Shown here piece after piece: positions 1 to 64,000 of a stretch of DNA of 64,000 bases. The translations under genes were made by a program, and so were the position numbers. This DNA is from Cornus controversa. Lineage: Eukaryota; Streptophyta; Magnoliopsida; Cornales; Cornaceae. Under the pieces are notes generated by a model. It was given only the letters and a program-made list of their open reading frames with translations. It did not search any database and was not told the origin of the DNA. Location: the NCBI GenBank assembly GCA_026545225.1, contig CM048848.1, positions 43,576,806 through 43,640,805 on the forward strand, in the 5' to 3' direction. The first letter of the stretch is position 1, and each line of letters begins with the position of its first letter.

Positions 1-246
1 CCCCCTCTTAATCTCAGCTCTAATTTCTCTCTAGCTTTCTCTCTCTAGGGATTTTTTTCTTTTTTTTTCTTTTTTTTTTTTTCTTTTGGCCCATTCCCCT
101 CTTTATCAACTTTCAAAAGTTATACATATACTAAAAACAAGCCCACTGCCAGCAAGGTTTCGTATCTACTATAAATACCACTTTTGGTCCACTAGATTCA
201 ACTAAAGTCATCATCATACATACAATATATGTATCACACCACAATG

Positions 247-295
<49 letters not shown>

Positions 296-686
296 ACCAT
301 GAATATATATATCTCTATTTATATATAATTATATACTAATACATATCCACAATTTATATGTATTCATCCATATATAATTATTTATATATATCCACTATAT
401 AAATAATTATATATATATATACAAATAATATAATCCAAACTCAAACCCAAATTCTCACTAATCCAATCCCAAAAAAATTTAAAAAGACTAACAGAAAATA
501 CAAAGTCTAGTACAACCTAAAAAAAATAAATAAAATAAAACAATCTAAAATATTTAGCATTTAAGACACCCAATACCAATTTAAATAAGTAAACCATTTA
601 ACATTTAAAACACTCAATCAACAATTTAAACAATTAGAAAAACACCAAATTAAAATTATGTAACCTCAAAATTACGGGGTATTACA
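1..686 (-). mobile_element. LTR fragment of a large-LTR gypsy family, cut by the window edge
   Basis: The segment ends at 686 with an inverted LTR start (ACGGGGTATTACA), the same end seen on the solo LTR at 6705-10881. The last 250 bases have the same A-rich, low-GC character as the ends of the other large LTRs. It contains a long TA run near 250-292 and a T-rich tract near 50-85. The other end lies outside the window, so whether it is a solo LTR or part of an element is unknown. The first 200 bases are not clearly matched to the other copies. Confidence 0.5.
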
Positions 687-832
687 CATAGTCTTCTCGT
701 CTCATGCTCGGTTTATCCTAGTCCGCCTCCTCATCCGCATCCGGATCCTCCTTAATAGGGGCATCAATGTCCATATCGTCCCCCACAAGGGACTCCCAAG
801 CACTCTCACTATCCTCAATCTCGGGTGTTACA
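687..832 (-). other. Short spacer with an acidic open frame, origin unclear
   Basis: Between the LTR fragment and the start of unit A lie 146 bases. Their minus strand reads as an acidic peptide (contains ESAWESLVGDD and DPDADEEAD) ending in a stop. The right edge reads GGGTGTTACA, which again resembles an inverted LTR start. It may be the tail of a retroelement coding region. The family is not recognised and no function is proposed. Confidence 0.25.
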
Positions 833-839
833 CATGGAA

Positions 840-1790
840 GGCTGCTCATATAAAAGACTATCTTGCTCTAACTCTAGAGTATAAAGGTGGGAGGAGCGCC
901 ACTGGATATCTCAAACGTCGTGAACTAGAAGCGTGCCCTCATAGTAGGGCAATCACGAGAAAGGGGAATGGTAACTTCGTCTTAGCAACTCGTAGGCTAT
1001 TTTTAACAACCAACTGCTCTCATACCTTAAACATCTATCCCCATATTAATGGCTGGGATAGAGAACCAACATCCTAAATTTAGGGCATACAGTGTAGTCA
1101 AAAACTCGCCCCATCAATCTGTATGATGCCTTAGAGGATGGGCATTTTTTTGGAAGATCGTGTCAAAGAACCACAATCTTCTGGGCCAAAGAGACTTGGT
1201 AGTGCAAGTGTTCCTAAAGGGGTCAAAAAATAGTTGCGGCATATGCTCTAAATTATGTAGTAAACAACAAGGTCCAAATCGAGATCACAGACCTGAAGAT
1301 ACTCCTCTGCAATATGAAGATCTTTGGGCTCCTTAGGAGGACACCCGGTAAGAGAAGTTATATCCTGTACGGTGAAAGCAAGAGAAACGCCATCCACAGT
1401 AGTCTTCAAAATACCCGACTCATTAGAGTTTTATGTCATGTTCATGTAAAACACATAAATGAGGCGGGGGTAACAGAGATTATATGCAGGAACAAGGAGC
1501 TCAAGTAAATGGCGCTCGCGCAATGCTGTAATGAACCATGAAGTATATAGGTCCTCGAGCAATGCGTCAATATCTACCATGTGCTTAGGGTGGAAATCTC
1601 GTTACCCCCACTGGCCCCATGCAATATCTCTAATAAGAGCGGGTGGAATATCATCACCGTCCATGTCTAAGGAAAAATTCAGTTCAGAAATTATTCGGAA
1701 GCACGTGGTGCACAACTCTCGGCAGCCTCTAGTTGGGGTTCACAAATCCACTCAAAACTCAAAATTTCTCTAAAATGATCCATTCCCTTC
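840..1790 (-). pseudogene. Accessory reading frame downstream of Athila-like pol, degraded
   Basis: Minus-strand peptide pieces here (for example GCPHEE followed by DLHIAEEY) match the better preserved frame at 44121-45227 in its central region (GCPHECPADLSHIY). They also match the equivalent part of unit B near 22341-23100. In all three cases the frame lies 3' of pol on the same strand, where Athila elements carry their extra, so-called env-like ORF. The conserved core resembles the plant transposon protein domain I know as Pfam Transposase_32; this is from memory. It is broken. Confidence 0.6.
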
Positions 1791-2528
1791 CAACCAAATC
1801 AAGTAGGTCCAACAATCCCCCCAAAAATCCTCAAAAAAAATTTTAAATCAATAATACCCACAACTACAACTTCACAAATACAACTTAAAAAGGGTCAAAC
1901 AAAACCCTTACCTTTCACCATTCGTATTTGAGCCTCAAAGGATTATCCACACGTATTAGTTCTTACTTACACTCGAAATTGAAGAGAAGCGATGATGGTG
2001 GTGATGATTTAGGAAGAAACTTAGGTTGGGAGTGTATTTGAGGGCTTCGGATGAGAGGGAGAGAAGAGAGAGTCGCGAAAGAGAGGGAAAAATGAGAGTG
2101 AGAAAAAGACGATTCGTATTTTAAGTGACTGCACATGCAGTCACGTGCCTCACTTCAATGCATCGAAATACATGTATCAATGCATCGAAGTGGCGATGGA
2201 TCGAAATAGAATTTTTAATGCATTGAATTTGAGATGCATCGAACATCTATCGAAATAAGGTGCGAAAGATACTGGAATTTGAATTTAAATGAGACTTTTA
2301 ATATTTAGATACATTCCTTTTCGGATTCAAATGGTCACATGGAACATGATAGGACCGCGAAAATGTCAAGTTTATAGTCTATGGTGAAACATGAAACGAA
2401 TTATAGGTCCAAATATATGGGATTTGCCAATTCGATGATATCCACGTATTAGATTTGCATTCGACTATCAATACAAGGTTTCACCATTTGCCCATTAACC
2501 TTAAAGAGTGTTCCGGCCATGGGATCCT
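1791..2528 (-). other. Spacer between accessory frame and integrase, with ATGCATCGAA repeats
   Basis: No gene is recognised. Around 2150-2260 the motif ATGCATCGAA and close variants recur (for example ATGCATCGAAATACATG and ATGCATCGAAGTGG). The same motif is clustered in the LTRs of this element near 13500-13560 and 31660-31735. Unit B has the matching spacer at about 23100-24030, with further copies near 23640-23720. Confidence 0.6.
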
Positions 2529-3560
2529 TTAGATCCACCGCTCTGTGGGGAGCGATGGAATTGATAATGAAAGGAGCGTCTCATTGGGAATGAAGTTTCT
2601 GGGGAAATAGGAGAAGCCTAAAATTATAAAGCCAAACTTTTGGCCCGGAGAGAGTGATTTGGAATGGATATGACGGTCATGGAAGGCCTTGGTCTTGGCC
2701 TTATAGATTTTCGTGCTTTCATACTCATCATTCCATATTTCCTCTAACTCACTCAACTGAGGCTTCTAGTTAGAGCCGGCCAATTTCATCTCGAAATTGA
2801 ACTTTTTAATAGTCCAAAAGACTTTGTGCTTAAGCTCAAATAGTAAATGACATGCCTTACCATCCACAAGACGGTACGGTGAGATGCCGATCAGGGTTTT
2901 ATAAGTAGTACGGTACGCCCACAAGGCGTAATTTAGACATTGTGACCAATCCTTGCGATCGAGGCGCACTATTTTTTCAATAATGTGTTTAATTTTTTTA
3001 TTAGATACTTCTACTTGGCCACTCATTTGAGGTTGGTAAAGTGTAGCAACCTTGTGAGTGACGGAGTATTTGAGTAGTAAGGTTCGAAGGAACCGATTGC
3101 AAAAATGTTAACTCCCATCACTGATGATGGGACGAGGCGTACCAAAACGACTAAAGATGTTTATTTGGATGATCTTAACGACGACTGCATAATCATTGGT
3201 TCTGGTACCAAGGCCTCAAACCATTTAGATACATAATCCACCGCTAGGAGTATGAACTCAAAATCGATGAATTTTAGAAATGGGCCCATAAAGTCAATAC
3301 CCCAAACATCAAAGACATCGACAATTAAAATTGGGTTCAAGGGCATCATATCTTTATGAGACATAGCGCCAAGGCACTACATCGCTTGCACGAGTGACAG
3401 AATAAGTATGCGTCCCGATGTATGGTTGACTAGAAGAAACCGCATTGAAAAATTTTGGAAGCGGCCTTTCGATTACTGAAATGACCTCTACATAAGAGTG
3501 TCTGGCAAAAAGTAAGAATACTGAGAATCTCCTTCTCTAGCACACATCGATGGATGATTT
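2529..3560 (-). pseudogene. Athila-like integrase region, broken
   Basis: The minus strand shows the integrase core start (VFDVWGIDFMGPF, then VDYVSKWFEAL) near 3161-3364. The core end follows near 2766-3026 ([18 protein letters not shown], then [13 protein letters not shown]), and a C-terminal part near 2529-2756. These strings are characteristic of plant gypsy integrases, Athila lineage. The product would insert the cDNA copy into host DNA. The region is broken in several places. Confidence 0.8.
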
Positions 3561-3631
3561 GGTCAGGACAATACTTGAATAGATGAGGATCATCCCAAAA
3601 ATATTAACGTATTTAGGAATGGAAGCAATCC

Positions 3632-4965
3632 TTAATTTTCCTGTTTGGACCAAGAGGATGGGATCTTCCCAATTGCTAGGAAATTGACTATGTCAGCAAA
3701 GCAAGGAATTTTCTCGTGAGTGACTTCAAACAATTGCTCATCCAAAAACGGTTCGCAAACTGAAATTTGGTCGTAATGGCACTCTAAAAGAATCCGAGAT
3801 AAATGGTCGGTGACCACATTCTTAGTACCCTTTTTATCCCGGATCTCAAAATTAAACTCTTGCAACAAGAGTATCCATTAGATCAGTCAGGTTTAATATC
3901 ATTTTTGGCCAATAAGTGTCGAAGACCGGCATGATCAGAGAAGACAATGACCTTGGATCCTAAGAGATAAGATCTAAATTTGTACAAGGCATAAACAACT
4001 GCAAGCAATTCCTTTTCTGTAGTTGTATAATTCATGTGAACGTCAGAAAAAGATTTAATTGCATAGTAAATAGAATATGGCAACTTGTCTACACATTGTT
4101 CAAAGACAGCACCCATGACAAAATTAGATATGTTACACATGACCTCAAATGGGAGAACCCAATTTGGAGGGAGTACATTTGGAGCAGTTGACAGAAGCGT
4201 ATGGAGTGTTTCAAAAGAATTAAGGCATGCTTCATCAAAGTGAAAAGAAGTGTCCTTCTTAAAAAGTTGGCACAAAGGCTGAGATATCTTGCTGAAGTTC
4301 TTGATGAAATGGTAATAAATACCCACATGGCCAAGGAATGAACAAATGCCCCTCATCGATGAAAGTGGAGGAAGCTTTGATATGAGTTCTACCTCGGCTT
4401 TATCAACTTCTATACCTTGTTTGGACACAATATGCCCAAGTACAATTCCCTCTTGAACCATGAAATGGCTCTTTTTCCAACTCAATATAAGATTTGTGTC
4501 CTTACAACGCTTGAGTAAAAGTGTAAGATTATGAAGACACGAATCAAAGTAAGGTCCAAAGACTGAAAAGTCGTCCATAAATACTTCAAGGAACTTCTCC
4601 ACCATCTCTGGAAAAATAAATATCATACACCATTGAAAAGTTGTCAGTGCATTGCATAACCTAAAAGGCATGCGTCTATAAGCAAATGTTCCGAATAGAC
4701 ATATGAAGGTGATTTTTTATTGGTCTTGCAGGTTTACTATGACTTGATTATATCCAGAATATCCATCTAAAATGTAGTAAAAACTTTGGGCCACAAGCCT
4801 CTCTAGGATTTGATCAATGAATGGGAGTGGGAAATGATTCTTCCTAGTTGAGGAGTTTAATTTCCTATAATCAATGCACACCCTCCAGTCTGTGGTGGTG
4901 CATTGAGGAACTAATTCTCCTTGTTTATTTAGAAGCACAGTGATGCCTGATTTCTTTGGCACCAA
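3632..4965 (-). pseudogene. Athila-like reverse transcriptase and RNase H region, broken
   Basis: Reverse transcriptase motifs are readable on the minus strand: WRVCIDYRKLN and FPLPFIDQ near 4790-4890, then FRLCNALTTFQ and VFMDDFSVFG near 4570-4670. RNase H strings follow (NYTTTEKELLAVVYAL, then FSDHAGLRHLLAKND). These are the usual catalytic neighbourhoods of plant Ty3/gypsy polymerases. The long open stretch 3883-4671 (262 residues) is the best preserved part. Unit B has the same region at 25910-26900. Confidence 0.85.
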
Positions 4966-5154
4966 TTGTGTGCGGCTTACCCACTTGCTATCAGATATGG
5001 GGTATATAATATTAGATCTAGCAGCTTGATAACTTCTTTCATAACTACCTCCTTCATATTAGGGTTTAACCTACGTTGCGCAACTTGCGAGGTCTTTGCA
5101 TCATCTTTCAAATATATGTGGTGCATACAAATGGAAGGGTCAATGCCTTTTAAG

Positions 5155-5938
5155 TCAGCAACGGTCCACCCTATAACTCATTTGGTATTTTTTTAAGACC
5201 ATTATGAGTGAATACTCTTGGTCATCTGTTAGATTTGAAGGTATGATGATTGATAAAGTGTCAATTGGGCCAAGAAACACATATTTGAGATTAGACGGTA
5301 AAGTCTTAAGCTCCAGTTGTGGGGGAGACACAAGGGATGGAATTGGAGGAGTACTTGAAAGAGTAGGAAGAGGCTCGAATGGTGTCTTCCACATGGGAAA
5401 GTCATTTATAACCGTGGCATCAAGCATTAATTGTATTTACATCTTCAATTGATTGCTCGATGTACAAGTCTTCAAAATTAAATTAACTCAGACATGCCCC
5501 TAAAGGATCTTTTGACAAGATTTAGGGAAGTATCTTTTCCACAAGTTCATCCACACTATCCACACAAAAGCAATCGCTTTCATCATTGGAGATGTGGTGG
5601 GATGCGTTGAAGATATTCAACCTCACAGTCATATTCTCGAAGGAGATGTCCATCACCCCGGTACAGCAATTAATGCAAGCAATAGCTGCAGCCAAGAAAA
5701 AAAAATCTAGAATGATCAGAATATGCCTTGTAGGATCTTGGATAGGTTCGGTATCAAGGACTATGAAGTCCACCGAAAAATAGACTTTGTCCACTTTGAT
5801 TAGAATATCTTCAATTATACCATAAGGTTGCTTTACCGATCGGTCAGCAAGTTGCAATACAATTATGGTTAGCTTAAGTTCTCCTAGCTCTAATTTTTGA
5901 TAAACTGAGTAAAGAAGTAACTTAACACCTGCTCCCAA
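5155..5938 (-). pseudogene. Athila-like protease and protease-RT linker, broken
   Basis: The 5522-5938 minus frame carries retropepsin-type sequence (LQLADRSVKQPYGIIEDI, then VDFIVLDTEP), typical of Athila aspartic protease regions. The 5155-5427 frame is the linker before the RT (LELKTLPSNLKYVFLG, then SNLTDDQEYSLIMVL). The same blocks are present in unit B at 26942-28000. Confidence 0.8.
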
Positions 5939-6219
5939 TTTAAGGTGGGCCCTCTCTCGAATTCTTGGTCACCAATGACACAAGATATTATCGGGGCACT
6001 CAGATCCTTGAATTTTGGAGGGGTGTTATGTTGAAGAATTGAGCTTACTTACTCAGTCAAATGGACCTTCTTAGGAACTTGGTTCCTAGATTTACGCTTT
6101 TGAGTGCATAGGTCCTTAACAAATTTAGCATATGAGAAAATTTGCCTTATAGCATCTAGGAGAGGAAGATTGATTTTAACTTGTTTAAAAATTTCTATCA
6201 TATCTTGAAATTTCTCTCC

Positions 6220-6699
6220 TTACTTCCCAAATTGAGTAGATTCTCTTAATCTTTGTGGAAAGGGAACTCGAGGTTCAAATGAAGCTTCTTGAATTGGAAT
6301 TGATGAAAATCCGGCTTCATTTTTCTTTCCTTTTTCTTTTGGATTTTTAGAAGTCTCTTTTGGAAAAATAGGAAAATTATTTGGATTTAAAATGGGAATT
6401 TTTGGATTCATCAAATGCTTACATTTTTCTCTCTTATCTTATCAACCGAATTCTCTTAAACTCAACCACTCCTTAAAGTAGTAATTGATTTAGTTTGGTC
6501 TTGAGTAAACTCAAAAGATGGGGAAGCATCACCAACTTTTTGTCCTTTAAGATCTGCCACCATTTGGCTAGGCAATTTTTTACCCTCTCGTTGATTTATT
6601 GCATTAGCTAGTTGTCCTAATTGGGATTCTATCTTTGCAATGGATTGTGAGTGGGCAATGATCTTTTGAGTATTGCTTTCAATGTTGCCCAAGGCAACC
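6220..6699 (-). pseudogene. Athila-like gag, C-terminal part, broken
   Basis: The 6462-6701 frame contains IESQLGQLANAINQREGK, LPSQ and TTLRSG, the conserved gag-end block of Athila elements. A lysine- and proline-rich stretch follows (6220-6414). The gag frame is separated from its upstream part (10887-12181) by the nested solo LTR. Confidence 0.75.
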
Positions 6700-6704
6700 A
6701 AAAC

Positions 6705-9700
6705 TGAAATACCCTCTAGAAAATTTCGCGCATGAGGTGGCCAGTCTCATACACAAAACCTGAGGGATACTAACAACTGATAACAAACAAGTATGGAATA
6801 CAATGACAAGAGAAAAAGAATTATAAATGCTGAAAGGAAAGTCTAATTGAAATGAATAATCATATTAAATAACATTATATTATTTTGATTGATACAACTT
6901 GGAAGTCCGGTAACCCACAGATCCCTTAACCAAAAAAACATAAAAGTAAAATTTTATGAACAGATTTAAGTCCCTACACTAAAGTATGGTAAGGAATGGA
7001 TGATTGTCAAGCTCTACGAACTCCACGCGTAAATCTCCAGGTAGAAACTGTCTGAAACCTGAAATATCAACAAAGTGGGTTAAACCTACGAGCAAATTCT
7101 CTCTACTACAACCCAATTAGAGAATTGGTAAACATACCCTCTATATGAGGACAGTAAAGACATATAGATATAATTATACCATTTAGTCATTAAATCTCCT
7201 ATCTTAGAAGTAACTAGAACTATGTTCTGAAACTAACCCATCCATTATCACAATACAGATAAAACAAATTTATAAGTTCAAACCATAGACAATCCTAACA
7301 TGCCTTATTCCATATATTCTACAAATGCCTTACAAGGTATTAGGCAAACCTATCCTGCCTCCACCAATAATCCTTTCCCAAGACAACAAATTTATGTTTA
7401 TATACAATTAAAGACAACCCACCAGCTCATAAATATATATCTCCAATTAACCTTATGACCCAAGAATAGAGCCGCCCACACCCTACACTAACACATCAGT
7501 TATCTTAATGCAAGTGCAGATTAGTTTTACGTTTACACAAGAAACAATCGTAACATGCTCGAATATATAAGGAGAACCATTTTTACTAGATATTAGGCAA
7601 TCCTAACATGCTCCAAATAAAATATAAAAATACCATATTAGGTGTTTGGCGATCCCAACACGCCTTGACAATCCCAGCATGCCAAATATAATGCATAGAT
7701 ACCTTATTAGGTATTAGGCAATCCCGACACGCCTTGGCAATCCCAACATGCCAAATATAATGCATAGATACCTTATTAGGTATTAGGCGATCCTGACACG
7801 CCTTAGCAATCCCAACATGCCAAATATAATGCATAGATACCTTATTAGGTATTAGGCGATCCCGACACGCCTTGGCAATCCCAACATGCCAAATATAATG
7901 CATAGATACCTTATTAGGTATTAGGCGATCCTGACACGCCTTAGCAATCCCAACATGCCAAATATAATGCATAAATACCTTATTAGGTATTAGGCGATCC
8001 CGACACGCCTTGGCAATCCCAACATGCCAAATATAATGCGTAGATACCTTATTAGGTATTAATACATAGATACCTTATTAGGTATTAGGCGATCCTAACA
8101 CGCCTTGACAATCCTAACATGCCAAATATAATGCATAGATACCTTATTAGGTATTAGGCGATCCTGACACGCTTTGGCAATCCCAACAATGCCAAATAAA
8201 ATGCATAGATACCTTATTAGGTATTAGGCGATCTTGACACGCCTTGGCAATCCCAACATGTCAAATATAATGCATAGATACCTTATTAGGTATTAGGCGA
8301 TCCTGACACGCCTTGACAATTCTAACATGCCAAATATAATGCATAGATACCTTATTAGGTATTAGGCGATCCTGACACGCTTGGCAATCCCAACATGCCA
8401 AACATAATGCATAAATACCTTATTAGGTCTTAGGCGATCCCGACACGCCTTGGCAATCCCAACATGCCAAATAAAATGCATAGATACCTTATTAGGTATT
8501 AGGCGATCCTGACACACCTTGGCAATCCCAACATGCCAAATATAATACATAGATACCTTATTAGGTATTAGGCGATCCTGACACGCCGGACAATCCTTAC
8601 ATGCCAAAATAAAATGCATAGATACCTTATTAGGTATGGGCGATCCTGACACGCCTTGGTAATCCCAACATGCCAAATAAAATGCATTGATACCTTATTA
8701 GGTGTGGGCGATCCTGACACGCCGGGCAATCCTTACATGCCAATTAAAATGCATATATGCATTCCCAATATGAAACATAAAATAAACAAGGTGCATTATG
8801 ATTTTAATTTGCACAAACAAAGTAAATTCAAATTATCCGACATGAAATTATCACCATAACACAAATCGTTCACAAGTAAACTATAATCAAGTATTTAATG
8901 GGCATTTATATCCTTAGAAGCAAATAACACTTTAGAAGCAAACATCAAATCCAACCCCCAATACACTCAAATTTATGAGGGAGTCTAAACCAAACTCTTA
9001 TCTAAGTTCTTGGGTCTATTGTACTTCTAATAACCCTACTTAATCATTCTGGAATTCTCTAAAATTTTACAAAATATTTTCAACAAATAAAAGAAGGTGA
9101 AAACCCAACTTTTAGACACTTTAAAAATTCATTGAACACTAAGGGAAGCTTCTTTCAAGATAAAAATTTAAACCCAAGTTTATTTAACCTCCAAAAAGTT
9201 ACCACAAAAATTTGAGAATTTTTGGAATTACAAAAGTATTTTCTAAAATTACAGAAAGTGAAAAACTCAACTTTTGGACACTTTAAAAATCAATTGAACA
9301 ACAAGGGAAGATCATTTTGAGTTGAAAATTTAAACCCAAGTGTATTTACCTCTAGAAAATATTAGTAAAAATTTGGGAATTTTTGGAACTTTATAAGTAT
9401 TTTCTAAAATTAAAGAAGATGAAAAATCCAGTTTTTAGACATTTTAAAAATTAATTTAAAGACAATGGTAAATCATTTTGACATGAAATTTAAACCCCAA
9501 GCTCTTTAAGCTCCCAGAAAGTTGACATAAAATTTTGGAAATTTTTAGAATTATAAAAGTATTTTTAAAAAATAATTTTTCCGAATTTTCAAGTTTTTCC
9601 AAAAATTTCAAAAATTCAAAACAAATAATAAAATAATTCGGAATGGGGCCCAAAAATACTTTTTCAGCCATCGGCACAGGCGGCACGCGCCCCCATGCGC

Positions 9701-10546
9701 CGACGGACGCGTGGCCACCTTTTCTTTTTCTTTTTCTTTTTTTTTTTCTTTCTTTCTTCTTCCCCACTTGAAGCTTCAGCGGGCAACAATGGAAGCCGAA
9801 CTTTCCGATCATTTTTCAATCACTTTCGAGCACTGAATTGTGCATATGAATATACCATTGAACTCGTATCGATCTAAGCTACGTATTGGTACCAAAATCA
9901 TCCCCTCTCGCGGGCTAAATCAAAAACGCCCAAGTTTTGAAAATCTAAAATTTTAAACTCAATTTCCCGTCAATCTACCCAACGGTTCATAACCAAACTT
10001 TCAAGGATTGTTCTAGGAAGTAAGATCTACCTTTTAATCGGAACAAAAACGTTCAAAAATGATGAATACAGTAAACCCAATTTCATGTTAATATATATAT
10101 ATATACCCGCCTATACAGTCATATATATATGTATATACATATGCAAAAATACCCTAAAACAGTACCAAAACTCTAAAATCTTCATGTTTAATTCACAGAA
10201 TTATTTCTAGCATGCAAAATCATTTAATTTCAAAATTAAATGCATACAAATTTCTAACAACATGTCTATACAATTAATATATATATATTATACATATATT
10301 CCAGCAACATGTATATACAAAAATATATATGTATACAGATTCAAATGGGAAGAGAAGAGTTCGAACTTGCCTTGTGATGTTGAGCAAAAATCACTTCTTT
10401 TCTCTTTTCCTGGCGTCTACCGTTTTCTCCCTATCTGTGCGTAGGAATCCTCTGTACGTGGAAACTACTGAACCCTAATTCCTTTTCTATTATTTAACAT
10501 TCTTAAATAATTAAACTAATAAAAATAAAATATTTAGCCCAACTAT

Positions 10547-10592
<46 letters not shown>

Positions 10593-10881
10593 CCCAGCCC
10601 AGCAGCCTAGCCCAACCTAATAATAATAATAATAATAAAACAAGAATAAAGAAAATGCAGCCCAAACCAACATATTTTTATTTAATAGAAAAACACTATA
10701 TTTAAAACAAATATTTAACACACAATTAAACACAATCAACACTTAGTAATAATTCAAACATCCACATTAAACATATAAAAAAAAGGCATTGACAAAATTA
10801 ATTAAAGTATTTAAATAATTAAAAACTCCATCAAATAAATAAAAATCCAATTTAAATACCCTCAAATTACGGGGTATTACA
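6705..10881 (-). mobile_element. Solo LTR, 4.18 kb, nested in Athila-like gag
   Basis: The segment starts TGAAATACCC and ends GGGGTATTACA, so its inverted ends are TG...CA. It is flanked by a perfect 5-bp target duplication AAAAC (6700-6704 and 10882-10886). The empty site in unit B (28731-28745, AACCAAAACTTTATC) confirms the insertion. No internal protein region is present, so this is a solo LTR left by recombination between two LTRs. The same family is seen at 18943-22335, and a related family at 36427-38998 and 47014-49643. It holds a 69-bp tandem array (7600-8760) and a long TA run (10549-10590). Because unit B lacks it, it is younger than the tandem duplication. Confidence 0.9.
7600..8760. 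repeat. 69-bp tandem array inside the solo LTR, about 16 units
   Basis: ACCTTATTAGG recurs at a spacing of 69 bases (7701, 7770, 7839, 7908, 7977 and onward to 8692), about 16 times, with one short unit near 8046-8070. Each unit contains three dyads. The first is ATACCTTATTAGGTAT. The second is GGCG...CGCC around ATCCTGACA. The third is TTGGCA...TGCCAA around ATCCCAACA. The homologous LTR at 18943-22335 has only about three units, which accounts for most of the length difference between them. Because 69 is divisible by three, the array also gives meaningless open frames of 23-residue repeats. Confidence 0.9.
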
Positions 10882-10886
10882 AAAAC

Positions 10887-12181
10887 TTTATTCTCAAAAC
10901 TGGGGTTTCGAGGAGGTGGTTAATTGGGAGTGTAATAGAAACTCGAATTTGGATTTGATTAATAAGGTCTAAGTTAGAATTGAGATTGACCTTGATGTCC
11001 ATGTGGTCCCCGAGGTCCTTGATCTTGACCTTGGTTTCCATATTGGAATTGATTTTGATCCCTCCATCCGGGATTATAGGAGTTTTGATAAGAACCTTGA
11101 CCCAGTCTAGAATAAAGTGCATTCGCTTGTTCTTATGAAAATTTAGGGTATTGCCCCACATGAGAACAATCCTTTATATAATGAGAAGGACTATAGCAAA
11201 AAGAACACACATATCATACGCTGGATTAGGAATAGTAGGAAGTGAGGAAGAAGAAGAAGAAGACTCGGCTAACCTAACTTCGGCAAGTTTCTTTTTTAAG
11301 GCATCTATCTTCCTATCAATTACTTGCTCCTTACGCATTTCAAAAATACTTTCAGTTTGGGCATTACGAGGAGAAACTACCTTATTCTTCATTTTATTAG
11401 AAGAACGATGAAATGAATTTTCACTCAAGTTCTCAAAGAGAATCCACGTTTCATCGGGACTTTTTATAAAGAATGTACCCTCACAACTAGTATCTACCAT
11501 TTGCTTGTGGGGCTCTCCTAAACCATCATAAAATTCTTACACTAATGGCCATTTAAAAATAGCATGGTGTGGGCATGACCTCAAAAGGTACTTCTCCTTC
11601 CCTTTGAGAGAAACCAATGATACCTCTCCGCACATCATTAGTGTTTCCTATTGGAAAGTATTTCTTTAGAAACTCTCGTTGCATGTCTACCCAAGAGTTA
11701 ATGGAATTTGGCTCTAAGTAATTAAACCATTGCTTGGCTTTATCCTTAAGTGAGAAGGGAAAAAGACAAAATCTTAAGTAGTCTTCCGCTTGGGAATTCA
11801 ACTACAAAGTCGAACACACTTCTAAGAATTCATCTATATGTTTATAAGGATCTTGATTAAGAAGTCAGTGAAAACAATTTAGAAGATTAATTGTGGAGGA
11901 TTTGATTTCGAAATTATTCCTCCCCATATTTGAAAAACAAATACAAGAAGGGAATGCATAGGAAGATGGAACATAAAAATCTGAAGAACCTCACCACCCG
12001 GTGGGAGTGGTAAAATAGGATTTTGTTAAACATTTGGCTTATCATTTTTTGTCATGGTTTCTCTCTTATGTTCTCTAAACAATATAGGGTCCCTAGGAAC
12101 ACTACTATATTGTCTAAGAGTTCTTTCGAGTTCAAGATCACACGGCAACAAAGGTAATGACAATGATCTCCTACCTTGCAT
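10887..12181 (-). pseudogene. Athila-like gag, N-terminal and central part, broken
   Basis: The minus-strand gag appears to start at the ATG at 12179-12181 (MQGRRSLSLPLLPC). The capsid-like core near 11553-11801 contains LRFCLFPFSLKDKAKQWF, SINSW and EFLKKYFPIG, standard for Athila gag. A Q-, N- and G-rich tract with YNPGWRDQNQFQYGNQG lies near 10950-11110. The product would form the virus-like particle shell. Unit B has the same gag at 28640-30317. Confidence 0.8.
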
Positions 12182-12425
12182 GTGAATAAAATAAAATCTA
12201 AGCTATACGCAAAAACACAAATTTAAACACTTAAGTGCAAGGAAATTAGCTACTATACTAAAAAAGGATCCAAGCTTAAGTCCCAACGCTTTGAATATAT
12301 AAGTACCTAAAATAAAGTACTTAACAAAATAAGAACAAAAATAATTACAATTAAAGAATGTAAACAATGAGTTAGGTTAAAAATTAAATGGACTCAATCT
12401 TCTACTTTTAGCTATCAAACCGTAG

Positions 12426-12443
12426 TCCCCAGCAACGGCGCCA
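12426..12443 (-). other. Primer-binding site (tRNA-Asp type) of the Athila-like element
   Basis: The minus strand reads TGGCGCCGTTGCTGGGGA just inside the LTR end at 12449. This is close to the complement of the 3' end of plant tRNA-Asp, the primer many plant gypsy elements use. It fixes the orientation of the element (5' LTR on the right). Unit B has the counterpart at 30565-30582. Confidence 0.8.
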
Positions 12444-12448
12444 AAAAT

Positions 12449-13835
12449 TGTTGTATGTCAGCAATTTATATTTATATTTTACAACTCGCAATAGAACGAA
12501 TCCTTGAGGGATAAGGTTTTGAGGTGAGGGTGTCGGTCCCACAAAGACTACATAGGAATAATTTGCTAAAAGTCGAAGGTTGGTTCTCGTTTAATTCACA
12601 AACAAGTTTTTAGGTTGTTTGTTTATTCTACTGAGAAACATAAATGATAATTAAAATGCGGAGTTTGAGAAAAGAGTAAGGCACTAGGATTGAGATTTCA
12701 CCACTAGCCTCATAGTATATGTCAAACTTGTAATAAATTAGGGAATTCATGCAAATGCATACTAAATGGTGCAAATGGCTTGTGGCTTATAATACTACCG
12801 TCAAGAGGATACATGCACCTTAAAATACTATAGTCCATCTTCGATACATGTAAATTTCCTACCTACCAACTTACCTAATTATCTAATTAACTAAGTATAG
12901 CTAATTCACCATCTCTTAGCATGGATTATGCAAATCTAGCTATACATGTTAAAATGAAAGCTAGTACCAAGCCATCACTTGTACTCCATGTGGAACTATA
13001 AATGTTTGAAGACCATGTGAAGAAAATAAGTATTCTAAGACAAGAAAGATAAATTACACACATGAATATAAGAAATTTGTAAACTTATATTACTCATAAG
13101 GCTTAAGGCAATGTACATATACACAAAAATTACATAAAAATCCCAATTCACTAAAATTAGAACATATTTACAAAACTAGGGTTTGTCAAAATCTTAGAGA
13201 ATGATTAGTTGATCATGCTGGGCTAGAAGAACTCCATAGATAGAGGTGAATCCATGTTCAAAACAATCTTTAACACCTTCCAAAACCCTCTTTGAAGCTT
13301 TCCCTCTCTAGAATTCTATATATGATCTCTAGCTATTACAAGAATTGTGATATATATCTCTATCACATATTTTCTATCTATATATCTGACTTGAGGCTCA
13401 AATGATCACTAAAATTTTGTCCAAGGATCCTTCTAGAAGAATTTAGACAAGTGGCCAAGTATAGAAAATATCTTCAAAATAATATCTTCTGCAGGAATTT
13501 GAGATGCATCGAAGTGGGTACTTTAATGCATCGAAGCGGGTATTTCAATGCATCAATCTTCCCTTGCTCTGTAATCTTTCAACTCTTCAACTTTCCAACT
13601 CCGGTCTAGACACGCCATTCACTATTCCTTGATGCATGTATCTCTTCAATGAAGTACAATCGAATATAGGAATGCATTCTTAAATTGATAAAGGAGTCGA
13701 ATTATGCTAAATTCTGAGTTTGAACTCGAAATCATTAAAAATATAAAAACACGTAAAACATATACAATATGTGCATCGATGCAATTTAAATACATAAGTA
13801 AAGGCGCAAGAATGTATAACATTCAACACTTATCA
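12449..13835 (-). mobile_element. 5' LTR of the unit A Athila-like element
   Basis: On the plus strand it begins TGTTGTATGTCAGC and ends AACACTTATCA; on the element strand it starts TGATAAGTGTTGAATG. Length is 1387 bases. It adjoins the primer-binding site. ATGCATCGAA motifs cluster at 13500-13560. Unit B carries the same LTR at 30588-32010. The two differ at roughly 5-9 % by eye, which reflects time since the tandem duplication. Confidence 0.8.
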
Positions 13836-14261
13836 AAGAGCCATTGATGAACACTGAGGTTCGGTTCAAAATGGTTGAAGATGAAGGATTACAACATAGT
13901 TTTAGAATTGTAGTGAGAGAGAGAGAGTCTTATTTGGTAATTTAGTAAATAATTTTAGAAACAAGAGGGCAGAGAGAGAGGTCAAGAACTTTGAACTTGA
14001 AATCATTAAAAATATAAAAACACGTAAAACATATACAATATGTGCATCGATGGGATTTAAATACGTAAGTAAAGGCGCGAGAATGTATAACATTCAACGC
14101 TTATCAAAGAGCCATTGATGAACAGTGAGGTTGGGTTCAAAATGGTTGAAGATGAAGGATTACAACACAGTTTTAGAATTGTAGTGAGAGAGAGAGAGTC
14201 TTATTTGGTAATTTAGTAAATGATTTTAGAAACAAGAGGGCAGAGAGAGAGGTCAAGAACT
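13721..14261. repeat. 270-bp tandem duplication across the LTR edge
   Basis: The block 13721-13991 is repeated at 13992-14261. Each copy holds the last ~115 bases of the LTR and ~155 bases of the flank (GAGCCATTGATGAACA, then a GA-repeat run). Unit B has a single copy (about 31890-32165). The second copy is the closer match to unit B. Confidence 0.85.
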
Positions 14262-15839
14262 GATTTGGGCTAGGGTCAGGGAAAGAGGGAGAGTGAGTTT
14301 ATGGGCTTTAAGGTAATTTAGTAATATTTTATATCAAAAATCAATTAAATAATAAAGGACAATCAAAACATTTCATAACATTTTTAAATGAAAGAGAGAT
14401 GTTTGTGATAAAATGTTGCAAAATTATATTTGAGTATAATAAGGTCAAACTTCAGGGTGTCCGTGATATTTAACCTTATATTTTTTTCTAAATGGATGAA
14501 TAAAAATATATTTAAGTATTAAATAAATTAAAATTCATACCATATAAAATATGTGAGAAGAGAAAGTAAAATTAAAAATATATATAATACAAGTCAAAAA
14601 TATAATTTTTAAAGAAATAAAAAAATATATGTTATAGTAATATTAATAAACAAAAATAAATTACATTCTTTTTAATGAATTTTACATTTTTAATTCAAAT
14701 ACCATTTAAAATATATATAATTTTTGGAGGCATAGTTTATCAAGGAGCAGCCTTGAGACAAGGGTTTGATTCCCCTTACAATGAGACCTTTTTTTTTTCG
14801 CTAAAAACTTAAGCTTGATCGCAGGTTGGTTGGTCTCTCAAAATATCGGCGCAAACCATGGTTTGGAGAGTGTTTTAAAGAGAACTTTGTGACCATAGAA
14901 GGAGGGAAGTGTTTTTAAAGTGAATTTTTACTGTGAACATAATCTAGACTTTGAGTGAGCTACATAAATATTTGTGTTCTTTTTGTATGATAAGTGTTTA
15001 CGTTTTCTGTCAATTTCTTGATTGTGTGTTTGATTCGGAGTATTCAGCTGAATGGGTATGGTGTACATACATTAACTAAATAGTTCCTTGTTGGTTCTTT
15101 CCTAGCCACCTTCCCACTATGTCGAGAGAAGCTTCGTAGCAAATGCATCGTCGGTAGAGGTGGCCAAGGAATTCATACTTTGGGCCCAAAGAGAAATATA
15201 TAAATGATATTATGGTGCTAAGAGGAAAGGACAAGTGAGTGGGACATGTCAAGGACGACTTGTGGTAGACTTTGTGCTTCAGTTGTGTGAAAAAAATAAG
15301 CTTTTGCAACAAAAAATCGTTTTAGTGTCTACCATGAGTGCGCTCAACTGTGATTTCTTTCCTTTTTTCTTTTTCTTTTTCTACCGGATAGGGAGAGGGG
15401 TTTTAATGCATTGATGAAATACATAATCAAGGAACACAAAGGAAAGGCAACTATGATTCTGTATTTTTTCCCCGATTGGAAAAGGGGTTTTTATTGCATT
15501 GATGAAATACATGATGGACGACCACGGAGGATAGGTAACTACAATCGAACCATAACCAAACTGGGTACAGAAAATTAGTTCAAAAAAATATCAAATATTC
15601 AAAACAGATACAAGCAATCCTTAATCACATATATAGGCATCGATAAGAAGGATTTATAATCATCAAGCCACCAAAAGCATATTTATAATTATCACACTAT
15701 ATGTGCTAATTGTCAACAGACTAGCAACTCCATCTTCAGCGTAACTTCATCTGCCAAGAAATCAAGTCACACCTGAATCTTTAACTAAATACAAACTCTC
15801 TCATGGTGAGTAGTATAGCAAGCTAGCTAGGCTTGATAT
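14262..15839. other. Intergenic region 3' of the first movement-protein-like gene
   Basis: No clear gene. AT-rich sequence at 14300-14720 is followed by a block conserved with 49800-50100 (see 15060-15200). A local repeat follows: 15384-15452 and 15470-15541 are about 87 bases apart and share GGGGTTTTAATGCATTGATG-like sequence ending GGYAACTA. From about 14290 to 15447 the region is almost base-for-base identical to 32194-33351 in unit B. Confidence 0.7.
15060..15200 (-). other. Block conserved in all three gene loci, possible exon or 3' end
   Basis: The stretch is shared by 32965-33105 and, more diverged, by about 49890-50020, so it is conserved downstream of all three movement-protein-like loci. 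One minus-strand frame (LWAQSMNSLATSTDDAF, ending LLST-stop) stays open in the diverged third copy, with several differences at third codon positions. The longer open frame 15076-15312 is not kept open in the third copy. It could be a terminal exon, an untranslated region or an old coding remnant. No function is assigned. Confidence 0.35.
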
Positions 15840-16628
15840 TCAAGTCTCCGCTTCATCCGTGACTTCAATTGAATCCCACTCCATGGTGTTCGCCACAGCA
15901 ACGTTATCCTTCAGTAGATTTGTCTGTATGAAAGTTGTTTCACCGCTTGAGTGTTCCACTTTTGAGTGCCAAGCCGGAAGCCATTTTGAGGTCATTACTT
16001 TGTAATAAACCCTATAAACAATAGCAATATCTTTTGAGCCCTGACCCTCCTCCTCATCAAACCCATGAGTTCTAACATACAGTTTCAAAGTGTCAAGGAT
16101 ATGAGTGTCCTTTAGTGACACTGGATAGTTTGGATAACAATTGAAATAAACTGGTCCATCACTGAGAGACGACTCCATAGTGGCTAATAGAGACTGTTTG
16201 AAGTTAAGACATCGGCCATCGCGAAGACAAACCAAAACAGATGAATTCAAACCATTTCTAGTTAAAGGCTTCACACCTACTTGTACTAATCCCTTGTAGA
16301 GGTACTCATACCGTCTTTTGTGCTCATTGATTGTGCGGCTTGCATGTAATCGAAACTCCACTTCGCATTCATTTGGGATTAAGACAGTTTTTTCTATTGT
16401 TTTGATCGCGTACCCACTTGAATTGAATTCAAAAATTCTTTTTTTGGGGAAAAATATATTACCCAGAAAAAAAATTGGTTTCTTATGGAAAAATTCATAA
16501 AGAGGGACCTCTGGAGGTTTCCAATCCTGAAGAAGTTTTACTACTACATCTTGCTCTTCACCATTTTCTGCACTACTAGTTGTAGTGCCCCTTGGACATC
16601 TAATGAGAGACCTAATCAAGTTTTCCAT
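15840..16628 (-). CDS. 30K-type movement-protein-like gene, copy 1 (looks whole)
   Basis: The 262-residue frame reads like the 30K movement-protein superfamily, closest in feel to the caulimovirid-type MP domain. Viral members bind nucleic acid and open plasmodesmata. The domain spans about residues 85-215. Key strings are YKGLVQVGVKPLTR (111-124), the LRDGR motif with the family's near-invariant Asp (135-139), SLLATMESSL (146-155), and GPVYFNCYPNYPVSL (158-172), followed by IAIVYRVYYK (201-210). The N-terminal 80 residues and the acidic C-terminus are not recognised. No signal peptide or membrane segment is seen. It looks whole. Related loci lie at 33352-33674 (partial) and 51158-51934 (about 80 % identical protein by eye). 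It could be an endogenous virus-derived copy or a host-kept derivative. The family assignment is by motif only. Confidence 0.7.
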   Translation of the reverse strand: MENLIRSLIRCPRGTTTSSAENGEEQDVVVKLLQDWKPPEVPLYEFFHKKPIFFLGNIFFPKKRIFEFNSSGYAIKTIEKTVLIPNECEVEFRLHASRTINEHKRRYEYLYKGLVQVGVKPLTRNGLNSSVLVCLRDGRCLNFKQSLLATMESSLSDGPVYFNCYPNYPVSLKDTHILDTLKLYVRTHGFDEEEGQGSKDIAIVYRVYYKVMTSKWLPAWHSKVEHSSGETTFIQTNLLKDNVAVANTMEWDSIEVTDEAET

Positions 16629-17082
16629 TTTTATTTAACGCTTTCAAATTATTAACAAAAGTAATACTTACATAACATAAAGTCGATCATAAACCAAACC
16701 GAAGACGAAGTGAAAAACAAAACAAAAATACAAAAATACACTTACTAGCTTGTTTGAAGACTTGAAATAAACCAAATACTGTAACAGTATATATAACGCC
16801 GCTAGCTACACACTGAACACTTATTAAATATGGGAGAATATTAATTTCTCGATACAGATCAAAGATAAATAGGCAAACTTTCGGACTTCAAAAACGGATT
16901 TCAGAGTTGTTGTAATTAAAGATAAGGTTGGTAAAGCAACTTTAATTTGGAAAGTTTTCTTGCCAGGCAAAATAGATTGACTTGACTCACAAGTCTTTGG
17001 GTACATAACTTGGCACCTTCTAAAATGACCTTTTCATTCTCCCACAAAGTAAAAAAACTAATTAATTAAATTAAACTTTTAT
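16629..17082 (-). promoter_or_regulatory. Upstream region of movement-protein-like copy 1, candidate TATA box and leader intron
   Basis: About 450 bases upstream of the ATG are conserved at all three loci (33675-34140 and 51935-52440). The minus strand carries a TATA-like TATATATA at 16788-16795 and a consensus splice donor GTAAGTG at 16745-16739, kept in all three copies (donor GT at 33790-33789 and 52049-52048). This suggests a short untranslated first exon and an intron ending just before the ATG. The acceptor is not clear (candidate AAAG about 20 bases upstream of the ATG). The open frame 16824-17006 within this region is not kept in the third copy. Confidence 0.4.
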
Positions 17083-17309
17083 TTGTGGACAATCTTTCTT
17101 TTTTCTTTCTATTTTCCATCTTTACCCTCCGTCAATCACCATTCACCACTCTCTCTCTCTAGAATTTTTTTCTCTTTGAATCACCCCCCACACAAACACC
17201 CTCTTTCACTCTTCCCACCACCATTGCCACCACCACGGCCACACTTTCTCTTTCTCTCCTCCCCCACAACCAAACCAGAGCTATTCGGCATGGGCAATTA
17301 ATTATCCCC
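17083..17309. other. Pyrimidine-rich low-complexity tract
   Basis: Plus-strand CT- and C-rich sequence (for example CTCTCTCTCT and CACCACCATTGCC) with a matching copy at 34140-34330. It resembles a plant 5' leader on the plus strand, but no gene follows. The only ATG after it is followed at once by a stop. Confidence 0.4.
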
Positions 17310-17815
17310 CAAGTGTCAGAAACGAAGGATTTTGTCCAACCTATGGGATTTGAGGTTGTTGCTGTGGAATGATTGGGGATATAGTGTTCCTGGGAAAAGT
17401 TTCATTTGTGGTTGGTCTAGCATCCTCACACCATTCACTTGACGAGTTTGACATCCCAATCTAGGCATTCGGGCCAAGTTTGACATTGGTATATTAACCT
17501 CATTTTCTATGTTTGGTGGTTGTCCTTTGAACATGTCCCACTGTTCAGACCAATGAGAAGCATAATGTTTTCATTCATCTGTCTGATCTATTGGATCAGT
17601 GGGGTAATAGTGCTTGAGGCGTTATTCCCTCTAATCTCCTAATCCAAAGGGTCTATTGCATTAGTGAAGCTATTTGTTACTTGCCCTTCCATATGAGAGA
17701 ACCTATCATTTAGATTCTGCCATTGGAATTGCTCGTTGATTTACTGTACGTCAATGTTTGGTAGAAGCTTAAGCTGAGGCTTCCCCGTCCTCTATTTGGT
17801 CAAAGTTATTAGCCA
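17310..17815 (-). pseudogene. Retroelement gag-like remnant
   Basis: Minus-strand peptide pieces such as NLNDRFSHMEGQVTNSF near 17640-17740, and a start-like MANNFDQIEDGEA at about 17815, look like a degraded retroelement gag. The frame 17316-17534 and its unit B copy (34358-34576) are similar to each other but not recognised. It is broken. Evidence is weak and rests on composition and the coiled-coil-like stretch. Confidence 0.3.
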
Positions 17816-18080
17816 TGAAAAGAGTAATTTTCTATAAATCTAGTCCTCAAGCTTTGGCTTGCGAACAATTCAAAGCAGGTATAAACAAGACAATTCAAGT
17901 CTTTCAACAAGGGTCCTACCAGGCATGCTAAAAGATGTTTGGTAGTAAAAAGAGTGGTGATGACCACCTCTCAGGCCTCCCTCACTCGTGGGAGGTGGCC
18001 TATTGGTTGGTTGTATGCGGGCGTGCCTGGCCAGTTAAGTCCAAGTTTGTGTGTTAAGACGCTTAGTCTCAGCTTGCTGG
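17816..18080. other. Intergenic tail of unit A
   Basis: Matches 34831-35095 in unit B (for example GTCCTACCAGGCATG and GGTGGCCTATTGGTTGG). No gene is seen. Homology to unit B ends near 18080 at the start of the LTR fragment. Confidence 0.6.
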
Positions 18081-18790
18081 GTGATAAGCAATGAATATTG
18101 CATATTCTATATCCCTAAAATTATATAAATTAGTATCTTAGTAATATTTCTTTCATATTTTTATTAATAATTTTAATCTTCTTATGATTTCAGGTGATTA
18201 AGGGTAATTCTGATTAATAATGGTGAAATCGGGTTACAAATGGTGCTCATTTAGTTATCACTGAAGCTTGACCCATAAGAGATATGTTTATATTGACGAT
18301 CTAAACTAAATGGACTGAAGAAATGGGCTGAAAAGGAATTTCAATGAAGAAAAGGAGCACGGGCCTATTTGCATTGAAGATTGGGCCAATTCAGGCCTAA
18401 AAAGTTCTGGACCCATTTTGGTATTCAGACCATAATTCCGTACACAATTTTTAAAACAACCCAAACTTCACATAAGTTGAAGAAAATTCAATTATGTACA
18501 ATTTCATATTTCACGAAAGTTTCCTAAAATGGACGTTTTCAGTAACTTTCTGCCCTATTTGCGTAGCTGCCACTTTTTGGACGCAAATGCCACTTTGTGA
18601 GGCGCAAGTGCCACTTTGGGAAGGCCAGGTGTCCCGTGGGTTTTGTTTCGCAAAGTAAAAATGGAGAAAACTGGGTATTCTGGAGAGAAGAAACACAGAG
18701 ATATAGACAGAGGCGATTTGTGATGATATGGGCAAGAAGATGGCGGTTTCATCATCGTTCAAGCTTGGACCTCCGATCATGAGCGGCTAA
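18081..18790 (+). mobile_element. Athila-type LTR fragment at the junction of units A and B
   Basis: Starts TGATAAGCAATGAATATTGC, similar to the starts of the other Athila-type LTRs here (TGATAAGTGTTGAATG at the 12449-13835 LTR and TGATAGGCGTTGAATG at the 40830-42324 LTR). Its last part has CATGAGCGGCTA, which is also in the latter LTR. It is shorter than those LTRs (about 710 against 1390-1500 bases), so it is partial. It sits exactly between the two duplicated units. Confidence 0.6.
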
Positions 18791-18942
18791 ACGTGGAAGG
18801 TTGCTCATATAAGAGACTATCTTGCTCCAACTCTGGAGCATAAAGGTGGGAGGAGTGCCACTGGATATCTCAAACGTCGTGAACTGGAAGTGTGCCCTCG
18901 TAGTAGGGCAATCACGAGAAAGGGGAATGGTAACTTCATCTT

Positions 18943-21900
18943 TGTAATACCCCGAAATTTTGGATGTCAATTATTTTAAGGAAATTTGAATTTGCTTTAT
19001 ATTATTATTATTATTATTTTATTTTTATTATTATTAATTCATGTGAAATGCATTGTCTCTATATTTTATCGTTTTATGTGAGTTGATTTTCTTTATATGC
19101 ATTTTATCATTTCATGTGAATTGATAAGTTTGAATGTTATCATTTTATGTGAATTGTTATTTATTATGTGTTGTTTTATTTAAATCTTTTAAATGCTTTG
19201 GTTTGAGCTAGGGAGGAATTTGGGCTGGAATGATTGGGCTAAGATTATGTTTAAAATGTTGGGCCAAGGTTATAATTATATTATTATTGCCTGTATTATT
19301 ATTATTTGGATTTTATTTAGTTTTAGAAAAATCAATAATAGAATAATAATTAAGACAAAAAGGAAAAAGACGAAATTAGGGTTTTTGTCGTTGCTTTACG
19401 CACTAAACTGAGGGAGTAAACGAAAGAGAGAAGGGAGTGACGATCGGGTGAACAAGTTGATTCGTCAAAGAGGCAAGTTCGAACTCTTCTCTTCCCCTTT
19501 GAATCTGTATACATATATATTGTTGTATATTCATGTTGCTGAAATATATATGTAATATATATATTAATTGTATAGACATGTTGCTAGAAATTGTATGCAA
19601 TTAATTATGAAATTAAATGATTTTTCATGTTAAGAATTTCTGTGAATTAAACATGAAGATTTTGGAGTTTTGGTACTGTTTTAGGGTATTTTTGCATATA
19701 TATATACATGTATATATGACTGTATAGGCGTGTATGTGTATATATATATACATGAAATTGGGTTTACTGTATTCATCATTTTTGAACGTTTTTGTTCTGA
19801 TTAAAAGGTAGATCTTACTTTCTAGAACAATCCTTGAAAGTTTGGTTGTGAACCGTTGGGTAGATTGACGGGAAATTGAGTTTGAAATTTTAGATTTTTG
19901 AAACTTGAAATGGGGCGTTTTTAATTTAGGCCGCAAGAGGTGATAATTTTGGTACCAATGCGTAGCTTAGATCGATACGAGTTCAATGGTATATTTATAT
20001 ACGCGATTCGGTGCCCGGAAGTGATCGGAAAGTGATCGGGAAGTTTTCCTCCATTGTTGGGAGCGTGAAGCTCCAGGTGGGGAAGAAGAAGGAAAGAAAA
20101 AGAAAAAAAAAAAAAAGAAAAGGGGGGGCCACCTGGCCGCCGGCGCCGGTGGCCGGAAAAGTTTTTTGGGGCCCACTCTCGGGGGCCCACCTCTGGGTCC
20201 AATATGGGCCAATTCCGAATTGTTTTGATATTTATTTTGTATTTTTGAAATTTTTGGGAAAACTTGAAAATATGAAAAAATCATTTTTTTTAAATACTTT
20301 TATAATTCTAAAAATTCCCAAAATTTTATGTCAACTTCCTGGGAGCTTAAGGGGCTTGGGGTTTAAATTTCATATCAATATTATTTACCATTGTCTTTAA
20401 ATTAATTTTTAAAGTGTCTAAAAACTGGATTTTTCAGTCTCTTTAATTTTAGAAAATAGTTAGAAATTTCTAAAAATTCCGAAATTTTTACTGTAGCTCT
20501 CTGGAGGCTAAATACACTTGGGTTTAAAGTTTCAACTCAAAATGATCTTTCCTTGTTGTTCAATTGATTTTAAAGTGTTCAAAAGTTAGGTTTTTCACTT
20601 TCTATAATTTTAGAAAATACTTTTATAATTCCAAAAATTCCCAAATTTTTACTGTAATTCTCTGGAGGATAAATACACTTGGGTTTAAATTTTTAACTGA
20701 AAATAATCTTTCCTTGTTGTTCAATTTATTTCTAAAGTGTCTAAAAGTTGAATTTTCACCTTCTTTTATTTTTAGAAAATATTTTAAAATTCCAGAAAAT
20801 TCTAGAAAAATTTAGGTAACTTTATAGTATTAAAATGCACTTGGGTTTTAAATTTCATGTGAAAATGAGTCTCCCTTGTGATTGTGTTGGTTGTGAAAGT
20901 ATGCCTCGAATTATGTTTATTTTCTCTTTGCTAGAAAAATATATTTTTTTAAATTCTCAAAAATTTTAGGAAATTCCAGCATGATTTAATAGGGTTCTTA
21001 ACAGTAGAATATGTCCAGAAACCTAGATAAAAGTTAGGTTTAGACTCCCTCATATATTTGAGTGTATTGAAGGTTGAATTGGGAAATTGTTTCTTTAATG
21101 GATGTTTGAATTATTTGATTTAATTGAATGTAATTTTCTTTAAGGATATAAATGCCCATCAAATACTTGATTATAATCTACTTGTGAACGATTTATCTTA
21201 TGATGATAATTTCATGTTGGATGATTTGAAATAATAGTTTGTGCAAATTTAAATTATAATGCACCTTGTTATTTTATATTGCATATTGGAATGTATCTAT
21301 GCATTTTATTTTGGCATGTAAGGATTGCCCGGCGTGTCAGGATCGCCCATACCTAATAAGGTATCTATGCATTTTATTTGGCATGTCAGGATTGCCCGGC
21401 GTGTCAGGATCGCCCATACCTAATAAGGTATCTATACATTTTATTTGGCGTGTCAGGATCGCCCATATCTAATAAGGTATCTGTACATGTATGTATATGT
21501 TTTCTTTATTTTGAACTTAAAGAATGTGTTCATTGTTGGATGATAATGGTTTGTTGGAACAATGTATAAGATGATTTTACTTCTGAAAACATGAACTAAA
21601 TAGGAAATGACTAGTATGTATATATCTATACCTATTAAGGTATCAAAAGATTAAATGATGGCATGTTAGGATTGCTTAACTTGATATTATTTCATGTTAT
21701 GTTTATTTCTGCTGAAATTAAGAAATGTGATCACTTTTGCATAATAAGGATTTGGGTGGAATATTATAATTAATGATTGTTGTTTTGGAAACACGAAACT
21801 GGGTAAAAGAATAACTTGTAGGTTAAATCTATAGACTTATTTTGTGTCCCTTATACTGAGGGTATGTATATTGGTTCTCTGATTGGGATGTAGTAGATAG

Positions 21901-22335
21901 AACTTGCTCGTGGGTTTAACCCACTGTGTTGATATTTCAGGTTTCAGACAGGTTCCACCGCGAGGATAGAGTTTTAGGGTTTGGTTGTAGCAGACGTCTC
22001 ATCTCATCAGTTACTTGGTAAGAACTTGTCTTCTTCAAGAGTCATACTATGACATTTTGAGACTTTGATTGTTGGTATTAATTCTAGAATTGAAAACTTT
22101 GGTTCATTCTGGTTAAGGGGTCCTTGGGCTACAGGAATTCCAAATTGTATTACCGGACATATACTTGTTTAGTTAACAGTTATTTTAATTCAGAGGAACT
22201 TTCTTTTCTGCTTTTAGAAAATTGTTCATTATATCTTTTGTATTCCATGCTTGTTGCTACCAGTTGTATATATCTCCCAGGTTTTGTGTATGAGACTGGC
22301 CACCTCATGCGCAAAATTTTCTGGGGGGTATTTCA
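18943..22335 (+). mobile_element. Solo LTR, 3.39 kb, nested in the unit B Athila-like element
   Basis: Starts TGTAATACCCCG and ends GGGGTATTTCA, flanked by a perfect 5-bp target duplication ATCTT (18938-18942 and 22336-22340). The empty site is seen in unit A (near 985-1000, CTTCGTCTTAGCAAC). It belongs to the same family as the solo LTR at 6705-10881 but lies in the opposite orientation, and has only about three units of the 69-bp repeat. Open frames inside (for example 20011-20400) are LTR sequence, not genes. Confidence 0.9.
21290..21485. repeat. Short 69-bp-type tandem array in the solo LTR, about 3 units
   Basis: CCTAATAAGGTATCTATGC-type units repeat about three times, with GGATTGCCCGGCGTGTCAGG between them. 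It is the inverted counterpart of the 16-unit array at 7600-8760. Confidence 0.85.
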
Positions 22336-22340
22336 ATCTT

Positions 22341-23100
22341 AGCAACTCGTAGGCTGTTTTTAACAACCAACTGCTCCCATACCTTAAACATCTATCCCCA
22401 TATAATGGCCGGGACAGAGAACCAACATCCTACATTTAGGGCATACAGTGTAGTCAAAAACTCGCCCTGTCAATCTGTATGATGCCCTAAATGATGGGCA
22501 TTTTTCTGGAAGATCGTGTCAAAGAACCACAATCTTCTGGGGCAAAGAGACTTGGTAGTGCAAGTGTTCCTAGGGGGGTCGAAAAAATGGTTACGGCACA
22601 TGCTCTGAATCATGTCGAAAATAACAAGGTCCAAATCGAGATCACAGACTTGAGGATACTCCTCTGCAATATGAAGATCTTCGAGCTCCTCATGAGGACA
22701 CCCGGTAAGAGAAGCTATATCCTGTACGGTGAAAGCAAGAGAAACGCCATCCATAGTAGTCTTCAAAATACTCGACTCCTTATAGTTTTATGTCATGTTT
22801 ATGTAAAACAAATAAATGAGGCGGGGGTAATAGAGATTAGATGCAGGAATAAGGAGCCCAAGTAAATGGCGCTCGCACAATGCTGTAATGGACCATGAAG
22901 TATATGGGTCCTCGAGGAATGCGTCAATATCTACCATGTGCATGGGGTGGAAATCTCAATGCCCCCACTGGCCCCATGGAATATCTCTAATAAGAGCGGG
23001 TGGAACATCATCACCGTCCATATCTAGGGAAAAATTTAGTTCATAAATTATTCGGAAGCACATGGTGCATAACTCTCGGCAGCCTCTAGTTGGGGTTCTC
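22341..23100 (-). pseudogene. Accessory reading frame downstream of Athila-like pol, unit B, degraded
   Basis: Counterpart of 840-1790. The open part 22470-22766 reads TVQDIASLTGCPHEELEDL and RRLWFFDTIFQKNAHHLGH, which parallels GCPHECPADLSHIY and NHLWFLDAVLLKNVCPIGH in the 44121-45227 protein. It is therefore the same plant transposon-associated domain. It is broken and is cut from the element end by the nested solo LTR. Confidence 0.65.
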
Positions 23101-24030
23101 AAATCCACTCAAAACTCAAAATTTCTCTAAAACGATCCATTCCCTTCCAACCAAATCAAGTAGGCCAACAATCCCCCCAAAAATCCTCAAAAAAAAATTC
23201 AAAATCAACAATACCCATAACTACAACTTCACAAATACAACTCAAAAAGGGTCAAACAAAACCCTTACCTCTCACCGTTCGTATTTGAGCCTCAAAGGAT
23301 TATCCACGCGTATTAGTTCTTCCTTACACTTGAAATTGAAGAGATTTAGGAAGAAATTTAGGTTGGGAGTGTATTTGAGGGCTTCGGACGAGAGGGGGAG
23401 AAGAGAGAGTCACGAGAGAGAGGGAAAAAATGAGAGTGAGAAAGAGACGATTCGTATTTTAAGTGACTGCACATGTAGTCACGTGCCTCACTTCAATGCA
23501 TCAAAATACATGTATAAATGCATCGAAGTGGCTATGGATCGAAATAGAAGTTTCAATGCATTAAATTTGAGATGCATCGAACATCTATCGAAATAAGGAG
23601 CGAAAGTTGCTGGAAATTAAATCTAAATAGGACTTTTAAAGATCGATGCATCAAAGTTGATTTTTATGCATCTAAGGTTCGATGCATCGAAGTTAGGGCT
23701 TCAATGCATCAAAGTGCCTTATAATTGTGATTTTACAAAATTGTCTCAAATGTTTAAACTTTTGCTCAATTCTCAAAATTACACCTCTCACACTTAGATA
23801 CATTTAAAAATATTTAGATACATTCCTTTTTGGATTCAAAGGGTCACACGGAACATGATAGGACCGCAAAAATGCCAAGTTTACAGCCTATGGCGAAACG
23901 TGAAATAAATTATAGGTCCAAATATACGGGATCTACCAATTCGATGATATCCACGTATTCGATTTGCATTCGGCTATCAATGCAAGCTTTCACCATTTGC
24001 CCGTTAACCTTAAAGAGTGTTCCAGCCATG
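23101..24030. other. Spacer with ATGCATCGAA repeats, unit B
   Basis: Counterpart of 1791-2528, somewhat longer. Motif copies lie near 23490-23600 and, denser, at 23640-23720 (GATGCATCAAAG, GATGCATCGAAG and variants). No gene is supported; the 23090-23596 open frame is low-complexity spacer. Confidence 0.55.
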
Positions 24031-24370
24031 GGATCCTTTAGATCCACCGCTTTGTGGGGAGCAATGGAATTGGTAATGAAATGACCGTCCCATTAGGAAT
24101 GAAGTTTCCCGAGAAATAGGCGAAGGTTAGAATTATAAAGCCAAACTTTTTGGCCCGAAGAGAGTGATTTGGAATGAATATAACGATCATGGAAGGCCTT
24201 GGTCTTGGAGTTATAGATTTTCGTGCTTTCATACTCGTTGTTCCGTATTTCCTCTAACCTACTCAATTGAGGCTTCTAGTTAGAGCCGGCCAATTTCATA
24301 TCGAAATTGAACTTTTTAATAGTCCAAAAGACTTTGTGCTTAAGCTCAAATAGTAAATGACATGCCTTAC
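24031..24370 (-). pseudogene. Integrase C-terminal remnant, unit B
   Basis: Aligned with unit A 2515-2850 (for example the shared CAAGGCCTTCCATGA segment read in reverse). It is a broken integrase C-terminal part, next to the LTR at 24371. Confidence 0.6.
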
Positions 24371-25592
24371 TGATCGGCGTTGAATGTTACGCATTCTTGC
24401 CTCTTAATTTACATATTTTATTCTCTTAGTAATAATTTATATGTGATTTTACTCTATTTTTGTGTTTTCTGTCTTTTTCAGGGCTTAAATGATTATTTCA
24501 GATAAAACCATGATTTTGGGCTTTTAAATATGATATCCAAGAAGGTTATATGAAACTTACATCTAATGGGTCCATTCAACTCCATATTTCAACTCAAATC
24601 AGCCCAAGGAAGAGGTTTAAGAGAATTATAACTGCTTAAGAAGGTTACGGGCCTGAAGCCCAATTCTGTACTTAATCCAGTTTTAATCCTGTTTTAAAAA
24701 ATAGATCAAAAGTCTTATTTTTGAGCATCAATTCGACTTAATTCCTATTAAGGTTGAACGAAATTCGATTCTGGACACTTTTGTATTTCACGTAAATTTC
24801 GTGAATCGGACTTCTACTAGGTCAAAACTTGGGCCGAATGTTAGCAGAAAAATATACCTATTTAGGGTTACGGGAAAATCCTAATTATCTCCTAATTGGA
24901 TTAGGATTTTATCCCCTAATTGGATTAGGACTTTATGTATTCTCTTGGGGTATAAAGAGGTGAATTGGAGGCTATTTTGGGGGAACAAAGAAGTGGAGGC
25001 CAGGGCAAAGAAGACAGAGATAATCCAGGTTTTATTTATTCATTTTGTCTTTTATTATTTTGTTATCTTCTTCTTCTACTATGTGTAACTAAATTCCTCA
25101 ACTAGGGTTGAGGAGGAACCCTCCATTAATGAAGTGAAGTTCTTTTGTTCATTAATTGATTCTCATGTGTGTGATTTAATTGCTTATGATTTTTGCTTCT
25201 TGGGATTAATTATTTTATAATTCTTTCACCATCTATATCATGCATATGTGGTAGTTAGAAAGTATTATAATTAATCTAAGCTTGGGTTTGTATTTCTTAA
25301 AAGTGATAATATTTGATCTTATGTTTTTCATTAAATTGGATACATAGGATGCTTAGAGTTTTACACTAGTGAAGCGAAGGAAAATCTACCTTTTAATATA
25401 TTTTTCATAGTGCTTTATTGTTAAATCTTCAGTAAGCAATAGATTGATTTCTCGATTGCTACTCTAACTTTGGGAATTAATAAATGAATATTAGAAACTT
25501 TATGGATTTAATGGTGGTGGAATCCAAAACCTTAGTTATTTGATTTCAATAGTGTTATTTTATTTTCATGTTAGTTTAATATATTTCTCTCA
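24371..25592 (+). mobile_element. Athila-type LTR inserted in the integrase end of unit B
   Basis: Starts TGATCGGCGTTGAATGTTAC and ends near TTCTCTCA at about 25592. Its first ~600 bases strongly resemble the inverted LTR at 40830-42324 (TGATAGGCGTTGAATG, then TTCTCTTAGTAATA, then CCTAATTGGATTAGGACTTT). No internal protein region and no clear target duplication are seen. It is a solo LTR or LTR-derived piece. Confidence 0.7.
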
Positions 25593-26941
25593 CATCGATG
25601 GATGATTTGGTCGGGACAATACTTGAATAGATAAGGATCATCCCAAAAATATGAACGTATTTGGGAATGGAAGCGATCATTTTTCCGTTTGGACCAAGAG
25701 GATGGGATCTTCCTGCTTGCTAGCAAAGTAAGGAAGTTTCTCATGAGTGACTTCAAATAGTTGCTCATCCGAAAAGGATTCACTAACTAAAATTTGGTTG
25801 TAATGGCACTATAAAAGAATCTGAGATAAATGGTCGACGACCATATTCTCAGTACCATTTTTATTCCGGATCTCAAAATTGAACTCTTGTAACAAGAGTA
25901 TCCATCAGATCAGCCAGGTTTAGTATCCTTTTTGGCCAATAAGTGCCGAAGACCGGCATGATCAGAGAAGATAATGACCTTGGATCCTAAGAGATAAGAT
26001 CTAACTTTGTCCAAGACATAAACAACTGCAAGTAATTCCTTTTCTGTAGTTGTATAATTTATGTGAGCGTCAAAAATGGATTTAATTGCATAATAAATAA
26101 CATACGACAACTTATCTACACGTTGCCCAAAGACAGCACCCATAGCAAAATCAGATATGTCACACATGACCTCAAATGGGAGAGCCCAATTTGGAGGGAG
26201 TAGAATTGGAACAGTTGACAGAAGCGTACAGAGTGTTTCAAAAGAATTAAGGCACGCTTCATCAAAGTGAAAAGAAATGTCCTTCTCAAGAAGTTGGCAC
26301 AAAGGCCAAGATATCTTGTTGAAGTTCTTGATGAAATGGCAATAAAAACCCGCATGCCCAAGGAATGAACGAATGCCCCTCATTGATGAAAGTGGAGGAA
26401 ACTTTGATATGAGTTCTACCTCAGCTTTATCAACTTCTATACCTTGTTTGGACATAATATGCTCAAGTACAATTCCCTCTTAAACCATGAAATGGCTCTT
26501 TTTCCAACTCAAAATAAGATTTGTGTCCTTACAATGCTCGAGTACAAGTGTAAGATTATGAAGACACGAATCAAAGTAAGGTCCAAAGACTGAAAAGTTG
26601 TCCATAAACACTTCAAGGAACTTCTCCACCATGTCTGAAAAAATAAACATCATAGACCATTAAAAAGTTGTCGGTGCATTGCATAACCCAAAAGGCATGC
26701 GTCTATAAGCAAATATTCCGAATGCACATATGAAGGTGATTTTTTATTGGTCTTGCAGGTCTACTATGACTTGATTATATTTAGAATATCCATTTAAAAA
26801 ATAGTAAAAACTTTGGGCCGCAACCCTCTCTAGGATTTGATCAATAAATGGGAGTGAGAAATGATTCTTCCTAGTTAAGGAGTTTAGTTTCCTATAGTCA
26901 ATGCACACTCTCCAGTCTGTGGTGGTGCATTGAGGAACTAA
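25593..26941 (-). pseudogene. Athila-like RT and RNase H region, unit B, broken
   Basis: Counterpart of 3632-4965. The frame at 25910-26455 (181 residues) reads SKQGIEVDKAEVELIS through to the RNase H strings NYTTTEKELLAVVYVL and FSDHAGLRHLLAKKD. It is broken in several places. Confidence 0.8.
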
Positions 26942-28500
26942 TTATCCTTGTTCATTTAGAAGCACAGGGATGCCTGATTTCTTTGGCACCACTTGTGTGC
27001 GGCTTACCCACTTGCTATCAGAGATGGGGTATATAATACCAGCATCTAGCAGCTTGATAACTTCTTTCATAACTACCTCCTTCATATTAGGGTTTAACCT
27101 ACGTTGCACAACTTGCGAGGTCTTTGCATCCTCTTCCAAATATATGTGGTGCATACAAATGGAAGGGTCAATGCCTTTTAAGTCAGCAACGATCCACCCT
27201 ATAGCTCCTTTGTGATTTTTTAAGACCATTATGAATGAATACTCTTGGTTATCTGTTAGATTTGAAGGTATGATGACCGATAAAGTGTCACTTAGGTCAA
27301 GAAACACATACTTGAGATTAGACGGCAAAGTCTTAAGCTCCAGTTGTAGGGGAGACACAAGGGATGGAATTGGAGAAGTACTTGAAAGAGTAGGAAGAGG
27401 CTCGAATGGTGTCTTCCACATGGGAAAGTCATTTATGACCGTGGCATTAAGCATTAATTGTATTTACATCTTTAATTGATTGCTCGATGTACAAGTCTTC
27501 AAAATTAAATTAACTCAGACATGCCCCTAAAGGATCTTTTGACAAGACTTGGAGAAGTATCTCTTCCACAAGTTCATCCACACCATCCACATAAAAGCAA
27601 TCACTTTCATCATTGGAGATGTGATGGGATGCATTGAAGATATTCAACCTCACAGTCATATTCTCGAAGGAGATGTCCATCACCCCGATACGGTAATTAA
27701 TGCAAGCATTAGTCGTAGCCAAGAAAGAATAACCTAGAATAATCCGAATATGCCTTGTAGGATCTTGGACAGGTTCGGTATCAAGGACTATGAAGTCCAC
27801 CAAAAAATAGAATTTGTCCACTTTGATTAGAATATCTTCAATTACACCATAAGGTTGCTTTACCGATCGGTCGGCAAGTTGCAATACAATTATGGGTAGC
27901 GTAAGTTCTCTTAGCTCTAATTTTTGATAAACTGAGTAAGGAAGTAACTTAACACCTACTCCCAAGTTAAGGTGGGCCCTCTCAAATTCGTGGTCACCAA
28001 TGACACAAAATATTGTCGGGGCACCCGGATCCTTGAATTTTGGAGGGGTGTTATGTTGAAGAATTGAGCTTACTTGCTCAGTCAGATAGACCTTCTTAGG
28101 AACTTGGTTCCTAGATTTATGCTTTTGAGTGCATAGGTCCTTAAAAAATTTAGCATATGATGAAATTTGCCTTATAGCATCTAGGAGAGGAAGATTGATT
28201 TTAACTTGTTTAAAAATTTCTATCATATCTTGAAATTTCTCTCCTTGCTTCCCAAATTGAGTAGATTCCCTTAATCTTTGTGCAAAGAGAATTCGAGGTT
28301 CAAATGAAGCTTCTTGAATTGGAATTGATGAAAATTCAGCTTCATTTTTCTTTCCTTTTTCTTTTGGATTATTAGAAGTCTCTTTTAGATTTATAGGAAA
28401 ATCATTTGGATTTAAAATGGAAATTTTTGGATTCATCAAACGCTTACATTTTTTCTCTCTTATCTTATCAACCGGATTCTCTTAAACTTAACCACTCCTT
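26942..28500 (-). pseudogene. Athila-like gag end, protease and RT linker, unit B, broken
   Basis: The long frame 27510-28439 (309 residues) runs from the gag tail (SSIPIQEASFEPRI) through the protease region (LLPYSVYQKLELREL, then LQLADRSVKQPYGVIEDI). The frame 26942-27454 continues with the pre-RT linker. It is better preserved than unit A's equivalent (5155-5938 plus 6220-6414). Confidence 0.8.
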
Positions 28501-30317
28501 AAAGTAGTAATTGATTTAGTTTGGTCTTGAGTAAACTCAAAAGACGGGGAAGCATCTCCATCTACTTGTCCTTTACGATTTGCCACCATTTGGCTAGGCA
28601 ATTTTTTACCCTCTCGCTGATTCATTGCATTAGCTAGCTATCCTAATTAGGATTCTATCTTTGCAATAGATTGTGAGTGGGCGTTGATCTTTTGAGTATT
28701 GCTTTCAATGTTGCCCAAGGCAACCAAAACTTTATCCTCAAAACTGGGGATTCGAGGAGGTGGTTAATTGGGAGTGTAATAAAAACTCGAATTTGGATTT
28801 GATTAATAAAGTCTAGCTTATAATTGAGATTGATCTTGATGTCCATGTGGTCCCCGAGGTCCTTGATGTTGACCTTGGTTTCCATATTGGAATTGATTTT
28901 GATCCCTCCATCCGGGATTATAGGAGTTTTGATAAAAACCTTGACCCGACCTAGAATAAAGTACATTTGCTTGTTCTTGTAAAAATTTAGGGTATTACTG
29001 TAATACCCCGCTCCAACACATGGTATGATATTGTCCGCTTTGGGCCTGAGCCCGCACGGTTTTGCTCTTGGGTTTACCCCAAAAGGCCTCATACCATTTG
29101 AAGAGAACATACTACATATAAGCACATCCCCTTTTTCACACCCAGGCGATGTGGGATTGAGCACCCTGTACCCTATCAGTGTGATAGCTCAGCCCAGTGT
29201 CTGTCTATGCACCCGCCCACTCACATCCGTCCACAAGGGTTTCTACAATTGCCCCACATGAGGACAATCCGTTATATAATGAGAAGAACTAGAGCAAAAA
29301 GAACACACATATCATACGCTGGATGAAGAATATGATTAGGAATAGTAGGAAGAGAGGAAGAAGAAGAAGACTCGGCTAACATAACTTCGGCAAGTTTCTT
29401 TTTTAAGGCTTCTATCTTCCTATCAGTTGATTGCTCCTTACGCATTTCAAAAATACTTTCAGTTTGGGCGTTATGAGGATAAAGTACCTTATTCTTCATT
29501 TTATTAGAAGAACGATGAGACAAATTTTTACTCAAGTTCTCAAAGAGAATCCACACTTTATCGGGACTTTTTATAAAGAATGTACCCTCACAACTAGTAT
29601 CTACCATTTGCTTGTAGGGTTCTCTTAAACCATCATAAAATCCTTACACCAATTGCCATTTGAAAATAGCATGGTCTGGGCATGACCTCAAAAGGTACTT
29701 CATTCTTTCCCATATTTAATGAAAAACTTCTCCTTCCTTTTGAGAGAAACCAATGATAGCTCTCCGCGCATCATTAGTATTTCCTATTGGAGAGTATTTC
29801 TTTAGAAACTCTCGTTGCATTTCTACCCAAGAGCTAATGAAACTTGGCTCTAAGTAATTAAACTATTGTTTGGCTTTATCCTTAAGTGAGAAGGGGAAAA
29901 GACAAAGTCTTAAGTTGTCTTCCGCTTGAGAGTTCAACTGCAAAGTCGAACACACTTCTAAGAATTTATCTATCTGTTTATAAGGATCTTGGTTAGGAAG
30001 TCTGTGAAAATAATTTAGAAAATTAATTGTGGAGGATTTGATTTCAAAATTATTCCTCCCCATATTTGGAAAACAAATACAAGAAGGGGATGCATAGGTA
30101 GATGGAACATAAAAATCTGAAGAACCTCACCACCCGGTGGGAGTGGTAAAATAGAATTTTGTTAAACATTTGGCTTATCATTATTTGTCATGATTTCTCT
30201 CCTATGTTCTCTAAACAATATAGAGTCCCTAGGGACACTACTATATTGTCTAAGAGTTCTTTTGAGTTCAAGATCACACGGCAACAAAGGTAATGACAAC
30301 GATCTCCTACCTTGCAT
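28501..30317 (-). pseudogene. Athila-like gag, unit B, broken
   Basis: Counterpart of 10887-12181 and 6462-6699. The start ATG is at 30315-30317. Capsid-core strings occur near 29863-30063 (FHRLPNQDPYKQIDKFLEVC and LRLCLFPFSLKDKAKQ). The TRIM-like LTR at 28999-29247 interrupts it. Confidence 0.75.
28999..29247 (+). mobile_element. TRIM-like solo LTR, 249 bp
   Basis: Begins TGTAATACCCCGCTCC and ends GGGTTTCTACA. It is flanked by a near-perfect 5-bp target duplication ATTAC/ATTGC (28994-28998 and 29248-29252). Unit A shows the empty site (near 11135-11160, TTTAGGGTATTGCCCC). The core ATTGTCCGCTTTGGGCC and AAAAGGCCTCATACCA are words I recall as recurring in short non-coding LTRs (TRIMs) of many eudicots. 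The family name is not assigned. Confidence 0.75.
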
Positions 30318-30587
30318 GTGAACAAAACAAAATCTAAGCTATATGCAAAAACACAAATTTAAACACTTAAGTGCAAGGAAATTAGGTATTATACTCACAA
30401 AAAATCCGAGCTTAAGTCCCAACGCTTTGAATATATAAATACCTAAAATAAAGTACTTAACAAATAAGAACAAAAATAATTACAATTAAAGAATTAATGT
30501 AAACAATGAGTTAGGTTAAAAATTAAATAGACTCAGTCTTCTACTTTTAGCTATCAAATCGTAGTCCCCACCAACGGCGCAAAAAAT

Positions 30588-32010
30588 TGTTGTGTGTCGG
30601 CAATTTATATTTATATTTTATAACTCGCAATAGAACGAATACTTGAAGGATAAGGTTCTGAGTTGAGGGTGTTGGTCCCACAAAGACTACATAGGAATAA
30701 TTTGCTAAAAGTAGAAGGTTGGTTCTCGTTTAATTCACAAACAAATTTTTGGGTTGTTTATTTATTCTACTTAAAAACATAAATGATAATTAAAATGCGG
30801 AGTTTGAGAAAAGAGTAAGGCACTAGGATTAAGATGTCACCACTAGCCTCATAGTGTGTCAAACTTATAATAAATTAGGGAATTCATGCAAATGTGTACT
30901 AAACGGTGCAAATGGCTTGTGGCCTACAATGCTACCGTCAATAGGATACATGCACCTTAAAATACTATAGTCCATCTTCAATACATGTAAATTTCCTACC
31001 TACCTACTTACCTAATTGCCTAATTAACTAAGTATAGCTAATTTACCATCTCTTAGCATGAATTATGCAAATCTAGCTATGCATGTTAAAATGAAAGCTA
31101 GTACCAAGCCATCACTTGTACTCCTTGTGGAACTACAAATGTTTGAAGATCATGTGAAGAAAATAAGTATTCTAAGATAAGAAAGATAAATTATACACAT
31201 GAACATAAGAAATTTATAAACTTATATTACTTATAAGGCTCAAGGCAATGTACAAATACACAAAAATTACATAGAAATTCCAATTCACTAAAATTAGAAC
31301 ATATTTACAAGACTAGGGTTTGTCAAAATCTTAGAGAATGATTAGTTGATCATGGTGGGCTGGAAGCACTCCATAGACAGAGGTGAATCCATGCTCAAAA
31401 CAATCTTTAACGCCTTACAAAGCCCTCTTTGAAGCTTTCCCTCTCTAGAACTTCACTTTCTCTCTCTAAAATTCTATATATGATCTCTAGCTATTACAAG
31501 AATTGTGATATATATCTCTATCACATATTTTTTATCTATATATCTGACTTGAGGCTTAAAAGATCACTAAAATTTTGTCCTAAGGATCCTTCTAGAAGAA
31601 TCTGGACAAGTGGCCAAGTGTAGAAAATATCTTCAAAATAATATCTTCTGCAGGAATTTGAGATGCATCGAAGCGGGTACTTCGATGCATCAAAGCTTTG
31701 ATGCATCGAAGCGGGTACTTCGATGCATTGATCTTCCCTTGCTCTGTAATCTTTCACCTCTTCAACTTCCCGACTCCGGTCTAGACACGTCATTCACTAT
31801 TCCTTGATGCATGTATCTCTTCAATGAAATACGATCGAATATAGGATTGCATTCTTAAACTGATAAAGGAGTCGAATTATGCTAAATTCTGAGTTTGAAC
31901 CTAAAATCACTAAAAATATAAAAACACGTAAAACTTATACAATATGTACATCTATGGGATTTAAATACATAAGTAAAGGCGCGAGAATGTATAACATTCA
32001 ATGCTTATCA
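30588..32010 (-). mobile_element. 5' LTR of the unit B Athila-like element
   Basis: Plus-strand start TGTTGTGTGTCGGC, end ATGCTTATCA; 1423 bases, next to the primer-binding site at 30565-30582. It contains the densest ATGCATCGAA cluster (31660-31735, spacing about 24). It is homologous to 12449-13835. Confidence 0.8.
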
Positions 32011-33351
32011 AAGAGCCATTGATGAACAGTGAGGTTGGGTTCAAAATAGTTGAAGATGAAGGATTACAACATAGTTTTAGAATTGTAGTGAGAGAGAGAG
32101 AGTCTTAGTTGGTAATTTAGTAAATAATTTTAGAAACAAGAGGGCAGAGAGAGAGGTCAAGAACTGATTTGGGCTAGGGTCAGGAAAAGAGGGAGAGTGA
32201 GTTTATGGGCTTTAAGGTAATTTAGTAATATTTTATATCAAAAATCAATTAAATAATAAAGGACAATCAAAACATTTCATAACATTTTTAAATGAAAGAG
32301 AGATGTTTGTGATAAAATGTTGCAAAATTATATTTGAGTATAATAAGGTCAAACTTCAGGGTGTCCGTGATATTTAACCTTATATTTTTTTCTAAATGGA
32401 TGAATAAAAATATATTTAAGTATTAAATAAATTAAAATTCATACCATATAAAATATGTGAGAAGAGAAAGTAAAATTAAAAATATATATAATACAAGTCA
32501 AAAATATAATTTTTAAAGAAATAAAAAAATATATGTTATAGTAATATTAATAAACAAAAATAAATTACATTCTTTTTAATGAATTTTACATTTTTAATTC
32601 AAATACCATTTAAAATATATATAATTTTTGGAGGCATAGTTTATCAAGGAGCAGCCTTGAGACAAGGGTTTGATTCCCCTTACAATGAGACCTTTTTTTT
32701 TTCGCTAAAAACTTAAGCTTGATCGCAGGTTGGTTGGTCTCTCAAAATATCGGCGCAAACCATGGTTTGGAGAGTGTTTTAAAGAGAACTTTGTGACCAT
32801 AGAAGGAGGGAAGTGTTTTTAAAGTGAATTTTTACTGTGAACATAATCTAGACTTTGAGTGAGCTACATAAATATTTGTGTTCTTTTTGTATGATAAGTG
32901 TTTACGTTTTCTGTCAATTTCTTGATTGTGTGTTTGATTCGGAGTATTCAGCTGAATGGGTATGGTGTACATACATTAACTAAATAGTTCCTTGTTGGTT
33001 CTTTCCTAGCCACCTTCCCACTATGTCGAGAGAAGCTTCGTAGCAAATGCATCGTCGGTAGAGGTGGCCAAGGAATTCATACTTTGGGCCCAAAGAGAAA
33101 TATATAAATGATATTATGGTGCTAAGAGGAAAGGACAAGTGAGTGGGACATGTCAAGGACGACTTGTGGTAGACTTTGTGCTTCAGTTGTGTGAAAAAAA
33201 TAAGCTTTTGCAACAAAAAATCGTTGTAGTGTCTACCATGAGTGCGCTCAACTGTGATTTCTTTCCTTTTTTCTTTTTCTTTTTCTACCGGATAGGGAGA
33301 GGGGTTTTAATGCATTGATGAAATACATAATCAAGGAACACAAAGGAAAGG
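32011..33351. other. Flank of unit B Athila-like element, near-identical to unit A
   Basis: Corresponds to 14107-15447 at a constant offset of 17904, with no length change. From about 32194 to 33351 I see only about one base difference, far fewer than in neighbouring sequence. It includes the conserved block of 15060-15200. No gene is supported. Confidence 0.8.
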
Positions 33352-33674
33352 TACTCATACCATCTTTTGTGCTCATTGATTGCGCGGCTTGCATGTAATC
33401 GAAACTCGACTTCGCATTCATTTGGAATTGAGACAGTTTTTTCTATTGTTTTGATCACGTAGCCACTTGAATTGAATTCAAAATTTCTTTTTTTGTGGAA
33501 AATATTACCCAGAAAAAAAATTGGTTTCTGATGGAAAAATTCATAAAGAGGGACCTCTGGAGGTTTCCAATCCTGAAGAAGTTTTACTACTACATCTTGC
33601 TCTTCACCATTTTCTGCACTACTAGTTGTAGTGCCCCTTCGACATCTAATGAGAGACCTAATCAAGTTTTCCAT
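33352..33674 (-). pseudogene. 30K-type movement-protein-like gene, copy 2 (partial, broken)
   Basis: The minus strand holds only the N-terminal part of the gene found whole at 15840-16628: MENLIRSLIRC at 33674 and down to about residue 105 (SIPNECEVEFRLHASRAIN). The conserved LRDxR core is not present. It is broken, and any longer frame running left of this is not homologous. The upstream region matches copy 1 at roughly 5 % divergence by eye, including the splice-donor-like site. Confidence 0.75.
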
Positions 33675-34357
33675 TTTTATTTAACGCTTTTAAATTATTA
33701 ACAAAATAATACTTACATAACATAAAGTCGATCATAAACCAAACCGAAGACGAAGTGAAAAACAAAACAAAAATACAAAAATACACTTACTAGCTTGTTT
33801 GAACATTTGAAATAAACCCAATACTGTAACAGTATATATAACGCCGCTAACTACACACTGAACACTTATTAAATATGGGAGAATATTAATTTCTCGATAC
33901 AGAGCGAAGATAAATAGGCAAACTTTCGGACTTCAAAAACGGATTTCAAAGTTGTTGTAATTAAAGATAAGGTTGGTAAAGCAACTTTAGTTTGGAAAGT
34001 TTTTTTGCCAGGCAAATTAGATTGACTTGACTCACAACAAGTCTTTGGGTACATAACTTGGCACCTTCTAATTAAAATGACCTTTTTATTCTCCAACAAA
34101 CTAAAAAAATTAATTAATTAAATTAAACTTTTATTAGTGGACAATATTTCTTTTTTCTTTCTATTTTCCATCTTTACCCTCCGCCAATCACCATTCACCA
34201 CTCCCTCTCTCTAGAATTTTTTTCTCTTTGAATCACCCCCCACACAAACACCCTCTTTCACTCTTCCCACCACAACGACCACACTTTCTCTCTCTCTCTC
34301 CTCCCCCACAACCAAACTAAAGCTATTGGACAAGGGCAATTAATTACCCCTCAAGTG
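33675..34357 (-). promoter_or_regulatory. Upstream region of copy 2 and pyrimidine-rich tract
   Basis: Counterpart of 16629-17309: splice-donor-like GTAAGTG (donor GT at 33790-33789), TATA-like run near 33834-33842, then the CT-rich tract at 34140-34330. It has probably lost its role with the partial gene, though transcription could persist. Confidence 0.4.
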
Positions 34358-34830
34358 TCAGAAACAAAGGATTTTGTCCAACCTCTGGGATTTGAGGTTG
34401 CTACTGTGGAATGATTGGGGGTATAGTGTTCCTAGGAAAAGTTTCATTTGTGGCTGGTCTGGCATCCTCACACCATTCACTTGACGAATTTGTCGTCTCA
34501 ATCTAGGCATTCGGGCGAAGTTCGACATTGGTATATTAACCTTATGTTCCATGTTTGGTGGTTGTCCTTCGAACATGTCCCACTGTTTTGACCAATGAGA
34601 ACCATAATGTTCTCATTCATCTGTCAGATCTCTTGGATCAGTGGGGAAATAGTGTTTGAGGTGTTGTTTCCTCTAATCTCCTAGACCAAAGGGTCTATTG
34701 CCTTTCTATATGAGAGAACCTATCATTCAAATTCTACCATTGGAATTGCTCGTTGATTTGTTGTACTTTAATGTTTGGGAGAAGCTTAAGCTGAGGCTCC
34801 CCATCCTCTATTTAGTCAAAGTTCTTAGCC
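34358..34830 (-). pseudogene. Retroelement gag-like remnant, unit B
   Basis: Counterpart of 17310-17815. The frame 34358-34576 (VNGVRMPDQPQMKLFLG inside) is similar to that at 17316-17534. It is broken and its family is not certain. Confidence 0.3.
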
Positions 34831-35099
34831 ATGAAAAGAGTAATTTTCTGTAAATCTAGTCCTCGAGCTCTGGCTTGCGAAAGCTTCAAAGCAGGTATAA
34901 ACCAGACAAATCAAGTCTTTCAACAAGGGTCCTACCGGGCATGCCAAAAGATGTTTGGTAGTAAAAAGAGTGGTGATGATGACCTCTCAGGCCTCCCTCA
35001 CTCTTCGGAGGTGGCCTATTGGTTGGTTGTATGCGGGCGTGCCAGGACAGTTAAGTCTAAGTTTGTGTGCTAAGACGCTAAGTCTCAACTTGTTGGGTA

Positions 35100-36426
35100 T
35101 GTGTGTTAAAATACTAAGTCTGAGTTCGTCGGTTATAGATGAACTGTGTGAGCTCAGATGCCAAACAAATATTCCTAATACTACAGTTGAGTCAGCTAGT
35201 AGACTTTTCATATGATTTGACTTCATGCGATTGTGGAGGGTAAGAAATGACCCCCTCACTGGTTACTTACTTTGGCCTTGAATAACACTACAGATTGCCT
35301 TGAAGTATCTATGTATCTATGTATGTGTGTGTGTGCTTGGATTAAATGAGAACTACAATGTGTCGATATATTGAATAACATTAATAAAAAGTGTGTAATA
35401 ATATTAAGCATCACTGATGTTAAACTATTGAGCGAGAGTTTATTACAACCTCTACAATATTACACAATCTTGGTCCTAAATTATACTTGAAACGTAAATC
35501 ATCAACCACAAGTAAGTGCTAGGAAAATTGTTTGGATGATATAACTAGCAGTGCGATGCTAGGGACATTGTTTGGGTGACGCAACCAATAGTAGAATGCT
35601 ATGGATGACAGTTGGATTTAGGTGCAACCAATCGTGTTGGTTTAGGCGCAACCAAAAGTGTTGTGTGAGGGAGTTTACTTAGATTTAGGAGAAGCCAGAA
35701 ACAAAGTGCTGTGAATACCACTTGGATTTAGGGGAAGCCAGAAATAAAGTGCTAAGGATACCACTTGAATTTAGGTAAGGGTGGAAGTAGAGTGCTAGGA
35801 GGCTACCTAGGTTGAAATTAAAACAGTAAATGACATTAAAAGTAAATGCAATCTAATACATGATAAGCAAGGTATGACCTTAGGCTATGGCTGCTTGAAA
35901 GAAAATGGAATCCATTGGGGATGAGATTATTTTTGTTTGTGCCGTAGGAGCACTTATCCAATGGATAAAGCACCTTATTTATAGAAAAAATCTGTTACAC
36001 CTTCTTGGTCTCAAGCGGTGTTGTCTGTTGGATGGATCTCCACATGGTCATCTATGACTAATTCTTTTAATTATTATATTATGTAGCTAATACAATTATG
36101 GTGGTTCATCTTGTAGCAATGAATTCTAGTGAACTAGCTTACTTAGTGCCATTAGACTTAGTGAGGAAGGCACGTTATCATAGTCAGAAGTCTTAGCTCA
36201 TTTGCATGACATTAGACTTCGAGATGCTTCTTTGTGTACATTCAATGTATCAGCATTAAATGCATTTGATCTTCATATCTAACGATGTACTAAATAAGAA
36301 AATATCAGAGACTTGGTGAGCGATTTGTCTGACACTGATTCATTTTCTCTCTCCACCTGGTTTACTCACAGACAATCATTCTTGTTTGTTTATGAAAACT
36401 AGAATTCTAATTTCTCATAGAATTGG
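35100..36426. other. Unassigned region between unit B and the Tekay-type element
   Basis: Unit B homology ends near 35100. A GT-rich microsatellite-like run lies at 35310-35333 and a degenerate minisatellite at 35515-35815. The remainder shows no convincing coding frame. The last bases before 36427 (ATTGG, 36422-36426) are the target-site duplication of the Tekay-type element. Confidence 0.6.
35515..35815. repeat. Degenerate ~42-bp minisatellite, about 7 units
   Basis: Units of about 41-44 bases start with GTGCTAGG or GTGCTRDG and contain TTGGATTTAGG and GAAGCCAGAAA or GCAACCAA. The best pair is near 35690-35770. Confidence 0.7.
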
Positions 36427-37856
36427 TGAAATACCCCCTACAATTTCACGCATGAGATGGTCAGTCTCACACATAAAATATAAGGAATATCTACAGCTGA
36501 TAGCATACAAGCATAAAAAACAAGGACAAAAGAAAGAAAGAATTATAAATGCTGAAAGAAAAGTCTAACTGAAATAAATAATAATGTTAAATAAACATAA
36601 TACGAGTCTGAACGATATAACTTAGAAGTCCCGTAACTTAAGGACCCCATAACCAAAAATTATAAAAGTAAATACTTTATGAAAAGATTTAAGTCTCTAC
36701 ACCGAAGTTTAGTAAGGAATAAATGATTGTCATGCTCTATGAACTCTACACTCTAATCCCAAGGTAGAAACTGTCTCGGACCTAAAATATCAACAAAGTG
36801 GTTAAACCCACGAGCAAGTTCCCTCTACTACCACCCAACAGCGGACCGATAAACATACCCTCTATATGAGGGACAATAAATACATAGAAATATACGTATC
36901 ATTTCCTCATTTATCCCTATCCCAAAATAGAAACCGACTGTACCAACCTATCTGAAATTACACAAATTATAGAACCTATTTTCTAAGTTCACTCCAAAGG
37001 CAATCCTTACATGACCGAACACTTTATAAAATATATACCTAATTCATATAAGGCAATCCTAACATGCCTAGCAATCTTGACATACCTCCCTTATTATTAT
37101 TGAATACCTTATTAGGTATTTCGCAATCCTGACATGCCTCCTCTATTAACATTGAATACCTTATTAGGTATTTGATAGTCCTAACATGCTTCCCTTATTA
37201 ACATTGAATACCTTATTAGGTATTTGGCAATCCTATCATGCCTCCCATATTAATATTGAATACCTTATTAGGTATTTGATAATCCTGACATGCTTAGCAA
37301 TTCTGACATGCTTCCCTTATTAACACTAAATACCTTATTAAGTATTTGACAATCCTAACATGCTTCACTTATTAACATTAAATACCTAATTAGGTATTTG
37401 GTAATCCTGACATGCCTGACAATCTTGACATGCCTCCCTTATTGCTTATAAATAATAATTTAACATATTTAAAAACATGCTAATTATTATCATGAAAATT
37501 CTATAACCACATAAATTAATTAAATAAATAAAATAGCATAACATAACACGAAAGTAAACAAGTTTAACATACTCCCATACTGATTTAAACATCACAGAAT
37601 TAATCAAGCATGTTTATGATGGCAAAGAAATAACGAAAGAAAATTAAAACTAATTAAAAAGAAGAAGAAAAAAAACCCACACAACCAAGCCTACCTTGCA
37701 ATTTAAACATCAAGTATATCTAAACATAGCTCTAACATATGTTTCTATGCATATTCTATCTTTAAAAATCTTATTTTATTTTTCAGGAATTTTTTAAAAT
37801 TTTTCAGTAATTTAAAATATTTTTCTTAATTTTTTACATCTTAAAATGATTTTAAA

Positions 37857-37893
<37 letters not shown>

Positions 37894-38998
37894 CAAATTG
37901 GGCCCAAACTAGGCCTAGTGGGCTTCTTCTTCCCCAGCGCCCCTCTGTTGTTCAGCGCACAACAATGCGCGTACCAGCCTTTTCCCGGTCACTTTTCGGC
38001 CCCGTTCACCTCCATTTTTACACCAAACTTCTCCTCTTGATCTAAGCTACCTCAAATCCCCTCCATCCATGACGTTAATCAGAAAGGCCCAAATTCAAGT
38101 TTTAGGGTTCTTCAAACTCAAACTCAAAATTTCGTCAAATTACCCAACGATTTGCAACCAAACTAACAAGAATTATTCGGGAGAGCAAGATAAATAATTT
38201 AATCGAAACAAAATCATTCAAAAACAGTATTAACATTCATAACAAATATCATGTATATATATACACGCGCATATATACTCATATATACACGTATTTACAT
38301 ATGAGAATTTACACCAAAATATTACCAATTTCGTAGATTATTTACGTAATCAAATTAAAGTCCCCTTAACATGCATATTCATACTAACACATAATTATAT
38401 ACATGTATATACATACAATCAAATAATACAAATATTTAACTATGTTTACAAGTTTAAAGGGGAAGTGAAGAGATTGAATTTGCCTTATGATTTTGAGCAA
38501 AATCACATTCTCTCCCTTTTTTTGACATCTAACATTCTCTCCCAATCTATGCATAGAAACTCACTATGCATAGGAACCACTGAACCCTAATTTTATTTTT
38601 TCTTTATTCTATTATTTTTCTTTTCTAGAATTACTAGAAAAATTCCTAAATAATTAAAATAATAAACATAAATATATTTAGCCCATCTATATATATATAT
38701 ATATATCCCAACCCAATAATCTAGCCTAACTTGAAAATAATTAAAAAAAACTAAAAGGAACTGCAACCCAAAACCCACATATTTTATTTAAAAGAAAAAT
38801 TTTAATTTAAAACAAATATTTCACAAACATTTAAAGTCAATATATACTTAGCACCAATTAATCAACCATCAACATTAAACAAAATAAAAACAACAGGCAT
38901 TCACAAAAATTTACTAAAGCATTTAAAACACAACACAATAAACAATTTAAATAATTAAAAATCCAAATTAAATATCCTCAAATTTTGGCGTATTACAT
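36427..38998 (-). mobile_element. 3' LTR of the Tekay-type element
   Basis: Plus-strand start TGAAATACCCCC, end GCGTATTACA; 2572 bases. It holds a tandem array (37060-37445) of about six ~51-base units with ATACCTTATTAGGTAT and GGCAATCCTGACATGCC. Ends and array are related to the 6705-10881 family. Confidence 0.85.
37060..37445. repeat. ~51-bp tandem array in Tekay-type LTR
   Basis: About six units of ATACCTTATTAGGTAT plus a GGCAATCCTGACATGCC-like dyad, then CTCCCTTATTAACATT. The partner LTR has about four units at 47640-47945. Confidence 0.85.
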
Positions 38999-39228
38999 TA
39001 TTCCTCCATAAAAAAAGGAATTCTTTCCTCAGAATTCACATCATACTTGAAATATAAGGCTCTGGATATCTTGCCTTTTTTTTCTTCCACCCTTTTCCAA
39101 GTGGACTCCACCTCATTGTGGTGGCTCCACTGAACTCGAGCTAAAGGAATAGTCTTGGAAAGAAGGACCTGGTTCCTATGGTCAAGAATATAGTAAGGTT
39201 GTTCCACATATGTTGCATCTAGCTGCAA
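38999..39228 (-). pseudogene. Chromodomain at the end of Tekay-type pol
   Basis: The minus strand reads QPYYILDHRNQVLLSKTIPL and VQWSHHNEVESTWKRVEE, the chromodomain block of plant Tekay elements, which guides integration to marked chromatin. It lies directly next to the 3' LTR. It is part of a broken polyprotein. Confidence 0.8.
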
Positions 39229-40829
39229 CTCAATTTTCCCAACCTTTATATGCTAATAAGTATTATCATCCCTAAGGAATTTCTATAACATAGACACGTG
39301 AAAGATACTATGCACCCTATGCATTGTGTCTGGTAACGCCAATCTATACGCCACCACCTCAATTCTATCAGTAATCATGAAAGGACCCACAAAACGAGGT
39401 GACAATTTTTCCTTCTTCCCAAACCGCATTACCCCCTTCATGGGAGAGACCTTAAGCCAAACTTGATCCCCCACATTGAACTCTAATGCACGAGTTCTTC
39501 GGTCAGCATAACTCTTCTATGTACTCTGAGCAGTCCTCATATAATCTCTAATAAGAGTAACTTTTTCTATTGTGTCCTTGATGAATTCAGGACCCAAGAA
39601 TATATTCTCTCTAACCTCCAACCAACATACAGGTGACCTACATGGGCGCCGATACAAAACCTCGAATGGTACCATACCAATAGTCTTTTGATAACTATTA
39701 TTATAAGCAAACTCAATGAGTGGCAAGTAACTCTCCCAATTACCTTTGAAGTCGAGTGCACATGCTCGTAACATATCCTCTAGAATCTAATTAACCCTCT
39801 CAGTCTGACCATCAGTCTGAAGGTGATAGGCTGTACTGAGATGTAGAGCTGTACCTATAGTCTACTGAAAACTCTCCAAAAATCCTGAAATAAAATTTGA
39901 AACTCTATCCCATATAATAGACAAAGGTACGCCATGGAGTTTTACTAACTCTGCATTGTAAAGTTTCGCGTATTGCTCTGAGGTGTAACTAAGCAAACTA
40001 ATAAAAAATGGGCAGATTTTGTCAACCTGTCCACTATAACCCAAATAGCATTATGATACTGTTGTGAGGTGGGAAGTCCCACAATGAAAGCCATAGAAAT
40101 GATCTCCCATTTTCACTCCGGTATAGGTAGTGGTTACAAAGATCCCAGTAGTCTCTAATGATCAATCTTAATCATTTGACAAGTGCTACATTTAGAGATA
40201 AATATAGCAATATCCTTCTTCATGCCTGCCCACTAAAACTATCGCTTCATATCTTGGCACATTTTATCCCCTCCAAGGTATACCAAAAATTGAGAACTAT
40301 GGGCCTCACTCATCACTGCCCTCCTTAAATCATCCTTGGGAGGAACCATTTACCGCCCCTTGTATCTAATCCGCCATCCATAACTACTGTGTAGAGCGGT
40401 ACCTCTCTAGATTTCAACTCAACCACTTTCTCTATGTATTGCGAGTTAGTAAGCTGATCTAAAATTACCCTCCAAATAATAGTAGGTGTAACCACTACAC
40501 ACGCTAGAAAAGCATTAGTTAAAACATCAACGCTGCTCAAGTCATTCCACTCTACTTCAAATAGATCAAAAAGACTAGCATAGGGTCGGTGACTAAGTGC
40601 ATCAACTACTACATTTGCTTTCCCTAGGTGGTATTGGATGGAAAAATGATAATCTTTCATGAATTCTAACCACTTGTGTTGCCTCATATTCAGCCCCTTT
40701 TGAGAGAACAGATACTGTAAACTCTTATGGTCACTGAACAAACTGAAGGTCTCACTTAAGAGGTAATGCCTCCAAAATTTTAAAGCAAACACCATAGCTA
40801 CCAACTCCAAATCATGAGTCAGTGATTCG
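39229..40829 (-). pseudogene. Tekay-type integrase and RNase H regions, broken
   Basis: RNase H strings ([33 protein letters not shown] and [16 protein letters not shown]) lie at 40325-40815. The integrase core is at about 39517-40044 (VPLSIIWDRVSNF, FAYNNSYQKTIGM and PFEVLYRRPCRSP). The integrase C-terminal domain is at 39283-39474 (MRFGKKEKLSPRFVGPF and HRVHSIFHVSML). All are on the minus strand and typical of plant chromoviruses. The region is broken in several places. Confidence 0.85.
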
Positions 40830-42324
40830 TGTATGAGTGTGACTCAAAAATATATCAATTAAAAATTTCCACACTTCGCAATAGAATGAATTCCTTGCAA
40901 AATAGGGCTATCAAAAGGGGTATCGTACCTCAGGGATTATGGTCTGATGAGTTGGAATACGGAATTAATTCTAATTAAATTTAAGAAAAGAATTCTGATT
41001 TTTAAACTAAACTAATTAAAAAGTAAAATAAAATAAATCAAAGATAAATAGATAATGAAAATAATATGAGAGAAATCTAAGGTGTTTGACTTCACCACTA
41101 ACTCCACAATCAATGGTCAATTGAATCAACTATAGGGGAATTACATCATGCATAAGTGGTGTTGGTGGCTACAAGCTCACCTTCATCCGTCAAGAAGATA
41201 ACATATGATTAAGGCTAAGCCATGGACTATCTTCGATTGGCATGGGCCATCTGTCTAACTACTCTAATCTAGGGTATAGTATGGTTCATCTTCTCTAGGC
41301 ATAATTCATCAAAGCTCATAACAATATATTCAGTGATTACCATTGTGTAACAATCTCTCTCATGATCACAGAAAACAAAAGAGATTGAGTTCAATAACAA
41401 CAACTAAATATCTAAGACAAGATAAGAAATCATTGAAACTGAATTTACAAGACTTTTATTGCTCAATTCTATAATAAGAATCCTCTGAATTACACAATCT
41501 ATGCATGTATAAAGGTCCCCAATAATTAAAACAATCAAACCATTGATGCTTTGTTAGGGCTACATCAAAATCCTAGTGGATGAACTAGCCGCTCATGGTA
41601 GAAGAAGAAGCTTCAACTATTGAGGAAGAAGATATCATCTTTCTGAATTACGCGTATGACTTCGTTCTCCAATGGCTCTGGAAATATGTTTCTGTTCTCT
41701 TCTCAGCCCTCTCCAAGCTCTCCTTTTTCTCCTCTCCTCAACTCAGCCTCTTATTCTTCACTTTATTCCCCAAGAGAATACACCAAAGTCCTAATCCAAT
41801 TAGGAATAAATTAGGGTTTCCCGCAGCACTAATCAGGTGGGTTTTTCCTGCTGACTTCAGCCTAACTTTTGACCCACTAGAAGTCCGATTTATGGAATTT
41901 TCGTGAAATACAAAAGTGTGCAGAATCAAATTTCGTTTAACCTCGGGAGAGAATTATGTTGATTTGAGGCTCAGAAATAAGACTTATGGTCCGTTTTCCA
42001 AAAAGGGATTAAGACTGTATTATGCGCAGATTTGGGCTTCAGGCCCGAAACCTTCTTAAGCAGTTGTAATTCTCTTGGACCTCTTTCTTGGGCTGATTTG
42101 AGTTGAAATAATTGGTTGAGTGAATCTCCTTGATGTAGGCTTCATCTCACCATCTTGGATGTCTTCTTTAAAAACCCAAAATCACGGTTTTAACTGAAAT
42201 AATCATTAGGGCCCTGAAAATACAGAAAATACTAAAACAAAGTAAAATCACAAAATAATCTATTACTAAGAGAATAAAATACATAAGTTAAGAGGCTAGA
42301 ATGCGTAACATTCAACGCCTATCA
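40830..42324 (-). mobile_element. 3' LTR of the nested Athila-like segment
   Basis: Plus-strand start about TGTATGAGTGTGACTC, end CGCCTATCA; about 1495 bases, next to the polypurine tract. It is closely related to the LTR at 24371-25592 over its outer half. The plus-strand open frame at 41595-41906 is LTR sequence. Confidence 0.75.
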
Positions 42325-42337
42325 CACCCCCAAACTT

Positions 42338-44120
42338 ACATATTGCTAGTCCCTTAGCAATAGAATAAAACAAAACTAAAACAAAGAAACTACTAAACAC
42401 TAACTAAACTACCCAACTCCACTTTCGTGGGAGAAACGATTGCATTTAGCATATGCAACAAGCCTTTAAACCCCTAGGTTCCCCCTAGTGGACGAGTATA
42501 GTCTCGTGAGAGTTTCCAAAAATGTTACCCACAAACATTCAAAATTCTGTTTCAACATTAATTCAAGAAGAAGATTACAATATATAGTTACAAACTTGCA
42601 TTCAAGAATAATTTCAAACTTTCAAATTCTATAATTCAAATCAATGGTCCTCATGCATAATTCACATCAACATATCTCAAAATAATTAACTCTAACTCCC
42701 TCGTGTAAAGTGAACTAGCATTCATCTCATGTAGCATAACCAAGCTTTGAATATATTAAGGCACATACCCTTTCAACTCACTAGCTCCCCTTATTGAAAT
42801 CATACTTCCAAACATGAATACATGACTTTTTAATTTTTTTTTCATCATTCTTTTTTTCATTGCTTTATTGGTTGTGCAATGTCTTGATCTATTAAGCTTT
42901 CTGAAAGATCCATGTAGCAAGCTTTCAGTCAGTGACTCCCAAACCAGATGGCTTTAGGGCACTAGGCTTTAAGATACCCTGAAGACCTAATTACTCGAAT
43001 CAATCAGGCTACAAATCAAGACAACCAATGCTCATCTTTTCTCACCCTTTCACTTTTGACGCGAACACTCCGTGCTTCCTGAGGCATAGAGGCCCGGTTA
43101 CTCATGAAAAGGATCAAATTGATTTGCTTATTCATCACTTTTTTCTTTCTTCTTTTTTTTTTCTTCTTTTTTTTTCATTGAAGTCAAGTAAAACACATTA
43201 TCGATACTCATTCTCAAGAGATACTAATTAATATCAAGCATATGTAACTCAATAACTCAAAATATAGGTTTATACCCCACAAGATTATGCTAGTGTGTCT
43301 GTGCATGTAAGGAAACTAAAATTAATCACTCCAAAACATGTTATTGCAAACCATGATTAAAACCACTTAATTCAAACCATAGTTTCCAAAAATTTCAAAC
43401 ATACTCAAAAATTGCAAGTTAAGCACCTACATAAGGTATTAATCCTTTGAATAATGTCAAAACATTCTATCTAAAAACAAAACCAAATAAAATAAAAAAT
43501 AAATTAAGAAAATAAAATAAAATAAAATCCTAATACAAAAAGAATTTCACACAAATTTCCCCCCATATTGCATTAAAGCAATCAAATAGGCATCGCCTCA
43601 CCCCCAAACTTAAACTGTACATTGTCCTCAATGTACACCCAATTAAAGCATAGAGAAGAGTAAGAACGATGTTACCAGGATTATGGCGTAGTGGAAAGAA
43701 AATAGAGCACATCACTAGCATGAAGGCAATGAAAGCACTCCCCCAAACTTAGATGTGAAAACCTGTCAAAACAAACCACTATACCCCAAAGATCAAGTGA
43801 AATAGTATGGGTGAAAATAATTATGAAAGAGGAAAATCCTAAAAAAAATAAACTATTATTTTTTCATTTTTCAAAAATTTTTTATTTTTTATTTTTTTAT
43901 TTTTTTAATAACAAAAATCTACTACAAAAAGAAAAAAAATAAAATTAAAAAGAAAAATAAAAACTAAGAATAAAATAAAATACAAAAGATGGTTACCTTC
44001 CTGTCAAGGGTGTGGTGGTGACTGAGCATCTGGATCCAAGTTTGCTTGACGCATCAGTGCACGCATCATCCTCCTCATCTCTAGTTGCTCTTGGCGAGTG
44101 TCACGGAAGTGATCCGCCAT
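42338..44120 (-). other. Non-coding 3' region of the nested Athila-like segment
   Basis: AT-rich, with T-rich runs near 42830-42860 and 43140-43170 and an A-rich tract at 43840-43990. CCCCCAAACTTA-like words recur (42329, 43601, 43741). No gene is supported. Confidence 0.6.
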
Positions 44121-45227
44121 CTATGTTCTCATTGCTCCAAACTGTGTGGAGACCTCTGTCTGTAGGGTACCAAACTGGGCTGTCAACCCAGCAATCTGCC
44201 CCTCTAAATATTGATAATCATGGCCACCAGCCTGTGCATGCACCTCCTCTTCCTCTGCCTCCATCTCCTCTGGATCTTCCACCGGTGGTGGTATATCTAT
44301 ATGCTCTCCTCCCTGAGCCAACCGAGATACCTCACCAGGCGCCGCTATGACTCTCTGGTGCATATGAGATCGACTCAGGTTCCAGTCATGCATGCCATAA
44401 TGAAGATCACGTGGAAAGGCAAGCTCGTCCTCATGAACTGCATATCCCTGTGTCACAAGCAACTGGTGAATAATAGTAGGGAATGAAAACTCCCAGTCAC
44501 TTGCACTGTCTGGTGCCTTGGCTACAACCTTGGAATAAAACTTCTCCATCTGGCCCCAGACAATCTGTGGGAATGACAGCCAATGCCCAAAATGTATGGC
44601 ATATAATGATCTGAGGAACTCTTGACGTCTCTCGGTTTTATGTCCAATTGGACATACATTCTTGAGTAGAACAGCATCAAGGAACCATAAATGATTTGGC
44701 ATTGAAGACTTTGAAGCAGCATTCCTTTTCGGCCCGAAAAATTGGTTGGCACACAAACGTGCAACCACATTACCCACCGACAACTCGTCGGGTAAAGGAG
44801 TATAGATATGAGATAAATCAGCTGGGCACTCATGAGGACAACCCATGGCAATGGCAATGGATGACATGTCCACTCGAACTATTGTTCCATCTACGGAAGA
44901 AGTAAGCACATCCCGCTCATCAGGTGTCGGCATTAAATTCTGATAAAATACCTTGACAAGCCTCGGGTAAATGGTAGATGAGAGTGGAACAAAAATTGAT
45001 GCCGACCGATGACGACGGATGTCGGAAATCCCCCATCGTGTCTCGGGAAACATACCATAAAGTTCGGCTATGTCAAACGTGGTTTCAAAGTTCAACGCCC
45101 TTGGATGCCATCTCTCTTGAATACCTTCTCGGCGAGATCGTGAAGAACCTGTGGTCGGATCATGCCTCGCTCGGCGAGGATTACGTGAACTTGAAGCACC
45201 TTGGTGACTTGCTCTCTTTGGTGCCAT
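44121..45227 (-). CDS. Accessory protein of an Athila-like element, plant transposon-protein domain, mostly open
   Basis: A 368-residue minus-strand frame. It has a basic, Ser/Arg-rich N-terminus (MAPKRASHQGASSSRNPRRA). The central domain (about 40-270) contains FETTFDIAELYGMFPETRW, FVPLSSTIYPRLVKVFYQNL, IAIAMGCPHECPADLSHIY and SMPNHLWFLDAVLLKN. The C-terminus is acidic, then likely coiled-coil (EEMEAEEEEVHAQ, then LTAQFGTLQTEVSTQFG). No signal peptide or membrane segment is visible, so it does not look like an envelope protein although it sits where Athila elements carry an env-like ORF. The core resembles the domain I recall as Pfam Transposase_32, of unknown function. Degraded relatives lie at 840-1790 and 22341-23100. 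Confidence 0.65.
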   Translation of the reverse strand: MAPKRASHQGASSSRNPRRARHDPTTGSSRSRREGIQERWHPRALNFETTFDIAELYGMFPETRWGISDIRRHRSASIFVPLSSTIYPRLVKVFYQNLMPTPDERDVLTSSVDGTIVRVDMSSIAIAMGCPHECPADLSHIYTPLPDELSVGNVVARLCANQFFGPKRNAASKSSMPNHLWFLDAVLLKNVCPIGHKTERRQEFLRSLYAIHFGHWLSFPQIVWGQMEKFYSKVVAKAPDSASDWEFSFPTIIHQLLVTQGYAVHEDELAFPRDLHYGMHDWNLSRSHMHQRVIAAPGEVSRLAQGGEHIDIPPPVEDPEEMEAEEEEVHAQAGGHDYQYLEGQIAGLTAQFGTLQTEVSTQFGAMRT

Positions 45228-45290
45228 AGAAGTAGAAAAAGTGTGGTTGAGGAATTAAATCGAACACTTGGCGTGCACAATTAACTTGTA

Positions 45291-46200
45291 ACTCGAAAGG
45301 CATGACCCGAAACTCATAAGACCCATATCTGGTAAGAATGGCTATCTTCGGTACATCTTGTTCCCTGACTCAGAGCTGATGATACCCGGATCTCAAATAT
45401 ATCTTCGAGAAGTAAGTGGCTCCCCTTAGTTGATCAAACAAATCATCAATCATTGGCAACGGGTACTTGTTGTAGGTTGTGACCTTATTCAACTCTCTGT
45501 AATCTATACAAAGGCGAAAAGACCTATTCTTCTTTTTCACAAACAGCACTGATGCTCCCCATGGTGAAGTACTCCCGCGAATGAATTTCTGACTAAAAAG
45601 TTGCTGAATCTAGTCTTTCAGCTCCCTCATTTCCACAGGCGCTATTTTGTATGGGGCCCTAGAAATAGGTTTGGTTCCTGGAGTTAAATAAATCACAAAA
45701 TTGATCCCATGACTCAGTGGTAGCTCTGAAATTTTCTCAAACACATCTTGGAAGTCTCGTACCACTGGAATGGAATCCATAGAAACTATAATTTCCTCCG
45801 GAGACTCCTCACTAATAAAGAACAAGTGAGTGCTAGACCCTCTATTTGATTATGACATAGCAACCAAATACATCTCCTGACCCAGTATAGAAAAAATGAT
45901 TGCCTTATCATGGCAATTAACCTGGGCATGGTAGTACGATAACTAATAATCCATCCCAAGTATGACATCATATGAAATCATGTCTAGGACCAATAGGTCT
46001 GCCAAGAACCTGAGTCTGCCAATGCCTATAGTCACCTGACTACAGCATTCCCATAAAACTGTACTAACTCCTAATGGTGTGGCTATAATAAATGGAAAAC
46101 TACACGGCTGAGTAAATATACCTGATAGCCTAACAAATGACTAAGACATAAAAGAGTGAGATGCCCCAGTATCAAATAAATCACGACCAAGGTTACCATT
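45291..46200 (-). pseudogene. Tekay-type protease and RT N-terminal region, broken
   Basis: The minus strand shows the aspartic protease motif (LFDTGASHSFMS) near 46140-46185. It is followed by RT beginnings: VVRDFQDVFEKISELPL, SRAPYKIAPVEMRELKD, then [23 protein letters not shown] and [13 protein letters not shown]. These are the standard chromovirus blocks. The RT stops at the nested Athila-type segment. It is broken. Confidence 0.85.
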
Positions 46201-46860
46201 TATCATAAACATACCCTCGATCGCTTGAGGAGCCTGCACATCATATGGTATGACGTTGTAGACCCTCCCATGGTACATCTGTTGAGCAAGTTGCCCCACT
46301 GGTGGTGGCGATGCCAGTAAAGCTGGACGGTGCTAAGTCTGAATCTATGGAACTTATGGTGTCGGCAAGGGCTATTGTTGTCCCTGCTGACCAAATTGTC
46401 CCTGATTAGCTTTGGGGCAATACCTAGCAGAATGCCCAAGCTCACCACACCCATAGCATTTTTCTCTGAATGTACCAGTAGGCCTCCTCAACTGTGGTAC
46501 ACCATTCTATCTTCTGTGAGTAGAGGCTTCCCCTTTATGAGCATCATTGTTACCCCTGTGTTTCTTCCACAGTTGCTGCCCTGGGTAATTGCCCTTGTCA
46601 AATTGCCTCCTGCCATTTCCATTCCTCCACTCCCAAGTATTAGGCTGCTCCACCGGTAATGGAATATGCGCCAACTGCAGTGGCTGCTATGGTAACTACT
46701 GATTCTAAGGAGTAATCGTCACTCCTGTAGCTACAGCCTGAACAATAATGGCTACCAAATCGGGAGGAAGTTCAGTTTACCACCCTGAACATTATCCAGA
46801 CCCCGGTGTTGGTTCACACTCCTCCTTCTATGAGGTGGCATCTGAATAGATGAAAAGAAA
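46201..46860 (-). pseudogene. Tekay-type gag with zinc knuckle, broken
   Basis: Near 46400-46465 the minus strand encodes CYGCGELGHSARYC, a CCHC zinc knuckle used for RNA packaging, flanked by Q/N/G-rich sequence. The N-terminal capsid part of gag is not recognisable, so gag looks short. It is broken. Confidence 0.75.
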
Positions 46861-46999
46861 GAGAATCAATACCCTAATAATAGACTAAAATGTATGGAGT
46901 ACAATGAGTCCTAAACTTAGATTCTATTTATCAGAATACGCAACGCAAAAGATACCGTACAACGAACCCTAAAGACCCAAGAATACTTGAACCTTGAAT

Positions 47000-47011
47000 G
47001 CTCTAATACCA
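47000..47011 (-). other. Primer-binding site (tRNA-iMet type) of the Tekay-type element
   Basis: The minus strand reads TGGTATTAGAGC just inside the 5' LTR (47014). This is one base off the complement of the initiator tRNA-Met 3' end, the usual primer of this lineage. Confidence 0.8.
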
Positions 47012-47013
47012 AC

Positions 47014-48874
47014 TAAAATACCCCCTACAATTTCATGCATGAGGTGGGCAGTTTCACACATAAAACATAAGAAATATCTACAACTGATAGCATACAAGCA
47101 TAGAATACAAGGACAAAAGAAAGAAATAATTATAAATGATGAAAAGAAAGTCTAACTGAAATAAATATTAATTTTAAATAAACAGAATACGAAATTTGAA
47201 TGATACAACTTGGAAGTCTCGTAACTCAAGGACCCCTTAACCAAAAATTATAAAAGTAAATACTTTATGAAAAGATCTAAGTCCCTACAACGAAGTCTAG
47301 TAAGGAATAGATGACTGTCATGCCCCATGAACTCCACGCTCTAACCTCGAGGTGGAAACTGGCTAGGACATGAAATATCAACAAAGTTGGTTAAACGCAC
47401 GAGCAAGTTCCCTCTACTACCACCCAGTAGAGGACCGATAAAATACCCTCTATATGAGGGACAATAAAATACATAGAAATATACGTATCATTTCCTCATT
47501 TACGCCTATCCCAAAATAGAAACCAACCGTACCGACCCATCCATTATTACACAAATTATATAACCTATTTTCTAAGTTCACTCCAAATCCAATCCTTACA
47601 TGCCCGAACACTTTATTAAATGTATACTCTATTGATATAAGGCAATCCTGACATGCCTGTCAATCCTGACATACCTCCCTTATTATTATTTAATACCTTA
47701 TTACGTATTTGGCAATCCTGACATGCCTCTCATATTAACATTGAATACCTTATTAGGTATTTGGATATCTTGACATGCCTGACAATCCTGACATGCCTCC
47801 CTTATTAACAATGAATACCTTATTAGGTATTTGGAAATCCTAACATGCCTCTCTATCCTGACATGCCTCCCTTATTAACATTGAATACCTTATTAGGTAT
47901 TTGGCAATCCTAACATGCCTGACAATCCTAACATGCCTCCCTTATGTCTTTTAAATAATAATTAAACATATTTAAAAGCATGCTAATTAATATCATGAAA
48001 ATTCTATCGCACATAAATTAATTAAATAAATAAAATAACATAACATAACATAACACGAAAGTAAACGAGTTTAACATACTCTCATACTGATTTAAATATC
48101 ACAGAATTAATCAAACACGTTTATGATGGCAAAGAAACAACTAAAGAAAATAAAAACTAATTAAAAAGAAAAAAAAACCAAACAACCAAGCCTTCATTGC
48201 AATTTAAACATCAAGTATATTTAAACCTAGCTCTAACCTAGGTTATTGTGCATATTCTGTCTTTAAAAATCTTATTTTATTTTTTACGAATTTTTTGAAA
48301 TTTTGTGGTAATTTAAAATATTTTTTCTAATTTTCTACATTTTAAAATGATTTAAAATTAAAATATATATATATTTAAATATTCTGAACTGGGGCCAAAC
48401 TAGGCCAGGTGGTTGGGCTAGGCGAGTGGGACCGGACTGTCCTTTTTTCGATCCCGGCTGGCCACCAGAGATGGCCCCATGCGCGCCACGCGCTGGTGCG
48501 CTTGGGCATTGCGCAGCGCTAGGGCTTCTTCTTCCCCAGCGCCCCTTTATTGTTTAGCGCGTAGCAACGCGCGTACCACCTTTTTCCTAATCAGTTTCCG
48601 GACACTTTCTGGCCCCGTTCACCTCCATTTTTACACAAAACTTCTCCTGTTGATCTAAGCTACCTATTGGTAAAAAGATCCCCTCCATCCGCGGCCTAAA
48701 TCAAAATAGCCCAAATTCAAGTTTTAGGATTCTTCAAATTCAAACTCGAAATTTCGTCAAATTACCTAACGATTTACAACCAAACTAACAAGGATTATTT
48801 AGGAGAGCAAGATAAACAATTTAATCGAAACAAAATCCTTCAAAAATAGCATTAACATTCATCACAAATTTCAT

Positions 48875-48924
<50 letters not shown>

Positions 48925-49643
48925 GCCTATATACTTATATATACACGTATTTACATATAAGAATTTACACCAAAATACTACCAAATTCACAGATTATTCA
49001 TGTAATCAAATAAAAGTCCCCTTAACATTCATATTCATACTAACACGTAATTATATACATGTATATACATATAATCAAACAATACAAATATTTATTTATG
49101 TTTACAAGTTCAAAGGGGAAGTGAAGAGATTGAACTTACCTTATGATTTTGAACAAAATCATCTTCTCCCTTTTCTGGCGTCTACCGTTCTCTTCTAGTC
49201 TGTGCGTATAAACTCTCTGTGCGTAGGAACTACTGAATCCTAATTTTATTTTCTCTTTATTATATTATTTTTCTTTTCTAAAATTACTAGAAAATTTTTT
49301 AAATAATATAAATAAATGTATTTAGCCCACCTATATATAAATATATATATAGCCCAACCCAATAATCTAGCCTAACCTGAAAATAATTAAAAATAAACAA
49401 AAGAAAATCCAACCCAAAATCCACATATTTTATTTAAAAGAAAAATTTACATTTAAAACAAATATTTCACAAATATTTAAAGTCAATCAACACTTAATAC
49501 CAATTAATCAACCATCAACATTAAACAAAATAAAAACAACAGGCATTTACAAAAATTTACTAAAATATTTAAAACACCACACAATTAACAATTTAAATAA
49601 TTAAAATTTTAAATTAAATATTCTCAAATTCCAAAGTATTACA
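47014..49643 (-). mobile_element. 5' LTR of the Tekay-type element
   Basis: Plus-strand start TAAAATACCCCC, end AAGTATTACA; 2630 bases. Array of about four ~51-base units at 47640-47945 and a TA run at 48870-48920. By eye about 10 % different from 36427-38998. Confidence 0.85.
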
Positions 49644-49648
49644 ATTGA

Positions 49649-51157
49649 TTTTTAAAACAAGACGTGGGGTCGGTTTTGAATAGACCTTTGTACTTCTGTT
49701 CTCTTTTTCTACGTGGCAAAAGCTTAGTCTTAGTTGACCGGCCAAATGTGTAATTTGGATGCAAACAGGGTGTTTAATGTTTTTTTTTATTTTTTATTTT
49801 TTATTTTTTAATTGTGTGTTTGATACGCAGTATTTGTCACAACAGCGGATATAGGGATAGTTCATAGCCATGTCGCTCAGCAGTGTACATATATTACCTA
49901 CGTTGCTCCTTGCTGGTTCTTTCCTAGCCACCTTCCCACTATGTCGAGAGAAGCTTCATAGCTAATGCGTCATCGGTAGAGGTGGCTAAGGAATTGATAC
50001 TTTGGGCCCAAAGAGATAAATAAATGAGATTATGCTGCTAACAAGAAAGGACAAGTGATCGAGTGGGACATTCGGTAGACTTTGCAAATTGATGTTTATA
50101 AGAAAAATATTTAGAATTATATATCAATCTCTATTTGTTAAATGACAAATTGAAAGGAAAAAAAGTAAATATTGTGAGATTGTAAACCATAAAAATAATC
50201 GTATATACTAAAATTTTTAATAGTCATTTACTAACAAATAACAAATTTTATGACTAATTTCTCTATAAGTCACTAAAAAAATAATATTGTTTTGTTAAAA
50301 CTTGTGAGATTTTGTTTAGTTAAAATCATTATTTTTTTTAATCTTTCATCTATGTAAAATAATATATCTTACCGAAGTGGAATCAAATTACTCAAAATCT
50401 TTTTCTAAACATTAAATTTTTGAAAAACTGAAACAATTCATTGTTGAAGGAAAATTGGTGCCCTAATTTTTTTTTCTTTACCTCTTCATTTTTTAGTTGT
50501 AACTGATCATTTTACCTTCTCAATTTTTTTCTTTCTCACATCAATTTTTCGTCTAATTATTTAATTTGCATTTTTCTCAATTTAATTTTTTTTTCTTGAA
50601 CAATTTTCTCAAGATATATACACTATAACTAATATTTTAAAAAATTATATTACTATTGGTTGCTAATAATTTTAACTTTTAATTACATAATGCAAATTTG
50701 GCTCCCCAAAGTAAATTTTCTCACTCCGCCCTGATTGTAGCAAAAGGTTATGAGTGCGCTGAACTATGATTTCTATCATTTTCTTTTCTTCTTTTTCTCA
50801 TAAAAAGAGATATATAAATGATAAAAAAAAAAGGGTTTTATTGCATTTATAAAATACATGATCGAGCACCACGAAAGAAAGGCAACTAAAAACCAACCAT
50901 AACCAAACTAGTTGCAAAAAAGTAGTCCTAACAAATATCAAATATACAAAACTGATACAAGCAATTCTTAATCGCATATATAGGCATCAATAAGAAAGGA
51001 TTTATAATCATCCAGCCACCGAAAGCATCACCAACACTTTATTTGCTAATTGCCAACAGACTAGTAACTATGTGTGTTGTTTGATAAATACTCTAACAAT
51101 TTCCAAGTAAATACGAACTCTCTCATGCTGAGTAGTATAGCTAGCTAGGCTTGATAT
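49649..51157. other. Intergenic region 3' of the third movement-protein-like gene
   Basis: From about 49820 to 50100 it matches the conserved block downstream of copy 1 (CCTTCCCACTATGTCGAGAG is shared). At 50827-50900 one copy of the GCATTGATGAAATACATGA-type repeat found twice near 15384-15541 is present. The stretch 50100-50750 is AT-rich with no gene seen. Confidence 0.6.
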
Positions 51158-51934
51158 TCAAGTCTCCGCTTCATCTGCGACTTCAATTGAATCCCATTCC
51201 ATGGTGTTGGCCACAGCAACATTATCCTTCAGTAGATTCGTCTGTATGAAAGTTGTGTTCCGGCTTGTGTGTGACACTTTTGAGTGTGAAGCACCAAGCC
51301 ATCTTGAGGTCATTACTTTGTAATAAACCCTATAAACAATAGCAACATCTTGTGAACCCTGACCCTCCTCATCAGACCCATGAGTTCTAACATACAGCTT
51401 AAAAGTATCAAGGGCATCCTTTAGCCACACTGAATAGTTTGGATAACAATTGAAATAAACTGGCCCATCACAGAGAGAAGACTCCATGGTGGCTAATAGA
51501 GAATCTTTGAACCTAAGAAATCGATCATCGCGAAGACAAACCAACACAGATGTATTCAAACCTTTTCTAGTTAAAGGCTTCACTCCTACTTGTACTAATC
51601 CCATATGGAGGTCCTCATACCATATCTTGTGCAATTTGATTGCGCGGCTTGCATGTAATTGAAACTCGACTTCGCATTCATTTGGGATTGAGACGGTCTT
51701 TTCTATGGTTTTGAACGCGTAGCCACATGAATCAAATTCAAAAATTCTTTTTTTGTGGAAAACATCACCAAAAAAAAAAGTTGCTTTCTTATGGAAAACA
51801 TCATAGAGGGGGATCTCTGGAGGTTTCCAATCCTGAAGAAGTTTTACTACCACATCTTGCTCTTCACCATTTTCTGCACTACTAGTTGTAGTGCCCCTTG
51901 GACATCTAAGGAGAGACCTAATCAAGTTTTCCAT
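51158..51934 (-). CDS. 30K-type movement-protein-like gene, copy 3 (looks whole)
   Basis: The 258-residue minus-strand frame is about 80 % identical by eye to copy 1. The core is strongly conserved: LHMGLVQVGVKPLTRKGLN, the LRDDR motif with the family's conserved Asp, SLLATMESSL, GPVYFNCYPNYSVWL and VAIVYRVYYKVMTSRW. The N-terminus (MENLIRSLLRCPRGTTTSS) and C-terminus (ANTMEWDSIEVADEAET) are nearly identical to copy 1. Differences cluster at about residues 40-115 and 215-235. It looks whole. Viral relatives move nucleic acid through plasmodesmata; whether this protein does so is unknown. The start is supported by the shared ATG and upstream sequence of all three loci. Confidence 0.7.
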   Translation of the reverse strand: MENLIRSLLRCPRGTTTSSAENGEEQDVVVKLLQDWKPPEIPLYDVFHKKATFFFGDVFHKKRIFEFDSCGYAFKTIEKTVSIPNECEVEFQLHASRAIKLHKIWYEDLHMGLVQVGVKPLTRKGLNTSVLVCLRDDRFLRFKDSLLATMESSLCDGPVYFNCYPNYSVWLKDALDTFKLYVRTHGSDEEGQGSQDVAIVYRVYYKVMTSRWLGASHSKVSHTSRNTTFIQTNLLKDNVAVANTMEWDSIEVADEAET

Positions 51935-52450
51935 TTTTATTTAACACTTCCAAATTATTAGCAAAAGTAATACATATACATACATAACATGCATAAAGGC
52001 ACAAACCAAACCCAAGACAAAATGAAAAACAAATAAAAAATACACTTACTAGCTTGCTTGAAGCCTTGAACTAAACCCAATTCTGTAACAATATAGTACT
52101 ACTATATATCAACGCTGCCCTGCCTACATACTGAATACTTAAATATGGGAAAATAATTTCTCCATATAAATAGGCAAACTTTCGGACTTCAAAAACGGAT
52201 TTCAGAGCTGTTGTAATAAAACTTAAGGTTGGTAAAGCAGCTTTAATTTGGAAAGCTTTCTTGCAGGCAAGATAGGTTGACTTCGAGTCTCAACAAGTCG
52301 TTGGGTGCATTACTGGGCACCTTCTAAAATTACATATTTATTCTCCCACCGACTTAAACTATGATGCAAAAATATAAAGGAGCATTAATGAACACTTTTA
52401 TTAGCGGACAAAATTTTTTGAATTTTTCTTTCTATTTTTCATCTTTACCC
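51935..52450 (-). promoter_or_regulatory. Upstream region of movement-protein-like copy 3
   Basis: Homologous to 16629-17110: the splice-donor-like GTAAGTG (donor GT at 52049-52048) is kept. The TATA-like run is altered (TATATAGTAG near 52105 on the minus strand), and TATTTATATGG occurs near 52180. The segment with AACTTTCGGACTTCAAAAAC (about 52180) is nearly unchanged in all copies. Confidence 0.4.
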
Positions 52451-53108
52451 TCCACTTATAAAGCACAAATACTTCACCAATAATGCCGTACCTATGTCGG
52501 GCACTCCTCGAACACGTGTCAGACATTTTATAAAAGTGTCATAACATATATTTTTTGGAACACTTCTTGTACGTACACTCATCGAACACATATCGGACAT
52601 TTCGTAACAGTAATGTATAGTCAAGTATTTCGAATAGAAATTATATTGTACACACAAATTTCATGTCCGAAAATCTAGGAACGAAAATCAGTAACAAATA
52701 AACAATTTTATTAATTTCAGAAAAATGAGTACAATTCTCTGTGGATCTTTACAAAAGAAAGATAAATTTCTCTTATTCGATCTCCTCGGTAATCCGACTT
52801 CAAGGGCTGCAAGAGCTTGATCTTGAATTTAATTGAAACTTTAGTGAAGAACGGCACGTGGATGATGTGCTTGTTGTTCTCTCATTTAGGGTTTAGATGC
52901 TTTGGAGTTTTGAATTTTAAGTGAAGACTTCTGTAGAGTTTCAGCTTTTTCTGAGAGTCTTCTGATCCTCCTTTCCCCCCACCTCTGGACCTTTATTTAT
53001 AAACTCACCGTAGTGGTAGATTTATAACTTTCTTTTCTTCTGATAATTATCCTATAATTATCTTTTGTGAAAATTATCCAATATATATATAATAATTATC
53101 TTTGTTGA

Positions 53109-53150
<42 letters not shown>

Positions 53151-53340
53151 TCTACTAAACCCATTTTCAAGTAGGTTTGGACTTTTTAAATAATTTAGAC
53201 CAGCCCATGTCTGATATTTAAATTATCTAACTCATTGTGCCACATTTTAAAGTGGACTAAACTGAAGATATATAAGTCCAAATTATATTTGGGGTCAATA
53301 AAAAAAATTATGTCTATAAATTACCCCCACTTCAAGTCTC
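52451..53340 (-). mobile_element. Possible LTR-like segment, minus orientation
   Basis: The minus strand has a purine-rich AAGTGGGGGTAA (about 53320-53330) that could be a polypurine tract, a TATA-like TTTATAAATAAAGG (near 53000), and AATAAAATTG (near 52710). That is the order of a U3-R-U5 layout. Nearby, 52490-52610 carries repeated GTGTCAGACATTT/CATATCGGACATTT words. Terminal repeats and target duplication were not found, so this is tentative. Confidence 0.35.
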
Positions 53341-53671
53341 ACGCTATATCAAACTTGTTACGTACTTAAAGTGAGACTTGAAGTATTTAAATTTCGTATA
53401 AAAAAAAAATTTCTTGCGAAAATTCAATTGTAAAGAGAATGTCTTCTTTGTCAACTAAAATTGAAGTCTTGAAAGTCTTATTGCAGATAAGATTTTTTTC
53501 CTTATCCAAATAGAATTGAAAACTTGAAGCTCCAGTTGCAAATAGGAGTTTTTTTTTCTTGTCCAAATTAAATTAGAATCTTGCTTATACTATTACAAAT
53601 AGGATTATTTTAATGTCGGATATATATATATATGTACATAACCCTTGCATCAATTTGCATATTTTAATTAA

Positions 53672-53852
53672 GGGAAATGTTAAACGTTATGAAATTTTAT
53701 CATGAATTGCCTTCATGAATGATGTGACAAGTGATAATATCATTGACATTCCGTGTATGGGAGGAATCCCACCAATACTAACTCACCATTTAATTGCCAC
53801 ATCATTCAAGATAAAAATTCATGAAATATTTTCATGACGTGTAGCATTGCTC
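53672..53852. mobile_element. MITE, 181 bp, with 8-bp target duplication
   Basis: Terminal inverted repeats of about 60 bases: the left end GGGAAATGTTAAACGTTATG matches the inverted right end GAGCAATGCTACACGTCATG, and inner parts ATGAATGATGTGRCAA also pair. Flanked by TTAATTAA on both sides (53664-53671 and 53853-53860). Eight bases fit a hAT-type MITE. TTAATTAA is itself a palindrome, so the exact duplication length is uncertain. Confidence 0.8.
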
Positions 53853-53860
53853 TTAATTAA

Positions 53861-55883
53861 TCAGCTTGAAATATAGAGTAAATACCGGAAGAAAGAAAGG
53901 CCAATAGTTGTAGTACTTAGAGCAAGTTCTTCCTTTTTTTTTTTCTCCTTTTCTTTTATTTTTTCTTTTTCGTTTCTCTTTCCATGCTTTAATGTCTCAA
54001 GCTCCTTTACCTTCTCCACTGTTTCTTCTATAGTATTATTAGATGTATATGTAACACTGACTTTTTCTCAATAGAAGTGCTGCCAATCAATTTCAGTGTA
54101 AGATGATTTGCACACAGTAGATAACTAAACTTTTTCTTCACTCTTTTTTTTTCTTCCTTTCTTTGTCTTTTTCCCTTTTCAACCGTCATACTTTCTTGAT
54201 TTACAAACTTTACATGCCTGTCGTATATGTTTTGTATATGGCATGGACCCTTGCTGGTTCGCATATATACATGCTGTCCCGCAACACCAATGGTTCGTAA
54301 TATATACATTCAAACATGTATATTAACTCTCTCACTTCTTGATTAAAACTGATGCATGTGCGTAACATTTGACGATTGCAAAAATTCTTTCTCTATACTT
54401 TTGTCTTCTGTCTTTCTCTCGCCATAGGTGCCGTCACCCTTTTTTTCTTTTTTCTTTTTCCTTTTCTTCTTTTTTTTCCTTTCTTCCACGCACCGACTTC
54501 TTTTTCCTTTCTTTTTTTTTTTTTCTTCATCTCTCCTTTTCTTTCACGCACAGGCTTCTTTTCTTCTTGAATAATGATAGAAAATCAAAGTGAAATTCCC
54601 GAATAAAGCACCGAATCTCATGTGGTCAAGTCATGTCAAGTTCTTTCACGTTATAAGTGATTACCCAGAAAACTAAAGAAAGAAAAAATAAACCCAAAAC
54701 ATTAAAGTTTCTTCGCTAAAGTTTCTCCCACGTAAGTGATTACCTAGAAACTAAAGAAATAAAAAATAAAAAAAAACTCTCTAATCATCTTATTTGTTGA
54801 AAAAGAAAAAAATCCTAGAAGAGTGAAGATAATCTGGAAAACTAAAGAAAGAGAAAAAAAATCATTTGCTCCATGTAGATGGAGTTAAAAAAAACCCTAC
54901 AAGATTAAAGGTATGATTTACATTTTTGCAATTTATTTTTTAACTTCAGTATATTGTCCTCTTCTTTTTTGTTGTGTTTGATTATAATATCAGAAACAAT
55001 CAATTCTTGTTTTCAAAGGCCCATCTTTTCTGCATAGCAGTGCTTGTTACACGTCATATGAATATTAGAAATATTTAAAGTTGTGATATTGTCTAGCTAT
55101 GTACGTAATACTTTTATATTATTTCCTGCTAAGAGTCTTATCTTTCTCACCTATACCAGTCATGTATATATGAGATCTTTTTCATTATTATTATTAGCAT
55201 AAATCATATTTTTCAATTTTATAATTGTATGTTACACCGATATTACCCCGAAGGCTAGGCCAATAAAACAACTCATGCTTGAATTCATCCACAAACACAA
55301 CTATATATATATCACCGTCAACAACTATCAAAATTGACCCACCAGTTCAGCTACACTTCATAGAGCAACAATTTCCAACTTGCATAAAATTGAAACCAAG
55401 CAAACCATAAAATTCAGGTTAAGCAACTTGTCGGATTTTTGCATCTAATCTCGTAGAAACTCCATTTTCCCCTGTATATAAAAGCATAAATTTCACAAAC
55501 AAACCAGGCTCGAATCATATCTAACTGAAGCAGAAAATTCTATAAAATAAAAAATAAAATAAAATAAAACTCCATATACATTAACTGTTTTAATTCATAT
55601 TCATCACAAATCTGTGGCAGGAACTCCACAACACTTTTACAAGTTAGCAATATCGTCAATTCCATCAGATGAAGATTACAAACTAGATAACACTAAAAAC
55701 AAATAAGGACAAAATTTTCATAAGCAACCATAAATTCATTTCAAACATGTGTACCTTGCTAAGTTGGTTCTAATCTCATTGCCTACAAAATCAATTTCGA
55801 ATTTTAGACATGATAAACTCCAGAAAACATTAACCAAAATCACGAAGCTATTCTGTTTAGCATATATAAACAACAGAGTTTGT
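53861..55883. other. Intergenic, low-complexity pyrimidine and purine tracts
   Basis: T/C-rich runs at 53930-53980, 54130-54180 and 54430-54570, and A-rich repeats of AACTAAAGAAA-type at 54660-54880. The open frames here (for example 54369-54593 and 54028-54309) are low-complexity artefacts. From about 55550 to 55883 the minus strand may be the 3' untranslated tail of the p14 pseudogene. Confidence 0.6.
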
Positions 55884-56123
55884 TCATTCATCTTTTGTGG
55901 AAACTCCGTACTTCTCCTAGAGCTTGGTGATCTCCTCTTCCTTCTTCTTCTAGTCGAACTTCTTGCTTATCTTGGCCAGTTGGTAGTAGAGAACGATGAG
56001 GTACCTCTTAGCGACATTGAAGCCAGAGAGGTGGTCGACGGCAATCTTGGCGTCATAGATGTCCTCGTAGATGACGAAGGCAATGACTTGAGTGTACTTG
56101 CTATCAATTCGTGTTGTCGCCAT
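55884..56123 (-). pseudogene. SF3b p14 (SF3B6-like) splicing-factor pseudogene
   Basis: Read on the minus strand, the 80-codon frame matches the RRM second half and tail of the SF3b 14-kDa subunit, which contacts the branch point in U2 snRNP. Strings are [49 protein letters not shown] and EKYGVSTKDE. The first residues (MATT) look like the normal start but are followed at once by the RRM second half, so the first part of the RRM (about 45 codons) is missing. Two in-frame stops (codons 58 and 69) stand where family members have Gln; both fit CAG to TAG. The upstream AAACCCTAG-containing leader looks like a genuine 5' UTR. No intron is seen, so a retrocopy is possible, but no poly-A tail or flanking duplication was found. 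Plus-strand frames over it are shadows. Confidence 0.85.
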
Positions 56124-56199
56124 CTTTCTATGAATTTTAATTTTGATCTGATGGATGAATTAGAATCAGAAACTAGGGTTTAAGTTAAGGTCAATATTA

Positions 56200-57095
56200 G
56201 AAGATCGACTTCGTGAATCGTGATCTAAAGCATTTTTTTTCTTTTTATGTGAGCTGAAAAAATACTTATTCTAACATGTTTTAATAACTGACGTGGCTTG
56301 ACATGTCAGATTCAATACCTCATTTTACCTTCGGTTTCTCTATCACTACTCTTATGAATATTTGATATTATATGTATAGCATTTTTATAATTTATAAGTT
56401 AATTTTTTAATTAATATATTTTAAGTGCTTATCGTTTCATTTTAATAAAATTTATGCGGGTATGAAATTTTATCGCATTTGAATGTTTGGTTACAACGTT
56501 TCAAAATTTTGGAAATATCAGAACGAACTTTGAAAAAAGTGTTGTGTAAGCAAAAAGTTTTATGGTAAGTGATTCTTTTTCTATAAATATATATAATGTA
56601 TATAACAAATAAGAATAAAAAAAATGAGTCCCGTAAGGTGGTTGATTATTAAGTTGCCATCAAGTGTCAAAATATAAATTTTACAAGTGATGCTTTACTA
56701 AATGAACAGTGTCTGAGAAAATATTAATGATATGGAATTAATCAAGCTCCCGTGTGAGATGGAATTAATCATGCTCCCATGTGAGAGTTTCAGGTTGTTT
56801 TCTGGGCTTGTCAGAAAGAGTATTGGCATTATAGGTTTTGCATATTCGTGTTGCGTCAATTTACAAATATTTTGCTAAACATATTAATTTAAACACAATT
56901 CGTTTAAGAAATTTTGACACGAACACAATCGGTTTATTAAATGAGTTACACCGATTGACCTGTTTAGCCTATTTAACTTATATAGGTCATATAACTCATT
57001 TATTAACTTTAAGTATAAAATATAAATATGTTGTAAAAATTGAGATAATAAATGACTAAATTCATGGAAAAAAGAATAATTAGAACAATACAATT

Positions 57096-57133
<38 letters not shown>

Positions 57134-57192
57134 TATCCATTTTGAAATAATAAAAATGTTCATAGTGATTGGGTTAAAACTCTTCCATACTG
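56200..57192. other. AT-rich intergenic region
   Basis: No gene is supported. GATGGAATTAATCA[T/A]GCTCCC[A/G]TGTGAGA occurs twice in tandem near 56725-56785. A (TA)n run lies at 57098-57131. The overlapping open frames at 56838-57093 on both strands show no recognisable family. Confidence 0.6.
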
Positions 57193-57294
57193 AGGCTAGT
57201 TCAAGACTCCAAGGCCCCTCCAGTGCATCCTAAAGTTCCTCCACCGAACTGCACTACAAGGCTACTTCAGGACTCCATTTACTAGCCTCACAGG
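57193..57294 (+). repeat. ~66-bp local repeat, second copy split by the hAT element
   Basis: The unit 57193-57258 (AGGCTAGTTCAAGACTCC, then CCCCTCCAGTGCATCC) is followed by a second copy starting at 57259. The second copy stops at the hAT insertion and resumes after it at 61141-61195 (CCCCTCCGGTGCGTCATAAA). Confidence 0.75.
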
Positions 57295-58380
57295 CAGGCA
57301 CGGACTTATGTAGGGGCGAGTGGGGGTGGATGCCCCCACTGACTTTTTTATTTTTAGTAGTATATATTTATATTTTAATAAAAAAATCAAAGATGGCCCC
57401 CACTAAAAAAAAACCCTATGGCCCCCAAACTTTTAATTTCTAAACTCTGTCTCTCGCAGTCTCGCACAAACTCTCTTTCTCTCGCATCGCTGCACAGTCG
57501 TGGGCAGGACCACATGGTCGACATCTACAGACTACAACAAAGAGTCAAAGCTTCAATAAAATCTCTCAATATTGCTAGATCCAACAACACCAATTGAAAA
57601 TTTCCTTCAAGGTGTGTCTCTATACTTTAGGGTTTGTATCATTTGATTTTGTAGATCTAACCTAGGGTTATATCATTTGATTTTGTATATCTATTTGTGA
57701 GGAATTTTGATGAAAACACCATAGATCTTCTTTTGCTCACCTCTTATATTAATTTTCTTCCTTGATCCTTCTATTTCATTTCTATTAATACATTCAAAAC
57801 ATAAATATATATATATATATATATAGAAAGAAAAATCAGAAAAACTTCACTATATTCCCTAGAACACAGTCATTTGATTCCAATAAAAGGAAGGGTATAT
57901 ATTCAAATAAATACTGAATTTTGAGCCTTTGACCCCCAAAATCTTGAAAACAATAATCTTAATTAGCCAACCTAAATATACAAAAAAATAATTATAAAAC
58001 AAGATTTACACAATTTCCACCTTCAAACTGTACTATTGTACGGATGAGTCATCTTTTAAAGCTCATCAAATAAATCAAACAAATCCTTAGCAGAAAAGTA
58101 AAATGTACCAAAACAAAACAAAAACAAAAAAAAAAATCAGGTTGATCTGACCAATTTGCTTATTCTTTCATTTATAATAGGTCTACAAACTACAGTTTTT
58201 AGTTATTCATAGCAATTTGGATCAATTGGAAGTGTTGTCGAAAAATCTCTCGGTGGAAATCAAATGACTAAGGGTAAACTGACTCAACCTATTTATTATT
58301 GTTCTTCTAGATTTATTTCTTTAAATTTTTTCTAATAACATTGAAGCAATTTCAAAATATGCAATTTATGTTTTTTTTTA

Positions 58381-58490
58381 ATTTTTTGCCTTATGCACAA
58401 TGCACAGACACACATTATTTTTTATGCACAATGCACAGGCGCGCATTGTTTTTACCTTATACACAATGCACAGGCGCACAATTATGCTAA
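58381..58490. repeat. Three ~40-bp repeats of CACAATGCACAGGCGC inside the hAT element
   Basis: CACAATGCACAG followed by ACACACATTATT, GCGCGCATTGTT and GCGCACAATTAT recur at a spacing of about 40-43 bases, upstream of the transposase frame. Subterminal repeats of this kind can bind transposase; that role is inference. Confidence 0.6.
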
Positions 58491-58579
58491 ATATTGTCTA
58501 ATATCACATCCACTGGTGCACAAAACGCTATAATATTGAATATGTTAATTTAAAATGTGATTAGCTAATTATATAAACT

Positions 58580-60947
58580 ATATCTTTGAATCAGTATTAG
58601 AGAATTTTTTCAAAAGAAAAATAAGAGTTACCACCCTCTTTAGGAAGAGATGATCACTCGTCAAAGCGAAGTGATATATGTAAAGAACAACCTCAAGGAT
58701 CTTCCTGCAGATCCTAGACTACGAACTTAGATTTTGGGTTATAATCCTAATGTTTGAGATCAAATTCGTAGAGAATATCTACAAAGGGGTGCTTGCCAAC
58801 CTCGAAAGCATATGTTTCCTAATAGGAAATTTGGGCAATCATCAAGACGTTTTTGCCCAGCATGGTTTGATGAGTATATTTGGTTAGAATATAGCATAGC
58901 TAAGGATGCAACATATTATCTATGTTGTTGTCTCTTTAAACCAAATATTGGAGAACAATCGGGTGGTGATTCCTTTGTGAGTGAAGAATTTTCAAATTGG
59001 AAGAAGAAAAAAAGATTTGATAAACATATTGGAGGTCTGAACAATTCCCACAACCAATCTTGGAATATGTATCAAGCTTTAAAGAAACAAAAGCAACGTA
59101 TTCAAATAATTTTCTCCAACCAATCAGACAAGGCACGAATTGAATATCGAACTTGATTAACTGCATCAATTGATTACATTCGACACTTTTTATGACAAGG
59201 GTTTGCATTTCGTGGTGATGATGAAACTGAGGATTCAAGCAACCAAGGGAATTTTCTTGAGACATTGTAGTTTTTTGCAGATCATAATTAGGGTATTAAC
59301 GTAGTTACATTGAAGAATGCTCTTGAAAATCTCAAATTAACGGCACCTAAGATTCAAAAGGACATTGTTAATGTCATTGCAATGGAGACTATCAATGTTT
59401 TCATTGAAGATATTGGCAATGCTTTTTTTTCTATTCTAATTGATGAGTCTCGGGACATTTCAACAAATGAGAAAATGGCTTGTGTGTTACGCTACGTGAA
59501 CAAGAATGGGCAAGTAGTTGAACGTTTTATCGGTCTTGTGCATGTTAATGATACCACTGCCATCTCACTTAAGGCGGCAATTGATGACTTATTTTCTAGA
59601 CATAGGTTAAGCATTTCTAACTTGTGCAGGCAAGGTTGTGATGGGGCTTGTAATATGTGAGGACAATTCAATGGTCTCAAAACTCTTATCTTGAGGGAGA
59701 ATGAATGTGCTTTTTACATTCATTGTTTTGCCCATCAACTTCAATTGGCTCGCGTGGCAGCGGCAAAGAAGAATGTTGATATTGTTTCTCTCTTCACCTT
59801 TGTCGCTAATCTTGTGAAAGTAGTTGGTGGTTCATGCAAATATTGTGATATGTTTCAAGAGAAGCAAACTTCCATAGTTACCGAGGCACTTAATACTGGT
59901 GAGCTTTCAAGTGAACAAGGCCTAAATCAAAACACTTCTCTTAAGCGATCTAGTAATATACGTTGGAATTCACATTATGAAAATTTGATTAACGTGATTA
60001 CCATGTTTTCAACCATGGTTGGTGAACTTGAGACAATTGCAAAGGATGGGTCATTTGAACAGAAATTTGAAGTAAATTTGTTGTTGGAGTTCATACAATC
60101 TTTTAATTTCATATTCTGTTTGCATTTGATGAAAGCTCTTCTAGGAATTACAAATGAGTTATCAAAAGCGCTTCAAATGAAAGATCAAGATATTGTGATT
60201 GCAATGTCCTTAGTCAAAATATGCAAGGACCAATTGCAAATGATGAGGGAGAATGAATGGGATTCTTTACTTGATGAAGTTTCTTCTTTTTGTGTCAAGC
60301 ATGACATTCTTGTTACTAATATGGATGATACATTTCTACCTCTAGAAAGACCACGACACAAAGCTCATGAAAATTCAAACTTGCATCATTATCGTATTGA
60401 GTTATTTTATGCCATCATAGATATTCAACTTCAAGAGCTAAATAGTCATTTTACTAAAGCAAATACTGAGTTGTTGCTTTGTGTGGCATGCTTGTCTCCG
60501 GATAATTTATTTTCTGCTTTTGAGAAGCAAAAATTAATCCGACTTGCTCAATTTTATCCAAAAGAATTTTCTTCAGTTGCTCTTGTAAAACTTGGTGATC
60601 AACTTGAGAATTATATTGTGGATGTGTGCTCTGGTAGCGAGTTTGAATGATTAAAAGGGATTAGTGATCTTACAAAGAAAATGGTTGAAACTGAAATAAA
60701 CAAGGTGCACTCACTAGTTTATTTGCTTGTGACATTAGCATTGATCTTACCAGTTGCAACCGCTACCGTAGAGAGGACATTTTCTACTATGAATATTGTA
60801 AAGAATCGATTGCGCAACAAGATGGGAGATGAATAGATGAGTGATAGTTTGTTAGTATATATTGAAAAAGATATATCTAAGGGTGTAGATAATGAAGCTA
60901 TCATACAACGTTTTCAAAATATGAAAAGTCGTCGAGGACAATTGTAA
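58580..60947 (+). pseudogene. hAT transposase (ZMYM1/TTF zinc-finger type), about ten premature stops
   Basis: A single frame runs about 790 codons. It starts near LENFFKRKNKSYHP and ends at the TAA at 60945-60947. The N-terminal TTF-type zinc-finger region carries RFCPAWFDEYIWLEYS and YLCCCLFKPNIGEQ (58850-58960). The catalytic part starts with NVIAMETINVFIEDI, AFFSILIDESRDIS and HCFAHQLQLARVAA (59370-59760). The hAT C-terminal dimerisation motif is ALILPVATATVERTFSTMNI (60730-60810). About ten in-frame stops (for example at 58641, 58755, 59154, 59658, 60648) but no shift of frame. Several fall where relatives have Arg or Trp, fitting CGA to TGA and TGG to TAG changes. Full-length relatives are plant proteins annotated as zinc finger MYM-type 1-like (from memory). 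Confidence 0.85.
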
Positions 60948-61086
60948 ATGTACTCAATAGAATTTTTGATGAATGTTACTGTTATTTTGCATATTACAGT
61001 GACATAAATGTACTCAATGAAAGTTATTGTTCTTTTGTTTATTACGATGATTTGGATTTTTTTATCTTGTTTTTAAAGGCACCCTC

Positions 61087-61117
<31 letters not shown>

Positions 61118-61148
61118 ACAAATTTCTAAGTCCGTCACTGCTCACAAG

Positions 61149-64000
61149 CCCCTCCGGTGCGTCATAAAATTCCTCCACTGAACTGTAGAACAGAATCATC
61201 TCCAAATATTTTTTTCTTTTTTCTTCTCCACCACCGGCTCTAATACCAATTGTAACAGATTGGACACTTGCTAATGACCTAAAAGGTTAAGTTGTTGGAC
61301 AGTACTGTCTATCTACCTATATATACTCATTCTCATTTCCATCTGCATGAGACGTCGGACAAGACTCCTTTTAACACCTATCCTCTCCATGGCTGCTTCA
61401 CGTGACAACAATTATGTTAAATGTGAATGAAATTGCAACATTTATATCGCTCCAGTGACAATTTTTGGATACAATAGGTCACGAGGTGACAAGATTTTTA
61501 CTGAGGTAGAGCTTTAGATTAGGTTGTACTATATGGAGTGCTAGTAATACTTAATAAAAAAATTAATAAATATGATTAAATAATTACTTTATTATTGTTA
61601 AATACCATTTTTTTTTTCATAATTATGATACTAAAACGGTTAAAAGTCCAAAGCTTATAAAAGGTGGTATCCACATTTTTAGAGTGGACTGATTATTAGA
61701 AGGGACTCTCTCCCTCTCAATCTCTCTCTTCTTCTCGAGAATCTATTAGGTACTCCGAGGATTATTGGACTGGCATTAAAACTTGATACACAAACAAAAT
61801 TTAAAATAGATCTAACATTTGATTAGTCTGAGATCAATGATCCTGAGAGTACCTAATATTATAGTCACTAGTTTGCGTATTGAGTTTGGAGCAATTTTGA
61901 AGACAAGGCTAATACCCTCTGTCTTTCTCTGAACGTGTCCAAAGAAAATTACTGACGAATATAAATTGTATTTTGGAGTCGTATTAGACGGCTAATTCCT
62001 GTACATAGAGAGGTCTTACAACTTTAAGACACTCCTAATATGCCTTTCATTTATTCACGCCAGTTCTTAATTTCCTACTTATCTTATTACTATCGTTTTC
62101 ATTTTTTAATTTCTATTATTGAGTTAATTTTCTATTGTTGATATTATGTGTGTTGTTTAAAGTTAATGGCTATTGCTATATTCATGTCTTTTATACATGA
62201 AAGATGTTGTTTTTTAAATATAAATGTTGAGCATCTCATCCTTATATTTTATTTGTTGTAAATTCATATTTCTTGTAATTCTTATATTCTAAAAATTATA
62301 TATATGTTTCATCTCAATGAATGAATTGTTGTTTTGTATACATGTGTGAATTGTTGTTTTGTATGCATGTTGTGATGTGTATAATTGTTAAATAATATAA
62401 ATAAAATTGATATTATATCTTTTAGCAATAACATGGAGTTGTACCACCTTTCCAGTGACATCTTCAAATTGGGTTGGGTTACAAGCGTAGGGAGCATTTG
62501 ACACATCCTAACATCATGCGTGCATGCAACACCATGATACATGCAACATCATGATATAATGATAGGACCTATAATGGTAAAACTCATTAAAATAAATACA
62601 TATTTATTTATGTGTCGGTATCTAATTAGTGTGCGATATCATATCATAAAATTCATCACTACACCAAAAATATTTAACTTTTTCTCGTTGTAATACGTCA
62701 ATGGACCATTAAGGTCTTAAGAAACAAATAAAATTGATAAATTAGTACTTTAATTGAGGAGAATAAATCAAGCGCCCCGATTTATTTATACTTTTATCAA
62801 CTTAATAAATGTGATAGTTAATGTTCATAACGAAAATTTGTGAATTAATAAGACAATCGAGAAAACTATTAAAAAAATTATGTAAATTTGCAAATTAGTA
62901 AATTCATTATTAAAATTTTATATTAATGAACTTCAGAACTTGTTACGTAATCCATTTATTTTATTTTATTTTATTTGGCAAGTAAAATATATATTTTTGG
63001 AGAGAGAGAGAGAGTTAAATTGAGGATTTTATAGAAGAAATTGGTGATGGCAACTCGATTCCTGGATTTTGTTGTAATGGAATATAATTTATTATTCACT
63101 CATGTCACTTTATTTACTTAGCTATGGGATTTTGAACAGTATTACATTTAGATGAAAGTCAAAATAAGACAATTTAGAAAGACTTTTCTGATTCTTGGTT
63201 CTATTTAAGTTTTGTGCAGTTATTTATCGGGAAAAAAAAATTTGTTTTATGCATTTGATTATTTAGATAATTAGATTGATATCCGAAATTATTTGAATCG
63301 GATAAAAGTGACAAAATTTACAGCCCTTACATTTGAAATAGTGTGGTGTGATGAGCAAGTTCATGTCCTAATTCATGAGCTCTTTATTTGGGGCCGTGAC
63401 AATAAAATTTATATTTTTGGAGAGAGAAATAGTTAAATTTAGGAATTTATCGAATAGGTGGAAACCCAAATAATTTTAGAGACATTTACATTATTTATAT
63501 AAAAGAACTTGCATGCATGCATGGTGGTTATTAGCTTGTAACTCTCAATCCGAATGATATTGACCTATTTGTGTATATTATCTGAGCTTCAAGTAGTAAC
63601 AGGCCTTGGATTCTAATTTTACCGACATCTTGTTTTGATAATTAAAAATTTTTACACAATAAACCCGCGCAAGTGCTTGACCAAGTCGCAGTTGAGATGG
63701 TAGATGGTGTTTTACATTATTAATATCCCTTAATTTTATATTAAACCATCACAATTTGTAGTCTTGATTGCAAGCACTGCAAAAGCATTTTAAATTTTGG
63801 TGCATGTTAGGTGTTTACGGGACTTATTTTTTGTTTCTAGGTACGTGTTTTAAATCTCACTTTGTTATGTTTCATTGTCATTTTCACAATCTCACGCGGT
63901 TCACATAGATTAATTTAATCTTACTAGTGAACATGACAAAAGGTTTCTTCTTTTCCTTTTATTTTTTTACTCTTTAGAAAGAAACATTATGCAATTACTT
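61149..64000. other. AT-rich region to the window end, no gene seen
   Basis: After the repeat remnant at 61149-61195, sequence at 61240-61500 resembles retroelement or gene 3' sequence but no family is recognised. Tandem GAATTGTTGTTTTGTATRCATG occurs at about 62323-62370. A CACTA-like terminal word (CACTACACCAAAAA) lies at 62657. Two related blocks, TTTTTGGAGAGAGA followed by AGTTAAATT, lie near 62995 and 63415. No coding frame of note on either strand. Confidence 0.5.

What the first reader, a model, noticed from the sequence alone, without database searches (positions are those of the whole stretch)
15840..51934. Three tandem loci of a 30K movement-protein-like gene, two apparently whole
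The minus-strand proteins at 15840-16628 (262 residues) and 51158-51934 (258 residues) carry the LRDxR motif, the SLLATMESSL block and the GPVYFNCYPNY block in the order of viral 30K movement proteins. A third partial copy lies at 33352-33674. The two whole copies are separated by old transposons and differ by about 20 % in protein, yet both are open and their core, N- and C-termini are conserved. No capsid, RT or replicase of a caulimovirid lies beside them. This would fit a virus-derived gene kept by the host as a family, perhaps acting at plasmodesmata; it would equally fit a relic of unusual integrity.
Basis: partly seen in the sequence, partly recalled or inferred. Interest (0 to 1): 0.8.

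Follow-up and report, generated by a model that had tools for sequence, protein, structure and literature searches.

The report
Plant-kept viral movement-protein gene family
A plant genome carries a small tandem family of a gene that came from a plant virus's cell-to-cell movement gene; two copies are still intact and look preserved by natural selection, and close relatives occur in several other asterid plants.

Summary
Two whole minus-strand ORFs (15840-16628, 262 aa; 51158-51934, 258 aa) match Pfam MP (PF01107, 8e-20 and 9e-17). A third copy (33285-33674) lost its C-terminal part to a deletion. The copies lie in local segmental duplications, so they diverged inside the plant genome. The coding part has been constrained: dN/dS about 0.4 (LRT against 1, p = 0.0002); coding indels are 3 of 3 in frame against 3 of 13 in the flanks; neutral simulation leaves both ORFs open in 1 of 4000 runs at K = 0.2. 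In a tree of 184 homologues the copies fall in a 20-row clade (SH-aLRT 99) of MP proteins, 19 of them short; all 16 named rows are asterids. I read this as a caulimovirid-type MP captured by a plant and kept as a host gene, amplified locally more than once. Expression, synteny and function at plasmodesmata were not tested. Endogenous MP genes and one Arabidopsis MP fusion are already in print; this asterid family was in none of my seven paper searches, but the key 2015 paper is not held.

The parts
15840..16628 (-). Copy 1, whole MP-like gene, 262 aa
   Evidence: PF01107 8e-20; ORF
51158..51934 (-). Copy 3, whole MP-like gene, 258 aa
   Evidence: PF01107 9.4e-17; ORF
33285..33674 (-). Copy 2, truncated MP-like gene (129-aa ORF, homologous over 33352-33674)
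16641..16745 (-). Candidate leader (5' UTR) intron of copy 1, 105 nt, holds all 3 upstream ATGs after the TATA-like site
   Evidence: pattern match only
33687..33790 (-). Candidate leader intron of copy 2, 104 nt; one further upstream ATG lies outside it
   Evidence: pattern match only
51947..52049 (-). Candidate leader intron of copy 3, 103 nt, holds all 5 upstream ATGs after the TATA-like site
   Evidence: pattern match only
16790..16795 (-). TATA-like site of copy 1, about 167 nt before the ATG (similar sites at about -166 in copy 2 and -174 in copy 3)
   Evidence: pattern match only
980..18082 (.). Segment holding copy 1, duplicated (in pieces) at 22337-35098
   Evidence: self-BLAST pieces of 91-93%, one of 99%; about 6702-10880 is not matched there
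22337..35098 (.). Segment holding truncated copy 2
47016..52453 (.). Segment holding copy 3; matches 36429-38984 (84-88%) and the gene regions of copies 1 and 2 (82-84%)

Best explanation
A host gene family derived from the 30K movement protein (MP) of a caulimovirid-like virus. The MP part alone persists in the plant genome, has been kept by purifying selection after duplication, and has been amplified locally here and, it seems, separately in Cornus and Diospyros. Shown: family and fold; duplication together with flanking sequence inside the genome; constraint on the coding part; one supported clade with asterid proteins. Inferred: vertical descent from one capture before the asterid orders split (about 0.5), transcription, and function. 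Proposed mechanism: the jelly-roll core still reaches plasmodesmata and meets the partners of viral MPs (PDLPs for tubule-forming MPs), while the long tail that in viral MPs contacts virions or coat protein is missing; the protein would act there as a host factor, either as a competitive decoy against viral MPs (about 0.25) or as an adjuster of plasmodesmal traffic (about 0.25). The confidence below is for 'retained, functional host gene of viral MP origin'.
For: PF01107 hits. Copies lie in segmental duplications with homologous flanks. dN/dS 0.38 (NG86) and 0.40 (ML), LRT against 1 p = 0.0002. K2P 0.114 in the CDS against 0.166 and 0.215 in the flanks; indels 3 of 3 in frame in the CDS, 3 of 13 in the flanks; both ORFs stop-free in 12, 1 and 0 of 4000 neutral runs at K 0.15, 0.20, 0.25. 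Each copy keeps 41 of 43 columns invariant in 14 relatives. The 30K aspartate is kept in 20 of 20 clade rows. Clade support 99/97 with 17 of 36 rows and SH-aLRT 99 with 20 of 184 rows. Jelly-roll model, mean pLDDT 80.8. PDLPs bind the tubule-forming MPs of GFLV and CaMV (PMC2944810, passages); MP C-terminal regions mostly serve CP and virion contacts (PMC10306228, passages).
Against: No transcript was examined. Clade members are patchy: among the listed hits asterids such as Helianthus, Tanacetum, Lonicera, Rhododendron, Withania and Solanum show only MPs outside the clade. Davidia does not group with Cornus in the tree, though a Cornales clade is not rejected (p-AU 0.353). omega 0.4 is moderate; codons 1-42 (p = 0.25) and 43-111 (p = 0.063) alone are not significant, nor are the comparisons with copy 2 (p = 0.15, 0.12). 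One of three copies is broken. For AtMP, a review says lower expression increased resistance to an RNA virus (PMC10377300, passages), which does not favour a protective decoy.
Confidence: 0.72

Rival explanations
1. Repeated endogenisation: an asterid-infecting caulimovirid lineage with a short MP on its own ORF was integrated several times; genes of different orders are not orthologues and the similarity between orders was kept in the virus.
For: Caulimovirid MPs are integrated widely in plants (PMC8346255, passages); deep branches within the clade are weakly resolved and Davidia and Ilex do not sit with their host relatives; distribution is patchy.
Against: The constraint between copies 1 and 3 arose after duplication in the genome. 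No viral contig relative was confirmed in IMG/VR (46 pattern stretches, none confirmed). Camellia groups with Diospyros (99/97) and the window copies with Cornus (100/100).
Confidence: 0.3
2. Relic of unusual integrity: a decaying viral fragment whose two whole copies are open by luck.
For: One copy is truncated; transposon remains surround the locus; no expression data.
Against: dN/dS test; in-frame indels and neutral simulation; fewer differences at conserved columns, 7 of 86 against 38 of 172, p = 0.005.
Confidence: 0.08
3. The locus works at RNA level, as a source of small RNAs that silence related viruses, and not through a protein.
For: [quoted passage not shown] the locus is multi-copy.
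Against: Selection acts on the protein reading; the three copies are in one orientation, not an inverted repeat.
Confidence: 0.05

Closest known systems
Endogenous 30K MP genes of vascular plants (Mushegian and Elena 2015; not held, known second-hand from PMC8346255 passages)
   Same: Integrated MP-like genes, reported as widespread and transcribed
   Different: They are reported with positive selection in several cases; here purifying selection is measured between copies duplicated in the host. Whether that paper includes this asterid clade I could not check
AtMP of Arabidopsis thaliana, fusion of At1g37113 with a caulimovirid-derived MP (Carrasco et al. 2019, not held; described in PMC10377300 passages)
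   Same: Caulimovirid MP sequence retained as a plant gene with a reported phenotype on down-regulation
   Different: AtMP is a fusion in one species; here the gene stands alone, is tandem, and has relatives in several asterid orders
Caulimovirid MPs and MP-bearing polyproteins
   Same: PF01107, jelly-roll core, conserved D; best named structural matches are caulimovirid
   Different: Of 96 rows outside the clade that reach the core-tryptophan column, 70 run more than 30 residues further; 19 of 20 clade rows end 9-25 residues after it. Some of the 26 short outside rows may be cut by contig ends

Membership tests
30K movement-protein superfamily (PF01107) | Significant match to the curated MP profile | tested here: met
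   8e-20 and 9.4e-17, above cutoff
30K movement-protein superfamily (PF01107) | Conserved aspartate of the D-motif | tested here: met
   D at position 137 in 20 of 20 clade rows and 165 of 172 other rows; motif as described in PMC10306228 passages
30K movement-protein superfamily (PF01107) | Single jelly-roll fold | tested here: met
30K movement-protein superfamily (PF01107) | Localises to plasmodesmata and supports movement | not testable with these tools
Endogenous caulimovirid (provirus-like element) | Capsid, protease or RT of Caulimoviridae linked to the MP | tested here: inconclusive
   None recognised in 19 other ORFs scanned; not every ORF was scanned and decayed parts can be missed; RT/RNase H ORFs elsewhere in the window were not classified by a test
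Host-retained (domesticated) viral gene | Purifying selection after integration | tested here: met
   omega 0.40, p = 0.0002, between copies duplicated in the genome
Host-retained (domesticated) viral gene | Orthologues at the same place in related species | not testable with these tools
   No other plant genome DNA at hand; the protein clade is indirect
Host-retained (domesticated) viral gene | Expression from a host-type transcription unit | not tested
   Only TATA-like and splice-like patterns; isoform labels of Camellia and Diospyros records hint at transcript-based models, which I did not verify

The most novel reading that the evidence does not exclude
One capture of a caulimovirid movement-protein gene before the asterid orders diverged founded a vertically inherited plant protein family, kept by purifying selection, amplified in tandem in several lineages, lost in others, and in Salvia perhaps joined to a small heat-shock domain: an order-spanning case of plants turning a virus's own movement protein into a plasmodesmal, possibly antiviral, protein.
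Probability: 0.45. Interest if true: 0.82.

Novelty: new member of a known kind. Interest (0 to 1): 0.62.

Why it matters
A 2023 review says there is little evidence so far that plants domesticated caulimovirid genes, with AtMP as the main case (PMC10377300, passages). A family that is constrained within one genome and has close relatives across asterid orders makes the question directly testable: is it expressed, does it reach plasmodesmata, and does losing it change development or virus spread?

Tried and rejected
Chance ORF or plain relic: disfavoured. Linked caulimovirid provirus: no partner recognised in 19 other ORFs (9; 10 of the 40 non-MP stop-to-stop ORFs of 65 aa or more around copies 1 and 3, lists); one sub-cutoff match (REP_ORF2-G2P, E 0.051, at 54031-54309) was set aside. 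More MP pieces in the window: none at E <= 1e-3; lenient hits (best E 0.008) were short and scattered and not followed. Solved structures by sequence: none (best E 0.67). IMG/VR: 46 pattern stretches, none confirmed. Upstream window -200 to -300 looks better kept (5 of 83 differing), but windows were arbitrary, so no claim. Lotus LOC130721237 (243 aa) was considered as a clade member; it falls outside, on a long branch. Seven paper searches listed no paper that I could recognise as treating this asterid family; I saw listings of these and passages of six papers.
Full report
What is there. The window holds two complete minus-strand ORFs of 262 and 258 codons (15840-16628 and 51158-51934) that match the Pfam viral movement protein (MP) family with 71.7 and 61.7 bits (cutoff 23) and are 81% identical. 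A third copy (ORF 33285-33674, homologous part 33352-33674) keeps only the N-terminal 107 residues; the counterpart of copy 1 positions 15448-16299 is missing. No further piece was found at E <= 1e-3 with 193 query proteins.

How the copies arose. Much of the window is local segmental duplication: 980-18082 against 22337-35098 in pieces of 91-93% and one of 99% (about 6702-10880 has no counterpart there), 36429-38984 against 47016-49630 at 84-88%, and 15480-17045 against 50828-52349 at 83.6%. Flanking non-coding sequence went along with the gene, so the copies diverged in the plant genome and not in a virus. One tract next to the truncated copy (14262-15447 against 32166-33351) has 2 differences in 1186 aligned bases while neighbouring tracts have K2P 0.062 and 0.074, which points to a recent exchange or conversion; it ends at the deletion breakpoint.

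Constraint. Between copies 1 and 3, NG86 gives dS 0.238 and dN 0.091 over 258 codons; a pairwise ML codon model of my own gives omega 0.40 and rejects omega = 1 (LRT 13.83, p = 0.0002). Parts: codons 1-42 omega 0.30 (p = 0.25, four differences), 43-111 0.45 (p = 0.063), 112-end 0.37 (p = 0.002). Comparisons with truncated copy 2 are not significant (omega 0.42 and 0.52, p = 0.15 and 0.12). The CDS has K2P 0.114 against 0.166 upstream and 0.215 downstream; its three indels are all multiples of three, against 3 of 13 in the flanks; neutral substitution from copy 1 leaves both descendants open in 12, 1 and 0 of 4000 runs at K 0.15, 0.20 and 0.25 (the simulation starts from copy 1, not the ancestor, and ignores indels). 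Each copy keeps 41 of 43 columns invariant in 14 other clade members, and the copies differ at 7 of 86 conserved against 38 of 172 other columns (Fisher p = 0.005).

Relatives. The best hits are Cornus florida LOC132295070 and LOC132295071 (66 and 64%), Davidia involucrata, Ilex paraguariensis and Escallonia rubra. In a careful tree of 36 rows chosen by me, the window copies and 15 others form a clade with 99/97 support. In a quick tree of 184 of 193 rows it has 20 members with SH-aLRT 99, Salvia among them on a long branch of unsure place. Sixteen of the 20 are named and all 16 are asterids; two are the window copies, two are unnamed. The lineages of Cornales, Escallonia, Ilex and Davidia were looked up; those of Camellia, Diospyros and Salvia are recalled. 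Outside the clade lie other plant MPs, asterid ones included (Tanacetum, Helianthus, Lonicera, Rhododendron, Withania, Solanum). The tree follows hosts in part: Camellia with Diospyros 99/97, window copies with Cornus 100/100. A Cornales clade with Davidia was neither recovered nor rejected (p-AU 0.353), nor was Ilex with Escallonia and P0009 (0.126). The window copies pair with each other and the Cornus copies with each other, so duplication or conversion took place separately in each lineage. Nineteen of 20 clade rows end 9-25 residues after the core tryptophan column (the Salvia row continues into HSP20); of 96 other rows reaching it, 70 run more than 30 residues further.

Gene anatomy. The copies share a TATA-like site about 165-175 nt before the ATG and a candidate leader intron of 103-105 nt with a GTAAGTG donor. 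In copies 1 and 3 it holds all upstream ATGs after the TATA-like site (3 and 5); truncated copy 2 has one more outside it. This is pattern evidence only. Of 9 other long ORFs scanned, three gave RT/RNase H domains and one a plant transposon domain below its cutoff; of 10 short ORFs around copies 1 and 3, none gave a match above cutoff.

Mechanism. Shown: a 30K MP gene, duplicated and constrained within a plant genome, in a clade with other asterid proteins. Inferred: it is transcribed and its product goes to plasmodesmata. PDLPs bind the tubule-forming MPs of GFLV and CaMV and promote movement (PMC2944810, passages); MP C-terminal regions mostly serve CP or virion contacts (PMC10306228, passages). 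A host MP with the core but no long tail could occupy the same partners without carrying virions, hence the decoy idea; a role in normal traffic is as open. Against a simple protective role, lower AtMP is said to increase resistance to an RNA virus (PMC10377300, passages).

Comparison and novelty. Integrated, transcribed MP genes in most vascular plants are known (Mushegian and Elena 2015, second-hand through PMC8346255, where positive selection is reported for several), and AtMP is the named domestication candidate. In seven paper searches I found no account of this asterid family or of purifying selection after in-host duplication of an MP gene; the 2015 and 2019 papers are not held, so prior description is possible. 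I rate it a new member of a known kind, and keep as the bold reading one ancient capture with order-spanning retention.

Limits. The window's own genome could not be searched. No plant DNA beyond the window was at hand, so synteny, expression and deep codon tests are missing. The patchy distribution may be loss, repeated capture or missing annotation. The source organism is not identified; the nearest named relatives are Cornus proteins.

Noticed in passing
P0184, Salvia miltiorrhiza LOC131005947: One predicted protein of 343 aa with an MP domain (1.2e-9) followed by an HSP20 domain (2.8e-25), inside the asterid clade on a long branch: real fusion or merged gene model.
   Followed up: partly
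14262-15447 and 32166-33351: Near-identical tract (2 of 1186 differing) between duplicated segments otherwise about 91-93% alike, ending at the deletion in copy 2: recent exchange or conversion.
   Followed up: partly
7526-8725: Tandem array of about 69-base units; a 128-aa ORF runs through it.
   Followed up: no
8593-10372 and 19471-21459: Inverted repeat pair of 79-89% identity flanking the copy 1 region.
   Followed up: no
59691-60650: 319-aa ORF without a Pfam match at E <= 0.01; looks transposase-like to me, an impression only.
   Followed up: no
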